Of a stretch of 64,000 nt of DNA, positions 1-64,000 are shown in pieces. The notes beneath the pieces are model-generated. The model had not been told where the DNA came from. It saw only the letters and a list, made by a program, of their open reading frames with translations, and did not search any database. The DNA is taken from contig CAJNOJ010000326.1 in NCBI GenBank assembly GCA_905250025.1, positions 2,081 to 66,080 on the forward strand, read 5' to 3'. The position numbers and the translations under genes were made by a program. How positions within the stretch are numbered: the stretch's first letter is position 1; each line of letters begins with the position of its first letter. The DNA is from Adineta ricciae. Its lineage: Eukaryota; Rotifera; Eurotatoria; Adinetida; Adinetidae.

Positions 1-416
1 ATTGATATCCGTTGATTATGTCGATCAGGAATTGTTAGTCGTTGTTCGTCACCAAATAAGTGTATTCGATTCGGATTAATCCAGTCATTACCTAATAGGA
101 TTGGTGTAATTAAATTTGTTGCGACGTGTGTAATGATGGTAGTTTTGATGTTGGAAATTTTGAGTTCTAGTTCGATTTGGCCGATGATATCAAGAGGTGT
201 TGAATTTGCTGTTTGACATTTGTGAGACGTTGAAATAAATGTTTTGTGACGAATTGTTTGAAGGAAATGTGAATGAACAATGGAGATAGCGGAACCCGTG
301 TCAATGATTGCTTGTGTGGGTTGATTGTTAACGAGGGTTTTGATATATACAGGGGACGTTGATGGCTTGATGAAGTTACCGGAGTCATCGCCGTCCTGCG
401 CTTCACTTATTGAAAA
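1..416 (-). CDS. retropepsin domain of retroelement pol (partial)
   Basis: Translation of the minus strand gives an uninterrupted frame with the aspartic-protease signature IIDTGSAISIVHS, followed about 60 residues later by the hydrophobic LLGNDWI segment typical of retropepsins of gypsy elements. The catalytic Asp-Thr-Gly is intact. The frame lies -1 relative to the upstream zinc-knuckle frame, matching the heptamer at 413-419. It runs off the left edge, so length and the following RT domain cannot be judged. It would process the Gag-Pol polyprotein. Confidence 0.8.
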
Positions 417-1100
417 TTTGACAGCTGAGGATAATCGCGGATGATGTGGTTTGCTCCACATTTGAAACAGCCATTCGGTTGTTTATGAAAGCAGTCGATT
501 GTTCGATGATTCGTTCGGCTGTATATTTTGCATGCTGTATATGCATATGATGTTGTTTTTGGATTTGTAATTCGCGATTCTCCTGTTTTAAAATTTATTC
601 GTGTTCGTGATGGATGTGTTTCAGTATATGTCGAGTTCTGCTGTAAGCGAGAGCTCTGCGGTTGTCGTTGGCGATCTTTGTGTATCGGATTACCATATCG
701 AGATTTATTCGGATAGATCGCTGCGGTAAATGATGGATTCAGTTCCTGTGGTGATCGAAGTACGGCTGCTGTTGGTTAAGTGATAACGCAGTGGTTTGGT
801 TGAATGTGTCATTCAAGTCCTGTTCGATTTTTGCGTATTTCAAGAATTCTGTTAACGAATTCATTGCTGATTCGCGACGGGAAAGTTCTTTTCGGATATT
901 CGTATCGAGTCCGCTAAGTAAGTATTGAATAATCGTGGAATCAGGCATTGCTGGGTCCACTTCGCGGCACAGGTTGATGGTTTCGTCGCAATATGTGGTG
1001 ATAGATTCGTTACGTTTCTGTTGTCGTTGTTTTAATTGTTCAAATCTTTTTGGGGTAATGGCTGTTGAGAAATATCGGTCGCGGAATGCTGATTCGAAAT
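407..1100 (-). pseudogene. retroelement gag, C-terminal part with zinc knuckles
   Basis: The part 739-1100 encodes a Gag core (FESAFRDRYF..., then LKQRQQKRNESITTYCDE...) of the retrotransposon-gag family. It stops at a TGA at 739-741. A zinc-knuckle tail follows in another frame at about 407-600. Both knuckles keep the CX2CX4HX4C spacing but each has one Cys replaced by Tyr: the second Cys in the first (CKIYSRTNHRTIDC), the last Cys in the second (CFKCGANHIIRDY). The in-frame stop and frame change say the copy is decayed. A slippery AAATTTT is followed two codons later by the gag stop TAA (407-409). Confidence 0.75.
413..419 (-). promoter_or_regulatory. -1 ribosomal frameshift heptamer between gag and protease
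   Basis: On the minus strand the gag frame reads TCA AAT TTT CAA TAA. This contains the slippery heptamer A AAT TTT in the correct phase (X XXY YYZ). Slipping back one base leads straight into the protease frame (TCA ATA AGT GAA). The zero-frame stop is two codons downstream. A stimulatory hairpin downstream was not evaluated. Confidence 0.6.
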
Positions 1101-1407
1101 TGTAGAGTGTCTGCGTACATTCATCACGCGTCTCTATGACGCATTTGTTTTTCTCTCGTTTTCGCTCGTGCACATATATATATATGTCCGAGTGTTTTCG
1201 TCTCTCTCTTCTTTTCTTTCGTGGATTTTCCCACGAGTTGTTCTCTCTGTCTCGTGGTGTGTGTGTTTCACAACCAACCTAGACAGAACGTTTTTTTTCT
1301 TCTCGTTCGTTCGTTAGCGTTTCGTTTTCCGTTTGTTTTGTTTTAATCAATAAAACAACAACAAAGTTGAAACGCGTTTCCTTCAAGCAAATCTGCACAG
1401 ATTTACA
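1101..1407 (+). repeat. LTR of a second retroelement, inserted in gag (plus orientation)
   Basis: The gag similarity ends exactly at 1100 (...GATTCGAAAT) and the next bases are TGTA. The segment ends with TACA at 1404-1407. It holds an AATAAA near 1349 in plus orientation. Immediately after it is TTGGCGACGAGG, which looks like a primer-binding site. These are the marks of a 5' LTR of about 307 bp with TG...CA ends. The internal region of that element is missing because the sequence breaks at the N at 1429. Confidence 0.6.
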
Positions 1408-1429
1408 TTGGCGACGAGGTTATTACTTN

Positions 1430-1862
1430 CAGGTTTCTGTTGTCGTTGTTTCAACTGTTCGAATTTCTTGGGGGTAATGGTGGTCGAGAAATATCGATCT
1501 CGAAATGCCGATTCGAAATCGGACCATTTCTTGAATTTTGTTTCGTTGTTATCGAACCATATTCCGGCTGATTGTGTTAACTTTCCTCGAACAATTTCGA
1601 GTAATTCAAGGTTGGTGGATTCTGCCGTAGCTTTCGTTATGTTTTTTATGCTTTTTAGAAACCGTTCGGCATCCTCTGATGGATGTCCGGCAAAGCTGGT
1701 TAAATCCTCGAAGCGAGCTTTTCGCGCTTGTGTTAAAATTGTGGAGTCAGTCATTGGACCGAGTGAAAGTTGAAATGTGAATGTTGATGGTGTGTAGGTC
1801 GTGCGTTGTGACTTCCGACGGGGTTTTTTCAGTAAATTGTTAGTTATAAGACTGTGTGGCAC
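1430..1862 (-). pseudogene. retroelement gag, N-terminal part
   Basis: The frame starts most plausibly at the Met at 1754 (MTDSTILTQARKARFEDL). It encodes the Gag matrix/capsid-like core with LTQSAGIWFDNNETKFKKW and FESAFRDRYFSTTITPKKFEQL, the same block found at 1012-1100. It is cut at the N at 1429. The two copies of the shared block are about 85% identical by eye, so they come from different element copies or alleles. Confidence 0.75.
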
Positions 1863-2228
1863 TAATCTCTTCGTGTGTTTTTTAACGATCGATCGAGTTC
1901 CGAGTGCCGTGTTTGCGGTTGTGATGAGTTATAAATGTATTATGTGTTAATAAATGCAATGTATGTAAGAATTCGATATCGTTAGATAATCTCTTCTTTG
2001 TTATCTTACGTATGAATCGAGTCTCTCTTGAAGGCTCTGTGTGTTTTCGATTAATTAAAATTTGTGTTAGAATTTGCAATGGGTGGAGTCTCTGTTAATA
2101 CTGTGAGGCTCCGGTATAAAATATCAATTTAATTAATGTAATATCAGACGATAATTTTATTGTTTGTTCGACGCGAAAACAAAAGTACATATATCGGCGG
2201 CGTGTCTTTTGTTTTCTTTGTTTTTTGT

Positions 2229-2240
2229 CCAGGGTCGCCA
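2229..2240 (-). other. primer-binding site of the LTR element
   Basis: Directly inside the LTR, after a two-base spacer, the minus strand reads TGGCGACCCTGG. The TGG start is what is expected for pairing with a tRNA 3' CCA end. The tRNA used was not identified. Confidence 0.55.
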
Positions 2241-2242
2241 AT

Positions 2243-2406
2243 TGTTAGAGAGAAAGACGGGAGATGGTAGTGTGGACGATCTTCGTCCGAGTTTATTCTC
2301 TAACTACTGTTTAATACAGAAAACGGTGTACATATACACGAACGAGGACCAAGGCGAGAAAGAATCTGATGAAGAGAGAGCAGGACGACGTGATGTCGCC
2401 CTAACA
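2243..2406 (-). repeat. 5' LTR (164 bp)
   Basis: The segment is bounded by the perfect 6-bp inverted ends TGTTAG and CTAACA. In minus orientation it contains an AATAAA (in GAGAATAAACTCGG) and a TGTATATGTACA TATA-like region. The primer-binding site lies directly inside it. The partner LTR is outside the window, so a target-site duplication could not be checked. Confidence 0.75.
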
Positions 2407-3713
2407 GTGTCATTTGATCAATCTTTTAAGGTATATCCAATAGAATCTCAAAATTAAATAATTAGTTTTACGAGAATTCTATTTCACAAACGTCACTTGT
2501 TTTTGAAGATCGAGAAATGGAACCCTTTCAAGTACTAAAAAGACAAGTTCGCAGCAAAAATTGAGTTCTGTACTTTCACAGGTCAAATAATAAGACTCGT
2601 TATCGTTCATTTTTATATGAATATTCCAGGAGAACGAACCAATTGCGAACAGTTATTCGCTTAGCTGTTCGTTTATCTCCTTATTTAGTACCATTTTTAT
2701 TACAGAGGAGATTTTATAGGAGGGCTGGATCGCGAAAAAATCTTGATTACCTACCAGATTTACCAATTTCACCACGGATTGCTCATACAATTTTATTTAC
2801 AATTTAATAGATCAACAGATATTTCTGATCCAATTTCCTTTAGTTGTATTAGTTTGATCGACAAAATCTAATCAGATGTAATACGGCATTTTCGCGTATT
2901 GTAACATTTCATTAATTTTTATCGGGCGAACTTTTTTCATTCATTCAAGTTGGTATGTTTTTTTCAATGATTAATGATTCATTCAGAAAGAAAAGAAGAA
3001 ACACTAGAGACGTAAATGATATTGCGAAAGTGAAGAACAAGAAGACGACAAAAATAGAAAAAGCCTAGTGAGCAGTTAAATTATTCCAAAACAGTCGTTG
3101 TAGTTACAAAAATCTGATGCTCCTCATTTTGAAACAGAAAAAGAAGAAGAAGAGAATAAATGATCGACGCATGTTTTCTTGTTGGCGTCATACGAGAGAC
3201 AAAAGGAACGTAGAAGAAAGAAAAATATATAACTGAAACGTAGTTTTACAAATTTTTTAAAGAGTATAAGTTACTTCATACGATAGTTTTTAATGTGACA
3301 GACACTTTATGTACCTCTTTAAATACACTTGTTGAGCATTTGTAGTAATACAGTAGATAAAAAATTACAGATTTACTTTGACTTTTCTATAGGCAATAAA
3401 ACTCGGACGAAAAAGAATAGTATTAACTGAGAGTTTTGTTCCTTTAATTCACCGAATACTTTCCTGATGGTGTGCGTATTTTTTATCAATCGTCCTATAT
3501 CGATGCTTCTCCAAGCTTAGTTTTCGTCAGTATTTTTCCAGATAAAATATTATAGAGTTGAAATGTTTAAATCTAATTGTTCTTAAATTTAGTCAGAGTT
3601 AAAATAATGGTTTTATACTGAAGACGAAACCGAACTTTAAATAGTAATTTTATATACATTTCTGCAGTTTTTTTTCTATATTCTATTGTTCATTACAAAC
3701 GACGAATTACTTT
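2407..3713. other. intergenic region, possible isolated exon
   Basis: No recognisable gene. After a polypyrimidine/AG acceptor-like TTTCACAG at about 2573-2580 there is an open plus-strand stretch of about 75 codons to a TAA near 2806. It is basic and has no recognised domain; a phase-compatible upstream exon was not found, so it is left as a possibility only. The rest, up to the ATG at 3714, is AT-rich with no clear motif. Confidence 0.4.
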
Positions 3714-6206
3714 ATGGAAGAAAACCGGTCGAAAGATCCTTCGCAGTTTATTAAACCAACTCAAACAGAAGACTTAAGTGAAGATCAGTCGGTTCCTAGT
3801 GCATCACAGAAATCTTCTGATTTCATTGGAATTCATGCTTCACCAGATAGAACGATCAAATTCTTTCTACACAATGAAAAAGTTCAAGCTGAGGTTTCAA
3901 ATGTTAATGGAAGAGTGGCTGTCGATTTACCGAATGTATTTTATCAATGCAAATCACCCTCGATAGCTGTTAACTTAAAACAATTATTGCGAAATTTTCA
4001 CTTTTGTCCAATTTATGAAATAACACCTTCGCAAAAAGTATTTTTCCGACAAATTCCACCCAAAGATAAAATATATAAAAAAACACAAAATAATTTTCGT
4101 ATGGTACCTGACAGTTGCTTATGGATTCCTCGAAGAAATAATACTATTAGTTACGCTTACGCAAATACTGTTACTACGTGGGATTGGGTTACCAACAGAT
4201 ATGTTTTGATTTCATATCAAACCACAAACATTACTGCGTTAGCAGAGAATCTGGAAGGTGATTTGGTTGTAGGGGATGAACGAGGACAATTATTTACGTC
4301 AGATCAGCCTATAGAAACAGAGCAGACAATGGCAATTAAAACTATTATTTTCCTGTGTTCTGATGTCTGTCTGATCCAGTTTAAAGAAAACGATGGAATA
4401 TTGTTTGATTTGAAGTCGAAAAGGACCATTCGCGATGAAAAAATTACTAATAAAAAATTGAATGTGTTAGATAATGGAATGATTATAATTGAGAGTAGGA
4501 ATTCGACAATTCTCCTGGAGTATAATCGAACCATAAAGCAGTACGAACAGTTACGTTTGTTCGGTGTCAATATTACAAATGTTTACATTCTTCCAAATGC
4601 AAAATTCTTGGTCAAAAATGAAGATGGCACAGGAACGCTGTTCGATGCGCGAGGAAATGTTCCTGAATCAACAAAAAATGTTTCGTACGTCTCATATTTC
4701 ACCAAAGCAGCGATTGGAACCAATATTACTATTCTAAACTCAGGTACGTTAGTGTACTGTAGGGACAGCAATAAACGACTTGAATTCATTTCGGGAAACG
4801 ATCAAGACGAGTATCAAAGTGTTGAACGTGCAGGGAGATGGTACATCACTTGCATGATTACGTTGTCCGACGGTTCTGTTATGTATGCAACAAATTCTAC
4901 GCCTTCAGGCATTCATATTGTTACTGGCGATGGAAGAACTACATGGCCAGATATTGCTGAAGGATTACCTACAGCATATAAAGTCGACTTGCTAAAAGAG
5001 TTAAGCGATGGTTCAGTAGCTGTACAATATTCTGAATCTATTCACATTCTCAAACCACAAATGCGAGGTGTGGAAGAAAATGAGAGTTATCAAATTGATT
5101 TACTTAAGTTGAAGCTTCAACATAATCCAGCTGATATGGGATTATATTCTAAACTAGAACAAATTTATTTGGGTAACAATTCAAACCATCAAGAACTATA
5201 TCGGTTATATTTGTCTGGTGCAGAAGCTGCTATTAAAACAAATCATTTGTATCAAGCTCGGCGTTTTTACGAAAAATGCAGGAACATGAAGCCTGATTCC
5301 AAGGAACTCTACGACATGTTTGTTTCGTATCTTGAAACGACCCCTTACAAACAATTCGCAAGGAGAATCAGTTTCGATCTGTTGATGCTAACCGGAAGTA
5401 TGGAGAGTTTACCCAGCAAACTAAAAGACAGAAATTGTAAAACAAGATTATTGATTGGTGAAGGGGATTTTTCCTTTACTGAGGCTCTTATCAAGAAGCA
5501 TAAAGCCACTCGACCAAAATTACCTAAAGCCATTATTGCTTCAGATTGGACAGCTACACATTTGACCTGTATTTCAACTGGCGATAAAGAACAACTAGAA
5601 AAAAGAATAGTCGATCTCAAACAGTGTGGTGTCACTGTGCTTTTTGGTATTAACGCTGAGCACATTCATCTGACGTTCAAAGGGAAAAAATTTAAGCGTA
5701 TTCAATGGAATTGTCCCTTTGGTGAGTCTACTCGAAGAGGAGAATTTCAGCCCACAATCTGTCGATTTTTTCAAGCTTGCTCTTCGCTACAATTACTCAG
5801 TGATAGAGTCCATGTCACTCTAATGCAAAAAAGTGGTGATTATTGGAAGAAAAGACAACAGGAAATTCCAATTGTTTCGGGATCAGTTGCAGCTGGTTAT
5901 CGTTTGATTAGAAAACGCAGTTTCAGAATATTTGGTAAAGATCGTTATCCTGGCTATAAGCACGTCAGGACTGGAAAAACAGAAGCCTATTCATCTGGAG
6001 GAGAAGAACAAGAATTTGTTTTTGAAAAAACAAGTCAAATTTTTACGTCACCAGGTTTAGAAAAGGCTCGTGAGCTGATTGATCCGAATAAAAAGAAATA
6101 TCAAATCAACACTGACGAACAGAATCCATCACTCGAAAAGTGCTATTTTGAGTGTAGTACGGATGAGGACTCATCGGATTACTATGAATCTGACGGAGAC
6201 TTTTAA
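3714..6206 (+). CDS. multi-domain protein with C-terminal BMT5-like (DUF2431) Rossmann domain
   Basis: A single 830-residue exon. Residues about 575-740 match the BMT5-like/DUF2431 family of predicted rRNA uridine-N3 methyltransferases: the SAM-loop motif LLIGEGDFSFTEAL near residue 578, a later IQWNCPFGES (family: IxFNFPH-like) near 663, FFQACSSLQLLSDRVHVTL and the terminal AAGYRLIRKRSF block. Residues about 465-540 look like TPR-type helices (YLSGAEAAIKTNHLYQARRFYEKC). The first 460 residues are beta-rich with repeating 40-50 residue units and may form a propeller, but no WD motif is plain. The tail is acidic. Known BMT5 acts alone in the nucleolus, so this long fusion is unusual. The NCPFG in place of NFPHxG leaves activity uncertain. 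Confidence 0.75.
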   Translation: MEENRSKDPSQFIKPTQTEDLSEDQSVPSASQKSSDFIGIHASPDRTIKFFLHNEKVQAEVSNVNGRVAVDLPNVFYQCKSPSIAVNLKQLLRNFHFCPIYEITPSQKVFFRQIPPKDKIYKKTQNNFRMVPDSCLWIPRRNNTISYAYANTVTTWDWVTNRYVLISYQTTNITALAENLEGDLVVGDERGQLFTSDQPIETEQTMAIKTIIFLCSDVCLIQFKENDGILFDLKSKRTIRDEKITNKKLNVLDNGMIIIESRNSTILLEYNRTIKQYEQLRLFGVNITNVYILPNAKFLVKNEDGTGTLFDARGNVPESTKNVSYVSYFTKAAIGTNITILNSGTLVYCRDSNKRLEFISGNDQDEYQSVERAGRWYITCMITLSDGSVMYATNSTPSGIHIVTGDGRTTWPDIAEGLPTAYKVDLLKELSDGSVAVQYSESIHILKPQMRGVEENESYQIDLLKLKLQHNPADMGLYSKLEQIYLGNNSNHQELYRLYLSGAEAAIKTNHLYQARRFYEKCRNMKPDSKELYDMFVSYLETTPYKQFARRISFDLLMLTGSMESLPSKLKDRNCKTRLLIGEGDFSFTEALIKKHKATRPKLPKAIIASDWTATHLTCISTGDKEQLEKRIVDLKQCGVTVLFGINAEHIHLTFKGKKFKRIQWNCPFGESTRRGEFQPTICRFFQACSSLQLLSDRVHVTLMQKSGDYWKKRQQEIPIVSGSVAAGYRLIRKRSFRIFGKDRYPGYKHVRTGKTEAYSSGGEEQEFVFEKTSQIFTSPGLEKARELIDPNKKKYQINTDEQNPSLEKCYFECSTDEDSSDYYESDGDF

Positions 6207-8651
6207 ATTTATGGTTTTTAGAAAATGGTATGAACATTCTCTCTCTTTATATTTTCTCTTCTTTCGTCTGTATCTCTCTTCTTCATTGTTCACATCCGTG
6301 TTACCATCTTCTCTTTGTTTCACATTGTATTTTATGCCAATGATTATTTTTCAATAATTCATATATTCATTCATCATTTCTGCTTGATCTTATTCAAAAG
6401 ACGCTCACCAAAGTTATGAGAAATTGGATTTTGTGGCAAGTTTAACTCATGGTCAACTGTTGCCTAAAAACAATGTCTAAAAAGAAAAATATTCAACGAG
6501 CTCACACTATCAGAATGTTAACGATTGTATCAACTTATATGAATGACATGGTGCTAGATATTCTCACAGGATATCAGTGGTACTGGCATTGTTAATTATT
6601 CTGACTGAGCTTCCGTTGATGTTCTATGTTCTATATGAGCAGATACTGATGATCATTCTTTTATTTAAATCAGAGGAATTTTCGATCAACTGTGTCTCAT
6701 TGATCACATTTCAATTATTTTTTTATTGTTACACTATTACAATGAGTGAAGTCACACATTTTCTAGATCGAGAATGCTGAAGATACTTTGAAAGGTGCGA
6801 GAGGTCACCCTTCCTGTGCTCATATATACACGCTCACTGACATCCTTAAAATACGTCTTCAGTGAAAGACACACCATCTCTTCCATCATTAAAGGCATCG
6901 CTAGATCTGCGGGATATGTATTATATTGCTGAGACGGCAACAAATAATTGATAAAATAGTCGAATATTTACGTTATTTAAGCAAAAGTTCTTCTGAAAAT
7001 CAACTTGAAAGTTTCGATCATTTGAGTTTTTTCCAAACTTTGTGTTAGAACGTTCAGCCGGCGAAATACTAATCGACTGGCAACATAGGTATCTCTTTGA
7101 TAGTTATTCATAAGACTTGATTATCGGTTCGTTGACATAGCTTTGCTCTCTACTATTCTGATATAATATTTGTAATGTTCAAAACATCGTAGGGGTATGT
7201 TGTTAAATAGCAGTTGTCTTTCTTAAACTTCTTTCCGTCTGCATTGTGAATCTTAATGATTCTTACGAGACTGTTTTTCATAGTACAGTTGATCTTCGAC
7301 ATAAGTGTTTTATGATAACTAACCAACTAATAAGTGGAAATACACGCACTTGCCATTTCATCTTCGCGATTTGCTGAAAGTGTGATGATGATTTTCTTTA
7401 TGATCATATAAATATTTCTTTCTCAGTGCAGGGTAGATTTCTATTTCACTAAAAATTTCGCGTTTTCATTTCCGTCGTTTGTCTAAGCTGACAAATATTT
7501 AAGAAAAGAAAGAAAAAGATCCAAAGAAACCTAAAATTTGAGACTACTCTTAAGAACGAAAACGTTTCGTGTCTCAAATATGAAAACAAACACTTCTTTT
7601 GGAAACAATTTCTCAAGTGATATTTTTCATTTTCTTCCTCTTCTCATCGGTAAAACGATTTATTTCATGAGTTTATTTTCAAACAATTATCGTTCATAAA
7701 GTTTCAGGACACAGAACTGATCCATTGGTGATCATTGATGATGATGTGTACTGTCTTTCATCAATGAAAACTCGTTCCGGTGGTCTCGATGTTATCAAAA
7801 ACTCTTCGGAAAGAGTTTTACACAAATGTTTCATGAAAGTCATATCAACACCAGAGTTTTTATGAGTCAGCAAGTTAAGCTTTTGGTGTGGCATCGAGGC
7901 CATATCCAAATAAGTAAAATAAGTAGGGATATGCAGCTCCTACAAAGAAGATGCTTTCTCACAATGGGTTTGAAAGTGTTTGGGTTTTTCATATCAAGAC
8001 ATTTACTTAAGTTGATTTAAAGTCAAAAGGAATAGAAAATAAAGTTATAGATCGTTTCCTTATTTGATTAGTATTCATCATAAAATAAGTGAAAACCTTA
8101 TTATAAAATTTATAAGTAAGCAAACCGAAAGGAGTTTTCACCGAGAGCAGACGCGTTGGCACCATGCGTGTCTGCTTCGTCCAAATGTTCGAGCTAACAC
8201 ACTAAATTTCGACAAAGAACAATTAAAAACCTGAGTTTAATCTGACTGTGGGTGTGACTATCGATCTGGATATCCATACAAATCTTGTATAAGAACATTT
8301 ATACTCATACTCTATCTCAGAACGACAGTTAGAAAGATGAAAAGAAAAACTTACATCAACTAGTCATTTCATGACGTCGATACATATATTACTTGTGAAT
8401 TATTAAGACAGATGGGCTAGACTTGATTTTAATTTCAGAACCTTTTTTCTTCCTTTTACATGAATATTTTGATATGTGCTGTTGGTAGAAGTACGTCATT
8501 TAGCGTCGAAGAAAATAGCACATCTGCTTAGAAGCACTAACTTCTGCTAGAACAGAACAAACTATATTAATCATAACAAAAGCCTAACAGACTATCAACA
8601 TCTAATATTTGATTCATTTGTTTTTGAAATTGTATTCTGTATGAAAGCAAA
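6207..8651. other. intergenic region
   Basis: About 2.4 kb without a gene I can support. Short open frames occur but none has a recognisable domain or good splice context. A near-perfect hairpin lies at about 8142-8170 (GCAGACGCG pairing with CGTGTCTGC). The 3' end of the preceding gene and the promoter of the receptor gene at 8652 should lie here. Confidence 0.5.
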
Positions 8652-11600
8652 ATGTCTCAAGTGAAATATTTCCTCGGTTTAATTTTCATTCATTTGACTA
8701 CAGCTTCACTACAAATGAATCTTCATTTTACAACAAATAAAGTAAGTGAAAATGAATATAACGATGGCATAGGTGCACGATATAATTGTTTCCAACTTGC
8801 TTCCAATATGCAATATGCGAGTCTTACTCGACAAATCTCATCTTATTGTATGAGCGAATCATCTTTCCAATTTCATATTGAAATCGATTCCTCATTGCGA
8901 ACATTTTCTTTCCCTGATCTTGAGAAAATGAATATCACTTGTGAAGATCTTTATTTATGGTCAACACCCATCGATACTATTGAGCAATATAAAATCTATT
9001 TAGAAACAAAAGATTTCTCTTTATCGACATGGATATTTTATAATTGTACACTACCAAGATTCGGACCAATGTGTCAATATGAATTATATAACTACCGCGA
9101 GGATCATTCCTCCCTAAGTGAACTGATCTATGATTATTACGATGAACGTGGTGATCTCATAATGAATTTGACTTGTTATACACATATCAAGTGCAACCGT
9201 GGTTATTCAGCTGCATGTTTAGATTGGACTGAAATTTGTGATGGAAAAATTGATTGTCTGGATGGAAACGCTGATGAAGAACATTGTTGGCAACTTGAAT
9301 TTCATGACTGTGGACCAAATGAATATATGTGCGACATTGGACAGTGTATACCTTATGAATTCGTTGGGGATGATCAAAAAGTGTATGATTGTGTTGACAG
9401 ATCGGACGAGAAGGCATTGGATCATGAAGACTTTCCCGTAGACTATCATTTTGAACCGGCTTTTGGATACGATGATATCAGATGTGATAAAACATTCTTG
9501 TCCAAATCTTGTATCATCTTTCGTGACTATCTCATCGCTGAATCCATGTTTTCAGTCAAAGATCCAACCGTCTCAGACGAATGTTGGTCGGCTTTTAAAT
9601 GCTACCTTGGCTTTCCGAATCCAGAAAATCTGGATGAATTGAATGATATCGATAGCGAATGTATGCCTCAAATAATCAAGACCTGTCCGGATACACTCTA
9701 TGTCCCAAGTGTTCCAACATTTTTCGGACATATTTATACAGCTTACAAAAAGAACGATACACCCAATGACAGTAATTATATTTTACCCTATCTATGTTCA
9801 CACAGATCCTTTCATTTTGGATCACTTAGTTTAGTTTTGGATGGATCAATCGATAATATGACATGTTTTAAAATTACTCAGTTCGAAGACAAATCGTCGA
9901 ATTACATGCCTGTCTTTTTATTTCGTTATTTGATACCCATAGGTGACATATACAGACAACTAACACAAATCGAACCCATCATTAATTTTCCCTTGAATCG
10001 GTGTAATGATTCGCATGTATATCAATGTCAAAATTCATCGAAATGCATTTCGTTTCGTCGTTTAATTGATAGTGTACATGATTGTCCTTATAAAGACGAT
10101 GAAAATATATTTCACCATACGAATCCTCAATTATTCGAAAAAATTAAACATAAATATTACGATTGTTATTCTACTAAAAAATCAATTCCTCAAGCAGCAA
10201 TTCACAACGAAGAATGTGATTGTGGATTTAGCGAACACGGCTTTTGTGAAGATGAAGAAGAATTCTTAAACTTTACGCGAAGAAGCATATTCTTTCAAAT
10301 GATGTGTGATCGTTTTCAAGAAATTCATCCAATAATGATCGATGGCAAAAATATGACAGATGAAACAGAATGTGAACAATGGGAGTGTAATAACATCTAT
10401 ACCCGATGCGATGGAATAATGAATTGTTTACATGGAGAAGATGAAATCGGTTGTGATTTATCATCATTATTTAATTGTTCGTCGAATGAACAAATCTGCG
10501 TCAATAAAGATACCTCGAAGTTTTCTTGTTTATCCAATAGTAAAATGAACGATGGCATAGTCGATTGTCTTGGCGGGACTGATGAATCGAGTATTTGCTC
10601 ATCCGTGAGTAGTGAGGGTGGTTTTTATTGTATGAATAATGACAGTTCAATATGTTTGAATGTTATCCGCTTATGTAATAATCATAGAGATTGTCAAGAT
10701 GGAGATGATGAACAATTTTGTGTTGGAAATTATGGAAGTTACTCGTTTATATACATTTGTGACTACGACTATTCAAAATTCACTTCAAAGATCGAAAAAT
10801 TCTTGTGTAGTACGTCAAAATTTCGTAGAAAAACAACATTTAAACAATTTACAATTGAAGGATTTCATCAATCAACTGAAAACGAAGTTTATAAAAGAAT
10901 CAATACAAAAAGTCACACACGAATCACTTTACCAAATGATCGTCGTTGTCACCGTGGTCTTGATATACGTGTTTGGCTAAATAGATCATCTAATCACTAT
11001 ACGAGTACATGTCTGTGTCCCCCAAGTTACTATGGTGACCAATGTCAATATCAAAATCAACGTGTCAGTTTAGCCATTCGATTTCATGCTTTAACACAGT
11101 CAAGACAAATTCAATTTGCCATGTTGGTTATGCTTATCGATGATACAAATGAACGCATGGTTCATTCCTATGAACAATTTACCTATTTATCCATTCGGGA
11201 TTGTAAAATTAAATTTAATCTGTATTTACTCTATTCAACTCGGCCCAAACAATCAAATCGAACATATTCAGTCCAAATTGATATTTATCAAAAACTTTCT
11301 TTAGCGTATCGAGGAAGTTTTCTCTTTCCAGTCAAATTCTCATTTTTACCTGTTCATCGTTTAGCCTTTAGTATTCGAATTCCTTCAGATAACTATGATG
11401 ATCAACAACAGCAATATGTCAGTTGTTCAAAGAAATGTCTTCATGGAAAGTGTTTGATCTATCTGAATATTAAAGAAACATTTTGTCAATGTGAACAAGG
11501 CTGGTCGGGTCAATATTGTCACATTCCATCTCATTGTACTTGTTCGACATCGAATTCATTATGTATTGGTGTATCAAGTCATAATCGATCAATATGTATC

Positions 11601-12164
11601 TGTCGAGAAAATTATTTCGGTCGTCAATGTTATCTTCGAAATCCAATTTGTGATACTTCACCGTGTGTAAACAATGGATTATGTATTCCGTACGATGATT
11701 TCATGGTATCGTCAACGAAACAAAAATATTTTTGTGTCTGTCCAAAAGGTTTCGGTGGAAATCGGTGTGAAGTGATTGGTACACAACTAAATTTTATCTT
11801 TGAGAAAAATATTCGTTTATCTCATTCGATTTTTATTCATTTCTTCAACATTCTTCTATATATGGATTCTACCAAAGTTCCGGAACTCTCACCTGTGAGA
11901 TCCACAGCTTTACAAACGGTATCACAAATAACTAATTCAGTTCGAATCTATTGGTCAAAACCATTTCATCTCACTTTCATCGAAACATTGGATAAGACTT
12001 ATTATTTAACTGTTCTTCAACCGATCTATAATCATTCAATGACAATAATTCGAAGAATTAATTCATCGCATCGTTGTCCATCAATCGGGGAATTAGTGAA
12101 TGAAACATTTGCTCGACTTCACGTTCTTCGTCGAATGAAATTGTATCATTTGATTTGTCAGCAG
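8652..12164 (+). CDS. LDLa/EGF-repeat receptor, copy 1 (3' truncated at N)
   Basis: Starts with a signal peptide (MSQVKYFLGLIFIHLTTAS). The ectodomain has at least five LDL-receptor class A modules with the calcium-box pattern (for example CDGKIDCLDGNADEEHC, CDGIMNCLHGEDEIGC, CNNHRDCQDGDDEQFC). Then come EGF-like modules (CLCPPSYYGDQC, CQCEQGWSGQYC, CICRENYFGRQC, CVCPKGFGGNRC) and a region leading toward a membrane domain. The frame is open for about 1170 codons and is then cut by the N at 12165, before the 7TM part that copy 2 retains. It probably encodes an adhesion-type rhodopsin-like GPCR with LDLa ectodomain, as in snail GRL101-like receptors. The ligand is unknown. Confidence 0.8.
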
Positions 12165-12165
12165 N

Positions 12166-15100
12166 AGACATGGATATTTCATAATTGTACACTACCAAGA
12201 TTCGGACCAATGTGTCAATATGAATTATATAACTACCGCGAGGATCATTCCTCCCTAAGTGAACTGATTTATGATTATTACGATGAACGTGGTGATCTCA
12301 TAATGAATTTGACTTGTTATACACATATCAAATGCAATCGTGGTTATTCACCTGCATGCTTAGATTGGACTGAAATTTGTGATGGAAAAATTGATTGTCT
12401 GGATGGAAACGCTGATGAACAACATTGTTGGCAGCTTGAATTTAATGAATGTCAACCGAATGAATATATGTGTGACATTGGACAGTGTATACCTTATGAA
12501 TTTGTTGGAGATGATCAAAAAGTGTATGATTGTGTTGACAGATCAGACGAGAAAGCATTGGATCACGATGACTTTCCTGTAGACTATCATTTTGAACCGG
12601 CTTTTGGATACGATGATATCAGATGTGATAAAACCTTCTTGTCCAAATCTTGTATGATCTTTCGTGATTATCTCGTCGCTGAATCCATGTTTTCAGTCAA
12701 AGATCCATCCGTCTCAGACGAATGTTGGTCGGCTTTTAAATGTTACCTTGGCTTTCCAAATCCAGAAAATCCTAATGAATTGAATGATATCGATAGTGAA
12801 TGTATGCCTCAAATAATCAAGACCTGTCCGAATACACTCTTTGTCCCAAGTGTTCCAACATTTTTCGGACATATTATATTTTACCCTATCTATGTTCAGA
12901 CAGATCCTTTCATTTTGGATCACTTAGTTTAGTTTTGGATGGATTAATCAATAATATGACATGTTTTAAAATTACTCAATTCGAAGACAAATCGTCGAAT
13001 TATATGTCTGTCTTTTTATTTCGTTATATGATACCCATAGGTGGCATATACAGACAATTAACACAAACCGAACCCATCATTAATTTTCCCTTGAATCGGT
13101 GTAATGATTCGCATGTGTATCAATGTCAGAATTCACCAAAATGCATTTCATTTCATCGTTTAATTGATAGTGTACATAATTGTCCTTACAAAGACGATGA
13201 AAATATATTTCACTATACGAATCCTCAATTATTCGAAAAAATTAAACATAAATATTACGATTGTTATTCTACTAAAAAATCAATTCCTCAAGCAGCAATT
13301 CATAACGAAGAATGTGATTGCGGATTTAGCGAACACGGTTTTTGTGAAGATGAAGAAGAATTCTTAAACTTTACGCGAAGAAACATATTCTTTCAAATGA
13401 TGTGTGATCGTTTTCAAGAACTTCATCCAATAATGATCGATGGCAAAAATATGACAGATGAAACAGAATGTGAACAATGGGAGTGTAATAACATCTATAC
13501 CCGATGCGATGGAATAATAAATTGTTTACATGGAGAAGATGAAATCGGCTGTGATTCATCATCGTTATTTAATTGTTCGTCGAATGAACTAATCTGCGTC
13601 ACTAAAAATACCTCGAAGTTTTCTTGCTTATCCAATAGTAAAATGAACGATGGCATAGTCGATTGTCTCGGCGGGACGGATGAATCAAGTATTTGCTCAT
13701 CCGTGAATGGTGAGGGTGGTTTTTATTGTATGAATAATGACAATTCAATATGTTTGAATGTTTTCCATTTATGTAATAATCATAGAGATTGTCAAGATGG
13801 AGATGACGAACAATTTTGTGTTGGAAATTATGAAATTCACTCGTTTATGTACATTTGTAACTATCACTACTCAGAGCTCGCTTCAAATATCGAAAAATTC
13901 TTGTGTAGCTCGTCAAAATTTCGTGAAAAAACAAAATTTAAACAATTTACAACTGAAGGATTTCATCAGTCAACTGAAAACGAAGTGTTTAAAAGAATCA
14001 ATACAAAAAGTCACACACGAATTACTTTACCAAATGATCGTCGTTGTCACCGTGGTCTTGATGTACGTGTTTGGCTAAACAAATCATCTAATCACTTTAC
14101 AAGTACATGTTTTTGTCCGCCCAGTTACTATGGAGACGAATGTCAATATCAAAATCAACGTGTCAGTTTAGCCATTCGATTTCATGCTTTAACACAATCA
14201 AGACAAATTCAATTTGCGATCTTGGTTATGCTTATTGATGATACAAACGAACGAATGGTTCATTCCTATGAACAATTTACCTATTTATCCATTCGGGATT
14301 GTAAAATTAAATTTAATCTGTATTTGCTCTATTCAACTCGGCCCAAACAATCAAACCGAACATATTCAGTCCATATTGATATTTATCAGAAACTTTCTCT
14401 AGCTTATCGAGGAAGTTTTCTCTCTCCAGTCAAATTCTCATTTTTGCCCGTTCACCGTTTAGCCTTTAGTATTCGAATTCCTTCAGATGACTATGATGAT
14501 CAACAACAACATGTCAGTTGTTCAAAGAAATGTGTACATGGAAAATGTTTGATCTATCTGAATATCAAAGAAACTTTTTGTCAATGTGAACAAGGCTGGT
14601 CTGGTCAATATTGTCATATTCCATCTCATTGTACTTGTTCGACATCGAATTCCTTATGTATTGGTGTATCAAGTCATAATCGATCGATATGTATCTGTCG
14701 AGAAAATTATTTCGGTCATCAATGTTATCTTCGAAATCCAATTTGTGATACTTCACCGTGTGTAAACAATGGTTTATGTATTTCATACGATGATTTCATG
14801 GTATCATCAACGGAACAAAAATATTTTTGTGCATGTTCAAAAGGCTTCAGTGGAAGTCGATGCGAAGTGATTGATACACAACTGAATTTCATCTTTGAGA
14901 AAAATATTCGTTTATCTCATTCGATTTTCATTCATTTCTTCAATATTCTTTTATATACGGATTCTATCAAAGTTCCGAAACTCTCACCTGTAAGATCCAC
15001 AGCTTTACAAGCGGTATCACAAATAACTAATTCGATTCAAATCTATTGGTCAAAACCATTTCACCTCATTTTCATCGAAACATTGGATAAAACTTATTAT

Positions 15101-16498
15101 TTAACTGTTCTTCAACCGATTTATAATCATTCAATAACAATAATTCGAAGAATTAATTCATCACATCGTTGTCCATCAATCGGTGAATTAGTGAATAAAA
15201 CATTTGCTCAACTTCATGTTCTTCGTCGAATGAAATTGTATCATTTGATTTGTCAACAACATTCACCGAATTTACAATGCTTTTCTGATGATCTTCATCT
15301 TTGTTTATGTTATGATTATGTACAGAGACGTTTAGCGAATTGTTTTCAATTCGATCATCATATGAAATTCGATTGTTACAGTCAAAATGATTGTGAAAAC
15401 GGTGGTCAATGTTTTCAAGATTCACCCGATTGTCCCAAGCGATCGATTTGTGTTTGTCGCTCATGTTATTATGGAAATCGATGTCAATTTAGCACAAGTG
15501 AATTCGGTTTATCCCTCGATGCTATTCTCGCCTATCATATTATTCCAAATGCAAATATTTTTCATCAAACGGCGATTGTTAAACTAAGTTTCTCGTTAAC
15601 GATTCTATTTATGATCATCGGATTCGTTAACGGTGTTCTTTCATTGATGACATTTAAGAATAAAATTGTACTTGAAGTCGGATGTGGCATTTATTTATTA
15701 GGTTCATCGATAACAACAATGTTAACAACGCTTTTTTTTGGATTGAAGTATTTCATTTATCTTTCGTCACAAATCTCTCCGCCGATAAATCGGTCATTCT
15801 TACGAGTGGAATGTTATTCATTAGATTTTCTTCTTCGAATTTGTTTGAATATGGATCAATGGTTGAATGCATGTGTGGCAATGGAAAGAGCAATGACTGC
15901 GATTCAAGGTGTGCAATTCGTGAAGAAGAAAAGTAAAGAATTAGCAAAAAAAGTTATCGGTGTTGTTTTAGTGTTCATTATTTTAACATCGATTCACGAT
16001 CCAATTCATCGGGAATTATTCGAAGAAGAAGACAATGATGATGAAAATAAGAAAAGAATCTGGTGTATTGTCAATTATTCTTCAAATTTACAAACTTATA
16101 ACCGATTTGTAAATTCATTCTTGTTTTTTATTCCACTTCTCATTAATTTGATTTCGACAATTATTTTAATCATGAAAAAATCTCGTCAAAAGTCGAATCT
16201 TAAGAAACACCAACCCTATACAACTATGCTATGCGAACAAATCTTTCGTCATAAACATCTATTAACCGCGCCTACTATCTTATTTTTTCTTGCATTACCA
16301 CGTCTGATTCTCTTGTATGTATCTAAGTGTATGGATTCAAGTAAAGATTCCTGGATATTTCTTAGTGGATATTTTGTCTCGTTCATCCCACCAATGATTA
16401 CTTTCCTGATTTTTGTTTTACCTTCAGACTTCTATCGGACAGAATATAAAAAAACCATTGCTAGTCGATCAAACGTCGTTTACCCCTTTTCACAATGA
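12166..16498 (+). pseudogene. LDLa/EGF/7TM receptor, copy 2 (5' truncated, one frameshift)
   Basis: Starts at the equivalent of base 9026 of copy 1, so it lacks the signal peptide. It carries the same LDLa and EGF modules, one more EGF-like module (CENGGQCF...CVCRSCYYGNRC) and a 7TM domain at the C-terminus (about 15500-16440) with an ERA triad at the end of TM3 (CVAMERAMTA) and two-way hydrophobic helices. Near 12870-12890 it lacks 43 nt present in copy 1, which shifts the frame and gives a stop at about 12930; the downstream frame is otherwise open to the TGA at 16496-16498. Either a broken allele or an assembly error. Confidence 0.75.
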
Positions 16499-16538
16499 CG
16501 AATCTTTGTCTTTTGTAAATATGAATTTACTTTGTTCA

Positions 16539-16544
16539 ATAAAC
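16539..16544 (+). terminator. polyadenylation signal of the receptor gene
   Basis: AATAAA lies 41 bases after the stop codon of the 7TM receptor, at the expected place for 3' end formation. Confidence 0.5.
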
Positions 16545-16649
16545 TTGAAGATCTTGGACAGAGCTGATTTTCAAACGTGCAACACCATGAAATAGGATAC
16601 TATAGTGAGAGTAAAAGGAAGGAGACAAGGGGGGGGGAACGAGACAAAN

Positions 16650-16970
16650 GAAAGTTACCATCCCATCATTGTTTGTATCGAATGTGCCAAATATTTCGCT
16701 AAAACAATCGATAAGAGTATATCGACAGAGATAATTATATCAGAGAACATACTCAGTTTTAACTCGATCGACGTTTTTATTTTTGAATACTTTTTTAGCA
16801 AAATTATGAAATTCGTCCTTTGTCAATTTGCCATCGCCATCATCTGAATTTACGAAATGCTGAATAAAAGGCAGCAATGAAATAACTGAAATTGCCCATG
16901 AATTCGCTTACTTCATAACATTCACGGATTTCTAAATATCAAAAAACAAATATACGCAAAATTTTAGAGG
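16650..16970. repeat. 321-bp exact direct repeat, left copy
   Basis: These 321 bases start right after the N at 16649 and appear identical to 18515-18835, which end right before the N at 18836. The two Ns thus bracket a segment with identical ends, as from a circular or overlapping assembly path. Confidence 0.9.
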
Positions 16971-17132
16971 AGAAAAGTATTTGCAATTGTCCTTGTACCT
17001 TCTTCGGTCATATATGAACTGGCTTTAAGTGCATCAAGTTCTAATAGAATTCAAATGCTTGTCACCGAAAGATTAGAGAAAATCAAACAAACCTTGATCA
17101 GTCAATTCTCGTTTACTGTCTTCGTTATTCAT
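16650..17132 (-). CDS. neuronal-calcium-sensor-like EF-hand gene, 5' exons
   Basis: Reading right to left: exon 1 from ATG 17130-17132 to 17093 (MNNEDSKRELTDQ...), intron 17041-17092, exon 16999-17040 (ELDALKASSYMTEEE), intron 16932-16998, a 20-nt exon 16912-16931, intron, EF-hand 1 exon (loop DDGDGKLTKDEF), intron with GTATGT donor, then EF-hand 2 exon (loop DTNNDGMVTFREF), cut by the N at 16649. All junctions are in phase. The N-terminus resembles recoverin/NCS-1 (L.ALK.SSYMTEEEI..CYE.F) but lacks the Gly-2 needed for myristoylation, unless a further upstream exon exists. The missing exons lie at 18043-18835. Confidence 0.8.
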
Positions 17133-18042
17133 AGCTTCGTTGATTTGATAACGAAATAAACCTTCAAGAGAAAAAAAAACAACGATATCTATAGGGGAAA
17201 AACGAACAATCATTCTACTCGAACACATAAGCAAATACAAAATGTTTTCGACAAAACAAAAATCAAAAAGGTGATTACATGCATATACTTCCTCAAATAG
17301 CGTCATTGATAGAAAATTTCGTCGATTAATCGAGTACTACCGATTTTATTTAAGCATGCGATAATGATCGAAATTCAATCGTTATGGATTGGATGCTCAG
17401 CACAGGACATAATGTTTTTCGTTCTTTGCACTGGAAAGTCTTTGCACGTTAACGTATTTTGATTATTCTTTGTATAAGAAACCAATTGATGATTTTGTCT
17501 AATATATCAAACGACAGAGTATTGAACGTGGAATCAAATTCATCTTACATTTTCGATTACAAAAGAATTACTGATGACGAATCCTTTTAAGTGCTTGTGA
17601 GTGTGTAATTCTATCGAGTACTCATTAGTTGAAAAATACTATATCTGAAATCTCATCGGATAGAGCATGCCTTCTAGAAATTCACGGTGAAAATTTCATT
17701 TTGTACTTTAATTGAAACAGTAATGGTTAGTATTTATATCCATAATTTAGACAAGGTACTGAAATATGGCGATGAATCGTATTCATACTTAGCTTGTTGT
17801 CCACAATGGCTGATCTTCGCTTTTTGTTACGTAAAAACTTTACTCTAAAGTGATATATACCCGATGGGCTTTGCTCGAGCCGCTATTTACTCCAGCCCAT
17901 AGGGCAAATATTACGTGAAAGCTATACGAAATCTTGTTTGTTGATGTTATTCTTTTTGTATGTCATAAACGTGAAACACTTTAATGTAAATTTATTAAAA
18001 CACAATAAAACTCTTTAGAACTAAAATTATAAAGATGAAAGT
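17133..18042. other. flank between the two parts of the calcium-sensor gene
   Basis: No coding region seen. On the minus strand this is downstream of the gene end at 18043 and upstream of the start at 17132. It contains an 11-bp stem with one mismatch at 17860-17870/17894-17904 (CCCGATGGGCT with AGCCCATAGGG) around a 23-nt loop. Confidence 0.5.
17860..17904. other. hairpin
   Basis: CCCGATGGGCT and AGCCCATAGGG can pair over 11 positions with one mismatch, in otherwise AT-rich sequence. Function unknown; it could be a small RNA or part of a mobile element. Confidence 0.4.
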
Positions 18043-18835
18043 TTATTCTTCACCAGTAAACCACTTGATAAGTTCTTTGTTCTTTTTACATCTAAAGCAA
18101 AATTTCATTTTAAAACAAAGAAAATCATTGGTATTTGATTCATTTACCCTTCTATAAATTGTTCTTTGCTTATTTTTTGTGTTGGGTCAAGACCACATTT
18201 TTGAAAAGTCTCTATACTAAATCCATTTATATCGACTTGTCTTACCATTTCTGGACCCATTCGGATAGAGAGCTTTAAAAAAGACAGAATAATCTCTTGC
18301 TTCATAGGCATAAAAAATCATTTACTATTTTTCTTATAAAATCCTTAAATTCATCCAACGTAAGAAATCCATCACCTGATGTATCCAACCTACACATCAA
18401 ATTGTCGATTCTTATCCATAACTTCGAAAAAAACTCTTACATGTAAAATGCATGGTTCAACATAACATTCAAGTCGTCATTGCTGATTGCAATGGCTACC
18501 CAAATAAACTCACGGAAAGTTACCATCCCATCATTGTTTGTATCGAATGTGCCAAATATTTCGCTAAAACAATCGATAAGAGTATATCGACAGAGATAAT
18601 TATATCAGAGAACATACTCAGTTTTAACTCGATCGACGTTTTTATTTTTGAATACTTTTTTAGCAAAATTATGAAATTCGTCCTTTGTCAATTTGCCATC
18701 GCCATCATCTGAATTTACGAAATGCTGAATAAAAGGCAGCAATGAAATAACTGAAATTGCCCATGAATTCGCTTACTTCATAACATTCACGGATTTCTAA
18801 ATATCAAAAAACAAATATACGCAAAATTTTAGAGG
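18043..18835 (-). CDS. neuronal-calcium-sensor-like EF-hand gene, 3' exons
   Basis: Exons on the minus strand: 18777-18796, 18618-18724, 18441-18563, 18326-18389, 18148-18299 and 18043-18091. They encode EF-hand 1 (DDGDGKLTKDEF), EF-hand 2 (DTNNDGMVTFREF), EF-hand 3 (DTSGDGFLTLDEF), then a helix and a degenerate fourth hand ending ISKEQFIEGCKKNKELIKWFTGEE and a TAA at 18043-18045. Introns are 50-56 nt except one of only 26 nt (18300-18325), which must be removed to keep the frame. Joined to the 5' exons at 16999-17132 the protein is about the size of recoverin/NCS family members. Such proteins sense calcium in the cytosol, often at membranes. Confidence 0.85.
18515..18835. repeat. 321-bp exact direct repeat, right copy
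   Basis: Matches 16650-16970 base for base by eye, including introns. The unit between repeat starts is 1865 bp and holds exactly one whole calcium-sensor gene in circular order. Confidence 0.9.
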
Positions 18836-18839
18836 NCAT

Positions 18840-19700
18840 GGTGGCTAGGAAATGGTGTAAATTGATATTGACAATGATTGTATGACATATTCTATGTACC
18901 AATGATATTCAATACGTTAAAGCAATGCTCTCAAACTGCTTTAAATCTTGCTCATTAATGTGATTAACTTAATAACTATCAACGTAAAAATGGAACTTGA
19001 ACTTCTTCAAACGAAGTAAAGAAGAAATGATCAAAGTCTGCTATTCATAAGCATTGACAATATTAGGATCAGTAGATTCCAATATTGTTAAATTTTCCAA
19101 ATTTGGTGTTCTCTTCAATAGCACAGAAAAGTAATAAACACACTACTTTCAAAATAACTAATATGTAATGGTTTTAAGTTATTCGCTACATTTCTGTTGT
19201 CGTTCATTATCACATTTCTAGTGTCATCACCGACAAATTCTGCTTGGAAATAATCGAGTTTTGGTGCATTGTTTAACAGAGTAAATAAATAAATTACAAT
19301 GATCAATTGATAGATGCGTCATCGATGAGAATTGAACTCTGTAAATCGGTCTTAGAAATGATTGTAGAGGTATACTTATCATCTGTAACTGTGACATTGA
19401 TAAAAGAGATACAATATCGTCTGACAATCCATAACAATCAATCTTTCGGAAACAAATGAATCGGATAACAGGTATCCTCATTGGAGAAACGCAATGAATA
19501 GAGTTTCTTTTGTAATGTCCAACAAAATTGTTCACATTGAGACTTATTTCAAATGATTTGAAAGTTTAAACTAAAGGGCGGAATACTTCGTGTGAGATTA
19601 TTGAACCACTGATTTAATCGATCAAATGAATAGACAATATGATTGACGTTGATGCAAGAAAAAGTCTATGTCGTAAGTGAATGTACAATGAGTAATATTT
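18840..19700 (-). pseudogene. decayed F-box/LRR-like gene
   Basis: Minus-strand translation in pieces gives leucine-rich segments such as LLNNAPKLDYFQAEF, LLKRTPNLENLTI and SSLLRLKKFKFHFYVDSY, and upstream a segment HIVYSFDRLNQWFNNL that resembles the F-box-proximal part of rotifer F-box/LRR-type proteins. In-frame stops (19041-19043 TAG, 18969-18971 TAA, same frame) and a frame change near 19280 make it non-functional as it stands. The left end abuts the N at 18836. Family assignment is from pattern only. Confidence 0.5.
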
Positions 19701-20284
19701 GACTGGTTCCATTGATGATGATTTATTCTTTCGACAGTGACAGAAATGGACTGAAAATGAATTTCATTCGTACCGATACTCACTCTACCTGCAGTCTCGT
19801 TTGCCTCTTATTCCCTATTCTGAAGGAAGGGTCAAGCCGAAAAAAAGAGGTGAAAAAATTGAAAGTCGTTTGTTTGTATCTCTCCCACAGATCAAAGATC
19901 AAGATATATCGATGCTATAAAAACTTCATAAAACGTCGTTTGGGAGGGATCCACAAACGATTATATAACATTTGATGTATTCTTTCTTTTTATTGATATT
20001 ATCAAAGAATAAATAAATAAATTTTTTCATCTAGTTCTTTGAAAGAAACAATTTGGACGGTGTTTAGAGAAAAGAGAACCATAGACTATCAATGAGGTGA
20101 ATCAGTTCTACACGAAAAATGAAAAATATCGATTTTTATTGATACCGGCAGATAAAAGAAGATCTGCGGAAAGGTAACGATAGTTTCTTTATATCCTACT
20201 CTATTTCGTATAAGAGAATGATTCTCACAATGATACAAGTCATTATGAGAATCACGTCTTTTGAGCATTCGTGAACGACGAAAT
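19701..20284. other. intergenic region
   Basis: No supported gene. A short plus-strand frame at 19712-19975 is basic and without a recognisable domain. The region lies between the 5' end of the decayed F-box-like gene and the 3' end of the PP-loop gene. Confidence 0.4.
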
Positions 20285-22261
20285 TCAAATATTCGGTAAG
20301 TCTAAAATGGTGGCCAACTGTTTACGGGCAGCAATACTGTCACGATCCATTAGTGGTAATATTCGCATCTTAATGCTATGAGGCATATTTGTCGTATCTT
20401 CACTCGCTACACGAGTATACTTAGTAATAATATCCAACCAGTTTTGATCGGACGACACCTCGCTTAAATAGATGTCCATAGCTACACCTTGTAATCCTTT
20501 GCGATGAGCAAGTTCAAAAGCCAATTGTACTTCGAGCACTTGGCCGATACATTCGAATGGTGTATGTTTTTCAAGACCTAGCATTTGACGGTAGTAGAGT
20601 TGATTTTCCGGTAAATTAAGAAGATTTTCTTTCTCAAAGATTCCATCGACAAGGTCAAACGGTAGATAAGCCATATAATTCAGCCAGATATAAGCGCATT
20701 TTGCACAGCGTTTACACCACGGTTTCTTAACATTACATGAATGAGTGAAAGGAATCGAACCAATACTATTTTTCAAAATACTAAATATTAATACATCGTA
20801 TAGCGGTTTCAATATGCTGAAATAGGTGAAACCTAAAATGAGTTCATTGTGAATGTAATCGTTGATCATCTTTTCAGCTTCAAGCGATTTGCCCCATTGG
20901 TGATTGACGTCNTAAGCGCATTTTGCACAGCGTTTACACCACGGTTTCTTAACATTACATGAATGAGTGAAAGGAATCGAACCAATACTATTTTTCAAAA
21001 TACTAAATATTAATACATCGTATAGCGGTTTCAATATGCTGAAATAGGTGAAACCTAAAATGAGCTCATTGTGAATGTAATCGTTGATCATCTTTTCAGC
21101 TTCAAGCGATTTGCCCCATTGGTGATTGACGTCTTCACCAGTGATATCCCATATGAGATTTCCTATATCAGCACTACGCTCGTGTGCTACAATAATATAT
21201 CTAAATCCACGGCTGAGTATCAATGGTAGTGAACCAAAAACCGATGCTGGAGTCTCAGCAGCTAGAACGTGCTCAATTTCATAGTCCGTATAAAAGTTAG
21301 AAACAGGAGTGTCAAGAAAAGTATCTTTAATCCATTGCTTGTGGCGTGTTATTGGTGTGCATGTGTCGATCAGTCTATCAATCAAACAGTGTTGAGCTTC
21401 GAGTGCACCATATATACTATGAGAATAGACCAAAGTTGAAAATGGAATCTTTGCCGATCGCAAAAGCGTCATAGCAATTAAAGAATCCTTGCCTCCACCA
21501 CAAAATGCCAAAACTTCAACATCACCAGGTTCGATCTTTACTGCTGGAGTTAAACTAGTAGGTTCGTTCAATGTATCAAAGAGAGGGCCTTTATAATCAG
21601 GTAAATTGTGCTGATAACGCCACTGAGCCCAAACTTTGTGACCAATTGTTTGCCAGAGTTTTGTAAAAGCAGGCGTGAACCAACGACCATGAGGGCCTGG
21701 ATCGAGTGTTTTAGGACCAAGGCTGAGAATTTTGTTAGCTTCAAATGCCAGTATATGAAAGAATAATTTATCGACGTAATTAGTACCAAAATGTTCACGT
21801 AACCTGTGCAAATCCACGTCAGGCTCGTAGCAGATCGTGGTAGTAAAAGCCAACATATCAATACCATAGTGAAGTTCAATCTGATGAGTTGACCAGTTGA
21901 TATTACCTAGCCACATTCTACGCTCGACTTTTGACACCTTATCAGGTTCGTTGCTAATTTCAAAGGAATGCATGCTTTGGTATTGAACAACTGTTTTCGT
22001 GTGATTCTTTTCGTCGTGTAAATCTAAGTTGGNATCCACGTCAGGCTCGTAGCAGATCGTGGTAGTAAAAGCCAACATATCAATACCATAGTGAAGTTCA
22101 ATCTGATGAGTTGACCAGTTGATATTACCTAGCCACATTCTACGCTCGACTTTTATCACCTTATCAGGTTCGTTGCTAATTTCAAAGGAATGCATACTTT
22201 TGCATTGAACAACTGTTTTTGTGTGATTCTCTTCGTCGTGTAAATTTAAGTTAGCTTTCAT
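20285..22261 (-). CDS. PP-loop ATP-pyrophosphatase-family protein, MurL-like (two artificial internal duplications)
   Basis: ATG at 22259-22261, stop TGA at 20285-20287. The central nucleotide-binding motif FCGGGKDSLIAM is the SGGxDS PP-loop of adenylating N-type ATPases. Further conserved blocks are AHERSADIGNLIWD, VNHQWGKSLEAEKM and a Cys cluster CNVKKPWCKRCAKC. The combination resembles MurL (bacterial UDP-MurNAc-L-Ala-L-Glu epimerase) and its relatives, but I am not certain; a different adenylating role is possible. Two Ns (20912, 22033) each follow or precede a 221-nt repeat of the adjoining coding sequence. Because 221+1 is a multiple of three the frame survives. Removing both gives about 510 residues. 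No introns are needed, which fits a horizontally acquired gene. Confidence 0.7.
   Translation of the reverse strand: MKANLNLHDEENHTKTVVQCKSMHSFEISNEPDKVIKVERRMWLGNINWSTHQIELHYGIDMLAFTTTICYEPDVDXNLDLHDEKNHTKTVVQYQSMHSFEISNEPDKVSKVERRMWLGNINWSTHQIELHYGIDMLAFTTTICYEPDVDLHRLREHFGTNYVDKLFFHILAFEANKILSLGPKTLDPGPHGRWFTPAFTKLWQTIGHKVWAQWRYQHNLPDYKGPLFDTLNEPTSLTPAVKIEPGDVEVLAFCGGGKDSLIAMTLLRSAKIPFSTLVYSHSIYGALEAQHCLIDRLIDTCTPITRHKQWIKDTFLDTPVSNFYTDYEIEHVLAAETPASVFGSLPLILSRGFRYIIVAHERSADIGNLIWDITGEDVNHQWGKSLEAEKMINDYIHNELILGFTYFSILKPLYDVLIFSILKNSIGSIPFTHSCNVKKPWCKRCAKCAXDVNHQWGKSLEAEKMINDYIHNELILGFTYFSILKPLYDVLIFSILKNSIGSIPFTHSCNVKKPWCKRCAKCAYIWLNYMAYLPFDLVDGIFEKENLLNLPENQLYYRQMLGLEKHTPFECIGQVLEVQLAFELAHRKGLQGVAMDIYLSEVSSDQNWLDIITKYTRVASEDTTNMPHSIKMRILPLMDRDSIAARKQLATILDLPNI
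20691..21133. repeat. 221-nt direct repeat around N 20912
   Basis: 20691-20911 and 20913-21133 are the same coding segment of the PP-loop gene with one seen difference (GAGTTC versus GAGCTC). They are separated by a single N. Confidence 0.9.
21812..22254. repeat. 221-nt direct repeat around N 22033
   Basis: 21812-22032 and 22034-22254 duplicate the 5' coding part of the PP-loop gene. The left unit matches the version at 31718-32038 (same codons for HDEKNHTKTVVQYQS), while the right unit carries different alleles (HDEENHTKTVVQCKS). The N therefore marks a switch between haplotypes. Confidence 0.85.
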
Positions 22262-23388
22262 GTTGACAATATCGATGTGACGCTTTCGTTTACATGCTTC
22301 ACTTGCGCTCTATTTGTTCTTCCTTCAATACATCTTCACTTACATTTTCTATTTTCTTTCTTGTTCTTCGATTGCCGAGTGATTGTTTCGAAGCCTGTTT
22401 TGTATTAAAGCATGTGATTTACGAGGTAGAAATAAATAACGACATAGCGCTTCATCATTTCCGATCAAAAATCGTCATAACGTGCGACTTTCTACCAATA
22501 ATATTTTGTGTTTCGTCATCCATTCATTATACTTTATTCAATGTATCAATTGAGGAAATATGTAATCTAGATAGTAGTAATATCTTCGATCCGTTTCATA
22601 TGTTCGTTCAAATATTTGTCGCTGTTATTAGCAAAAAATCAATAAGTAATTGGTAGTAGTAGGATGCGAACTCACGAAAGAACAGTGCTGGAAATTGCCG
22701 CCATAGACTACTCAGTCATACTGCCAAAAGATGAACCGAGAACACAATGTTTCTCAGTTATTGCATCATACGTGAAAAAACCGTGTCAATTCGGCGTTAT
22801 TTTTCACCCATCTGTATGCAGTGTTCTTAGATTGAAACTAGAAATTGTTCTAATTTTCTCATCAGATTCATTCGAAGATTTTATCTGTTAATATGAGAAG
22901 CAACATTGCATGTACTTATAACGAAAAAGATTATTTAAGAGCAAATTTACATAAACTCTTCCTACTTTCTTGGTAAAATTGATTATCTGATGCATAAATT
23001 CTATGTGCATATCAATGTTTTCAATATTGTTCAATTGTAAAGCAAAGAAAACATTGGCGTCAAATGTAAATCGAAAAATATTATGCATATACTCGGTTTT
23101 TTTTTCATCAGATTGATGTTTAATGGTTCTTTTCTAAAACTCGCAACATTGTTTTCTATTCATTTACAATATTTTTGAAAAATCACTTATCAAAAAGCGA
23201 GCTGCTTTTTGTAACTAAAGATAGAGGAATGCTTAAAGTTTATATCCATAAAGACATACACAGAAGGGCTATTTGTTAAGTATCATTAACGGTCTCTACA
23301 AAACGGCTTTTGTTTTTTATATATAGAAAGAACACAGTCTTATTAAAACAGACTCTTCATTGGCATATCTTTATGAATAGGTGGTACC
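22262..23388. other. intergenic region upstream of the PP-loop gene, copy A
   Basis: Contains the tRNA-like gene at 22652-22725. Otherwise it is AT-rich and alignable with 32046-33156. No other gene is supported. Confidence 0.5.
22652..22725 (-). tRNA. tRNA-like gene, anticodon CCA by position (likely pseudo-tRNA), copy A
   Basis: The 74-nt minus-strand sequence folds as a cloverleaf. Acceptor GGCAGTA/TACTACC (one mismatch), D arm ACT/GGC around GAGTAGTCTAT, anticodon arm GCAAT-TTCCAGC-ACTGT (one mismatch) and T arm GTGAG-TTCGCAT-CCTAC. Anticodon CCA would read Trp. The mismatches, and A-to-C change in the T loop, suggest a decaying gene or a tRNA-derived element. Confidence 0.45.
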
Positions 23389-23601
23389 TCAATCGCTGGT
23401 AGAAAATTCAGATAGTTTAGCTGAGCCCAATCGTAGTAGTGCATAATGAATCTCTCTAGGTATGAGATATACGATATCGTTGTGTCCAATTGGCATCAGT
23501 ATGCGTTCCACTCTGACCACATTGATTCCGAGTAGAACTTGACGAATTCTATCAATTCTAATCAACATGTATCTCCTACATAATACTCTATTCACCCTCA
23601 C
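23389..23601 (-). CDS. short unassigned open frame, copy A
   Basis: A 70-codon basic frame (MRVNRVLCRRYMLIRID...) kept in both copies (see 33157-33387). The overlapping frame on the same strand ends with a protein-like NYLNFLPAIEVPPIHKDM and a TAA, and is interrupted only by TGA codons upstream. Which frame, if any, is translated cannot be decided. No family recognised. Confidence 0.25.
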   Translation of the reverse strand: MRVNRVLCRRYMLIRIDRIRQVLLGINVVRVERILMPIGHNDIVYLIPREIHYALLRLGSAKLSEFSTSD

Positions 23602-23974
23602 GATACCTGCTCCATCTAGAGATCTTGTTTACCTTTTGTGTATTTACCGCTGATTGGTGTGACGGATACCCAGACACATCACAACATAACAAAGGGAGCG
23701 CTTTTGTGTTTTTTTTTAATTGAATTAAACACTGCCCTCCGGTCTATAGCGATGAATATCTTTGACAATACTCAGACAACCGTTTCCGATGTTGACGTGA
23801 GATAAGTTACACAATTGAAACCGAAATGATCGATGAAGGTGGAAAAAACCAGAGATGATTCATTTAATAGAAAGCAGTAAATAGAAAATTCCAACTTGCT
23901 CGTTGGAAGTAAAGTGCATATATATTCGGTAGTGTAACCGGTATGGATATCTTAGATTCTGATCGACGATCGAA
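23602..23974. other. upstream region of the BTB gene, copy A
   Basis: No gene seen. It contains a poly-T run near 23711 and the immediate 5' flank of the ATG at 23975. Confidence 0.4.
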
Positions 23975-25354
23975 ATGAACGTCCGTAGTCAACTGTTACG
24001 AAAAACACACAACTCATTTCGTTTTGGGAGTGGCCATGTGTTGACACTGACTGAAGATCAAATCAACAAAATACCGTATCTAGCTGCATTTGTGTCTTCT
24101 GCCGATTTCTTTGAATATGCACGCGATGGTCAAGGTTATTTCATTATTCATCCCAAAATCGATCTCGAGTCGTTTCGCTTCATCTTAGACTGGTTTCCAT
24201 ACCGCCACATTCGAGATATTTTCATTCATCTACCTGAAGACTACGATCCGATATTAACCATTCTTCATATGGATTACTTTGGTCTTCTCATCCACCGAGA
24301 TCCATCTTTGGATGAAGTTGATGTGTCTTTTTTCGACATCGTCACCTACAGTCCCTTGAACAATTCGTACGTCGAAGTTCATCGGCCATCGCAAATGTGC
24401 GACATGGCTGTTCGATTTGCCATCGCACTCGTTAGAGAAGCGTATGACTCGACTGATGACAAAGTGCATGAGCGAATCTATTGGTACCTTATGTTCATCA
24501 CAAGTGCTTTTAGATTGTTCCATCAAAATGTGCGTCGTCATGTGTTTAAGGTGGCTAAACGTTATTTTCGTTTGTTCAAGCCGTGCTTGATTAGGCGTCT
24601 GAATCGACTTCAAAGTAGTCAAGATAAATATGTGCGAATGAATCGAAGAGACCTCAATAATACATTTAGCGAATGGAAGCAAGCAGAAGAGAAGAACTTC
24701 AAATCACTGATTGACAGTCATATTGCCCCAAAATCATCTTATTTTTNATCACTAACCTCAGTTTCCTATCGCGACCTTTCTACTATACGAGAGAGCAGGA
24801 AAAACCGACAGATTGCTCGCCATATTATCGAACAAACAATGCTTTGGAATCTGTTTGCAAATGAAGTTTCAAAAGAAGAGACACAATACCTTATCATGGA
24901 CGGATTATCTCATTTGAAGTTAAAACTTGAACAGGAACATCGCCAATTAATCCACGAGATACAGACACTTCAAGCAGAGAGAGAGGACGTACATACCGAT
25001 AATAACTGGTGGTTTTTCTCTTTGCAGTCACGGTCTTCTTCTGAATTCGAGAGAAAGCAACTAGAAGCATTGGCGCACGAGCAGCTATTAGACGAAGTCA
25101 ATGAACCATCAATGATTATTGCAAAAATACGTGAACATTTGCTTACAAAGTTGAATGAAGCTGCTGTGAATCAAGTCACGGGATGGGTTAAAAATACATA
25201 TGAAGTATATAAATTTGGTCCGAGTATTGCGAGATTCGATGTTTTACATCCTGACTCTACGCTCTACACGAAGCAAGGGTCACGCAATCGACATCACACG
25301 TTCAAGCCAACACCCACAAAACAGTTGCATTTTTTCAGAAATCGCTTTCGTTAA
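23975..25354 (+). CDS. BTB/POZ-like domain protein, copy A (internal deletion at N 24747)
   Basis: Residues about 20-110 look like a BTB/T1-type domain (VLTLTEDQINKIPYLAAFV, FFEYARDGQGYFIIHPKIDL, FRFILDWFPYRHIRDIF, ILTILHMDYFGL). The rest is helical, basic and ends TPTKQLHFFRNRFR. Compared with copy B about 85 residues (SPIWLDFHFGLYNFW to ELLGWASY) are replaced by the N and a short unrelated stretch, so this copy is incomplete as assembled. BTB domains mediate oligomerisation; the partner and role are unknown. Confidence 0.65.
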   Translation: MNVRSQLLRKTHNSFRFGSGHVLTLTEDQINKIPYLAAFVSSADFFEYARDGQGYFIIHPKIDLESFRFILDWFPYRHIRDIFIHLPEDYDPILTILHMDYFGLLIHRDPSLDEVDVSFFDIVTYSPLNNSYVEVHRPSQMCDMAVRFAIALVREAYDSTDDKVHERIYWYLMFITSAFRLFHQNVRRHVFKVAKRYFRLFKPCLIRRLNRLQSSQDKYVRMNRRDLNNTFSEWKQAEEKNFKSLIDSHIAPKSSYFXSLTSVSYRDLSTIRESRKNRQIARHIIEQTMLWNLFANEVSKEETQYLIMDGLSHLKLKLEQEHRQLIHEIQTLQAEREDVHTDNNWWFFSLQSRSSSEFERKQLEALAHEQLLDEVNEPSMIIAKIREHLLTKLNEAAVNQVTGWVKNTYEVYKFGPSIARFDVLHPDSTLYTKQGSRNRHHTFKPTPTKQLHFFRNRFR

Positions 25355-26086
25355 GTGTGTTCAAACGAGAATGCGGGCGAAAGCAATACTGTAGAGGTAC
25401 GCCAATATTTTGACGGAAAAAAGTTCAAACTCGATCTAAATAATGTTTAGATTTTCATAGAATCACAGTAAAAGTGCATGTTTCTATATATTATTCAAAA
25501 ATTCGTGGCTAGTGCATTTGTTCGTCATTTGAAATATATAATGTTAATAACTCTGATCATTTGTACAAAAAAAACAGATGAGACAATTGATTTTGAAAGT
25601 TCATATTATGACTATGATTTTTTTAAACTAAAAAGTCGACGACTTCTTGTTTTATCATTAATTTTTGTGCTTTGATAAGCATGCGACTATCGGTATATTA
25701 TTAATACTTACTTGATTCTGCGTTAATTTCTCTATATATGTAATTCTGGCTTTTGAAAATATTAATATCCATATAAAGAGGCAAGTGAGCTGAACTTTTA
25801 TAGGTTCTAACTACCCGAGCATTAAATTTCTAGCCGCCACCAAGCACAAGAAAAAGAGGTCTTCAGTCAGCATTGCCGCTGATGTATTTCTCGATTTACG
25901 CCTTATTTAATAAAAATGTTCTTCTGAGAGAGTTCACTCATTTTGTTTTAGTTTAGGAGTATTTGATTTGAATCCAATTTAGTGGGATGTTGCGATTTTT
26001 GAACCGATTCAATACGCGATAGAGATCTAGAGAAAACGAAATGAAAAAGAATTTTAGTTTTATATTATTTTGTCGTCGTATATAAC
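25355..26086. other. intergenic region, copy A
   Basis: AT-rich, alignable with 35395-36125. No gene supported. A TATATAACATG context precedes the receptor start at 26087. Confidence 0.4.
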
Positions 26087-27022
26087 ATGCAGTCCGCAAG
26101 TAAATTCAGTATATTAATTGCTTTGGAGATTCCAGCAATCTTTTTTTCTATTATTATCTTCGCATACTTTGCTGTAAATCGTACGGCTCGATCAAAGTTT
26201 CAAAACCATGGTTGGCTTGTTTTAGTCACTATTAGTTTTATCCAAGTTGTTATCGATTTACCCATGCCTATGAGTTACTATTATGCGGGTCGAGTTATTC
26301 CTGCATCAGATTTATATTGCGTATGGTGGACTTGGTCTGAGTTTTCCTTGAACACGATAGGTATCTTTCTTATGGCATGGATCTCAATCGAACGGTACAT
26401 ATTTATTTTTTATTCCCATACAATATTTCAAGGGCGTTTTAAAAAATGGATGTATCATTTTATACCAATTGCCATCTGTCTCTGTTGGACACCATTCTTC
26501 TATTGTTTAGTAGTTATTATTAGTCCGTATTGTAGTCAGACATGGAGCTTTGATCTGATTATTTGTGGTGTACCATGTTATTACATCAAAAAATCTGTCG
26601 GTCAATTTAATTTTCTTTTTAACGTTGCATTTCCTGTGTCGGTTATATCCCTTGTTAATATACTACTTTTCATTCGAGTGAACTATGAGAAAATATCCCG
26701 GCATCGAAGAATTAATTGGCGAAACCATCGTAAAATGATCCTTCAGCTCTGGATAATTTCCTCTATATACTTGATATGCTGGCTACCACTGATGATCACG
26801 AAGTTTGTTCAAATCACTGTTATGCCTACATTCATGGTTGACTATCTTGACATAATCCTATTTAATGTCTACCTAGTTCCACTATTTTTACCAATGGTGT
26901 GTCTCAGCACATTACCCAAACTCGTAAGAAAATTAACGAGATTCATTCATGAACGAAACCGGAACAAAGTTGGAGTAACAATACTTATCGGTGTGCATCA
27001 ACGCATTGGTGGTGAAAGATAA
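26087..27022 (+). CDS. rhodopsin-like 7TM receptor 1, copy A
   Basis: 311 residues in one exon with seven hydrophobic helices. TM3 ends in the ERY motif (AWISIERYIFIF), the second extracellular loop has Cys pairs, TM6 has CWLPL (CWxP) after a basic loop (RHRRINWRNHRKM), and TM7 reads LPMVCLSTLPKL in place of NPxxY. The N-terminus is very short with no signal peptide. Likely an orphan class-A receptor of the rotifer-specific type; G-protein coupling is plausible from ERY. It is convergent with the fucosidase gene 299 bp downstream. Confidence 0.8.
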   Translation: MQSASKFSILIALEIPAIFFSIIIFAYFAVNRTARSKFQNHGWLVLVTISFIQVVIDLPMPMSYYYAGRVIPASDLYCVWWTWSEFSLNTIGIFLMAWISIERYIFIFYSHTIFQGRFKKWMYHFIPIAICLCWTPFFYCLVVIISPYCSQTWSFDLIICGVPCYYIKKSVGQFNFLFNVAFPVSVISLVNILLFIRVNYEKISRHRRINWRNHRKMILQLWIISSIYLICWLPLMITKFVQITVMPTFMVDYLDIILFNVYLVPLFLPMVCLSTLPKLVRKLTRFIHERNRNKVGVTILIGVHQRIGGER

Positions 27023-27320
27023 ACAGTACGCATAGATTGTCTTACGTCTGGCTCTTTTAGCACTGAAGTTATAATTGAAATGACGACATGAATACAAGCT
27101 ACTAAAACATCGCCAGTTTTTCTTATAGCTGAAATTGATGATTTCACTGATTCTTCGTGTCATATAACAACAGAACGTTACCCAATAGGAAAAAAACTGA
27201 CTGCAATCAAGATTTCAGTTCTCTCCTAGAGAGAATTTCCAGCGAAGATATCTTAGGATTCGAACAGTTTTCTCTTCAAGATGTGATGATGAACTTTAAG
27301 ATAAAAAAATAAAATTGATT

Positions 27321-28555
27321 TCAAGCACATAAATGAACTGTGAACGATTTTAGTCCAGGCACATCGACAGTTTTAGTAATATTTAATTTCACGGCTCGTA
27401 TCAGTAATGTTCCTTTTTTCCACAAATCAATTTTCTTGTTTCCAATACTGGTACCTGTCGCTACTTCCGTCCATTCACTTTGATCTTTTGTGATGGCTAT
27501 TAACGCCGTGATAGTATAGGCACGGATCACTTGTCCACGAGTTTGATCTTCTTGAATAACTGAACGATCAACACTGACAGGCGCATTGAACACCAGCATG
27601 TACGTCAAAAAATCAACCGAAGAATTCTGAATACTGGGCCGGACAGAACTTCCATAACAGGAACGAATAAAGTCGCCAAGTTCTTTGTAACGATTAGCAT
27701 ATTCCGAAGGAATAATACCCGATCGATCGGGTGTTAAATCGAGCATCAGTAAACAATTTCGACCCACGGTTCGATGATAAACATCAATCAAATCTCGGAG
27801 AGGACGAAGTAGAGTATGTGGACCCTAAAAATAGCAAACAATTCTGATTATTTCCGTATCAATTGGCTGTCCTACCCAAAACCATCGATCGAATACTTGT
27901 AAAGTTGTATCACATTCAGCTGGACAAAAAATTGGACTATTTGGATCACCTCCATCGGCACTAGTTCCAGTTGACCAAGTTGGATCCGGTGCATGGCCCA
28001 GTTCGTTTCCAATCCATCGAATAGAATTTGCCGTCACGTCACTTCCGCCAAAAACATTAGCATGTGGTTGAAGTTCGGCAAGCATTTTTGCAATGACATC
28101 GAGTGTTCCTGGGGCAAAACTAAATGTTAATAAAGACTAAAAGGAAACTTATCTCTTTGATTAATTAACCCTCCGTCGAACCAAATCTCTTCAAGATTTC
28201 CATAATTTGTCCATAATTCTCTCAAATGAGATAAGACGATATTAGTATACACTTGTTGCGTAATATTTAATTGACCTTCTTTCAACGTATCATTTTGAAC
28301 CTAGTAAACAATAAAAAAGAGGCTGACAATTTCTTGGAAATAAGTAACACTTGCATAGCCCTGTCGAACATTGAGATAGTTGTTTACTACTGTTGAATAG
28401 TAAAAGCCAGTCCGTATTTTCTGTTTATAACAACTTTTAACAAATTCATCAAGAATATCTACGCCTTTCACGGGTGAATAGTTGACTGTATAATTATATG
28501 GCACAACTTCTCCCGATGGATTTAATGGAAATGTAACATTCGTTGGAGAGAGGAG
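27321..28555 (-). CDS. alpha-L-fucosidase (GH29), copy A, 5' exons missing
   Basis: Exons 28355-28555, 28170-28300, 27876-28119 and 27321-27824, matching exons 3-6 of the complete copy at 37361-39040. Keeps the EIWFDGG block with the expected catalytic Asp, GGSDVTANSIRWIGNELGHAPDP, and the NSPIFCPAECD segment. The donor at 27875 reads GTAGGA instead of GTAAGA in copy B. Sequence upstream of exon 3 is cut by the N at 28556, so the signal peptide and first two exons are absent. Confidence 0.85.
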
Positions 28556-28556
28556 N

Positions 28557-29641
28557 AACTCGGCAACAACGGCACGAGGGCACAAATCCTTTTGAGGTTT
28601 TTCATACCTCATTGGGATCTACTTACTACCAAAAGATGGGATCTAAACTGCTTGAACACCTAAATATGTTCCCTCGTCACATGAGTATTGAACGTAATGG
28701 ACAAATAAACTATGCCAAATCGGTGAAAACTAAAAGTGAGAGCGAACCGTCAAATGGAACGAACCCGTTCGCTGCAATGGTGAAGCGTTTGACTATCAAT
28801 GGTAAATACAATGGATAAAATCCTCAACAGCCAGCAGTCATCGTGCATGATGACGTATTAAACAAGACGCTCCTTTTGCATCTACACTTCTTTCTCCAAA
28901 TTTTTTACAGTTAGTCTATTAGAACGCTCCACAATTGTATCTTTTCCTATCGTCTCAAAAAGATCTAAATACTTGCTTCTAAATAAGTTACATCGTGCTA
29001 ATTAAAAAACGCTGTGATATCTATGGCGTATCACCCGTCTGGACGAGGTTAGTTGTACTCATTCAAAGTATCAACAACGCACTTTGACTAATCTCTTCAG
29101 TTTCTTTAAATAAACCGACATGATACGGAAATTGAATTTTTTTTCGAAGATAAGATATGTAATCATCCAGCTGGAAAGAAAAGTAATTATTTCGTCTGCT
29201 ACTTAAAAGACTTAAACATCTAATGGATACGACAGTCAGGATATAACACAACTATGAATTTATTGTACTGTTCGATATTCTGCAGCATAAGTACTGCGTT
29301 GTGTATACCGTTCCGTATCAGAGACGAATACTGGCTTTTGCACGGTCGTAAATAGAGAGCTGTACTTATACCCGATATCGACAAGTAAAAAGTGAACATA
29401 TTAGCAGGAGGATTGACTCTCGTAGAATACATAGTACTTGGCACCACAATGGTTCATTAGACTTTCAATTATTTCATATACTTAACATTGTCGGCTTCAG
29501 TTGTATTTATAATTGGTATCCTTCGAGACTATATTCAATCTATCATTAGAGCATTCGTTGCTTATAATTCTTTCATATTGCGTTAAGGAGAACTACGAAA
29601 ACACCGTTATCTATTTCTATTTTACTTTCGAAATATTCATC
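28557..29641. other. intergenic region, copy A
   Basis: Bases 28557-28677 are not alignable with copy B at the corresponding place; from 28678 the sequence runs with 42834 onward. No gene is supported. The open frame upstream of the receptor ATG at 29642 begins only with a TTG. Confidence 0.4.
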
Positions 29642-30680
29642 ATGAATACTGACTATGTCACTTCACTCTTATCTGCTCGATCGAAATTTGCTCTTTATGT
29701 TTCCATACCCGTCTGTGCAGTTGGCTTTATCAGTGAATTGTGCAGCATCATTGTTTTTCTTAGTTTAAAAACATTTCGACAAAATTCTTGTGCATTTTAT
29801 TTAATGTCAATGGCATTATTTAATCTGATTCGATTCATTTTGAGTTCACCGTTTCTCGCAATATCAATGGCATTTCCGATCAATTTTTTGTCCGTTTCGT
29901 TCTTTTACTGTCAATTGAGGAATTTTGTTGTCGCAGCATGTAATTTCTCTGCTCTATCCTGCTTATGTTTAGCGATCATTGATCAATATTTTGCAACATC
30001 TTCTCGCCCACGATGGCAACAATGGTCGAATCCTCGAATTGCCCACCGGGCCGTGATCATCGCTGCACTGATTTGGGCGGGGCATGCAGTTCCATTTTTT
30101 CTCTATTTCAATCAATTATCACCAGTCAATGCTGCACTTTGTATATCATCCAATGCAGTTTTGTATGAATACAATGTATATGTATACTATCTTACATATG
30201 GAAATCTTTTCCCATTGATTGCTGCCATTTTTGGTTTGTTAGCTTTTCGAAATGCCCGAAGTTTAACAACACGACCCAATCCACTTGTTCGACGTGAGCT
30301 GGATAAACAATTAACGACAATGGTTCTCGTGGAAATTTGCGTTTATGTTTGTACTTATATGCCGTTTTCAATCATCTATACTATATCATCGTTCAATACG
30401 AATAACAATCCAGTTTTTCTTGCTCAATTGAAATTAGCCAATGCGATTACGTTAACACTAACTTTTCTAAGCTACGGAGTAAGTATTGTTTGTTCTCGAA
30501 TCAATTAGCAATGTATTTTTTGTTAATTTTCTTTAGAACTCATTTTACACATATAGTTGTGTTTCAAGACGCTTTCGTCATCAAGCCAAATACGTTTTCT
30601 ACGATATGCATATGAATAGACATCGACAAAATCAAATTAAGCCAAGTCATATCGAAACTATACGTATAACCGAAGAATAG
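29642..30680 (+). CDS. rhodopsin-like 7TM receptor 2, copy A (two exons)
   Basis: ATG at 29642 (MNTDYVTSLLSARSKF). Exon 1 is 29642-30478, with a strong GTAAGT donor. The 58-nt intron 30479-30536 ends TTTCTTTAG, and exon 2 is 30537-30680 with TAG. The spliced product is 326 residues and completes TM7 as SYGNSFYTYSCVSRRFRHQ with a basic cytoplasmic tail. Without splicing the frame would stop inside TM7 at 30508. TM3 region has AIIDQYFATSS in place of DRY. Orphan class-A-like receptor. Confidence 0.8.
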
Positions 30681-31716
30681 CATTTGACTTTCGTCCTGTA
30701 TTTTCTCTCAAGACAATCGAATACATTTTATTGTGTTGTGTTGTGCATTGTGAGAACCGGTTCCATTCGATTTCATTTGTAGGACGAGAGTGAGAAATCG
30801 CTAAGCGATACCTGTATATTCCCACGATTACCTTCATCTATCTGACAGCCGCATCCTCACGCACAGCTGTCTCCTCAAATAAAAATTTCATTTGTAATAA
30901 GGGACCGAATCTTCTTTCAATGAATACGAAGAAACTTTTAAGTTTTGAGAAGAACTCTCATCTGAAAACAACTCGCAAATCATTTGTGAAAGACATTTTT
31001 CTGATCTTTTCATACATTTTTTACCATTATTTTTAGGACATTGTGTTCGCAATTCAGTATGAGAAAATGCAGATTATAAGCTTTTTCGTTTGGTTGTTCG
31101 AACGCATCTATCACTACGATGTTTTCGTGCCCGACGAAAATGACAATGATATCGTCAAAAGTAAGGACGGATCATTTAATTTAATATAGCTTAATTAACA
31201 GCCGTTAATAAACGGAACGCGTTAACGTTAATTTTCACTTAATTAAGTGATTAACGATTAAATAATCATAACGTATGATCCTTACTGACAGCTATCTCTC
31301 AGTTTAACGCCATTGTGGAAACCAGTCTTGAAGAAAGTCTTCAATCCAAGGCTTATTACCCCGAATTCAGATTGGTCAATTTCAGCCAATCAGCTATGAC
31401 CGTACTTTTTTTTCAAAAGCTTATTCTCGCTAGAAATTCTTCCCAAGCGCATTATTATCTTCAGTCTTTGTATCACAAGGTTATGCTTTCGTAAAACTCG
31501 AGTGTAGACTGTGAAATTCTGCTTCAAGGAACTGTACCTCTTCAACTTGATTGATGGTTACTGATCCGGAGAGCCTTTAAGGTTAAAAGATGCTACTTGC
31601 AAAACGGATTCTATTTGCTATTCAGAGATCTCAGTTGGTTGCTGATTTGATTATAGATGTTCAATGTTTTCCTCGGATTGTGTAATCTGATGTGTGGATC
31701 TTTGAGTTTTTGTGAA
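30681..31716. other. intergenic region after receptor 2, copy A
   Basis: Aligned with 44838-45872 of copy B and contains the foldback element at 31160-31286. No gene supported. It ends at the N at 31717. Confidence 0.4.
31160..31286. mobile_element. foldback/MITE-like element, copy A
   Basis: 127 bp beginning AGTAAGGA and ending TCCTTACT, with imperfectly inverted AT-rich arms (GATCAT near each end) and the perfect palindrome CACTTAATTAAGTG inside. It has no coding capacity. The same element sits at 45314-45440, so it predates the A/B split. Confidence 0.5.
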
Positions 31717-31717
31717 N

Positions 31718-32045
31718 TAGGACCAAGGCTGAGAATTTTGTTAGCTTCAAATGCCAGTATATGAAAGAATAATTTATCGACGTAATTAGTACCAAAATGT
31801 TCACGTAACCTGTGCAAATCCACGTCAGGCTCGTAGCAGATCGTGGTAGTAAAAGCCAACATATCAATACCATAGTGAAGTTCAATCTGATGAGTTGACC
31901 AGTTGATATTACCTAGCCACATTCTACGCTCGACTTTTGACACCTTATCAGGTTCGTTGCTAATTTCAAAGGAATGCATGCTTTGGTATTGAACAACTGT
32001 TTTCGTGTGATTCTTTTCGTCGTGTAAATCTAAGTTGGCTGTCAT
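31718..32045 (-). CDS. PP-loop/MurL-like protein, copy B, 5' fragment
   Basis: About 109 N-terminal codons from ATG 32043-32045 (MTANLDLHDEKNH) through VDKLFFHILAFEANKILSLGP, then cut by the N at 31717. Same family as 20285-22261. The catalytic PP-loop lies beyond the break. Confidence 0.7.
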
Positions 32046-32438
32046 GTTGACAATACCGATGTGACGCTTTCGTTTATATGCTTCGCTTGCGCTCTATTTG
32101 TTCTTCCTTCAATACATTTTCACATATATTTTCTATTTTCCTTTTTGTTCTTCGATTGCCGAGTGTTTGTTTCAAAATCTGTTTAGTATCGGAGCATGCG
32201 GTTTACGAGGTAGAAATGAATAACGACATATCGCTTCATCATTCCCGATAAAAAATCGTCATAACGTGCGACTTCCTACCAATAGTATGTTTTGTTTCGC
32301 CATCCATTCTGTATATTTTATTCGACGTATTAATCGAGGAAATATGTAATCCAGATAGTAGTAATATCTTCGATCCGTTTCGTATGTTCGTTCAGATATT
32401 TGTCACTGTTATTAGCAAAAAAAAGTCAATAAGTAATT

Positions 32439-32512
32439 GGTAGTATTAGGATGCGAACTCACGAAAGAACAATGCTGACAATTGCCACCATAGACCACTC
32501 AGTTATACTACC
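32439..32512 (-). tRNA. tRNA-like gene, anticodon position TCA, copy B
   Basis: 74 nt on the minus strand. The acceptor GGTAGTA/TACTACC pairs perfectly, the D arm is ACT/GGT and the anticodon arm is GCAAT-TGTCAGC-ATTGT. The T arm GTGAG-TTCGCAT-CCTAA pairs poorly. The triplet at the anticodon position is TCA (would read UGA), and position 33 is G instead of the near-universal U, so a working suppressor is unlikely. It differs from copy A at roughly ten positions. Confidence 0.4.
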
Positions 32513-33156
32513 AAAAGATAAACCAAGAACATAATGTTTCTCAGTTATTGCATCATACGTGAAGAAACCATGTCAATTCGGCGTTATTTTTCACCCATCT
32601 ATATGCAGTGTTCTCAGATTGAAACTATAGAAATTGTTCTAATTTTTTCATCGTATTCGTTCGAAGATTTCATTTGTTAATATGAAAAGTAACATCGTAA
32701 CTATGAAGAAAAAGATTATTTGAGAGCAAATTTACATAAGCTCTTCCTAATTTCTTGGTAAAATTGATTATCTGTTGCATAAATTCTATATACATGTCAA
32801 TGTTTTCGATATTGTTCAATTGTAAAGCAAAGAAAACATTGACGTCAAATGTAAATTCAAAAATATTATGCATATACTCGGCTTTTTTTCATCAGATTTA
32901 TGTTTATTGGTTGTTTTCTAAAATTCGCAACATTGTTTTCTATTCATTTACAATATTTTTGAAAAATCACTTGTCAAAAAGCGAACTGCTTTTTGTAACT
33001 AAAGATAGAGGAATGATCAAAGTTTATATCCATAAAGACATATGCAGAAAGACTATTTGTTAAGTATCATTAACGGTCTCTACAAAACGGCTGTTACCTT
33101 TTATATATAGAAAAAACACACAATCTTATTAAAACAGACTCTTTATTGGCATATCT
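32513..33156. other. intergenic region, copy B
   Basis: AT-rich and aligned with 22726-23388. Short open frames on both strands are not conserved in frame between copies. No gene supported. Confidence 0.4.
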
Positions 33157-33387
33157 TTATGAATAGGTGGTACCTCGATCGCTGGTAGAAAATTCAGATA
33201 GTTTTGCTGAGCCCAATCGTAGTAGTTCATCATGAATCTCTCTAGGTATGAGATATACGATATCGTTGTGTCCAATTGGCATCAGTATGCGTTCCACTCT
33301 GACCACATTGATTCCGAGTAGAACTTGACGAATTCTATCAATTCTAATCAACATGTATCTCCTACATAATACTCTATTCACCCTCAC
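33157..33387 (-). CDS. short unassigned open frame, copy B
   Basis: Counterpart of 23389-23601. Same basic frame but extended by six residues because copy A's TGA is CGA here. The overlapping frame ends FLPAIEVPPIHKDMPIKSLF-stop at 33129. No family recognised; weak evidence for translation of either. Confidence 0.25.
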   Translation of the reverse strand: MRVNRVLCRRYMLIRIDRIRQVLLGINVVRVERILMPIGHNDIVYLIPREIHDELLRLGSAKLSEFSTSDRGTTYS

Positions 33388-33759
33388 GATACCTGCTCCA
33401 TCTAGAGATCTTGTTTAGCTTTTGTGTATTTACCGCTGATTGGTGTGACGGATACCCAGACACATCACAACATAACAAAGGGAGCGCTTTTGTGTTTTTT
33501 TTAATTGAATTAAACACTGCCCTCCGGTCTATAGCGATGAATATCCTCGACAATACTCAGACAACCGTTTTCGATGTTGACGTGAGATAAGTTACACGAT
33601 TGAAACCGAAGTGAACGGTGAAGGTGGAAAAAACCAAGAATGATTCATTTAATGGAAAGCAGTAAATAGAAAATTCCAACTTGCTTGTTCGAAGTAAAGC
33701 ACATATATATTCGGTAGTGTAACCGGTATGGATATCATAGATTCTGATCGACGATTGAA

Positions 33760-35394
33760 ATGAACGTCCGTAGTCAACTATTACGGAAAACACACAGGTC
33801 ATTTCGTTTTGGGAGTGGCCATGTGGTGACACTGACTGAAGATCAAATCAACAAAATACCGTATCTAGCTGCATTTGTGTCTTCTGCCGATTTCTTTGAA
33901 TGTGCACGCGATGGTCAAGGTTATTTCATTATTCATCCCAAAATCGATCTCGAGCCGTTTCGCTTCATCTTAGACTGGTTTCCATACCGCCACATTCGAG
34001 ATCTTTTCATTCATCTACCTGAAGACCACGATCCAATATTAACCATTCTTCATATGGATTACTTTGGCCTTCTCATCCACCGAGATCCATCTTTGGATGA
34101 AGTTGATGTGTCTTTTTTCGACACCATCACCTACAATCCCTTGAACAATTCGTACGTCGAAGTTCATCGGCCATCGCAAATGTGCGACATGGTTGTTCGA
34201 TTTGCCATCGCACTCGTTAGAGAAGCGTATGACTCGACTGATGACAAAGTGCATGAGCGAATCTATTGGTACGTTATGTTCATCACAAGTGCTTTTAGGT
34301 TGTTCCATCGAAATGTGCGTCGTCATGTGTTTAAGGTGGCTAAACGTTATTTTCGTTTGTTCAAGCCGTGCTTGATTAGGCGTCTGAATCGACTTCAAAG
34401 TAGTCAAGATAAATATGTGCGAATGAATCGAAGAGACCTCAATAATACATTTAGCGAATGGAAGCAAGCAGAAGAGAAGAACTTCAAATCACTGATTGAC
34501 AGTCATATTGCCCCAAAATCATCTTATTTTTATTCTCCTATATGGTTAGATTTTCATTTTGGTCTCTACAATTTTTGGGACAATGACCGGGAAGATCTTT
34601 TCCCACCGCAATGGAGAACTACTACACAGACACTTCTGGAACCATTATACAAAGCTTTGGTCGAAACTATCTATGATCAGATGCAAAATCAAATACGCCA
34701 ATGTGTATGGCGTGATGTATGTAAGGCTCCTTTATCCTCGCAGCTGTTTGCTGAATCTCAGAATGATGAGCCTCTACACTTTTTGGAATTACTGGGATGG
34801 GCTTCCTATAGCAACCTTTCTACTATACGAGAGAGCATGAAAAACCGACGGATTGCTCGCCATATTATCGAACAAACAATGCTTTGGAATATGTTTGCAA
34901 ATGAAGTTTCAAAAGAAGAGACACAATACCTTATCATGGACGGATTATCTCATTTGAAGTTAAAACTTGAACAGGAACATCGCCAATTAATCCATGAGAT
35001 ACAAATATTTCAAGCAGAGAGAGAGACCGAACATACCGATAGTAACTGGTGGTTTCTCTCTTTGCGGCCACTGCCTTCTTCTGGATTCGAGAGAAAGCAA
35101 CTAGAAGCATTGACGTACGAGCAGTTATTAGGCGAAGTCAACCAACCATCAATGATTATTGCAAAAATATGTGAACATTTGCTTAAAAAATTGAATGAAG
35201 CTGCTGTGAATCAAGTCACGGGATGGGTTAAAACTACATATGAAGTATATAAAATTGGTCCGAGTATTGCAAGATTCGATGTTTTACATCCTGACTCTAC
35301 GCTCTACACGAAGCAAGGGTCAGGTAATCGATATCACACGTTCAAGCCAACACCCACAAAACAGTTGCATTTTTTCAGAAATCGCTTTCGTTAA
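33760..35394 (+). CDS. BTB/POZ-like domain protein, copy B (complete)
   Basis: 544 residues in one exon, starting MNVRSQLLRKTHRSFRFGSG. The BTB/T1-like region covers residues about 20-110 (YLAAFVSSADFFECARDG, GYFIIHPKIDLEPFRFILDWF, ILHMDYFGLLIHRD). A helical middle follows with basic segments (HVFKVAKRYFRLFKPCLIRRLNRL), then a Trp-rich block absent from copy A (PIWLDFHFGLYNFWDNDRED, FPPQWRTTTQTLLEPLYKAL) and a coiled-coil-like stretch (LKLKLEQEHRQLIHEIQIFQ). No catalytic motif is seen. It may be a lineage-specific adaptor; function not assigned. Confidence 0.7.
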   Translation: MNVRSQLLRKTHRSFRFGSGHVVTLTEDQINKIPYLAAFVSSADFFECARDGQGYFIIHPKIDLEPFRFILDWFPYRHIRDLFIHLPEDHDPILTILHMDYFGLLIHRDPSLDEVDVSFFDTITYNPLNNSYVEVHRPSQMCDMVVRFAIALVREAYDSTDDKVHERIYWYVMFITSAFRLFHRNVRRHVFKVAKRYFRLFKPCLIRRLNRLQSSQDKYVRMNRRDLNNTFSEWKQAEEKNFKSLIDSHIAPKSSYFYSPIWLDFHFGLYNFWDNDREDLFPPQWRTTTQTLLEPLYKALVETIYDQMQNQIRQCVWRDVCKAPLSSQLFAESQNDEPLHFLELLGWASYSNLSTIRESMKNRRIARHIIEQTMLWNMFANEVSKEETQYLIMDGLSHLKLKLEQEHRQLIHEIQIFQAERETEHTDSNWWFLSLRPLPSSGFERKQLEALTYEQLLGEVNQPSMIIAKICEHLLKKLNEAAVNQVTGWVKTTYEVYKIGPSIARFDVLHPDSTLYTKQGSGNRYHTFKPTPTKQLHFFRNRFR

Positions 35395-36125
35395 GTGTCT
35401 TCAAACGAGAATGCGGGCGAAAGCAATACTGCAGAGGTACGCCAATATTTTGACGAATAAAAAGTTCAAACTCGATCTAAATAATGGTTAGATTTTCATA
35501 GATTCGCAGTAAAAGTGCATGTTTCTATATATTATTCAAAAATTTGTGGCTAGTGCATTTGTTCGTCATTTGAAATATATAATGTTAATAATTCTGATCA
35601 TTTGTACAAAAAAAAACAGATGAGACAATCGATTTTGAAAGTGCATATTATGACTATGATTTTTTTAAACTAAAAAGTCGACTACTTCTTGTTTTATCAT
35701 TAATTTTTGTGCTTTGATAAGCATGCGACTATCGGTATATTATTAATCCTTACTTGATTCTGCGTTAATTTCTCTATATATGCAATTCTGGCTTTTGAAG
35801 ATGTTAATATCCATATAAAGAGGCAAGTGAGCTGAACTTTTATAGGTTCTAACTACCCGAGCATTAAATTTCTAGCCGCCACCAAGGACAAGAGAAAAAG
35901 ATTTTCAGTCAGCATTGCCGCTGATGTATTTCTCGAGTTACGTCTTATTTAATAAAAATGTTCATCTGAGAGAGTTCACTCATTTTTTTTAGTTTAGGAG
36001 TAGTTGATTTGAATTCAATTTAGTGAGATGTTGCGATTATCTAACCAATTCAATACGCGATATAGATCTAGAGAAAACGAAATGAAAAAGAATTTTCATT
36101 TTATTATTTTGTCGTAGTATATAAC
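35395..36125. other. intergenic region, copy B
   Basis: AT-rich and aligned with 25355-26086. No gene supported. Confidence 0.4.
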
Positions 36126-37061
36126 ATGCAGTCCGCAAGTAAATTCAGTATATTACTTGCTTTGGAGATTCCAGCAATATTTTTTTCTATCATTATCTTT
36201 GTATACTTTGCTGCGAATCGCATGGCTCGATCAAAATTTCAAAACCATGGTTGGCTTGTTTTAGTCACTATTAGTTTCATCCAAATTGTTATCGATTTAC
36301 CCATGCCTATGAGTTTCTATTATGTGGGTCGAGTTATTCCTGCATCAGATTTATATTGCGTATGGTGGACTTGGTCTGAATTTTCCTTGAACACGATAGG
36401 TATCTTTCTTATGGCATGGATCTCAGTCGAACGGTACATATTTATTTTTTATTCCCATACAATATTTCAAGGGCGTTTTAAAAAGTGGATGTACCATTTT
36501 ATACCGATTGGCATCTGTCTCTGTTGGACACCATTCTTCTATTGTTTAGTAGTTATCATTAGTCCGTATTGTAGTCAGACATGGAGCTTTGATCTAATTA
36601 TTTGTGGTGTACCATGTTATTACATCAAAAAATCTGTCGGTGAATTTAATTTTCTTTTCAACGTTGCACTTCCTGTGTCAGTTATATTTCTGGTTAATTT
36701 ACTACTTTTAATTCGAGTGAACTATGAGAAAATATCCCGCCATCGAAGAATTAATTGGCGAAACCATCGTAAAATGATCCTTCAGCTCTGGATAATTTCG
36801 TCTATATACTTGATATGCTGGCTACCACTAATGATCACGAAGTTTGTTCAAATCACTGTTATGCCCACATTGATGGTTGACTATCTTGACATAATCCTAT
36901 TTAATGTTTACCTGGTTCCACTATTTTTGCCAATGGTATGTCTGAGCACATTGCCCAAACTCGTAAGAAAATTGACGAGATTCATTCATGAACGAAATCG
37001 GAACAAAGTTGGAGTAACGATAGTTATCGGTGTGCATCAACGCATTGGTGGTGAAAGATAA
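36126..37061 (+). CDS. rhodopsin-like 7TM receptor 1, copy B
   Basis: 311 residues, about 95% identical to the copy at 26087-27022 by eye. ERY at the end of TM3 (AWISVERYIFIF) and CWLPL in TM6 are kept. Most replacements are conservative and lie in membrane helices. The gene is convergent with the complete fucosidase gene. Confidence 0.8.
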   Translation: MQSASKFSILLALEIPAIFFSIIIFVYFAANRMARSKFQNHGWLVLVTISFIQIVIDLPMPMSFYYVGRVIPASDLYCVWWTWSEFSLNTIGIFLMAWISVERYIFIFYSHTIFQGRFKKWMYHFIPIGICLCWTPFFYCLVVIISPYCSQTWSFDLIICGVPCYYIKKSVGEFNFLFNVALPVSVIFLVNLLLLIRVNYEKISRHRRINWRNHRKMILQLWIISSIYLICWLPLMITKFVQITVMPTLMVDYLDIILFNVYLVPLFLPMVCLSTLPKLVRKLTRFIHERNRNKVGVTIVIGVHQRIGGER

Positions 37062-37360
37062 ACAGTACGCATAGGTTGTCTTACGTCTGGCTCTTTTAGC
37101 TCTGAAGTTATAATTGAAATGACGACATAAATGCAAGCTACTAAAACATCGCCGGTTTTTCTTATAGCTAAAATTGATGATTTCACTGATTCTTCGCGTC
37201 ATATAACAGCACAACGTTACTCAAAAGGGAAAAAACTGACTGCAATCGAGATTTCAGTTCTCTCTTAGAGAGAATTTTCAGCGAAGATATCTTCTGTTTC
37301 GAACAGTTTTCTCTTCTAGATGTGATGAGGAACTTTAAAATAATAAAAAGAAAATTCATT

Positions 37361-39040
37361 TCAAGCACATAAATGAACTGTAAACGATTTTAATACAGGC
37401 ACATCGACAGTTTTAGTAATATTTAATTTGACGGCTCGTACCAGTAATGTTCCTTTTTTCCACAAATCAATTTTCTTATTTCCAATACTGGTACCTGTCG
37501 CCACTTCCGTCCATTCACTTTGGTCTTTCGTGATGGCTATTAACACCGTGATAGTATAGGCACGGATCACTTGTCCACGAGTTTGATTTTCTTGAATAAC
37601 CGAACGATCAACACTGACAGGCGCATTGAACACCAGCATGTACGTCAAAAAATCAGCCGAGGAATTCTGAATACTGGGCCGGACAGAACTTCCATAACAG
37701 GAACGAATAAAATCGCCAAGTTCTTTGTAACGATTAGCATATTCAGGAGGAATAATACCCGATCGATCGGGCGTTAAATCGAGCATCAGTAAACAGTTTC
37801 GACCCACGGTTCGATGATAAACATCAATCAAATCTGGGAGAGGACGGAGTAGAACATGTGGACCCTAAAAATAGAAACCAATTCTGATTATTTCCGCATC
37901 AATTTGCTGTCTTACCCAAAACCATCGATCGAATACTTGCAAAGTTGTATCACATTCAGCTGGACAAAAAATTGGACTATTTGGATCACCTCCACCGGAG
38001 CTAGTTCCAGTTGACCAAGTTGGATCCGGTGCATGACCCAGTTCGTTTCCAATCCATCGAATAGAATTTGCCGTCACGTCACTTCCGCCAAAAACATTTG
38101 CATGCGGTTGAAGTTCGGCAAGCATTTTTGCAATGGTATCGAGTGTTCCTGGGGCAAAACTAAATGTTAATAAAGGCTGAAATGAAACTTATCTCTTTGA
38201 TTAATTAACCCTCCGTCGAACCAAATCTCTTCAAGATTTCCATAATTTGTCCATAATTCTCTCAAATGAGATAAGACGATATTAGTATAGACTTGTTGCG
38301 TAATATTTAATTGGCCCTCTTTCAACGTATCATTTTGAACCTAGTAAACAATAAGAAAGAGACTGAAAATTTCTTGGAAAGAAGTAAAACTTGCATAGCC
38401 CTGTCGAACATTGAGATAGTTGTTTATTACTGTTGAATAGTAAAAGCCAGTCTGTATTTTCTGTTTATAACAACTTTTAACAAATTCATCAAGAATATCT
38501 ACGCCTTTCACAGGTGAATAGTTGACTGTATAATTATATGGCACAACTTCTCCCGATGGATTTAATGGAAATGTAACATTCGTTGGAGAGAGGAGAAAAC
38601 CACAGTTGTGCTTGTTGATCAAGGAGAGAAAACATTTTAGAGTAAAAAAGAAAAAAAAGAACTTTCTACTTTGGCAACAAGCACAGCATATTTCGCTCCA
38701 AAATCTATCATTGTTTGAACCCAATTATCCGTAGATAGTAGATATGGATTAAATCGAGAAGTAGATGGAACTAAATCATTTGGACATGCATCGTGCTGTT
38801 CGACATAAGTCGCCATGTTGAAATGAATTAAGACGCCTAACTCCTGTGCTTGCCATTCTAATTGGTCGGGCGCTGAATTTTACAGTAGAGAATTATACAA
38901 ACTGTTTGAGATCATAAATACAAACTTGGTAAAGCGATCCGTTCGCCCGTCAATGGTGATATTCGATATCGGTGATAACGCGATGATCGTCCATCAGTCC
39001 TCAATACAAATAGCAGAAAAATACCGACCCAGATACTCAT
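37361..39040 (-). CDS. alpha-L-fucosidase (GH29), complete, six exons
   Basis: Exons on the minus strand: 38926-39040, 38670-38872, 38395-38610, 38210-38340, 37916-38159, 37361-37864. They splice in phase to 1413 nt (470 residues). The product starts with a signal peptide (MSIWVGIFLLFVL), then PLTGERIALPTPDQLEWQ and ELGVLIHFNMATY (the GH29 N-terminal substrate-site block), ENW-like STDNWVQTMIDFGAKYAVLVAK, the EIWFDGG block whose Asp is the expected nucleophile, and GRNCLLMLDLTPDRSGIIP. Introns are 50-59 nt; the one at 38341-38394 has a GC donor (GCAAGT). Likely a secreted or lysosomal enzyme removing alpha-L-fucose. The sequence is of the plant/bacterial type rather than the animal FUCA type. 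Confidence 0.88.
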
Positions 39041-39993
39041 TACTTCACACAAGAGCAAATAAACAGTTACATTTATGCTTATCACGATGCTTATCAGCCA
39101 CGTAAACAACGAAGAAAAAAAGACAAAGCTCGCTTTTTTTCTGTCCGTCAATAGAGCAACATTGAAGATGAGGGTGAGTGTCAAGCTTGATGAAATATAT
39201 AATTCATTTTAAGGTTTCTTATAAAAGAATAATCAAATTTTAGATGATTTTACTTTGAAATTGATGAGATTTCGTTGCAAAACTGAATTTCGCTAATTTT
39301 AATTGGAATTATCTGAGATTTAAGCCATCTGATGAGTCTTCTTGAGCAAAAGACGAAACGCGTCATGGCAGCTCATCTCACCCCTCACACCCTCAAGACT
39401 ATAATGTGGCTGCTGCATTATCTATAATACAGTAAACTGATAAATATGCCGTAATATCTATCAAAAGACTCGACTAGAATGAACAAAAAGTTTACTTCTC
39501 TTATCGACGTCCGCTATTATCAAAATGATCGTCGAAAGACAGTCCACCTCGACAAAACAGAACAGATGATAGTGGCGCCACACTTATTTTTTCATTCGTA
39601 TAAACGATAGATTATTCTGATTGGCGATTTATCACCTAAGTCAAGCAGTCGATCTGACTTAATTCTGTTTTAACTTATCAGTCAATCATGTTCCTTATTC
39701 CTGTTTTATTTTTCATAGTGTATCTGGGGCCATAATGTCATAAGCGAGACGAGAATATAGATGTCAGTCTCTCTCTCGTTGAAAAATATTCATTATATGC
39801 ATGTTTTTTTAATTGATTTTCAAATAAAATTAATATATAATACTAATACAACCTGTTTTTATGTGAAATAATCGTACATGAGCGACAATATTTGTTGAAT
39901 TATACGTAATATAATGCTCTGTATTTCGATTGGCCAATTAATTCTGTTCTATTATTGTATAGTTTCAGAAACTATAACGATCCATTTCTAACA
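39041..39993. other. intergenic region present only in copy B
   Basis: Contains a short CTCACCCCTCACACCCTCAAG tract near 39378-39398 (see the dispersed GAGGGT motif). Upstream of the PrsW-like gene an acceptor-like TTTCAG at 39963-39967 leaves open a 5' exon. No other gene. Confidence 0.4.
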
Positions 39994-40920
39994 ATGTTTT
40001 CTCGATGGTTATTATCATTTGATTTATCAAAAGGTTATTTTATATTAAATCTTATATTTTTATTAATAATTTTAATTTTCAATTGGAAAGCATTTTTATT
40101 TTTACCATTATTCTATATTCCAATTATTTCAATTTATTATTATTGGAAAAAATATTATGCTGATGTTGATTTTAAATTAATAGAACAAATATATATTCTA
40201 TCAAATTCAATTGGTTTTTTAATAATAATGATCATTCAAATGATTTTAGGTATTATTATTGGAATCATTTGTTTTGGTTCTAAACAATTCTTTGAATTAT
40301 ATGAAGAAATTCAAAGTCCAAATTTTACATCATATAAAGATATGAAAAATATTCATGTTGAAAAAAATTTCAATTTTTATTTATTTTTATTTTTATTATC
40401 ATTTGTAATTGCAGGTTCAATAGAAGAATTTATAAAATATAAAATAGCTGATCAATATAAAACAAATATATCATTACATTACTCAATTTATATGATAAGT
40501 TCATCATTAGGTTTTTCTACAATGGAAAATTTAACATATCAGATGTCTGCTGGATTTAATTTGAATTCAACAATATATGATTTATTGCAAACATCACTAC
40601 AACGAATATTTTTTGGTATTACATTTCATTGTTTATATTCGTATTTAGTTAGTTTAAGATTAATTCGTCGAAATATTTATAAACAATCATTATCGTTATT
40701 TGATATGATGAAATGGTCAATATTTTTACATGGAAATGCGAATTTTTGGATATTTATTATAGCAGTACATGATATTGATTCATTAAGTACAATATTAAAT
40801 GCATTTGTGGTGATATTTACAAGTGTTATTTCTTATATTATTATTAGAAGAGAAAGAAATATTCTTTTCAATTTAAATCAATATTCAAATAATGAACAAT
40901 TACAAAAGAAATCTGATTAA
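39994..40920 (+). CDS. PrsW-like intramembrane protease family protein
   Basis: 308 residues from the ATG at 39994. Multiple hydrophobic helices. The family motifs are present in order: EEFIK (residues 144-148, EExxK), FSTME (174-178, FxxxE), a His at 212 (FHCLYSYL) and a further HGNAN at 246 where HxxxD is usual. PrsW (M82/glutamic-type CAAX-like superfamily) cleaves membrane proteins in bacteria, with relatives in fungi. The gene is much more AT-rich at third positions than its neighbours and has no intron in the visible frame, consistent with transfer. Protease activity is inferred from motifs only. Confidence 0.65.
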   Translation: MFSRWLLSFDLSKGYFILNLIFLLIILIFNWKAFLFLPLFYIPIISIYYYWKKYYADVDFKLIEQIYILSNSIGFLIIMIIQMILGIIIGIICFGSKQFFELYEEIQSPNFTSYKDMKNIHVEKNFNFYLFLFLLSFVIAGSIEEFIKYKIADQYKTNISLHYSIYMISSSLGFSTMENLTYQMSAGFNLNSTIYDLLQTSLQRIFFGITFHCLYSYLVSLRLIRRNIYKQSLSLFDMMKWSIFLHGNANFWIFIIAVHDIDSLSTILNAFVVIFTSVISYIIIRRERNILFNLNQYSNNEQLQKKSD

Positions 40921-41279
40921 AGGCGTGTATTTAAATGATCAATAGAAAAATACTGAATGATCAATGAAAAATGATATATAAGTGAAACTCGAGGGTGAGG
41001 GTGAGGGTTGGTGTGTTATGAATTAAACTACCTCAATCCAGATTTCGATTCTTATTTCAAAGAATCAATCTTCAGTTGGTAAATGAAATCTGCATAGTAA
41101 AAATTTAGATAAAAAATCCCTGAAGGTGAGGGTGTGAGTGAGTTTGAAATGACGATGTAAAGGAGTTCAAATAAAGTAATCATTTCATCTGTCCACGAAT
41201 GCATATAAAACATTTCAGTAGATGTATGCGCAGAGACATGTTCAAATAAGTACGAAAAACTTATTTGAGAAGATCGTTG

Positions 41280-41350
41280 AATCAAAATCGGACTCGAACC
41301 CACATCTTCCGATAACCGGTCGGTTGCTTTACCAATTAAACTAGTTGATT
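41280..41350 (-). tRNA. tRNA-like sequence (probable pseudo-tRNA)
   Basis: 71 nt on the minus strand with acceptor AATCAAC/TTTGATT (six of seven pairs), a D-loop AATTGGTAA, anticodon arm ACCGA-CCGGTTA-TCGGA and T arm GTGGG-TTCGAGT-CCGAT with the standard TTCGA loop. The anticodon position would be GGT, but position 33 is C and position 37 is T, so it is probably decayed or SINE-derived. Confidence 0.45.
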
Positions 41351-41689
41351 TTCACTTCAGTCAGTTAATGACTACATGACGAGATATTTTCTGAGTGTAT
41401 CTTGATGCATCAGGACATAAACGAAAGTAAGATAGACTTTTTCGAATCCATGTTGCTACACGAGGACTTGAGAGATCTCATATCCATACAGATAAAATCT
41501 TCCGACATAGCAAAACAGAACTCATTATCCACGATGTACGGAAAATATCTTAAAGATATCAAGAAATATCTAAAGACAATAACGTACTTCAGGACAATAG
41601 TTAGCATGTCTTTCTATCGATTTTACATGATGAAAATAGGATATAGTATGAATTCGAATAAGGGTGGGGTGAGTGTACAAAAACATATA

Positions 41690-41759
41690 AACAGTTCCAA
41701 GCACTCACTACGCGTTTCGTCCTTGCTTAAGGGACTTATAAGGTAAGAATGGAACTGTT
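41690..41759 (-). ncRNA. degenerate hammerhead-ribozyme-like fold
   Basis: On the minus strand the outer arms AACAGTTCCA and TGGAACTGTT can pair (10 bp). Inside are CTTATAA where the hammerhead core has CTGATGA, then GTCCCTT-AAGC-AAGGAC as a stem II, then the conserved GAAAC, then GCGT-AGTGA-GTGC as a short stem III. The order and spacing match the type I hammerheads found at ends of Penelope-like elements and retrozymes. The core change makes self-cleavage unlikely. Confidence 0.45.
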
Positions 41760-43797
41760 TTATTAAAGAAAAAGAAAAAATATGGAAAAACTGAAATACA
41801 AGAATGCCGAAGAGGTGGGAAATCGTCGATGAGGCATGTAATAGATGGCGCTGTTGCAAGAAGTGTGTCTCGGAGATGTGAAAGGAATCATTTTTTGTCT
41901 AAGTGTCGAACATTGATGATGCTCTCGTCTTAAAAGTAATGATAGTGATTGGTGTAATTCATGAAACTCTACTCACAAAGAAGATCATGGTATGGGAAGA
42001 GTATTTAGAGAAGATAGAGGTTTGAAGAAGAGATGTAATCGGTTGGCAGAAAGATGACCGGATTCTGTTATATCTCTCTGGCCAGAAGGGCTTCTACCGC
42101 CACTGGGCAACGCCTTCTTCATAGCATGTTGATATATTCCATCAAACTATTCAAAGCAAAATTATTTGTTCGGTAGCAAAATATACATATCTCAAATTCA
42201 TACATGGAAACCGTGCGCCAGGCTTGATATTGAAAAATTCACATAATCTTTACTAATTTAGTATTCAGTTATGTTCGGAACGACTTCCGATTGTAACCAA
42301 TAAGAAGGAAAATGAACGTTATTTGTACACACATACCGAATACGACTTTATAGAAACGGATGAGTAATAATACGAATGTAGCACGGTCAACATGAAATAA
42401 GTAGATCACATAAGTGAAGTTGCTGAGTCATTCTCGTTCGATGCATAGAAACAAAAATCCACCGGAAAAAGGGTCATATCGATGCTATTTGTAATTCAGA
42501 ACAAACCTCGTTTACTCTTTTCCGTGATTTTTTGCCCTTAAAGAGAAGAAAATGTCCATAACAAAATGACGCCATTGCGGTGAAGCGTGGATGTATTTAG
42601 GAACAACTACTTCCGATCACATCTCTTTGCTACAGGGTCAATGGCTTTCTTCTTCGATCAATCAAACACTCACGATTTGTGTCATTGCCACTCAAATATA
42701 AAAGCTGGCTTTGAAACAAAGGATGATTTAAAAGAATTAAAAGCACAGAACTTGATCTATGTGTATCGAAGGGTGTTTTTCCACGCAGGTACCGCAGAAA
42801 TTTGCTGGAACATGGTCTGCTAGTGACTAAGCTCACATGAGTATTGAACGTAATGGACAAATAAACTAAGTCAAATCAGTAAGAACTAAAAGCAAGAGCG
42901 AACCGTGAAATGGAACGAACCCGTTTGCTGCAATGGTGAAGCGTTGACTATCAATGGTAAATACAATGGATAAAATCCTCAACAGACAGCAGTCATCGTG
43001 CATGGTGACGTATTAAAGAAGACGCTCCTTTTGCATCTACACTTCTTTCTCCAGATTTTTTACAGTTAGTCTATTAGAACGCTCCAAAATTGTATCTTTC
43101 CTATCGTTTCAAAAAGATCTAAATACTTGCTTCTAAATAAGTTACATTCTGGTAATTAAAAAACGCTGTGATATCTACGGCGTATTAACCGTCTGGACGA
43201 GGTTAGTTGTACCCATTCAAATTATCAACGACGTACTTTGACTAATCTCTTCAGTTTCTTTAAATAAACCGACATGATACGGAAATTGAAGTATTTTTTC
43301 GAAGATAAGATATGTAATCATCCGACTGAAAAGAAAAGTAATTATTTCATCTGATATACCTAAAAGACTTAAACATCTACTGGATGCGACAGTCAGAATA
43401 TAACACAACTATGAATGTATTGTACTGTTCGATATTCTGCAGCATAAGTACTGCGTCGTGTATATCGTTCCGTATCAGAGACGAATACTGGCTTTTTCAC
43501 GGTCGTAAATAGAGAGTTGTGCTTACACCCGATGTCAACAAGTAAAAAGTGAACATATTAGCAGGAGGATTGATCCCATAGAACACATAATACTTGGCAC
43601 CACAATGGTTCATTAGACTTTCAATTATTTCATGTACTTAACATTGTCGGCTTCAGTTGTATTTATAATTGGCATCCTTCCAGACTATATTCAGTCTATC
43701 ATTAGAGCATTCGTTGCTTATAATACTTTCATATTGCGTTAAGGAAAACTACGAAAACATCGTTATCTATCTCTATTTTACTTTCGAAATATTCATC

Positions 43798-44837
43798 ATG
43801 AATACTGACTATATCACTTCACTCTTATCTGCTCGATCGAAATTTGCTCTTTATGTTTCCATACCCGTCTGTGCAATTGGTTTTATCAGTGAATTATGCA
43901 GCGTCATTGTTTTTCTTAGTTTAAAAACATTTCGACAAAGTTCTTGTGCATTTTATTTAATGTCAATGGCATTATTTAATCTGATTCGATTCATTTTGAG
44001 TTCATCGTTTCTCGCAATATCAATGGCATTTCCAATCAATTTTTTGTCCGTTTCGTTCTTTTACTGTCAATTGAGGAATTTTGTTGTCGCGGCATGTAAT
44101 TTCTCTGCGCTATCCTGCTTATGTTTAGCGATCATTGATCAATATTTTGCAACATCTTCTCGCCCACGATGGCAACAATGGTCGAATACTCGAATTGCCC
44201 ACCGGGCCGTGATCATCGCTACACTGGTTTGGGCGGGGCATGCAGTTCCATTTTTTCTCTATTTCAATCAATTATCACCAGTCAATGCTGCACTTTGTAT
44301 ATCATCCAATGCAGTTCTGTATGAATATAATGTATATGTATACTATCTTACATATGGAAATCTTTTCCCATTGATTGCTGCCATTTTTGGTTTGTTAGCT
44401 TTTCGAAATGCCCGTAGTTTAACAACACGACCAAATCCACTTGTTCGACGTGAGCTGGATAAACAATTAACGACAATGGTTCTCGTGGAAATTTGCGTTT
44501 ATGTTTGTACTTATATGCCGTTTTCAATCATCTATGCTATATCATCGTTCAATACGAATAACAATCCAATTTTTCTTGCTCAATTAAAATTAGCCAATGC
44601 GATTACGTTAACACTAACTTTTCTGAGCTACGGAGTAAGTATTGTTTGTTCTCGAATCAATTAGCAATGTTTTCTTTTGTTAATTTTCTTTAGAACTCAT
44701 TTTACACATATAGTTGTGTTTCAAAACGCTTTCGTCATCAAGCCAAATACGTTTTCTACGATATGCATATGAACAGACATCGACAAAATCAAATTAAGCC
44801 AAGTCATATCGAAACTATACGTACAACCGAAGGATAG
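43798..44837 (+). CDS. rhodopsin-like 7TM receptor 2, copy B (two exons)
   Basis: Exons 43798-44634 and 44694-44837, with intron 44635-44693 (GTAAGT...TTTAG). Spliced length 326 residues, about 96-97% identical to copy A. It keeps the C-terminal SYGNSFYTYSC TM7 segment. The predicted intron and its conserved splice sites in both copies support the two-exon model. Confidence 0.8.
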
Positions 44838-45313
44838 CATTTGACTTTCGTTCTCTATTTTCTCTCAAGACAGTCGAATACATTTTATTGTGTTGTATTG
44901 TGCAATGTGAGAACCGGTTCCGTTCGATTTCATTTGGAGAACGAGAGTGAGAAATTGTTAAACGATATCTGTATTCCCACTATTATCTTCATCTATCTGA
45001 CAACCGCATCCTCATCCACACCCACCTCTTCAAATAAAAATTTCATTTGTAATAATGGACCAAATCTTCTTCCAATGAATACGAAGAAACTTTTAAGTTT
45101 CGAGAAGAACTCTCATCTGAAAACAACTCGCAAATCACCTGTGAAAAACATTTTTCTGACCTTTCCATACATTTTTACCATTATTTTTAGGATATTGTGC
45201 TCGTAATTCAGTATGGGAAAATGCAGATTATAAGCTTTTTCATTTGGTTGTTCAAACGCATCTATCACTACGATGTTTTCGTGCCCGACGAAAAGGACAA
45301 TGATATCGTCAAA

Positions 45314-45440
45314 AGTAAGGACGGATCATTTAATTTAATATATCTTAATTAACGACTGTTAATAAATGGAACGCGTTAACGTTAATTTTCACTTAATTAA
45401 GTGATTAACGATTAAATAATCATAATGTATGATCCTTACT
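45314..45440. mobile_element. foldback/MITE-like element, copy B
   Basis: Same 127-bp AGTAAGGA...TCCTTACT element as at 31160-31286, with the internal CACTTAATTAAGTG palindrome conserved. Confidence 0.5.
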
Positions 45441-45936
45441 GACAGCTATCTCTCAGTTTAACGCCATTGTGGAAACCAGTCTTAAAGAAAGTCTTCAATC
45501 CAAGGCTTATTAACCCGAATTCACATTGGTCAATTTCAGCCAATCAGCTATGACCGTAATTTTTTTTCAAAAGCTTATTCTCGCTAGAAATTCTTCCCGA
45601 GCGCATTATTGTCTTCAGTCTTTGTATCACAATGTTATACTTTCGTAAAACTCAATTGTAGACTGTGAAATTCTACTTCAAGGAACTGTACCTCTTCAAC
45701 TTGATTGTTGGTTACTGATCCGGAGAGCCTTTAAGGTTAAAAGACGCTATTTGCAAAACGGATTCTATTTGCTATTCAGAGATCTCAGTTGGTTGCTGAT
45801 TTGATTATAGATGTTCAATGTTTTCCTCGGATTGTGTAATCTCATCTGTGGATCTTTGAGTTCTTGTCAATGGGTGCTTAGCTGTTGAGCCAGAATAGAT
45901 TTACAACTGTCCCTGAAGTAATAGAGAAGCTTTCTT

Positions 45937-46024
45937 ATACGTTAATAACTTGATTAAATGGAAATTAACGGTTAGCAGGTTTCCGTTTACGTTAGTTTCA
46001 AATTAACGCAAATATCCACCCCTA
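45937..46024 (-). mobile_element. end of a hAT-like non-autonomous element
   Basis: On the minus strand the segment begins TAGGGGTGGATATTTGCG, close to the (C/T)AGGGGTG ends common in hAT elements, and continues with repeated TTAACG-type words similar to those in the foldback element. The other end was not found. Confidence 0.3.
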
Positions 46025-46311
46025 ATTACTAGTGGTATTACCCCTGGTTATTACAGGTGTTTCCATTGTTGGACCCAGATCGATCGGGGAAACGCGAATT
46101 TCGGCGTACTGACTTTCGCCATGGACTTTCACAACCATTTATTTTCCTTAAAAATAGTTTCTACACTCCTTAACACGTTTAGCGCGCACACACGGCACCA
46201 GGTGTGGGTGAGGGCTCTGTCTAAATTGAGTAAATACCTTTTTCACCAATGTTTTAACCGTACGGCGAAATTCATGCTACCCAATCATTCGATCATTTTA
46301 TTAGATTATTT

Positions 46312-47214
46312 ATGACTAGTATTCGAATTGGAAGTGAATGTACGACCAAAACAGTCTATTCTCAATTAATTGATGGAAATCGTGCACTAGATCTTCGTCT
46401 AAATCTATTTGAAAATGATATTTATATAGCGCAGGTATTACAAGGACTTTCTCTATCAGATGTTTTATTACAAGCTTGGAATTGTTTACAGAAAACAAAT
46501 GACGAAATTATCTTTATGACTTTAAGATATCCGTGTGGATTCAATCAAACATATATCGATCGACTTGCTTTACTTCTTGATGCATTTATAATCAGCAGAA
46601 TTCTTATCACACTGATTGAATATTCAAGAGATTTACTCAACCATACTTATGCGAAATTGATTACAAATAATATTTCACGTATTATCATTGTTACTGATGA
46701 TACTATTAATCCTGATGTTAATTCTTTCTTTTCTGCATCAAATTATTCACCACCTGATGGATGTAGTCAGACGTTATATGGATTTTATACGAATACCAAT
46801 GATATTAATGTAGTTATTAAGATGCAAACTGCTAATTATATTTATGCTCAAGAGATATTAGCACCATCATCTATTTATATGACACTGACACCAGCATATA
46901 ACGATATGATTAGCATCATTATCAATAATATTTTAGTGAATCTTCACCCATTAACCAAATCTGTCTTTCTTAGTATCCTCCGAACTCTGTTATTATCTGA
47001 GAATATCAATAATTTTAATCTTACTTATACATCACTCTACAATATTTATATTCAACAAAATGTGATATCAAGACGACATAGTATTGTCAGAAATATTCAA
47101 TCAATACCATCGTCTTCAACTAATGATAATATGTTTCTTCTATACACTGATTTTGATGTAAATAACAAAGACATCATCGATTTAGCTATTTCTTATTCAA
47201 CTGCATATTTTTGA
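46312..47214 (+). CDS. PI-PLC X-domain-like protein, probably catalytically dead or truncated
   Basis: 300 codons. The start TKTVYSQLIDGNRALDLRL matches the segment of PI-PLC X domains that follows the first catalytic His, then VLQGLSLSDVLLQAWNCL and NDEIIFMTLRYP. The first His block (LPGTHDSGTY-like) is missing from the frame; just upstream, LPNHSI in another frame may be its remnant. The second His position (HG) reads LQG. So either an upstream exon is missing or the gene is a pseudogene of the phospholipase-like family, which is common as secreted or GPI-linked proteins. Confidence 0.55.
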   Translation: MTSIRIGSECTTKTVYSQLIDGNRALDLRLNLFENDIYIAQVLQGLSLSDVLLQAWNCLQKTNDEIIFMTLRYPCGFNQTYIDRLALLLDAFIISRILITLIEYSRDLLNHTYAKLITNNISRIIIVTDDTINPDVNSFFSASNYSPPDGCSQTLYGFYTNTNDINVVIKMQTANYIYAQEILAPSSIYMTLTPAYNDMISIIINNILVNLHPLTKSVFLSILRTLLLSENINNFNLTYTSLYNIYIQQNVISRRHSIVRNIQSIPSSSTNDNMFLLYTDFDVNNKDIIDLAISYSTAYF

Positions 47215-47611
47215 CATTTAGATGAGGATCTCTATGCTTCCATATATAAAATTAATAATGGATAAATTTTTATCCACACTATGAAAGTGATTATTAGCAA
47301 AATGTACCGATTCATTTTCTTTTGGTTTAAGAAATTTCAAATTTTAAAACGAAAATAAAAGTTGGAAAAAACGCATCATCTCTCTTCCTACCTTTTCTTT
47401 GTACATAAAGTGTTCTCTTCATGATGTTAATCAAACAAAGAAGCAGTACTCAATTCTCGAGTAAACATTTTATTTGATGCAATAACTTTTATAAGGAAGA
47501 AAATGGTTGTTGGAAAATTCGTTTTTATTCTCACTATATATAAATCGGATAGTCAATGTATATTTTAATATGTAACATTGCAGTCAATTCGCTATCATTC
47601 CCAGTGAAAAG
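47215..47611. other. intergenic region with promoter of the small membrane protein
   Basis: AT-rich. It includes an AATAAA-like 3' end of the preceding gene near 47354 and the TATA box at 47537. Confidence 0.4.
47537..47544 (+). promoter_or_regulatory. TATA box
   Basis: TATATAAA lies about 70 bases before the ATG at 47612, leaving room for a short 5' UTR. Confidence 0.45.
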
Positions 47612-48320
47612 ATGCAGGTGAGTATTTTAATAATTATGAAAAATTTCTAAAATATGAAAACATTCTTCTTATAAAAATGATAAATTGATGAAAATTCAAC
47701 TTAAAATTGAATGTAGTGACTGAGAAATCGAAAGTATACTTCATTAGTACTTGACACAATTCGTCAATGATTCACAGATCAATTTAACTAAGATGTATCT
47801 TTCTTTAGATTTCAACAATAACAGAACTTGTAAACGAATCAAAAACAACGGGTAAGATCAAATAGTAACGGCTGTTCATCTTATCAATTTGAATGAACAA
47901 AAATATTCTTATGAGTTCGTTTTCGAAAGATAAATTAAACAAGCATATGAATACTTACACAATTTGAAAATCTGTACTAGTTTATGGATTAAAATTCTAT
48001 ATTCGTATCGGTGTTTTTGATAGTTTTGATTTGACTTAGGATTTGCAAAACTTCTTTTAGATCCAGTGAAAATTGTTGTGCCAGGCGGTTCATCGACGCC
48101 AACTCAACAAAGATTAGCTTACCTTCGAGGCGGTGGCAGTAATTCTAGTGTTTGCCTCCTTCTTATCTTCACTATTATCTTTCTTTTTATTGGTATTTCT
48201 TGCGTTTCCGCTGGCGGTGGTACTAAAAATATTCCAGCTGCAGGTGTTGGTGGTGCTTTTATTGCTCTTGGTGCTGTTTGCTGCCTTTGTTGTTTTTGTG
48301 CTTCTTGTAATAAATCATAA
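47612..48320 (+). CDS. small two-TM Gly/Cys-rich membrane protein (three exons)
   Basis: Exon 1 is only ATG CAG (47612-47617), exon 2 is 47809-47851 (ISTITELVNESKTT), exon 3 is 48061-48320. Splice sites are GTGAGT/TTTAG and GTAAGA/TTTTAG, all in phase, giving 102 residues. The product has two hydrophobic segments (VCLLLIFTIIFLFIGISCV and GVGGAFIALGAVCC) separated by a Gly-rich loop and ends CCLCCFCASCNKS, a Cys cluster likely to be palmitoylated. No family recognised. Confidence 0.65.
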
Positions 48321-51103
48321 TAAATAATGGCTTTTTAAACACAAAAAAAAATTATAATACAATATGAATAAAAGTCGTAAAACTCTTCATTATCTTACAC
48401 AATCATCAAGATCCAATAGATATTGTCATTATATCGAATTCCTCTTTTGTTTTTATTTAAAAGCTTTTTATGAATAGCACACAACAAAAGATTGATCGAT
48501 TGAAATATTCTAAGGATTAAATTTATCAACAGATACCAGCAGTGTGCAGATTTCCAAAAAAAAAGAAATTTCCCAAAATTCTATATCATACAATTCACTA
48601 TGAATGATAGATACGAGAGAAAGGTAGGGTCGATAAGAAAAAGTAAATCAAGAAATTTCGAGGTAATTTCAGTAATTTGGGGAAATTCTGTTTCATATGT
48701 TTAATCACGGGTAATAAATAAAAAAGAAGGATACGGCCGACAAGAGAAGGAAAATTAGGACACTTCGAGGTATTTTCGATAATTTCAGTGATTCGAGGGG
48801 TGAGGGTGAGTGACAAGTTCCTGGATCCATACCCGTATCCACCCACACCCTCATCCATCCTCACCCTCACCCTCAAGATTAAGTCTTTACGTCCGACTGT
48901 CCCTTGTAGAGGACATCACATTAATTGCTATATAGTGATAGGATAGCGTCTTATTCACAAAAACTACTGTTTTTAAAATGAAGACAGCCTAGATGAAAGT
49001 AAGATGGAGAGAAGAGCCTACTAAGATCACCATTGAACATGTAAATATTGCTCACAAAATTTCTAATTTTTTTAAGCACAATGCGTTCCCAATATGTCAC
49101 TATTTTTCTGCGTATTCAATAAGAGTTTTGAATGGTATCATTAGAAATAGGCTTAAGCTATAGTGTGAAACAACTTTATATATTTTAAACTTATCTAAAA
49201 AGATATTCTGGTTCTGTTAAAAAAGTGTTATTCTTTCACATTTTTTGGCATAGTAACAGCGGTTATTTTGACCTTTCCCTTTCGAAAATAATTGAAAATA
49301 CTTTAAAAAAATCGCCAGAGTAGATTTATAGTGAGCTTGAGCCACATCATCGAGCCACCCAAGTGAAAAACTATAATAATTATACTTCACCCACTTCATC
49401 CGCGTGGGAAATTTTTTTATCCTACCTGGTAGTTCTGAACATGGTGTTAGCTTATAAAGGATCCATAATCACTGCTAGTATGACTACTTCCTTCCTGCAT
49501 TCAGACAAACCCTGTCCGCCGTTAAGGCATTGGAGAATCATGACAATGATTTAGACTTTACCATGAATTCCCCTGAATTTAAACAAATTAATTATGATTA
49601 TATTAGAATTATATTAAAGAAAATCTCGTTCTTTCTCAAGATAATGAAGAAATATTTTGATTCGTGTGAATTCGAGATTCCACAATACTTCTCCATTCTT
49701 GAACCTTGTTATTCTATACTATTCCAGGAAATAATCTTACGAATTTCAATGTAAGACAGTTTTATATATGATATCTTCAAGATTATTGTTAATAAAACCT
49801 ATAAATATTTTCTAACTTTCTCGATATGATCGGATGAGATCTACCGAGGAGAAAACGAAATGATTATAAGTTTATTTTCTATTTTTCGTTCGATCTGACT
49901 AAAATTATTTGGTTATTTGTCAACAAATACATTATTCCAACTAATATTACTATTCAAGAACTATTTTGTTGAGAGGAAAATGAACAGCAATTCAATGTAA
50001 TTTATTGTCTAAACAATACGTTAATGTGCAAGAAACAGTTCTTTGATTTCCACATTCACAACGATTACATTTATCCATAAATGTTTCATCAATACTATAA
50101 ATTTTACTACCGTATTGACGCTTGATAATTAGAATTTTGTATAGCATTACTTTTTGTTGTTATTCATAAACAAAAGAAAATAAACAAAATGTAGATTTGA
50201 TAATTTTTCATCTTTCAACCTTTAAATTTCCATAGAAAGAAAAGGAAACGAAAAGATATTTATAGAGTACATAAGAGAAAAATTGCAATTGTCTATGATT
50301 GAGTGGAATACACAATCGAAATAAAAGTCAATTATACAGACAATAACGAAGGAATTTCGAGGCATAGCAAACAATATGATTGGTTAATTCAACATGATGC
50401 AAGTTTTTTCATTCATACTTAAAATTGATATAGTTACAGAATTTTTACTTTAAAAAAATAATTTCTCAAATCTTTTTTTAGAATATCTTTTTTGTTTGTT
50501 ATTCAAGAATATTTTTCCAAAAAAATAATGCAAATAGTGTATGCACTATCATGTGATTGTTAAATCTTTGATAGTACAAAAAAATTAATTTTGTTAAGAG
50601 CTGTCATTTTCAGCAAATGAATAACTCTAACAGTACTAATCATATCAAGAGTACTCGATAAACACTCATGCTGGAAAATGTAATGAGAACGCACGAGTAC
50701 TCATAAACTCTTTTTTTATCCATAAAAAGTATTACTTCTTAATTTTGAACTTAGAAAGTAGCACAACTGATAAGTTTATGAACGAAAATTGATGTTGAGG
50801 ATAAATTAGAACGATATTCACATTTATTCCAGAGATATACTGAATCACATGAAAAATCTTTCAGTAGTAACAAATATTTGTTTTACTCAACTGAATAGTC
50901 AAAAGTCTTACATTAGTAACAGGATATTTGGAAAAATACATATGACTTCATCAATTGTACTACTTTCTAAGTTTAAAATTGAAAATTTCATTAGGAAACA
51001 TTCCCATTGATTTCAATTCCAGATTTACATCAAGACAGAAGATTATTGTCTTGACTTTTATATTGTTTTAAAGATTTTCATTTAATTAATGTAGGAATAT
51101 CAT
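48321..51103. other. gene-poor AT-rich region
   Basis: Contains inverted GAGGGT tracts (48797-48876). Around 49480-49754 there is a plus-strand frame of about 75 codons (DFTMNSPEFKQINYDYIRII...) that might be a transposase remnant but has no diagnostic motif. Nothing else is supported. Confidence 0.4.
48797..48876. repeat. inverted GAGGGT/ACCCTC tracts
   Basis: GAGGGGTGAGGGTGAGTG is followed about 40 bases later by CTCACCCTCACCCTCAAG, so the two tracts face each other and could form a hairpin. The same hexamer appears at other places in the window. Confidence 0.6.
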
Positions 51104-52069
51104 ATGGCAAACAGTACATCTACTAACGAAACACTCTTTACACATGGACCGTTTGTAGAAAATATTATTCTTGATTCTATTACAATTAGTTTTTGTATAT
51201 TAGCCATTGGAAAAACATTTTTATTGATTCTTTTCATTTTAATTCGTCATCAATTGAGAAAATCAAAAGAGAAAATTCCTTGTCTTCTTAGTTTAAATTT
51301 ATATATGGGTATATTTATATTTATTCTTTTTATTCTTGATATGTTCATATCAATGCTCAAAGGTCATCTATATCCAAATACATTACAACTTACAGATAAG
51401 ATACAATGGTGTCATATAAAAGCATATCTTATCAATGTTGCTATGACCTATTCACTTTATTCAAACACACTTCATAGCTTATATCGTTTTGTTCGTATCG
51501 TTTATTATACACGTTGTTCTCTCTATCAAAATATTTATTTATATATTTTTGGTATAATTATTCAACTAATTTTAAGTCTAATTCAACCAATACCACTTCT
51601 TTTCACAGGTATCTATGGTTATGAAGATTATCATTGTCAAATACTTTTAACAGAATGGATTGGAGTAATGATAGCAACTGTTCTCATTTGGATTCCACCA
51701 CTTTCCATTACAATAACGATTTATATTTATACAGTATATTATTTACGAAAAAATTCTTCAACATTTACTTTTCGGCAACAAACAAGATTTACGCGTGATG
51801 TTACAGTCATAAAACGTATTGTATGGTCAATTATATTTGTAATTTCATGTACTATTCCTGCATTTAGTGTAACAATTATGTTTTATTTATTTGCTTATGC
51901 TGGATGGTGGAGAAATCATTTGGCATGGTTAGGTTTTATTTTATCGTTTACTGGTATGAGTTTTGTTCATACATGGTTTTCTCCTCATCTTCATCTTTTC
52001 CCCTTACGAAGATCAAATCGAATTAATCATCAGCAGACGACAAGAATCGTTGTTATAAACTTAAGATAG
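51104..52069 (+). CDS. rhodopsin-like 7TM receptor 3
   Basis: 321 residues, single exon. An N-terminal segment with N-glycosylation sites (MANSTSTNETLF) precedes seven hydrophobic helices. TM3 ends in LYRFVRIVYY in place of DRY; TM6 is IVWSIIFVISCTIPAFS and TM7 is FTGMSFVHTWFSPHLHLF, in which NPxxY is not evident. Orphan receptor. The 3' part from 51681 is repeated at 59289-59677. Confidence 0.75.
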   Translation: MANSTSTNETLFTHGPFVENIILDSITISFCILAIGKTFLLILFILIRHQLRKSKEKIPCLLSLNLYMGIFIFILFILDMFISMLKGHLYPNTLQLTDKIQWCHIKAYLINVAMTYSLYSNTLHSLYRFVRIVYYTRCSLYQNIYLYIFGIIIQLILSLIQPIPLLFTGIYGYEDYHCQILLTEWIGVMIATVLIWIPPLSITITIYIYTVYYLRKNSSTFTFRQQTRFTRDVTVIKRIVWSIIFVISCTIPAFSVTIMFYLFAYAGWWRNHLAWLGFILSFTGMSFVHTWFSPHLHLFPLRRSNRINHQQTTRIVVINLR

Positions 52070-53159
52070 ATGATGTCGAACATTTGAAAATTTTTCTTTC
52101 TTATTTATTGTTCACAAATCAACCTATATATTTATATTTTAGAATAAAAACCAATTGTCTCTTATGTTCATTAACTGATATATAATACATTTGTATAACT
52201 ATCATGAGGGTGAGCGGATGGGGGTGTGGATGAGTCAAAGCACGTCATCATCGCGATTTTAATCCCGCTAAAGAAATCATTAGATAGTTTTAAACTGCAT
52301 GGGCTATTCAAATGATCCGAAGATCATAGATAAAGCTGCATAATCTACGTAGTTCGACAAATAGTCGATCTAAAGACAGCGTGGTGTACGGTTTATGTGG
52401 TGGTGAATGATACGATATATAGTATTTTAGCGTTTCTTGTATATTGCATTTGGACGCTAGGAAGTAATAAGGTGAATGATCAGTAACATCGGATTATAGC
52501 GACACCGGATGGAATACTATAGATTGCGCGTTCAGTTGTGTAGAGGGGGATTGATTTGTCATACGGTTTATGTTTATTTCCTTGAATGTGATTATACTCA
52601 CTTGTGTCGAACTTGAAAGTTGATTTTAAGTGCTTAGTTGCATGCTCAAAAGTTGAAGGATTCTATTATTTCAAGTAGTGAAATACTGTAGCATTCATTT
52701 CACATCGCTAGTTTGGTGCTAACCTCTTCTAAACCATCGCGCACCCTCGCTGTCGAAAAGTATTTGACTTTGCATATCATTGACAATTTGGTGACATTCC
52801 TGGTTGTAAAGAATTTCGATGGATACATAACCGAAGTGAGCACACAGTTAGTAAATGATCACAAAATCAACGCAGACTAATGTTATCAGTTTCTTCGTTT
52901 TTTCATCTGACAAACTGTAAATGAAGCCAGGCGCGCTTTCATATTTTCTCTGTCATCGTAAAGATTGTCTGCTCATTGGTCATTTTCAAAATTTACGAAG
53001 TATCCTGACCAGGTGAAGGAGTAAGAGTGTGAATTTTGCCGAACGAACCTAGTGCAATAAAAAAAATGGAATATGTTTTGTTAGAGCTTGGTTTGAATCT
53101 AATCTATAAACGATAGTGGTTCGATAGTTTATTCGAGAAAAAAAGAAAAAGAAGTCTAT
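52070..53159. other. flank between receptor 3 and the Penelope-like element, copy C
   Basis: Begins with a GAGGGT-containing stretch (52205-52234). A reading frame seen in copy D (60251-60517) is interrupted here by a TAG and a deletion, so it is not a conserved gene. Confidence 0.45.
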
Positions 53160-55560
53160 GACAGACAAATTATCTAAAAGCTCTACTTCGCAGTTTTTCT
53201 CGTTCTGTTCTCGTTGTCGATTATTTGGTTGGCGTCATAAAAGTCGTTTTGTCAACTTGAGATTGTTTTTGGTTCCTATGATCAGACACCTGTTGATTCC
53301 ATAGCTGATGAACATTCCTTTTGTAAGTAGACAGTCGATTTTCATACGATTAATAGATAATAACGCTTGAATCCCATTTCGATGGACCTGTTTTCTGAAA
53401 TTGAACCGCGGATTCACTCATAAATTCTTCGATGGTGCCACATGACGCTTTGAAGATATTTGATTGTATGGCAATTCCTTGAATAGTTGTTTTATTCAAT
53501 AATTCATGGCACCTCTCGATGAAGTCTTTTTCACTATGATAAGCGTCTACTACATTTCGATCCATTCTATTTTGATTGGCGAATCTATTGAATTGTGCAT
53601 AAATAAATCGAGGCGGATAGCTAAGATTGCGAATATAAAGATAGTCTGTCTCGAACTGTAGTAGACGAACTTACCCGTTATACAATAACATCAACTTGAC
53701 GAACTGTTGCTCGTCGTCAAATACTGCTAATGTTGAGGAGTATTGAACCGCTCGCCAGAGAGCAGTATTGATGATATTTCCAAATACGTGTTTGGAATGA
53801 TTAGATGTAAACTGTACCACATACAGTTCAGCTGCTTTTATGATGAACTGATGTTGTTGAGGTGCCATCCTTGTTTTTGATAAGAACAACCAAAAACGAC
53901 ACATCGCATCCAATGTTGCGCGCCAGTTTAATGTTTGGGTGAAAATTATTAACCGTTCTACCATTTCATGAAGTTTTTCTAATGACTCATTCGAGGTGAA
54001 AAAGACGTCATCAATATATCTGATGTAAAGAAAAGTGAGACGGACAAGGAGATAATGTGGTGTTCCAATAGAAAGGTAAAGTTTTACGGTCATAGATTTC
54101 GTTTGAAGATGCTTGTCGTTGGGAAAATTCCTTTTCCCATTTGCACATGAATATATTCGCCAATGTTGAAGTGAATGCAGATTCGATTGCTCCGCGGACG
54201 ACTTGTCGATAGAATTTCTTCTCATAGGTGAACACATTTTCTGTGATGAAAAGACGAGCTAATTTCCGAATAGCATCAATTGGTACGCCTTTCAATTTTC
54301 GGTACCCATGTAGCATGAGAAATTCGGTTAGAATTTTCAGAGACTCTTCTTGAGGTCACATAGTGTATAAATCTTTGATATCGAATGTGCACAAATGAGT
54401 TGTTGGTTGTGGATAGTCATTTGTCGTGTACGTTTCGAGACGACGAATGAGATCAACACCGTCGATAATTGAAGTTGAACGAACATGTTTATCAAATAAC
54501 AGTCGAAGTAATCGATCAAGAAATTTGGAAATGCCAGCTGTTGGCGTATTCATTGATGGTACAATCGGGCGCAGTGGAGTTTCTTCCTACAAATACGAAT
54601 AAAACGGTAGGTGGTAGTCAGCAGAAGATGTTCACAAATTACCTTATGTAGTTTTGAAACGAAACATAAATAAGCGAGTTCAATTTTGTCGAAGACTGGC
54701 CGTAGTGGATTAGTCTCTAATTAAACCTAAGCTTCCACTTTTTGCCGATAAGCGTCTACTTTTCGCTCTTAAGCTTTGGTATCGCCGAAATGAAATATGC
54801 CGGCTTTGTCTGTCACACGAAGAATCTAATTGTATTCTCGTTCAGCTTGTTTTCCTTGATATGTACGTGAATACAGACACGTTTGATTTGGTCGCATATA
54901 GCTAGGACCTTCAAAAATGGAAAAGACAAAAACCAAAAACAATGTGGATAAGAAAAAACTGGTATATCTCATACTTACCGTTGTGTGACAGATAGTCAAA
55001 TTTCTTTGAAACGTAGGAAGAGATGAGTTGGTGTTCTCAATCTGTTGCTGGACACTGGACAACTCGTGTTGATATAAGTATTCTTGATGTTCAATCTTGT
55101 TTTCATACCCTTGTAGTTCAACATTTAGCATAAATCTCTTAAGTTCTTGTAGCATCTTCAAACGCCTGTTGCTCAGTTGTTTTATATCGAGGTTAGATAT
55201 GATGATATGAGATTCGTTGTTCAAACAGCATAATTTCTTCCAACACCTTCATCTGTTTCTGTCGAATGATTGTTAATCGGTCGATCAACTCGAGCTAGAG
55301 AAAAATATAAAAGAAACGATGAACGTTAACGGCTAGATAATACTAACTTGGCCGACATCCGAAAAATAATAATACAATTCTTCGCCGATCTGTTTTTCAT
55401 GAATGTCATCTTTGAACTGGTGTATTCGATAATGAATTGCTCTGATAAAGTTAAAATAATGTAAACGAACGAATTCTTTCAGTCTTCCATCGATGATGTC
55501 CAACAGAGATAATGTTGATGGACAGGTCAAAAATTGTTTCGTCAACACATACACCGACAA
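53160..55560 (-). mobile_element. Penelope-like retroelement, endonuclease not seen, decayed (copy C)
   Basis: Minus-strand order: N-terminal helical part (55333-55560, 54826-55224, with KQLSNRRLKMLQELKRFML), GPSYMRPNQT block, RT region (LRLLFDKHVRSTSI, LCTFDIKDLYTM as motif A, RKLARLFITENVFTYEKKFYRQVVRGAIESAF, YIRYIDDVFFTSNES with the YxDD catalytic box) and thumb (VQFTSNHSKHVFGNIINTAL). Frames are broken several times. A GT-AG intron of 53 nt (55295-55347) joins two N-terminal segments in phase. No GIY-YIG domain was seen, which fits the Athena-type elements of bdelloids that live near telomeres. Confidence 0.8.
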
Positions 55561-56810
55561 CCGTCATTTCTACGTTTCTCGAACCACTACTTCGACCATT
55601 GTTTGATAGGCACGTTCGTTCAACAACAATTATTAACAATGTTGATCTTATTCGCCGTCTCAGAGCATTTACTGCTAACGGCTATTTCAAACCAACAACT
55701 TTATTCCACTTGATGCCATTCGGAAATTAGCTCGTCTGGTTTTGACAGAAAAATATGTTTACATATGATAAGAAATTCTATCGACAAGTAGTCGGTGGTG
55801 CGATAGGATTAGATTTTACTCTAACTTCAGCCAATATCTTTATATGAAAATGGGAAAAACCGTTTGTCCTTTAGCAAACAAGTTCAAATGAAATCTATGG
55901 CCAGCACGTTTACCCTTTTAATTTAAGTGCTATACTGGCAACTTATCTATATGATTGCTCTTTACTACAGATACATGGATGACATCATCTGTACGTCGAA
56001 CGAATCTTTCGCTAAAATCAATCGAATGTTAGATGAAGTCAATTTATTTCATCCCAATATCAAATTAGTCCGTCAAATTGGCTCAAGCGCATCCTTTCTC
56101 CATGCTCAGATCGAAAATAGAAATCGCATATTGCCAACATCAGATCATCACAAAGAAGCAGTTGAACCTTATGTGATACCATTTACATCTGATCATCCAA
56201 AGCATGTGTTCATGAGTATCATCAATACGGTACTTATACGAGCTATTCGATATTCTTCAACATTATCAACATTTCAAAGTGAACGACGCTCCATCAAATT
56301 AATGTTGTTGTATAACGGATTAGATAAACGTACCGAGTTCGCGATCTAATCATTCTCTTATTCACAATTGTAGGTATCTACCTCGATTCATTCAACACAT
56401 TCTTTGCTGACAATTGAGCAAATCAAAATGTGACCAATACCATATACAATGATGATGATTTTAGCAACAAACGCTGAGAACTATTACATAGACTATCTAT
56501 CCCAGAAATGATTGTCCAATCAAGAATATCAAGAGCAGTATACAGTAATAATGAAAATCCTACAAATAATCAAATGGATCAATCAAATAATAACTATCTA
56601 TCTAAATGGTATACTAATATCATTTTCCATTACACTTATGAAAATCGATTAGCGGACTGCAAAAAAGACATCCATCAACTTTGAGACCAACACTTTCAGC
56701 AAACTCCAGTGATCAACACACGCCTGATAACAGGCACCAAGGACAATCCGAATTTGATCGAACAACCTGTAGGACAACAATCACGTCTTCAACAGCGAAA
56801 CTAAATAATA
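55512..56810 (+). mobile_element. Penelope-like retroelement fragment, opposite orientation (copy C)
   Basis: Starts inside the RT (STFLEPLLRPLFDRHVRSTTI), continues with LDAIRKLARLVLTE in a shifted frame, then YRYMDDIICTSNES (catalytic YxDD) and the thumb (PFTSDHPKHVFMSIINTVL) to about 56810. It joins the 5' end of the minus-strand element head to head. The block with motif A (TFDIxDLYT) is missing between PTTL and DAIRKLAR, so it cannot encode an active enzyme. Confidence 0.8.
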
Positions 56811-57689
56811 GATAATGCAATCAAACATTTCCTATATAAATCCTTGTATATATATATACATATTCGTTTCTTCTATGCACCTTCCATTCATCTTATTATA
56901 CTGCTAGGTGACAAATACTAAGAATCGTTAAGGCTAGACCGTACCGCCGCCGAAATAATTCCGCTGTCTCAATCATTTCATTTCAGATTAACCATCTACA
57001 CCACAAACACTTCATTCGAATGTAAAACAACAAGTCCGATAAAACGAAGGCAATCTTTACAATTTTTTTCATTTTCAAATAATCTCGTATCTCCTTCAGA
57101 TATTCATGAAAAACAAAACAAAGAAGACGTTCAGAATAAACTAAATAATATTTTCTTTCATAAAATGGAACAAAATCTACTTATTTTTTCAGCGCTTAAC
57201 TTCATAAAGAAGGAAAGAAAAGACAGAATTAGAAAATCACCGACACATGCTCTACTTCAATCTTTCTTTACAAGTCCCAACCAAACCTAAAAATACAGAA
57301 AACGAATAGAGATCAGAATACTTATTTATAATATTTTATCATGGGACAAACCACGATACCTAAACATCAACAACACAACGCAAACGCTAACAAACGCAGC
57401 ACAACCGCACAAAAGACTCACCGCAATCCAAAAACAACAAAAAACATTAGTCCAACCATTGCATATATCAAGCAATTCAACACCTTCTAAAACACTGCAT
57501 AGGTTATGGTCTTCAACTCCATTTTCTTCAAAAGCAACCATACAGATTTTTCCAAACAGGGTAACAAAATCCTATCAACCATTTCCATCAAGAGTATTAT
57601 TTTACCTATCTCCAAAACACAGTCAGTTACAGCCCTTCACATGCTTACATGGTGGAAAACCAACTGAGGATATCCCTCAGCAAGGTTGA

Positions 57690-57711
57690 CACACCCTCAC
57701 CCTCACCCTCA
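57690..57711. repeat. ACCCTC hexamer tract
   Basis: ACACCCTCACCCTCACCCTC, three perfect units in a row; the reverse complement is the GAGGGT motif seen elsewhere in the window. Confidence 0.6.
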
Positions 57712-58488
57712 AGATGGAAATTGGTGTCCAATGTGTTTCATAAACTTTCACATGAGCCATATCTTCACCCTTTTGCAATTATACATGCATGACACATAAA
57801 AAGAAATATTCCTTTTAGATCTCTTATACGTGTAATAAGATATTGTTCGAATTATGATGCATTTATACAAAAAACAAACTCATAATTGTGTATCATTACT
57901 ACTGAGTAAATATCCTTCATATTTTATTTTAAGACATTTCAATGTTCAACTCCTACATCCATAAATTTCTTGAATATAAGAAAGATTTTTCTGAATAATG
58001 TATGAAGGAAAACAACAAAGAAGGCTGGAATTAATTTCAAAAACACTTTCTTATGCCATTTTACATTTTGCAAGGATTTGAAGGACATTTCGACCCAGTT
58101 CAATGAAATCTGGAAAAATTGTCCTTCAAACGCAGCTATTTGTAACATAAGATCCATCGTAGGTACTAAGAAGTTACATGATCTTCAAGATTATTTAGTT
58201 AAAAAGAAGCCAGACCGTTCACTATTAATGATTACGGATTAGTATTCTTAATTTAAACTAATATCTTCAGTTTTGTGGTTCATGGAAATGAGCCCAAATG
58301 CATTCAAAGATACTCACCAAACAAACGAGTATCACACATCAACAACAACAACAGCGAGATCAAGACAAACGCCAGGCAATTTTAACAAGATCCCACGCTT
58401 CGTCTAGCCCGGGATCATTATCATATATGCGCTTGCATCGTTGTTAACTTATTATTTATTTATTAGTTTTTTTTAATTTTGTATTTTT

Positions 58489-58519
58489 CTGATGAAGTCA
58501 GATAATTATCTGACAGAAT
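58489..58519 (+). ncRNA. hammerhead-ribozyme-like core
   Basis: CTGATGA is followed by a perfect 7-bp stem GTCAGAT/ATCTGAC with loop AATT and then GAAT, where the hammerhead has GAAA. The core boxes are in the right order. The flanking stems I and III were not established. Such motifs are carried by Penelope-like elements. Confidence 0.4.
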
Positions 58520-59047
58520 CCGGCCAATAAACTACAGAAAACCAAAAAGCAATACCTTCTCTGCCTTACCATCTACTTCTCATCTTATCATTAAAATGAA
58601 TTAACCGAATAGTTAATTTTTATTCTTTTGAGCGAGTATCTTCTTTCTTCTTTTTTATTTCGAAAGGTAGCGACGATTTCTGATGATGGTATAGAGCCGT
58701 ATATGAATATATATGGTATATAAGCTTTATTTGATAAAAGAAATCGCAGCGATACTGTATTTTCCTTGTTTGTATATAGTACTTGGAGAAATACACTCAC
58801 GCACTAACACAAAAATATCTGAAAACAAAACTAATGTATATAATCTAAGTGTCACGCGTTAGGATCATGGATCACATCAAAAACACAAGATGAGTTTCTG
58901 TCAAACATGATAAGGGTACTTTAGTGCGATAAGGGATGTCAAAAACATTATCTGTAAGTTGACACAATCTAAATGACTAGAGAATAACATGGTGTTTGGA
59001 TAATGGAACTATCCAGGGATTATACCACTGAAGAGTCCGAAATATGC

Positions 59048-59276
59048 TCATTTATAAATCAATATAAATAAATCGATTTATAAATCATAAATTTTTTCGT
59101 GCGAAATTTAAGGCAGTTATAAACATTTTGTGTATTTATAAATTCACTGGTGATTTATAAATTCTCATTGGTTTATAAATTCTTCAGGATTTATAAATCT
59201 CTTTGTAGTTTATAAATCTGTTTGATTTATAAATATATTCGTGACTTACGAATAAATCCATGATTTATAAATGCAG
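59048..59276. repeat. array of TTTATAAAT palindromes
   Basis: At least eight copies of a TTTATAAAT-type word recur at about 22-24 bp intervals with variable spacers (CACTGGTGA, CTCATTGG, CTTCAGGA, CTCTTTGTAG). It looks like a degenerate minisatellite and ends just before the N at 59288. Confidence 0.7.
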
Positions 59277-59288
59277 ATTTGACTTGTN

Positions 59289-59677
59289 TTCTCATTTGGA
59301 TTCCACCACTTTCCATTACAATAACGATTTATATTTATACAGTATATTATTTACGAAAAAATTCTTCAACGTTTACTTTTCGACAACAAACAAGATTTAC
59401 GCGTGATGTTACAGTTATAAAACGTATTGTGTGGTCAATTATATTTGTAATTTCATGTACTATTCCTGCATTTAGTGTGACAATTATGTTTTATTTATTT
59501 GCTTATGCTGGATGGTGGAGAAATCATTTGGCATGGTTAGGTTTTATTTTATCATTTACCGGTATGAGTTTTGTTCATACATGGTTTTCTCCTCATCTTC
59601 ATCTTTTCCCCTTACGAAGATCAAATCGAATTAATCATCAGCAGACGTCAAGAATCGTTGCTATAAACTTAAGATAG
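59289..59677 (+). pseudogene. 7TM receptor 3, 3' fragment (copy D)
   Basis: Encodes the last 128 or so residues of the receptor at 51104-52069, from LIWIPPLSITITIYIY in TM5 to the stop, with two or three replacements. It lacks a start and TM1-TM4 because the sequence begins at the N at 59288. Confidence 0.85.
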
Positions 59678-60830
59678 ATGATGTCGAACATTTGAAAATT
59701 TTCTCTCTTATTTATTGTTCACATATCAATCTATATTTAAATGTTAGAATAAAAAACAATTGTCTCTTATGTTCATTAAACGACATATAATAAATTTGTA
59801 TAACTATCATGAGGGTGAGCGGATGAGGGCGTGGATGAGTCAAAGCACGCCATTATCGCGATTTTAACCCCGCTAAAGGAATCATCAGATAGCTTTAAAC
59901 CGCATAGGCTATCCAAATGATCCGAAGATCACAGATAAACCTGCATAATCTGCGTAGTTCGACAAATAGTCGATCTAAAGGCAGCGTGGTATACGGTTTA
60001 TGTGGTGGCGAATGATACGATATATAGTATTTTAGCGTTTCTTGTACATTGCATTCGGGTGTTAGGAAGCAATGAGGTGAATGATCAGTAACATCGGATG
60101 GAATACTATAGATGGCGCGTTCGGCTGTGTAGAGGAGGACTGCGTTGTGATGCGGTTTGCGTAGATGAGATAGCTTATGTTTGTGTTTGTTTCGTTGAAT
60201 GTGATTATACTCACTTGTGTCAAACTTGAAAGTTGATTTTAAATGTTTAGTTGCATGCTCAAAAGTTGACGGATTCTATTATTTCATGTAGTGAAATACT
60301 GCGGCACTCACTTCACATCGCTACTTTGGTGCTAACCTCTCCTGGCCCATCGCGCACCCTCGCTGTCAAAAAATATTTGACTTTGCATATCATTGATAAT
60401 TTGTTGACATTCCTGGTTGAGATTGATGTAAACATCGTGACCGACAAAGCAACTAGAAGAGTTTGTCAAGAATTTCGATGGATACATAACCTAAGTGAGC
60501 ACATAGTTAGTAAATGATCACAAAATCAACGTAGACTAATGTTATTAGTTCCTTCGTCTTTTCATCTGACAAGCTGTAAATGAAGCTAGGCGCGTTCTCA
60601 TATTTTCTCTGTCATTGCAAAGATTGTCTGTTCATTGGTCATTTTCAAAAATAACCAAGTATCTTGACCAGGCGAAGGAGTAAGAGTGAATTTTTTCGAA
60701 CGAACCTAGTGGAATAAAAAAGAGTAAAAGAATAAAATATGATTTGTTGGAGCTTGGTTTGAATATAATCTATACACGATAGTAGTTCGATAGTTTATTG
60801 AAAAAAAAAGAAAAAGAAGTCTATGGCAGA
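59678..60830. other. flank between receptor fragment and Penelope-like element, copy D
   Basis: Has the same layout as 52070-53159. An 88-codon plus-strand frame (60251-60517) is open here but broken in copy C and has no recognised domain, so I do not call it a gene. A GAGGGT-type stretch lies at 59812-59838. Confidence 0.45.
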
Positions 60831-63420
60831 CAAATTATCTAAAACCTCTACTTCTCAGTTTTTCTCGTTCTGTTCCCTTTGTCGATTATTTGGTTGGCGT
60901 CGCAAAAGTCTTTTTGTCAAATTGAGATTGCTTTTGGTTCCTATGATCAGGCGCGTGTTGATCACTGAAGTTTGACGAAAATATTGATTCCATAGTTGAT
61001 GAACATTTCTTTTGTAAGTTGACAGTCGATTTTCATACGAGTAATGGACAATCACGTTTGAATCCCATTTCGATGGACCTGTTTTATGGAATTGAACCGC
61101 GGATTCACTCATAGATCCTTCGTTAGTGCCTCATGATGCTTTGAAGACATTTGATTGCATGGCAATTTCTTGAATAGTTGATTTATTCAATAATTCATGG
61201 CACCTCTCGATGAAGTCTTCTTCACTACGATAAGTGTTTACTACATTTTGATCCGTTCTATTTTGATTGACAAATCTATCGAATTGTGCATAGATAAATC
61301 GAGGCGGACAGCTAAGGTTGCGAATATAAAGATGGTCTGTGTCAAACTGTAGTAGACGAACTTACCCGTTATACAATAACATCAACTTGACGAGCCGTTG
61401 CTCGTCTTCAAATACTGCTGATGTTGAGGAGTATCGAACCGCTCGTCAAAGAACAGTATTGATAATATTTCCAAATACGTGTTTGGGATGATTAGATGTA
61501 AACGGTGCCACGTACGGTTCAGCTGCATGTATGATAAACTGATGCTGTCAAAGTGCCATTCTTGTTTTCGATATGAAGAACCAAAAATGACACATCGCAT
61601 CCAATGTTGCGTTTGCCGCATCTAACATTTCATTAACTTTGTCTAATGCCTCAGTCGAAGTGAAAAAGACATCATCAATATATCTAACGTGAAGGAATGT
61701 GAAATGACGAGTGGGATAATATAGCATTCGAATGGAAAGGTGAAATTTACCGGCCATAGATTTCGTTTGAAGATGCTTGTCGTTGGGCAAAGTCATTTTC
61801 CCATTTCCACATGAACATATTCGCCAATGTTAAAGTGAATGCAGATCCCATTGCTCCAGTGACGACTTATCGATAGAATTTCTTCTCATAGATGAACACA
61901 TTTTCTGTGCTGACAAGACGAGCTAATTTCCGAATGGCATCAGTTGGTACGCCTCTCACTTTTCGGTACCCATGTTTCATGAGAATTTGGGTTAGAATAT
62001 TCAGAGATTCTTCTTGTGGTAATATTGTGTATAAATCTGTGATATCGAATGTGCACAGATGTGTTGTTGGTTTCAAATAGCCGTTTGCCGCATATGTTTC
62101 GAGACGACGAATGAGATCAACGCCATCGATAATTGTAGTTGAACGAACATGTTTATCAAATAACGGTCGAAGTAATCGATCAAGAAATTTAGAAATGCTA
62201 GTCGTTGGCTTACTCATTGATAACACAATCGGGCGCAGTGGAGTTTCTTCCTACAAATAGGAATAAAACAGTAGGCGGTAGTCAGCAGAAGATATTCACA
62301 AATTACCTTATGTGGTTTTGGAACGAAGTATAAATAAGCGAGTTCAACTTTGTCGAAGACTGACCGTAGTGGATTAGTCTCTAATTCAACATAAGCTCCC
62401 GCTTTTTGCCGATAAGCGCCTGCTTTTCGCTTGCAATCTTTGGTATCGCCGAAATGAAATATGCCGGCTTTGTCTGTCACACGAAGAATCTGATTGTATT
62501 TCTTCAGACGACACTTGGTTGCTTGAATCGATTGCCGTTCTTGTAGAGTGTACAATGGTCATCAACATATGATACTATAGACATGTAGCGTTCACAAAGA
62601 TACGTAGCAAGTTGGTGAGAGAACTATTTGATCACTGTCGGCATCGGTAACATGTGATGTACGTGTACGAGAAAAGGAACAACAACATCACGAATCCTAT
62701 TGTATTCTCGTTCGGCTTGTTTTTCTTGATATGTATGTGAATACAGATATGTTTGATTTGGTCGAATGTAGCTAGGGCCTTCAAAAATGGAAAAGACAAA
62801 AATCAAGAACACTGTAGATAAGAGAAAACTATGGTATGTCTCATACTTGCCTTTATGTGGCAGATAGTCAAGTTTCTTTGAAACGTAGGAAGAGATGAGT
62901 TGGTGTTCTCAATCTGTTGCAGGACACTGGGCACCTCTTGTTGATATAAGTATTCTTGATCTTCAATCTTGTTTTCATATCCTTGTAGTTTAACATTTAG
63001 CATAAATCTCTTAAGTTCTTGTAGCATCTTCAAACGTCTGTTGCTCAGTTGTTTTATATCGAGGTTAGGTATGATGACATGAGATTTATTGTTCAAACAG
63101 CGTCATTTATTCCAACACCTTCATCTGTTTCTGTCGAATGCTGGTTAATCGGCCTATCAATTCGAGCTAGAGAAAAATATAAAAGAAACGATGAATGTTA
63201 ACGGCTATATAATACCTACCTGATCGACATTCGAAAAATAATAAGACAATTCTTCGCCGAGCTGTTTTTCATGAATGTCATCTTTGAATTAGTGTATTCG
63301 ATAACCAATTGCTCTGATGAAGTCAAGATAATGTAAATGAACGAATTCTTTCAGTCTTCCATCGATGGTGTCCAACGGAGATAATGTTGGTGGGCACCTC
63401 AAAAATTGTTTCGCCAATGC
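60831..63420 (-). mobile_element. Penelope-like retroelement, decayed (copy D)
   Basis: Same order as copy C, with some parts better kept: ILRVTDKAGIFHFGDTK and KVELAYLYFVPKPHKVI (62214-62555), then ISKFLDRLLRPLFDKH, LCTFDITDLYTILPQEES, RKLARLVSTENVFIYEKKFYR (61867-62226) and VRYIDDVFFTSTEA with the YxDD box (61548-61796). Between 61867 and 61796 the frame is broken (TGA/TAA in the GAIGSA region). A terminal basic tail (LLRRQPNNRQREQNEK) is visible at 60855-60900. Confidence 0.8.
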
Positions 63421-64000
63421 ATACACCGACAACCGTCATTTCTAAGTTTCTCGCTCAATTACTTCAACCATTGTTTGATAAACACGTTCGTTCAACAACA
63501 ATTACCGACGGTGTTGATCTCATTCGCCGTCTCGAAGTATTTGCTGCAAACGGCTATTTGAAACCAACAACTTTACTCCACTTGATGCTATTCAGAAATT
63601 AGCTCGTCTGGTTTTGACAGAAAATATGTTTACTTATGATAAGAAATTCTATCGTTAAGTAGTCGGTGGTGCAATGGGATCAGCATTTACTCTAACTTTG
63701 GCCAATATCTTTATGTGGAAATGGGAAAAACAGCTTGTTCTCGATCAAGCAAGTTCAAATGAAACCTATGGCCGGTACGTTTACCATTTGATTTAAGTCT
63801 TATACTAGCTACTTATCTATCTCATTGTGCTTTAATACAGATACATTGATGACATCATCTTTACGTTCAACGGATCTTTGGATAAAATCAATCAAATGTT
63901 AAATGAATCCCATTTATCTCATCTCAATATCAAATTGGTGCATCAAACTGGCTCAAGCGTATCATTTCTCAATGTTCAAATCGAAAATAGAATTGACATA
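63384..64000 (+). mobile_element. Penelope-like retroelement fragment, opposite orientation (copy D)
   Basis: ISKFLAQLLQPLFDKHVRSTTI, then a frame change with the same missing motif-A block as copy C, ENMFTYDKKFYR followed by a TAA, and YRYIDDIIFTFNGS (YxDD) near 63838. It runs off the window. Confidence 0.75.

Follow-up and report, generated by a model that had tools for sequence, protein, structure and literature searches.

Are the paired genes along a contig of Adineta ricciae genuine tandem duplicates, or are they two versions of one region that were placed in a row by assembly? The question is raised by a window of 64,000 nt (positions 2,081 to 66,080 of CAJNOJ010000326.1, here C326, in assembly GCA_905250025.1), for which an earlier note had reported that ten single Ns coincide with the edges of repeated segments. 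All ten Ns were recovered (1429, 12165, 16649, 18836, 20912, 22033, 24747, 28556, 31717 and 59288), and they are the only Ns in the window. While nine of them do lie within 2 nt of a duplication edge, N 1429 shows only an 87-nt similarity of 85%; it sits among broken gag-type retroelement pieces and, judged from sequence alone, is a retroelement break, at which a long duplicate was not seen. Reverse transcriptase was not found by Pfam in four retroelement-like pieces.

Among the ten window repeats of at least 200 nt and at least 85% identity, 15 of 39 edges (the edge at base 64000 being left out) were within 3 nt of an N; when ten Ns were placed at random 20,000 times, the mean was 0.045 and the maximum 5. 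Across 18 stretches totalling 304 kb, a repeat edge within 3 nt was found at 17 of 26 single-N junctions, including 11 of 14 on C326, both junctions on C402 and all four on C350, where positions 1-40000 had been picked by contig number. Such an edge was absent at all six junctions on C144, C278, C545 and C199, where any more distant partner would fall outside the 10-kb stretches (20 kb for C278). Junction C278:5548 misses the edge threshold since its alignment overran the N by about 10 nt, and one gap on C417 consists of three Ns rather than one.

The overlap lengths given by the earlier note, two of 221 nt and two of 321 nt, were borne out when all four pairs were measured again. Both 321-nt pairs are identical throughout (321/321 for 16650-16970 and 18515-18835, and for 21712-22032 and 31718-32038). 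The 221-nt pairs are imperfect copies, with 220 identical positions between 20691-20911 and 20913-21133 and 212 between 21812-22032 and 22034-22254, and the location of their mismatches is the key to their origin. In the latter pair all nine mismatches fall at positions 122-220, beyond position 121, and in the former the sole mismatch is at 153, outside a 121-nt core. Mismatches between the right end of contig C2 and the contig start at C402:67803 (134, 140 and 172) are likewise all outside the core, and an inverted junction at 83945, in coordinates extended beyond the window, has three mismatches, located 122, 172 and 208 nt from the contig start. In a search of 296 kb for exact maximal repeats of at least 100 nt, seven were of exactly 121 nt; in each of these pairs one member starts on the base that directly follows an N, and five different contig starts are represented. 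Judged by these positions, neighbouring contigs have a 121-nt de Bruijn node in common, and 221 is 121 + 100 and 321 is 121 + 100 + 100, not two independent lengths. The possibility that 221 and 321 are themselves k-mer sizes was ruled out, as mismatches start exactly at position 122.

With the node assumed to be 121 nt long, the added bases total 100 at all seven junctions for which both sides can be read, one of them being divided as 29 + 71; this is the sum of left and right additions for a fixed 100-N gap filled from its flanks. Nine further junctions, readable on one side, carry 0, 78 or 100 added bases, and the other 10 of the 26 have no readable core (1429, 28556, 59288, 70765, 94965, two on C144, two on C278 and one on C199).

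The duplications are almost certainly haplotypic false duplications that arose in assembly and not in biology, as read from the arrangement of bases at the joins. A short-read de Bruijn assembly with a node overlap of 121 nt would have produced separate contigs for two diverged haplotypes, the arms of a bubble; a scaffolder would then have set both arms in one row, separated by a fixed placeholder of about 100 Ns; and a gap filler would have added 100 read-derived bases in total to the two flanking ends, leaving one N where these did not join. We infer both the kinds of program and the read origin of the added bases from the pattern. SPAdes contigs overlap by k, RaGOO writes 100-N gaps and GapCloser can leave one N.

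Table 1. Contigs and affected reading frames in the window.
Feature	Coordinates	Strand	Remarks
Contig C2	1430..12164	+	last 221 nt match contig start C402:67803 (218/221); right end extended by 100 nt
Contig C3	12166..16648	+	12167-15258 is an allele (93%) of 9026-12163
Self-closing contig	16650..18835	+	the same 321 nt at both ends; unit of 1,865 nt
End of contig 18837-20911	20691..20911	+	node 20691-20811 (121 nt) plus 100-nt extension
Contig X	20913..22032	+	starts with unextended node; ends with node 21812-21932 plus 100-nt extension following contig A
Contig B1	22034..24746	+	bubble arm, allele of 31818-34531 (94%)
Contig B2	24748..28555	+	24763-28555 is an allele of 34803-38595 (95%)
Contig B3	28557..31716	+	28677-31716 is an allele of 42833-45870 (95%)
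Contig A/D	31718..59287	+	other allele of B1-B3, order unchanged
Contig E	59289..64000 (to 70764 extended)	+	aligns to 51681-59025, then to contig F (71470-74981)
Reading frame left open across Ns 22033 and 20912	20288..22309	-	two false in-frame 74-residue repeats
Chimaeric reading frame spanning N 12165	8628..12929	+	LDL-receptor class A domains, built from both alleles

A genuine recent tandem duplication of several kb, with contigs breaking at near-identical edges, would also leave neighbouring copies that run collinearly and in one direction along the scaffold, as they do here, and no stops occur in the five ORF pairs that were compared in frame. (A 43-nt deletion between 9027-12164 and 12168-15257 shifts a plain codon comparison out of frame.) A genuine tandem would, however, have a unique left flank on its first copy only, while contig X precedes both arms: contig A starts with 100 nt of X (31718-31817, an extension into X), for which no other location was found among the best 40 of 46 candidates, and B1 starts with the node of X (22034-22154, equal to 31818-31938). 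That B1 and A both follow X is at odds with a true order in tandem. At its other end, the last 221 nt of B1, read as node 24526-24646 plus a 100-nt extension, equal 34311-34531 and continue exactly into the interior of A. The added bases place X before A and the interior of A after B1, but not B3 before A. Arms that leave and rejoin one sequence were found for B1 and A and also on C350 (26844-29966 and 29968-33087). In the 18 stretches (304 kb), no repeat of at least 200 nt and at least 85% has both copies in one contig, and no contig contains a join from copy to copy, the ends of 16650-18835 excepted. The identical 121 + 100 arithmetic also recurs on C402 and C350, which counts further against a tandem duplication, and this explanation is considered very improbable.

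The proposal that the apparent tandem genes had been set in a row by chained assembly agrees with the 121-nt cores, the 100-nt sums and the parallel course of A and B1. The earlier note had allowed for either alleles or homoeologues; alleles are retained and homoeologues are not, because dS is 0.037-0.171 for six copy pairs and for each of three stretches the genome-wide search gave a single long partner above 90% (for one of them among the best 40 of 191 candidates; the D/E pair was searched at its end only). A long partner was not found for the searched single-copy stretches. Besides the long partners, contig-end pieces of 219-221 nt match the searched stretches. Although bdelloids are described as degenerate tetraploids (PMC5916493), which would provide ohnologues to be set in a row, the mean KS reported there for A. 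ricciae is 1.27 for ohnologues and 0.14 for homologues, and the dS values lie below the published homoeologue KS of about 0.6-1.3. Taking into consideration that the arms also have exact 121-nt nodes in common, an origin as homoeologues is very unlikely. The C2/C3 and B/A pairs diverge by 2-9% in 500-nt steps; the D/E pair, with 86.5-88.6% identity in BLAST blocks, has diverged further, has no 121-nt node and lies in retroelement-like sequence. There is a small chance, compatible with haplotypic false duplication, that the artefact is the same but the two versions originate in several individuals, or in chimaeras formed on amplification, of a pooled and amplified DNA sample rather than in the two haplotypes of one animal. 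For ARIC003, whole-genome amplification was applied to DNA of about 200 animals belonging to a single line (PMC7943196), which applies if the assembly is the same, and the junction at 83945 is inverted; yet the 2-9% divergence (C2/C3 and B/A) exceeds what is expected for a clonal line, and there are two long versions of the searched stretches.

Contig 16650-18835 is, by the meeting of its ends, not an allele. The most likely reading is that a tandem repeat has collapsed into this contig, in which case its copy number would be under-counted. The ends of the contig fit a 121-nt node plus 200 added nt, taken as 100 per end, and a paralogue on C417 is in rotated order; an LTR element, considered on account of the identical ends, was rejected because of this rotated order and the 121 + 200 fit. 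C2 and C3 form a 3.1-kb dovetail that is split by N 12165. Near the right edge of the window, contig E probably runs parallel to the join of D and F, as its alignment suggests. The final 262 nt of contig A/D are a dispersed 99% repeat. The start of F was also considered as a dispersed repeat, but most of its first 704 nt is not, unlike the end of D. Relatives of D's end and F's start that stand in order were found on C24, and these are only weak.

About 17.5 of the 64 kb are doubled, and gene counts are inflated as the earlier note had suspected: two different 7TM receptor ORFs occur a second time, one in B2 and the other in B3, and an LDL-receptor-A/7TM gene and others are duplicated. This set of apparent tandem genes falls away. 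Since 222 nt (221 plus the N) make 74 codons, the false repeats stay in frame and can enter predicted proteins. In the assembly as a whole, bubble arms and filled gaps could account for most recent pairs of tandem genes and for many internal protein repeats of 74 residues, but the balance leans slightly against this, lowered because none of the six junctions outside C326, C402 and C350 has a repeat edge. If it were true, receptor family sizes and claims of tandem blocks and collinearity breaks made from the assembly would be inflated. The arithmetic of 121 + 100 and one N provides a test on assembly sequence alone, as single Ns can be scanned for 121-nt nodes without reads. TGTGGG repeats are telomeric in bdelloids; 38 matches were found on 10 contigs, and the backward control gave 44, which represent the same repeat in another phase, so this control is uninformative. 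A bdelloid spliced-leader motif had no exact match in the assembly, from which short contigs may be missing.

The present assembly has 1,033 contigs and 130.5 Mb, whereas ARIC003 is reported with 4,302 sequences, 135.6 Mb and 35.5% GC (PMC7943196), and their sameness is a guess. The same source names SPAdes with a final k-mer of 121 for the maxhap set, and RaGOO, SSPACE and GapCloser for other samples. For Adineta vaga and A. ricciae, homologous blocks have been described as tandem repeats on scaffolds, and scaffolding errors are suspected by the authors to explain part of the breaks at gaps (PMC5916493). The window resembles these in its tandem homologous blocks and breaks at Ns; here, however, the bases at the joins reveal the cause. 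This bears on the bdelloids, for which it is disputed whether homologous blocks in tandem or palindromic arrangement are marks of asexual evolution (PMC5916493). Haplotypic (heterotype) false duplication is known from draft assemblies (PMC9516828; purge_dups, PMC7203741), and as in the cases described in PMC9516828, diverged haplotypes were kept separate and give false gene gains. In contrast to these, the copies lie in one scaffold and those joins that can be read have a fixed signature of a 121-nt node, 100 added bases and one N that yields false repeats of 221, 321 and 222 nt. The artefact is thus of a known kind and is unusually well signed.

Recounting in the window placed ten single Ns and four overlaps of 221 or 321 nt where the earlier note had located them. 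The assembly comprises 130.46 Mb in 1,033 contigs, of which the one containing the window (C326, with the window at bases 2081-66080) spans 100,177 nt ("contig" below also denotes a piece between single Ns), and window GC is 34.7%. For the A. ricciae ARIC003 assembly, the published account gives 135.6 Mb, 35.5% GC and a final k-mer of 121 for the maxhap set (PMC7943196).

The mismatch positions of the overlaps indicate that the common piece is 121 nt, a de Bruijn overlap (node) between contigs, and that the remainder is added sequence. Between 21812-22032 and 22034-22254, positions 1-121 are identical and nine mismatches lie at 122, 123, 163, 168, 170, 187, 198, 213 and 220; 20691-20911 and 20913-21133 differ only at position 153, and contig 1430-12164 (C2), over its last 221 nt, differs from a contig start on C402 at 134, 140 and 172. 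In the inverted pair at 83945 (extended coordinates, the window numbering carried on past 64000), mismatches at 13, 49 and 99 of 220 become 208, 172 and 122 when counted from the right contig's start. Exact maximal repeats of exactly 121 nt were found seven times in 296 kb, and in all seven pairs one member starts at the first base 3' of an N (5 different contig starts). The inverted 121-nt node at this contig start (83503-83623 vs 83946-84066, extended coordinates; L011) could come from a contig placed in the wrong orientation, from an inverted repeat or from chimaeric amplification.

When left and right sums were computed from junction distances with the node set to 121, added bases totalled 100 at 7/7 junctions readable on both sides; nine more were readable on one side only, and 10 of the 26 single-N junctions were unreadable. 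A fixed 100-N placeholder, filled from reads with one N remaining, would explain these sums; 321 is the node (121) with 100 bases added at two ends. A gap of 3 Ns on C417 would be an incompletely filled one. Contig 16650-18835, a 1,865-nt unit that closes on itself, is probably a collapsed tandem repeat, and has a paralogue in rotated order on C417 (L030 585-2412). On C402, near 67802 (L029 3402), the contig ends on the two sides of an N share the last 221 nt of C2 (218/221), although the neighbouring genes are only 72% alike; contigs may have been joined to the wrong family member.

Junctions and annotated features (window positions unless a contig is named; C402 and C350 are numbered within the analysed stretches)
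Feature	Position	Remark
Junctions with repeat edge <=3 nt	C326	11/14
Junctions with repeat edge <=3 nt	C402	2/2
Junctions with repeat edge <=3 nt	C350	4/4
Junctions with repeat edge <=3 nt	C144, C278, C545, C199 together	0/6
Added bases 100+0	20912, 22033, C402:4559, C350:25572, C350:29967	two-sided
Added bases 29+71	C350:26772	two-sided
Added bases total 100, no split possible	C402:3402	two-sided; exact 221-nt overlap
Added bases 100	12165, 24747, 31717, C350:15880	one-sided
Added bases 200 together, taken as 100 each	16649 + 18836	one-sided; two ends of contig 16650-18835
Added bases 78	C545:6609	one-sided
Added bases 0	83945, 96566 (extended)	one-sided
7TM receptor ORF	26045-27019	repeat of 36072-37058
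7TM receptor ORF	29513-30505	repeat of 43669-44661
Chimaeric frame, LDL-receptor class A domains	8628-12929	spans N 12165
PrsW-type protease ORF	39910-40917	inside 38599-42832
tRNA match	41279-41350	inside 38599-42832

The suggestion that every N ends a repeated or truncated segment held far above chance, with 15 of 39 repeat edges within 3 nt of an N (edge at the window end excluded; random placement, mean 0.045 and maximum 5 in 20,000 trials), except at N 1429. Around this N (1-1928) the minus strand carries fragments of gag/protease retroelements. Some proteins and retroelements look bdelloid-like; a spliced-leader motif had no exact match in the genome's contigs. Across 304 kb, a repeat edge lay within 3 nt of 17/26 single-N junctions, a non-random sample in which C402 and most other stretches were selected for matching window genes and in which 10-kb stretches hide a more distant repeat partner; C278:5548 was a near miss.

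In the self-comparison, contig 12166-16648 (C3) dovetails with 9026-12163 at 93% identity; 22034-24746, 24748-28555 and 28557-31716 (B1, B2, B3) match 31818-34531, 34803-38595 and 42833-45870 of contig 31718-59287 (A) at 94-95% with order kept; and contig 59289-70764 (E, extended coordinates) matches 51681-59025, then 71470-74981 of the next contig (F). Node 21812-21932 closes contig 20913-22032 (X), opens B1 and recurs 100 nt inside the start of A; the 100 nt preceding it in A are X sequence, found in no other genomic place among the best 40 of 46 candidates scored in a search with X. The last 221 nt of B1 equal 34311-34531 of A, that is, a node and 100 nt continuing as A. The added bases therefore say that X leads to A, that X leads to B1 and that B1 leads back into A, a parallel rather than a tandem arrangement. 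A second complete example of parallel arms was found at C350:26844-29966 vs 29968-33087, in a stretch picked by contig number, not content. The same node comparison gave no matching pair for B2, B3, C2/C3 or D/E (D being the right part of A), which would be parallel copies judging from alignment, order and N positions. A 4.2-kb part of A (38599-42832) has no counterpart in B2/B3, and is either hemizygous or unassembled.

Sequence 59289-66620 resembles 51681-59050 at 96% over the first 500 nt and mostly at 86-92% afterwards, with identity to D falling to 47-68% in 64289-65788. D ends in a 262-nt repeat, found again at 99% on C969 (262 nt) and C384 (213 nt); E has no sequence at this place. The first 704 nt of F are nearly unique in the genome. 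Weak relatives of the D end and F start occur in order on C24 (64 and 77 nt, 84-86%); no 121-nt node was found at the D-E-F joins. The most likely reading is a single haplotype, comprising D and F, that breaks at an insertion absent from E.

A 221-nt overlap followed by one N always keeps the reading frame because 221 + 1 = 222 = 3 x 74. Frame 20288-22309 (minus strand) runs through two Ns and carries two false in-frame 74-residue repeats (73/73 and 68/73 residues identical), and TRF reported a period of 222 in this region. Relative to 9732-9774, 43 nt of the LDL-receptor-A/7TM gene are missing from its C3 copy (about 12872). This deletion, which shifts the frame, reflects either a difference between the alleles or an error in the assembly.

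The earlier note had left alleles and homoeologues in a row as alternatives. The genome holds one long partner above 90% for each of the regions 30000-31000, 9026-12164 and 22034-28555, in two pieces for the third (for one of the three, the best 40 of 191 candidates were scored); beyond these there were contig-end pieces of 219-221 nt, and the other matches listed reached at most 86%. Region 3648-6203 had no second copy in the genome search and 46000-51600 had no match both >82% and >200 nt among the best 40 candidates scored, single-copy regions as in a mostly collapsed assembly. Within the window, some 17.5 kb (9.7 + 3.1 + 4.7) is second-allele sequence. Synonymous divergence in six pairs was 0.166, 0.059, 0.126, 0.086, 0.037 and 0.171; with the single long partners, this range (0.037-0.171) fits alleles, not homoeologues, the published A. 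ricciae analysis giving a KS of 0.14 for homologues and 1.27 for ohnologues (PMC5916493).
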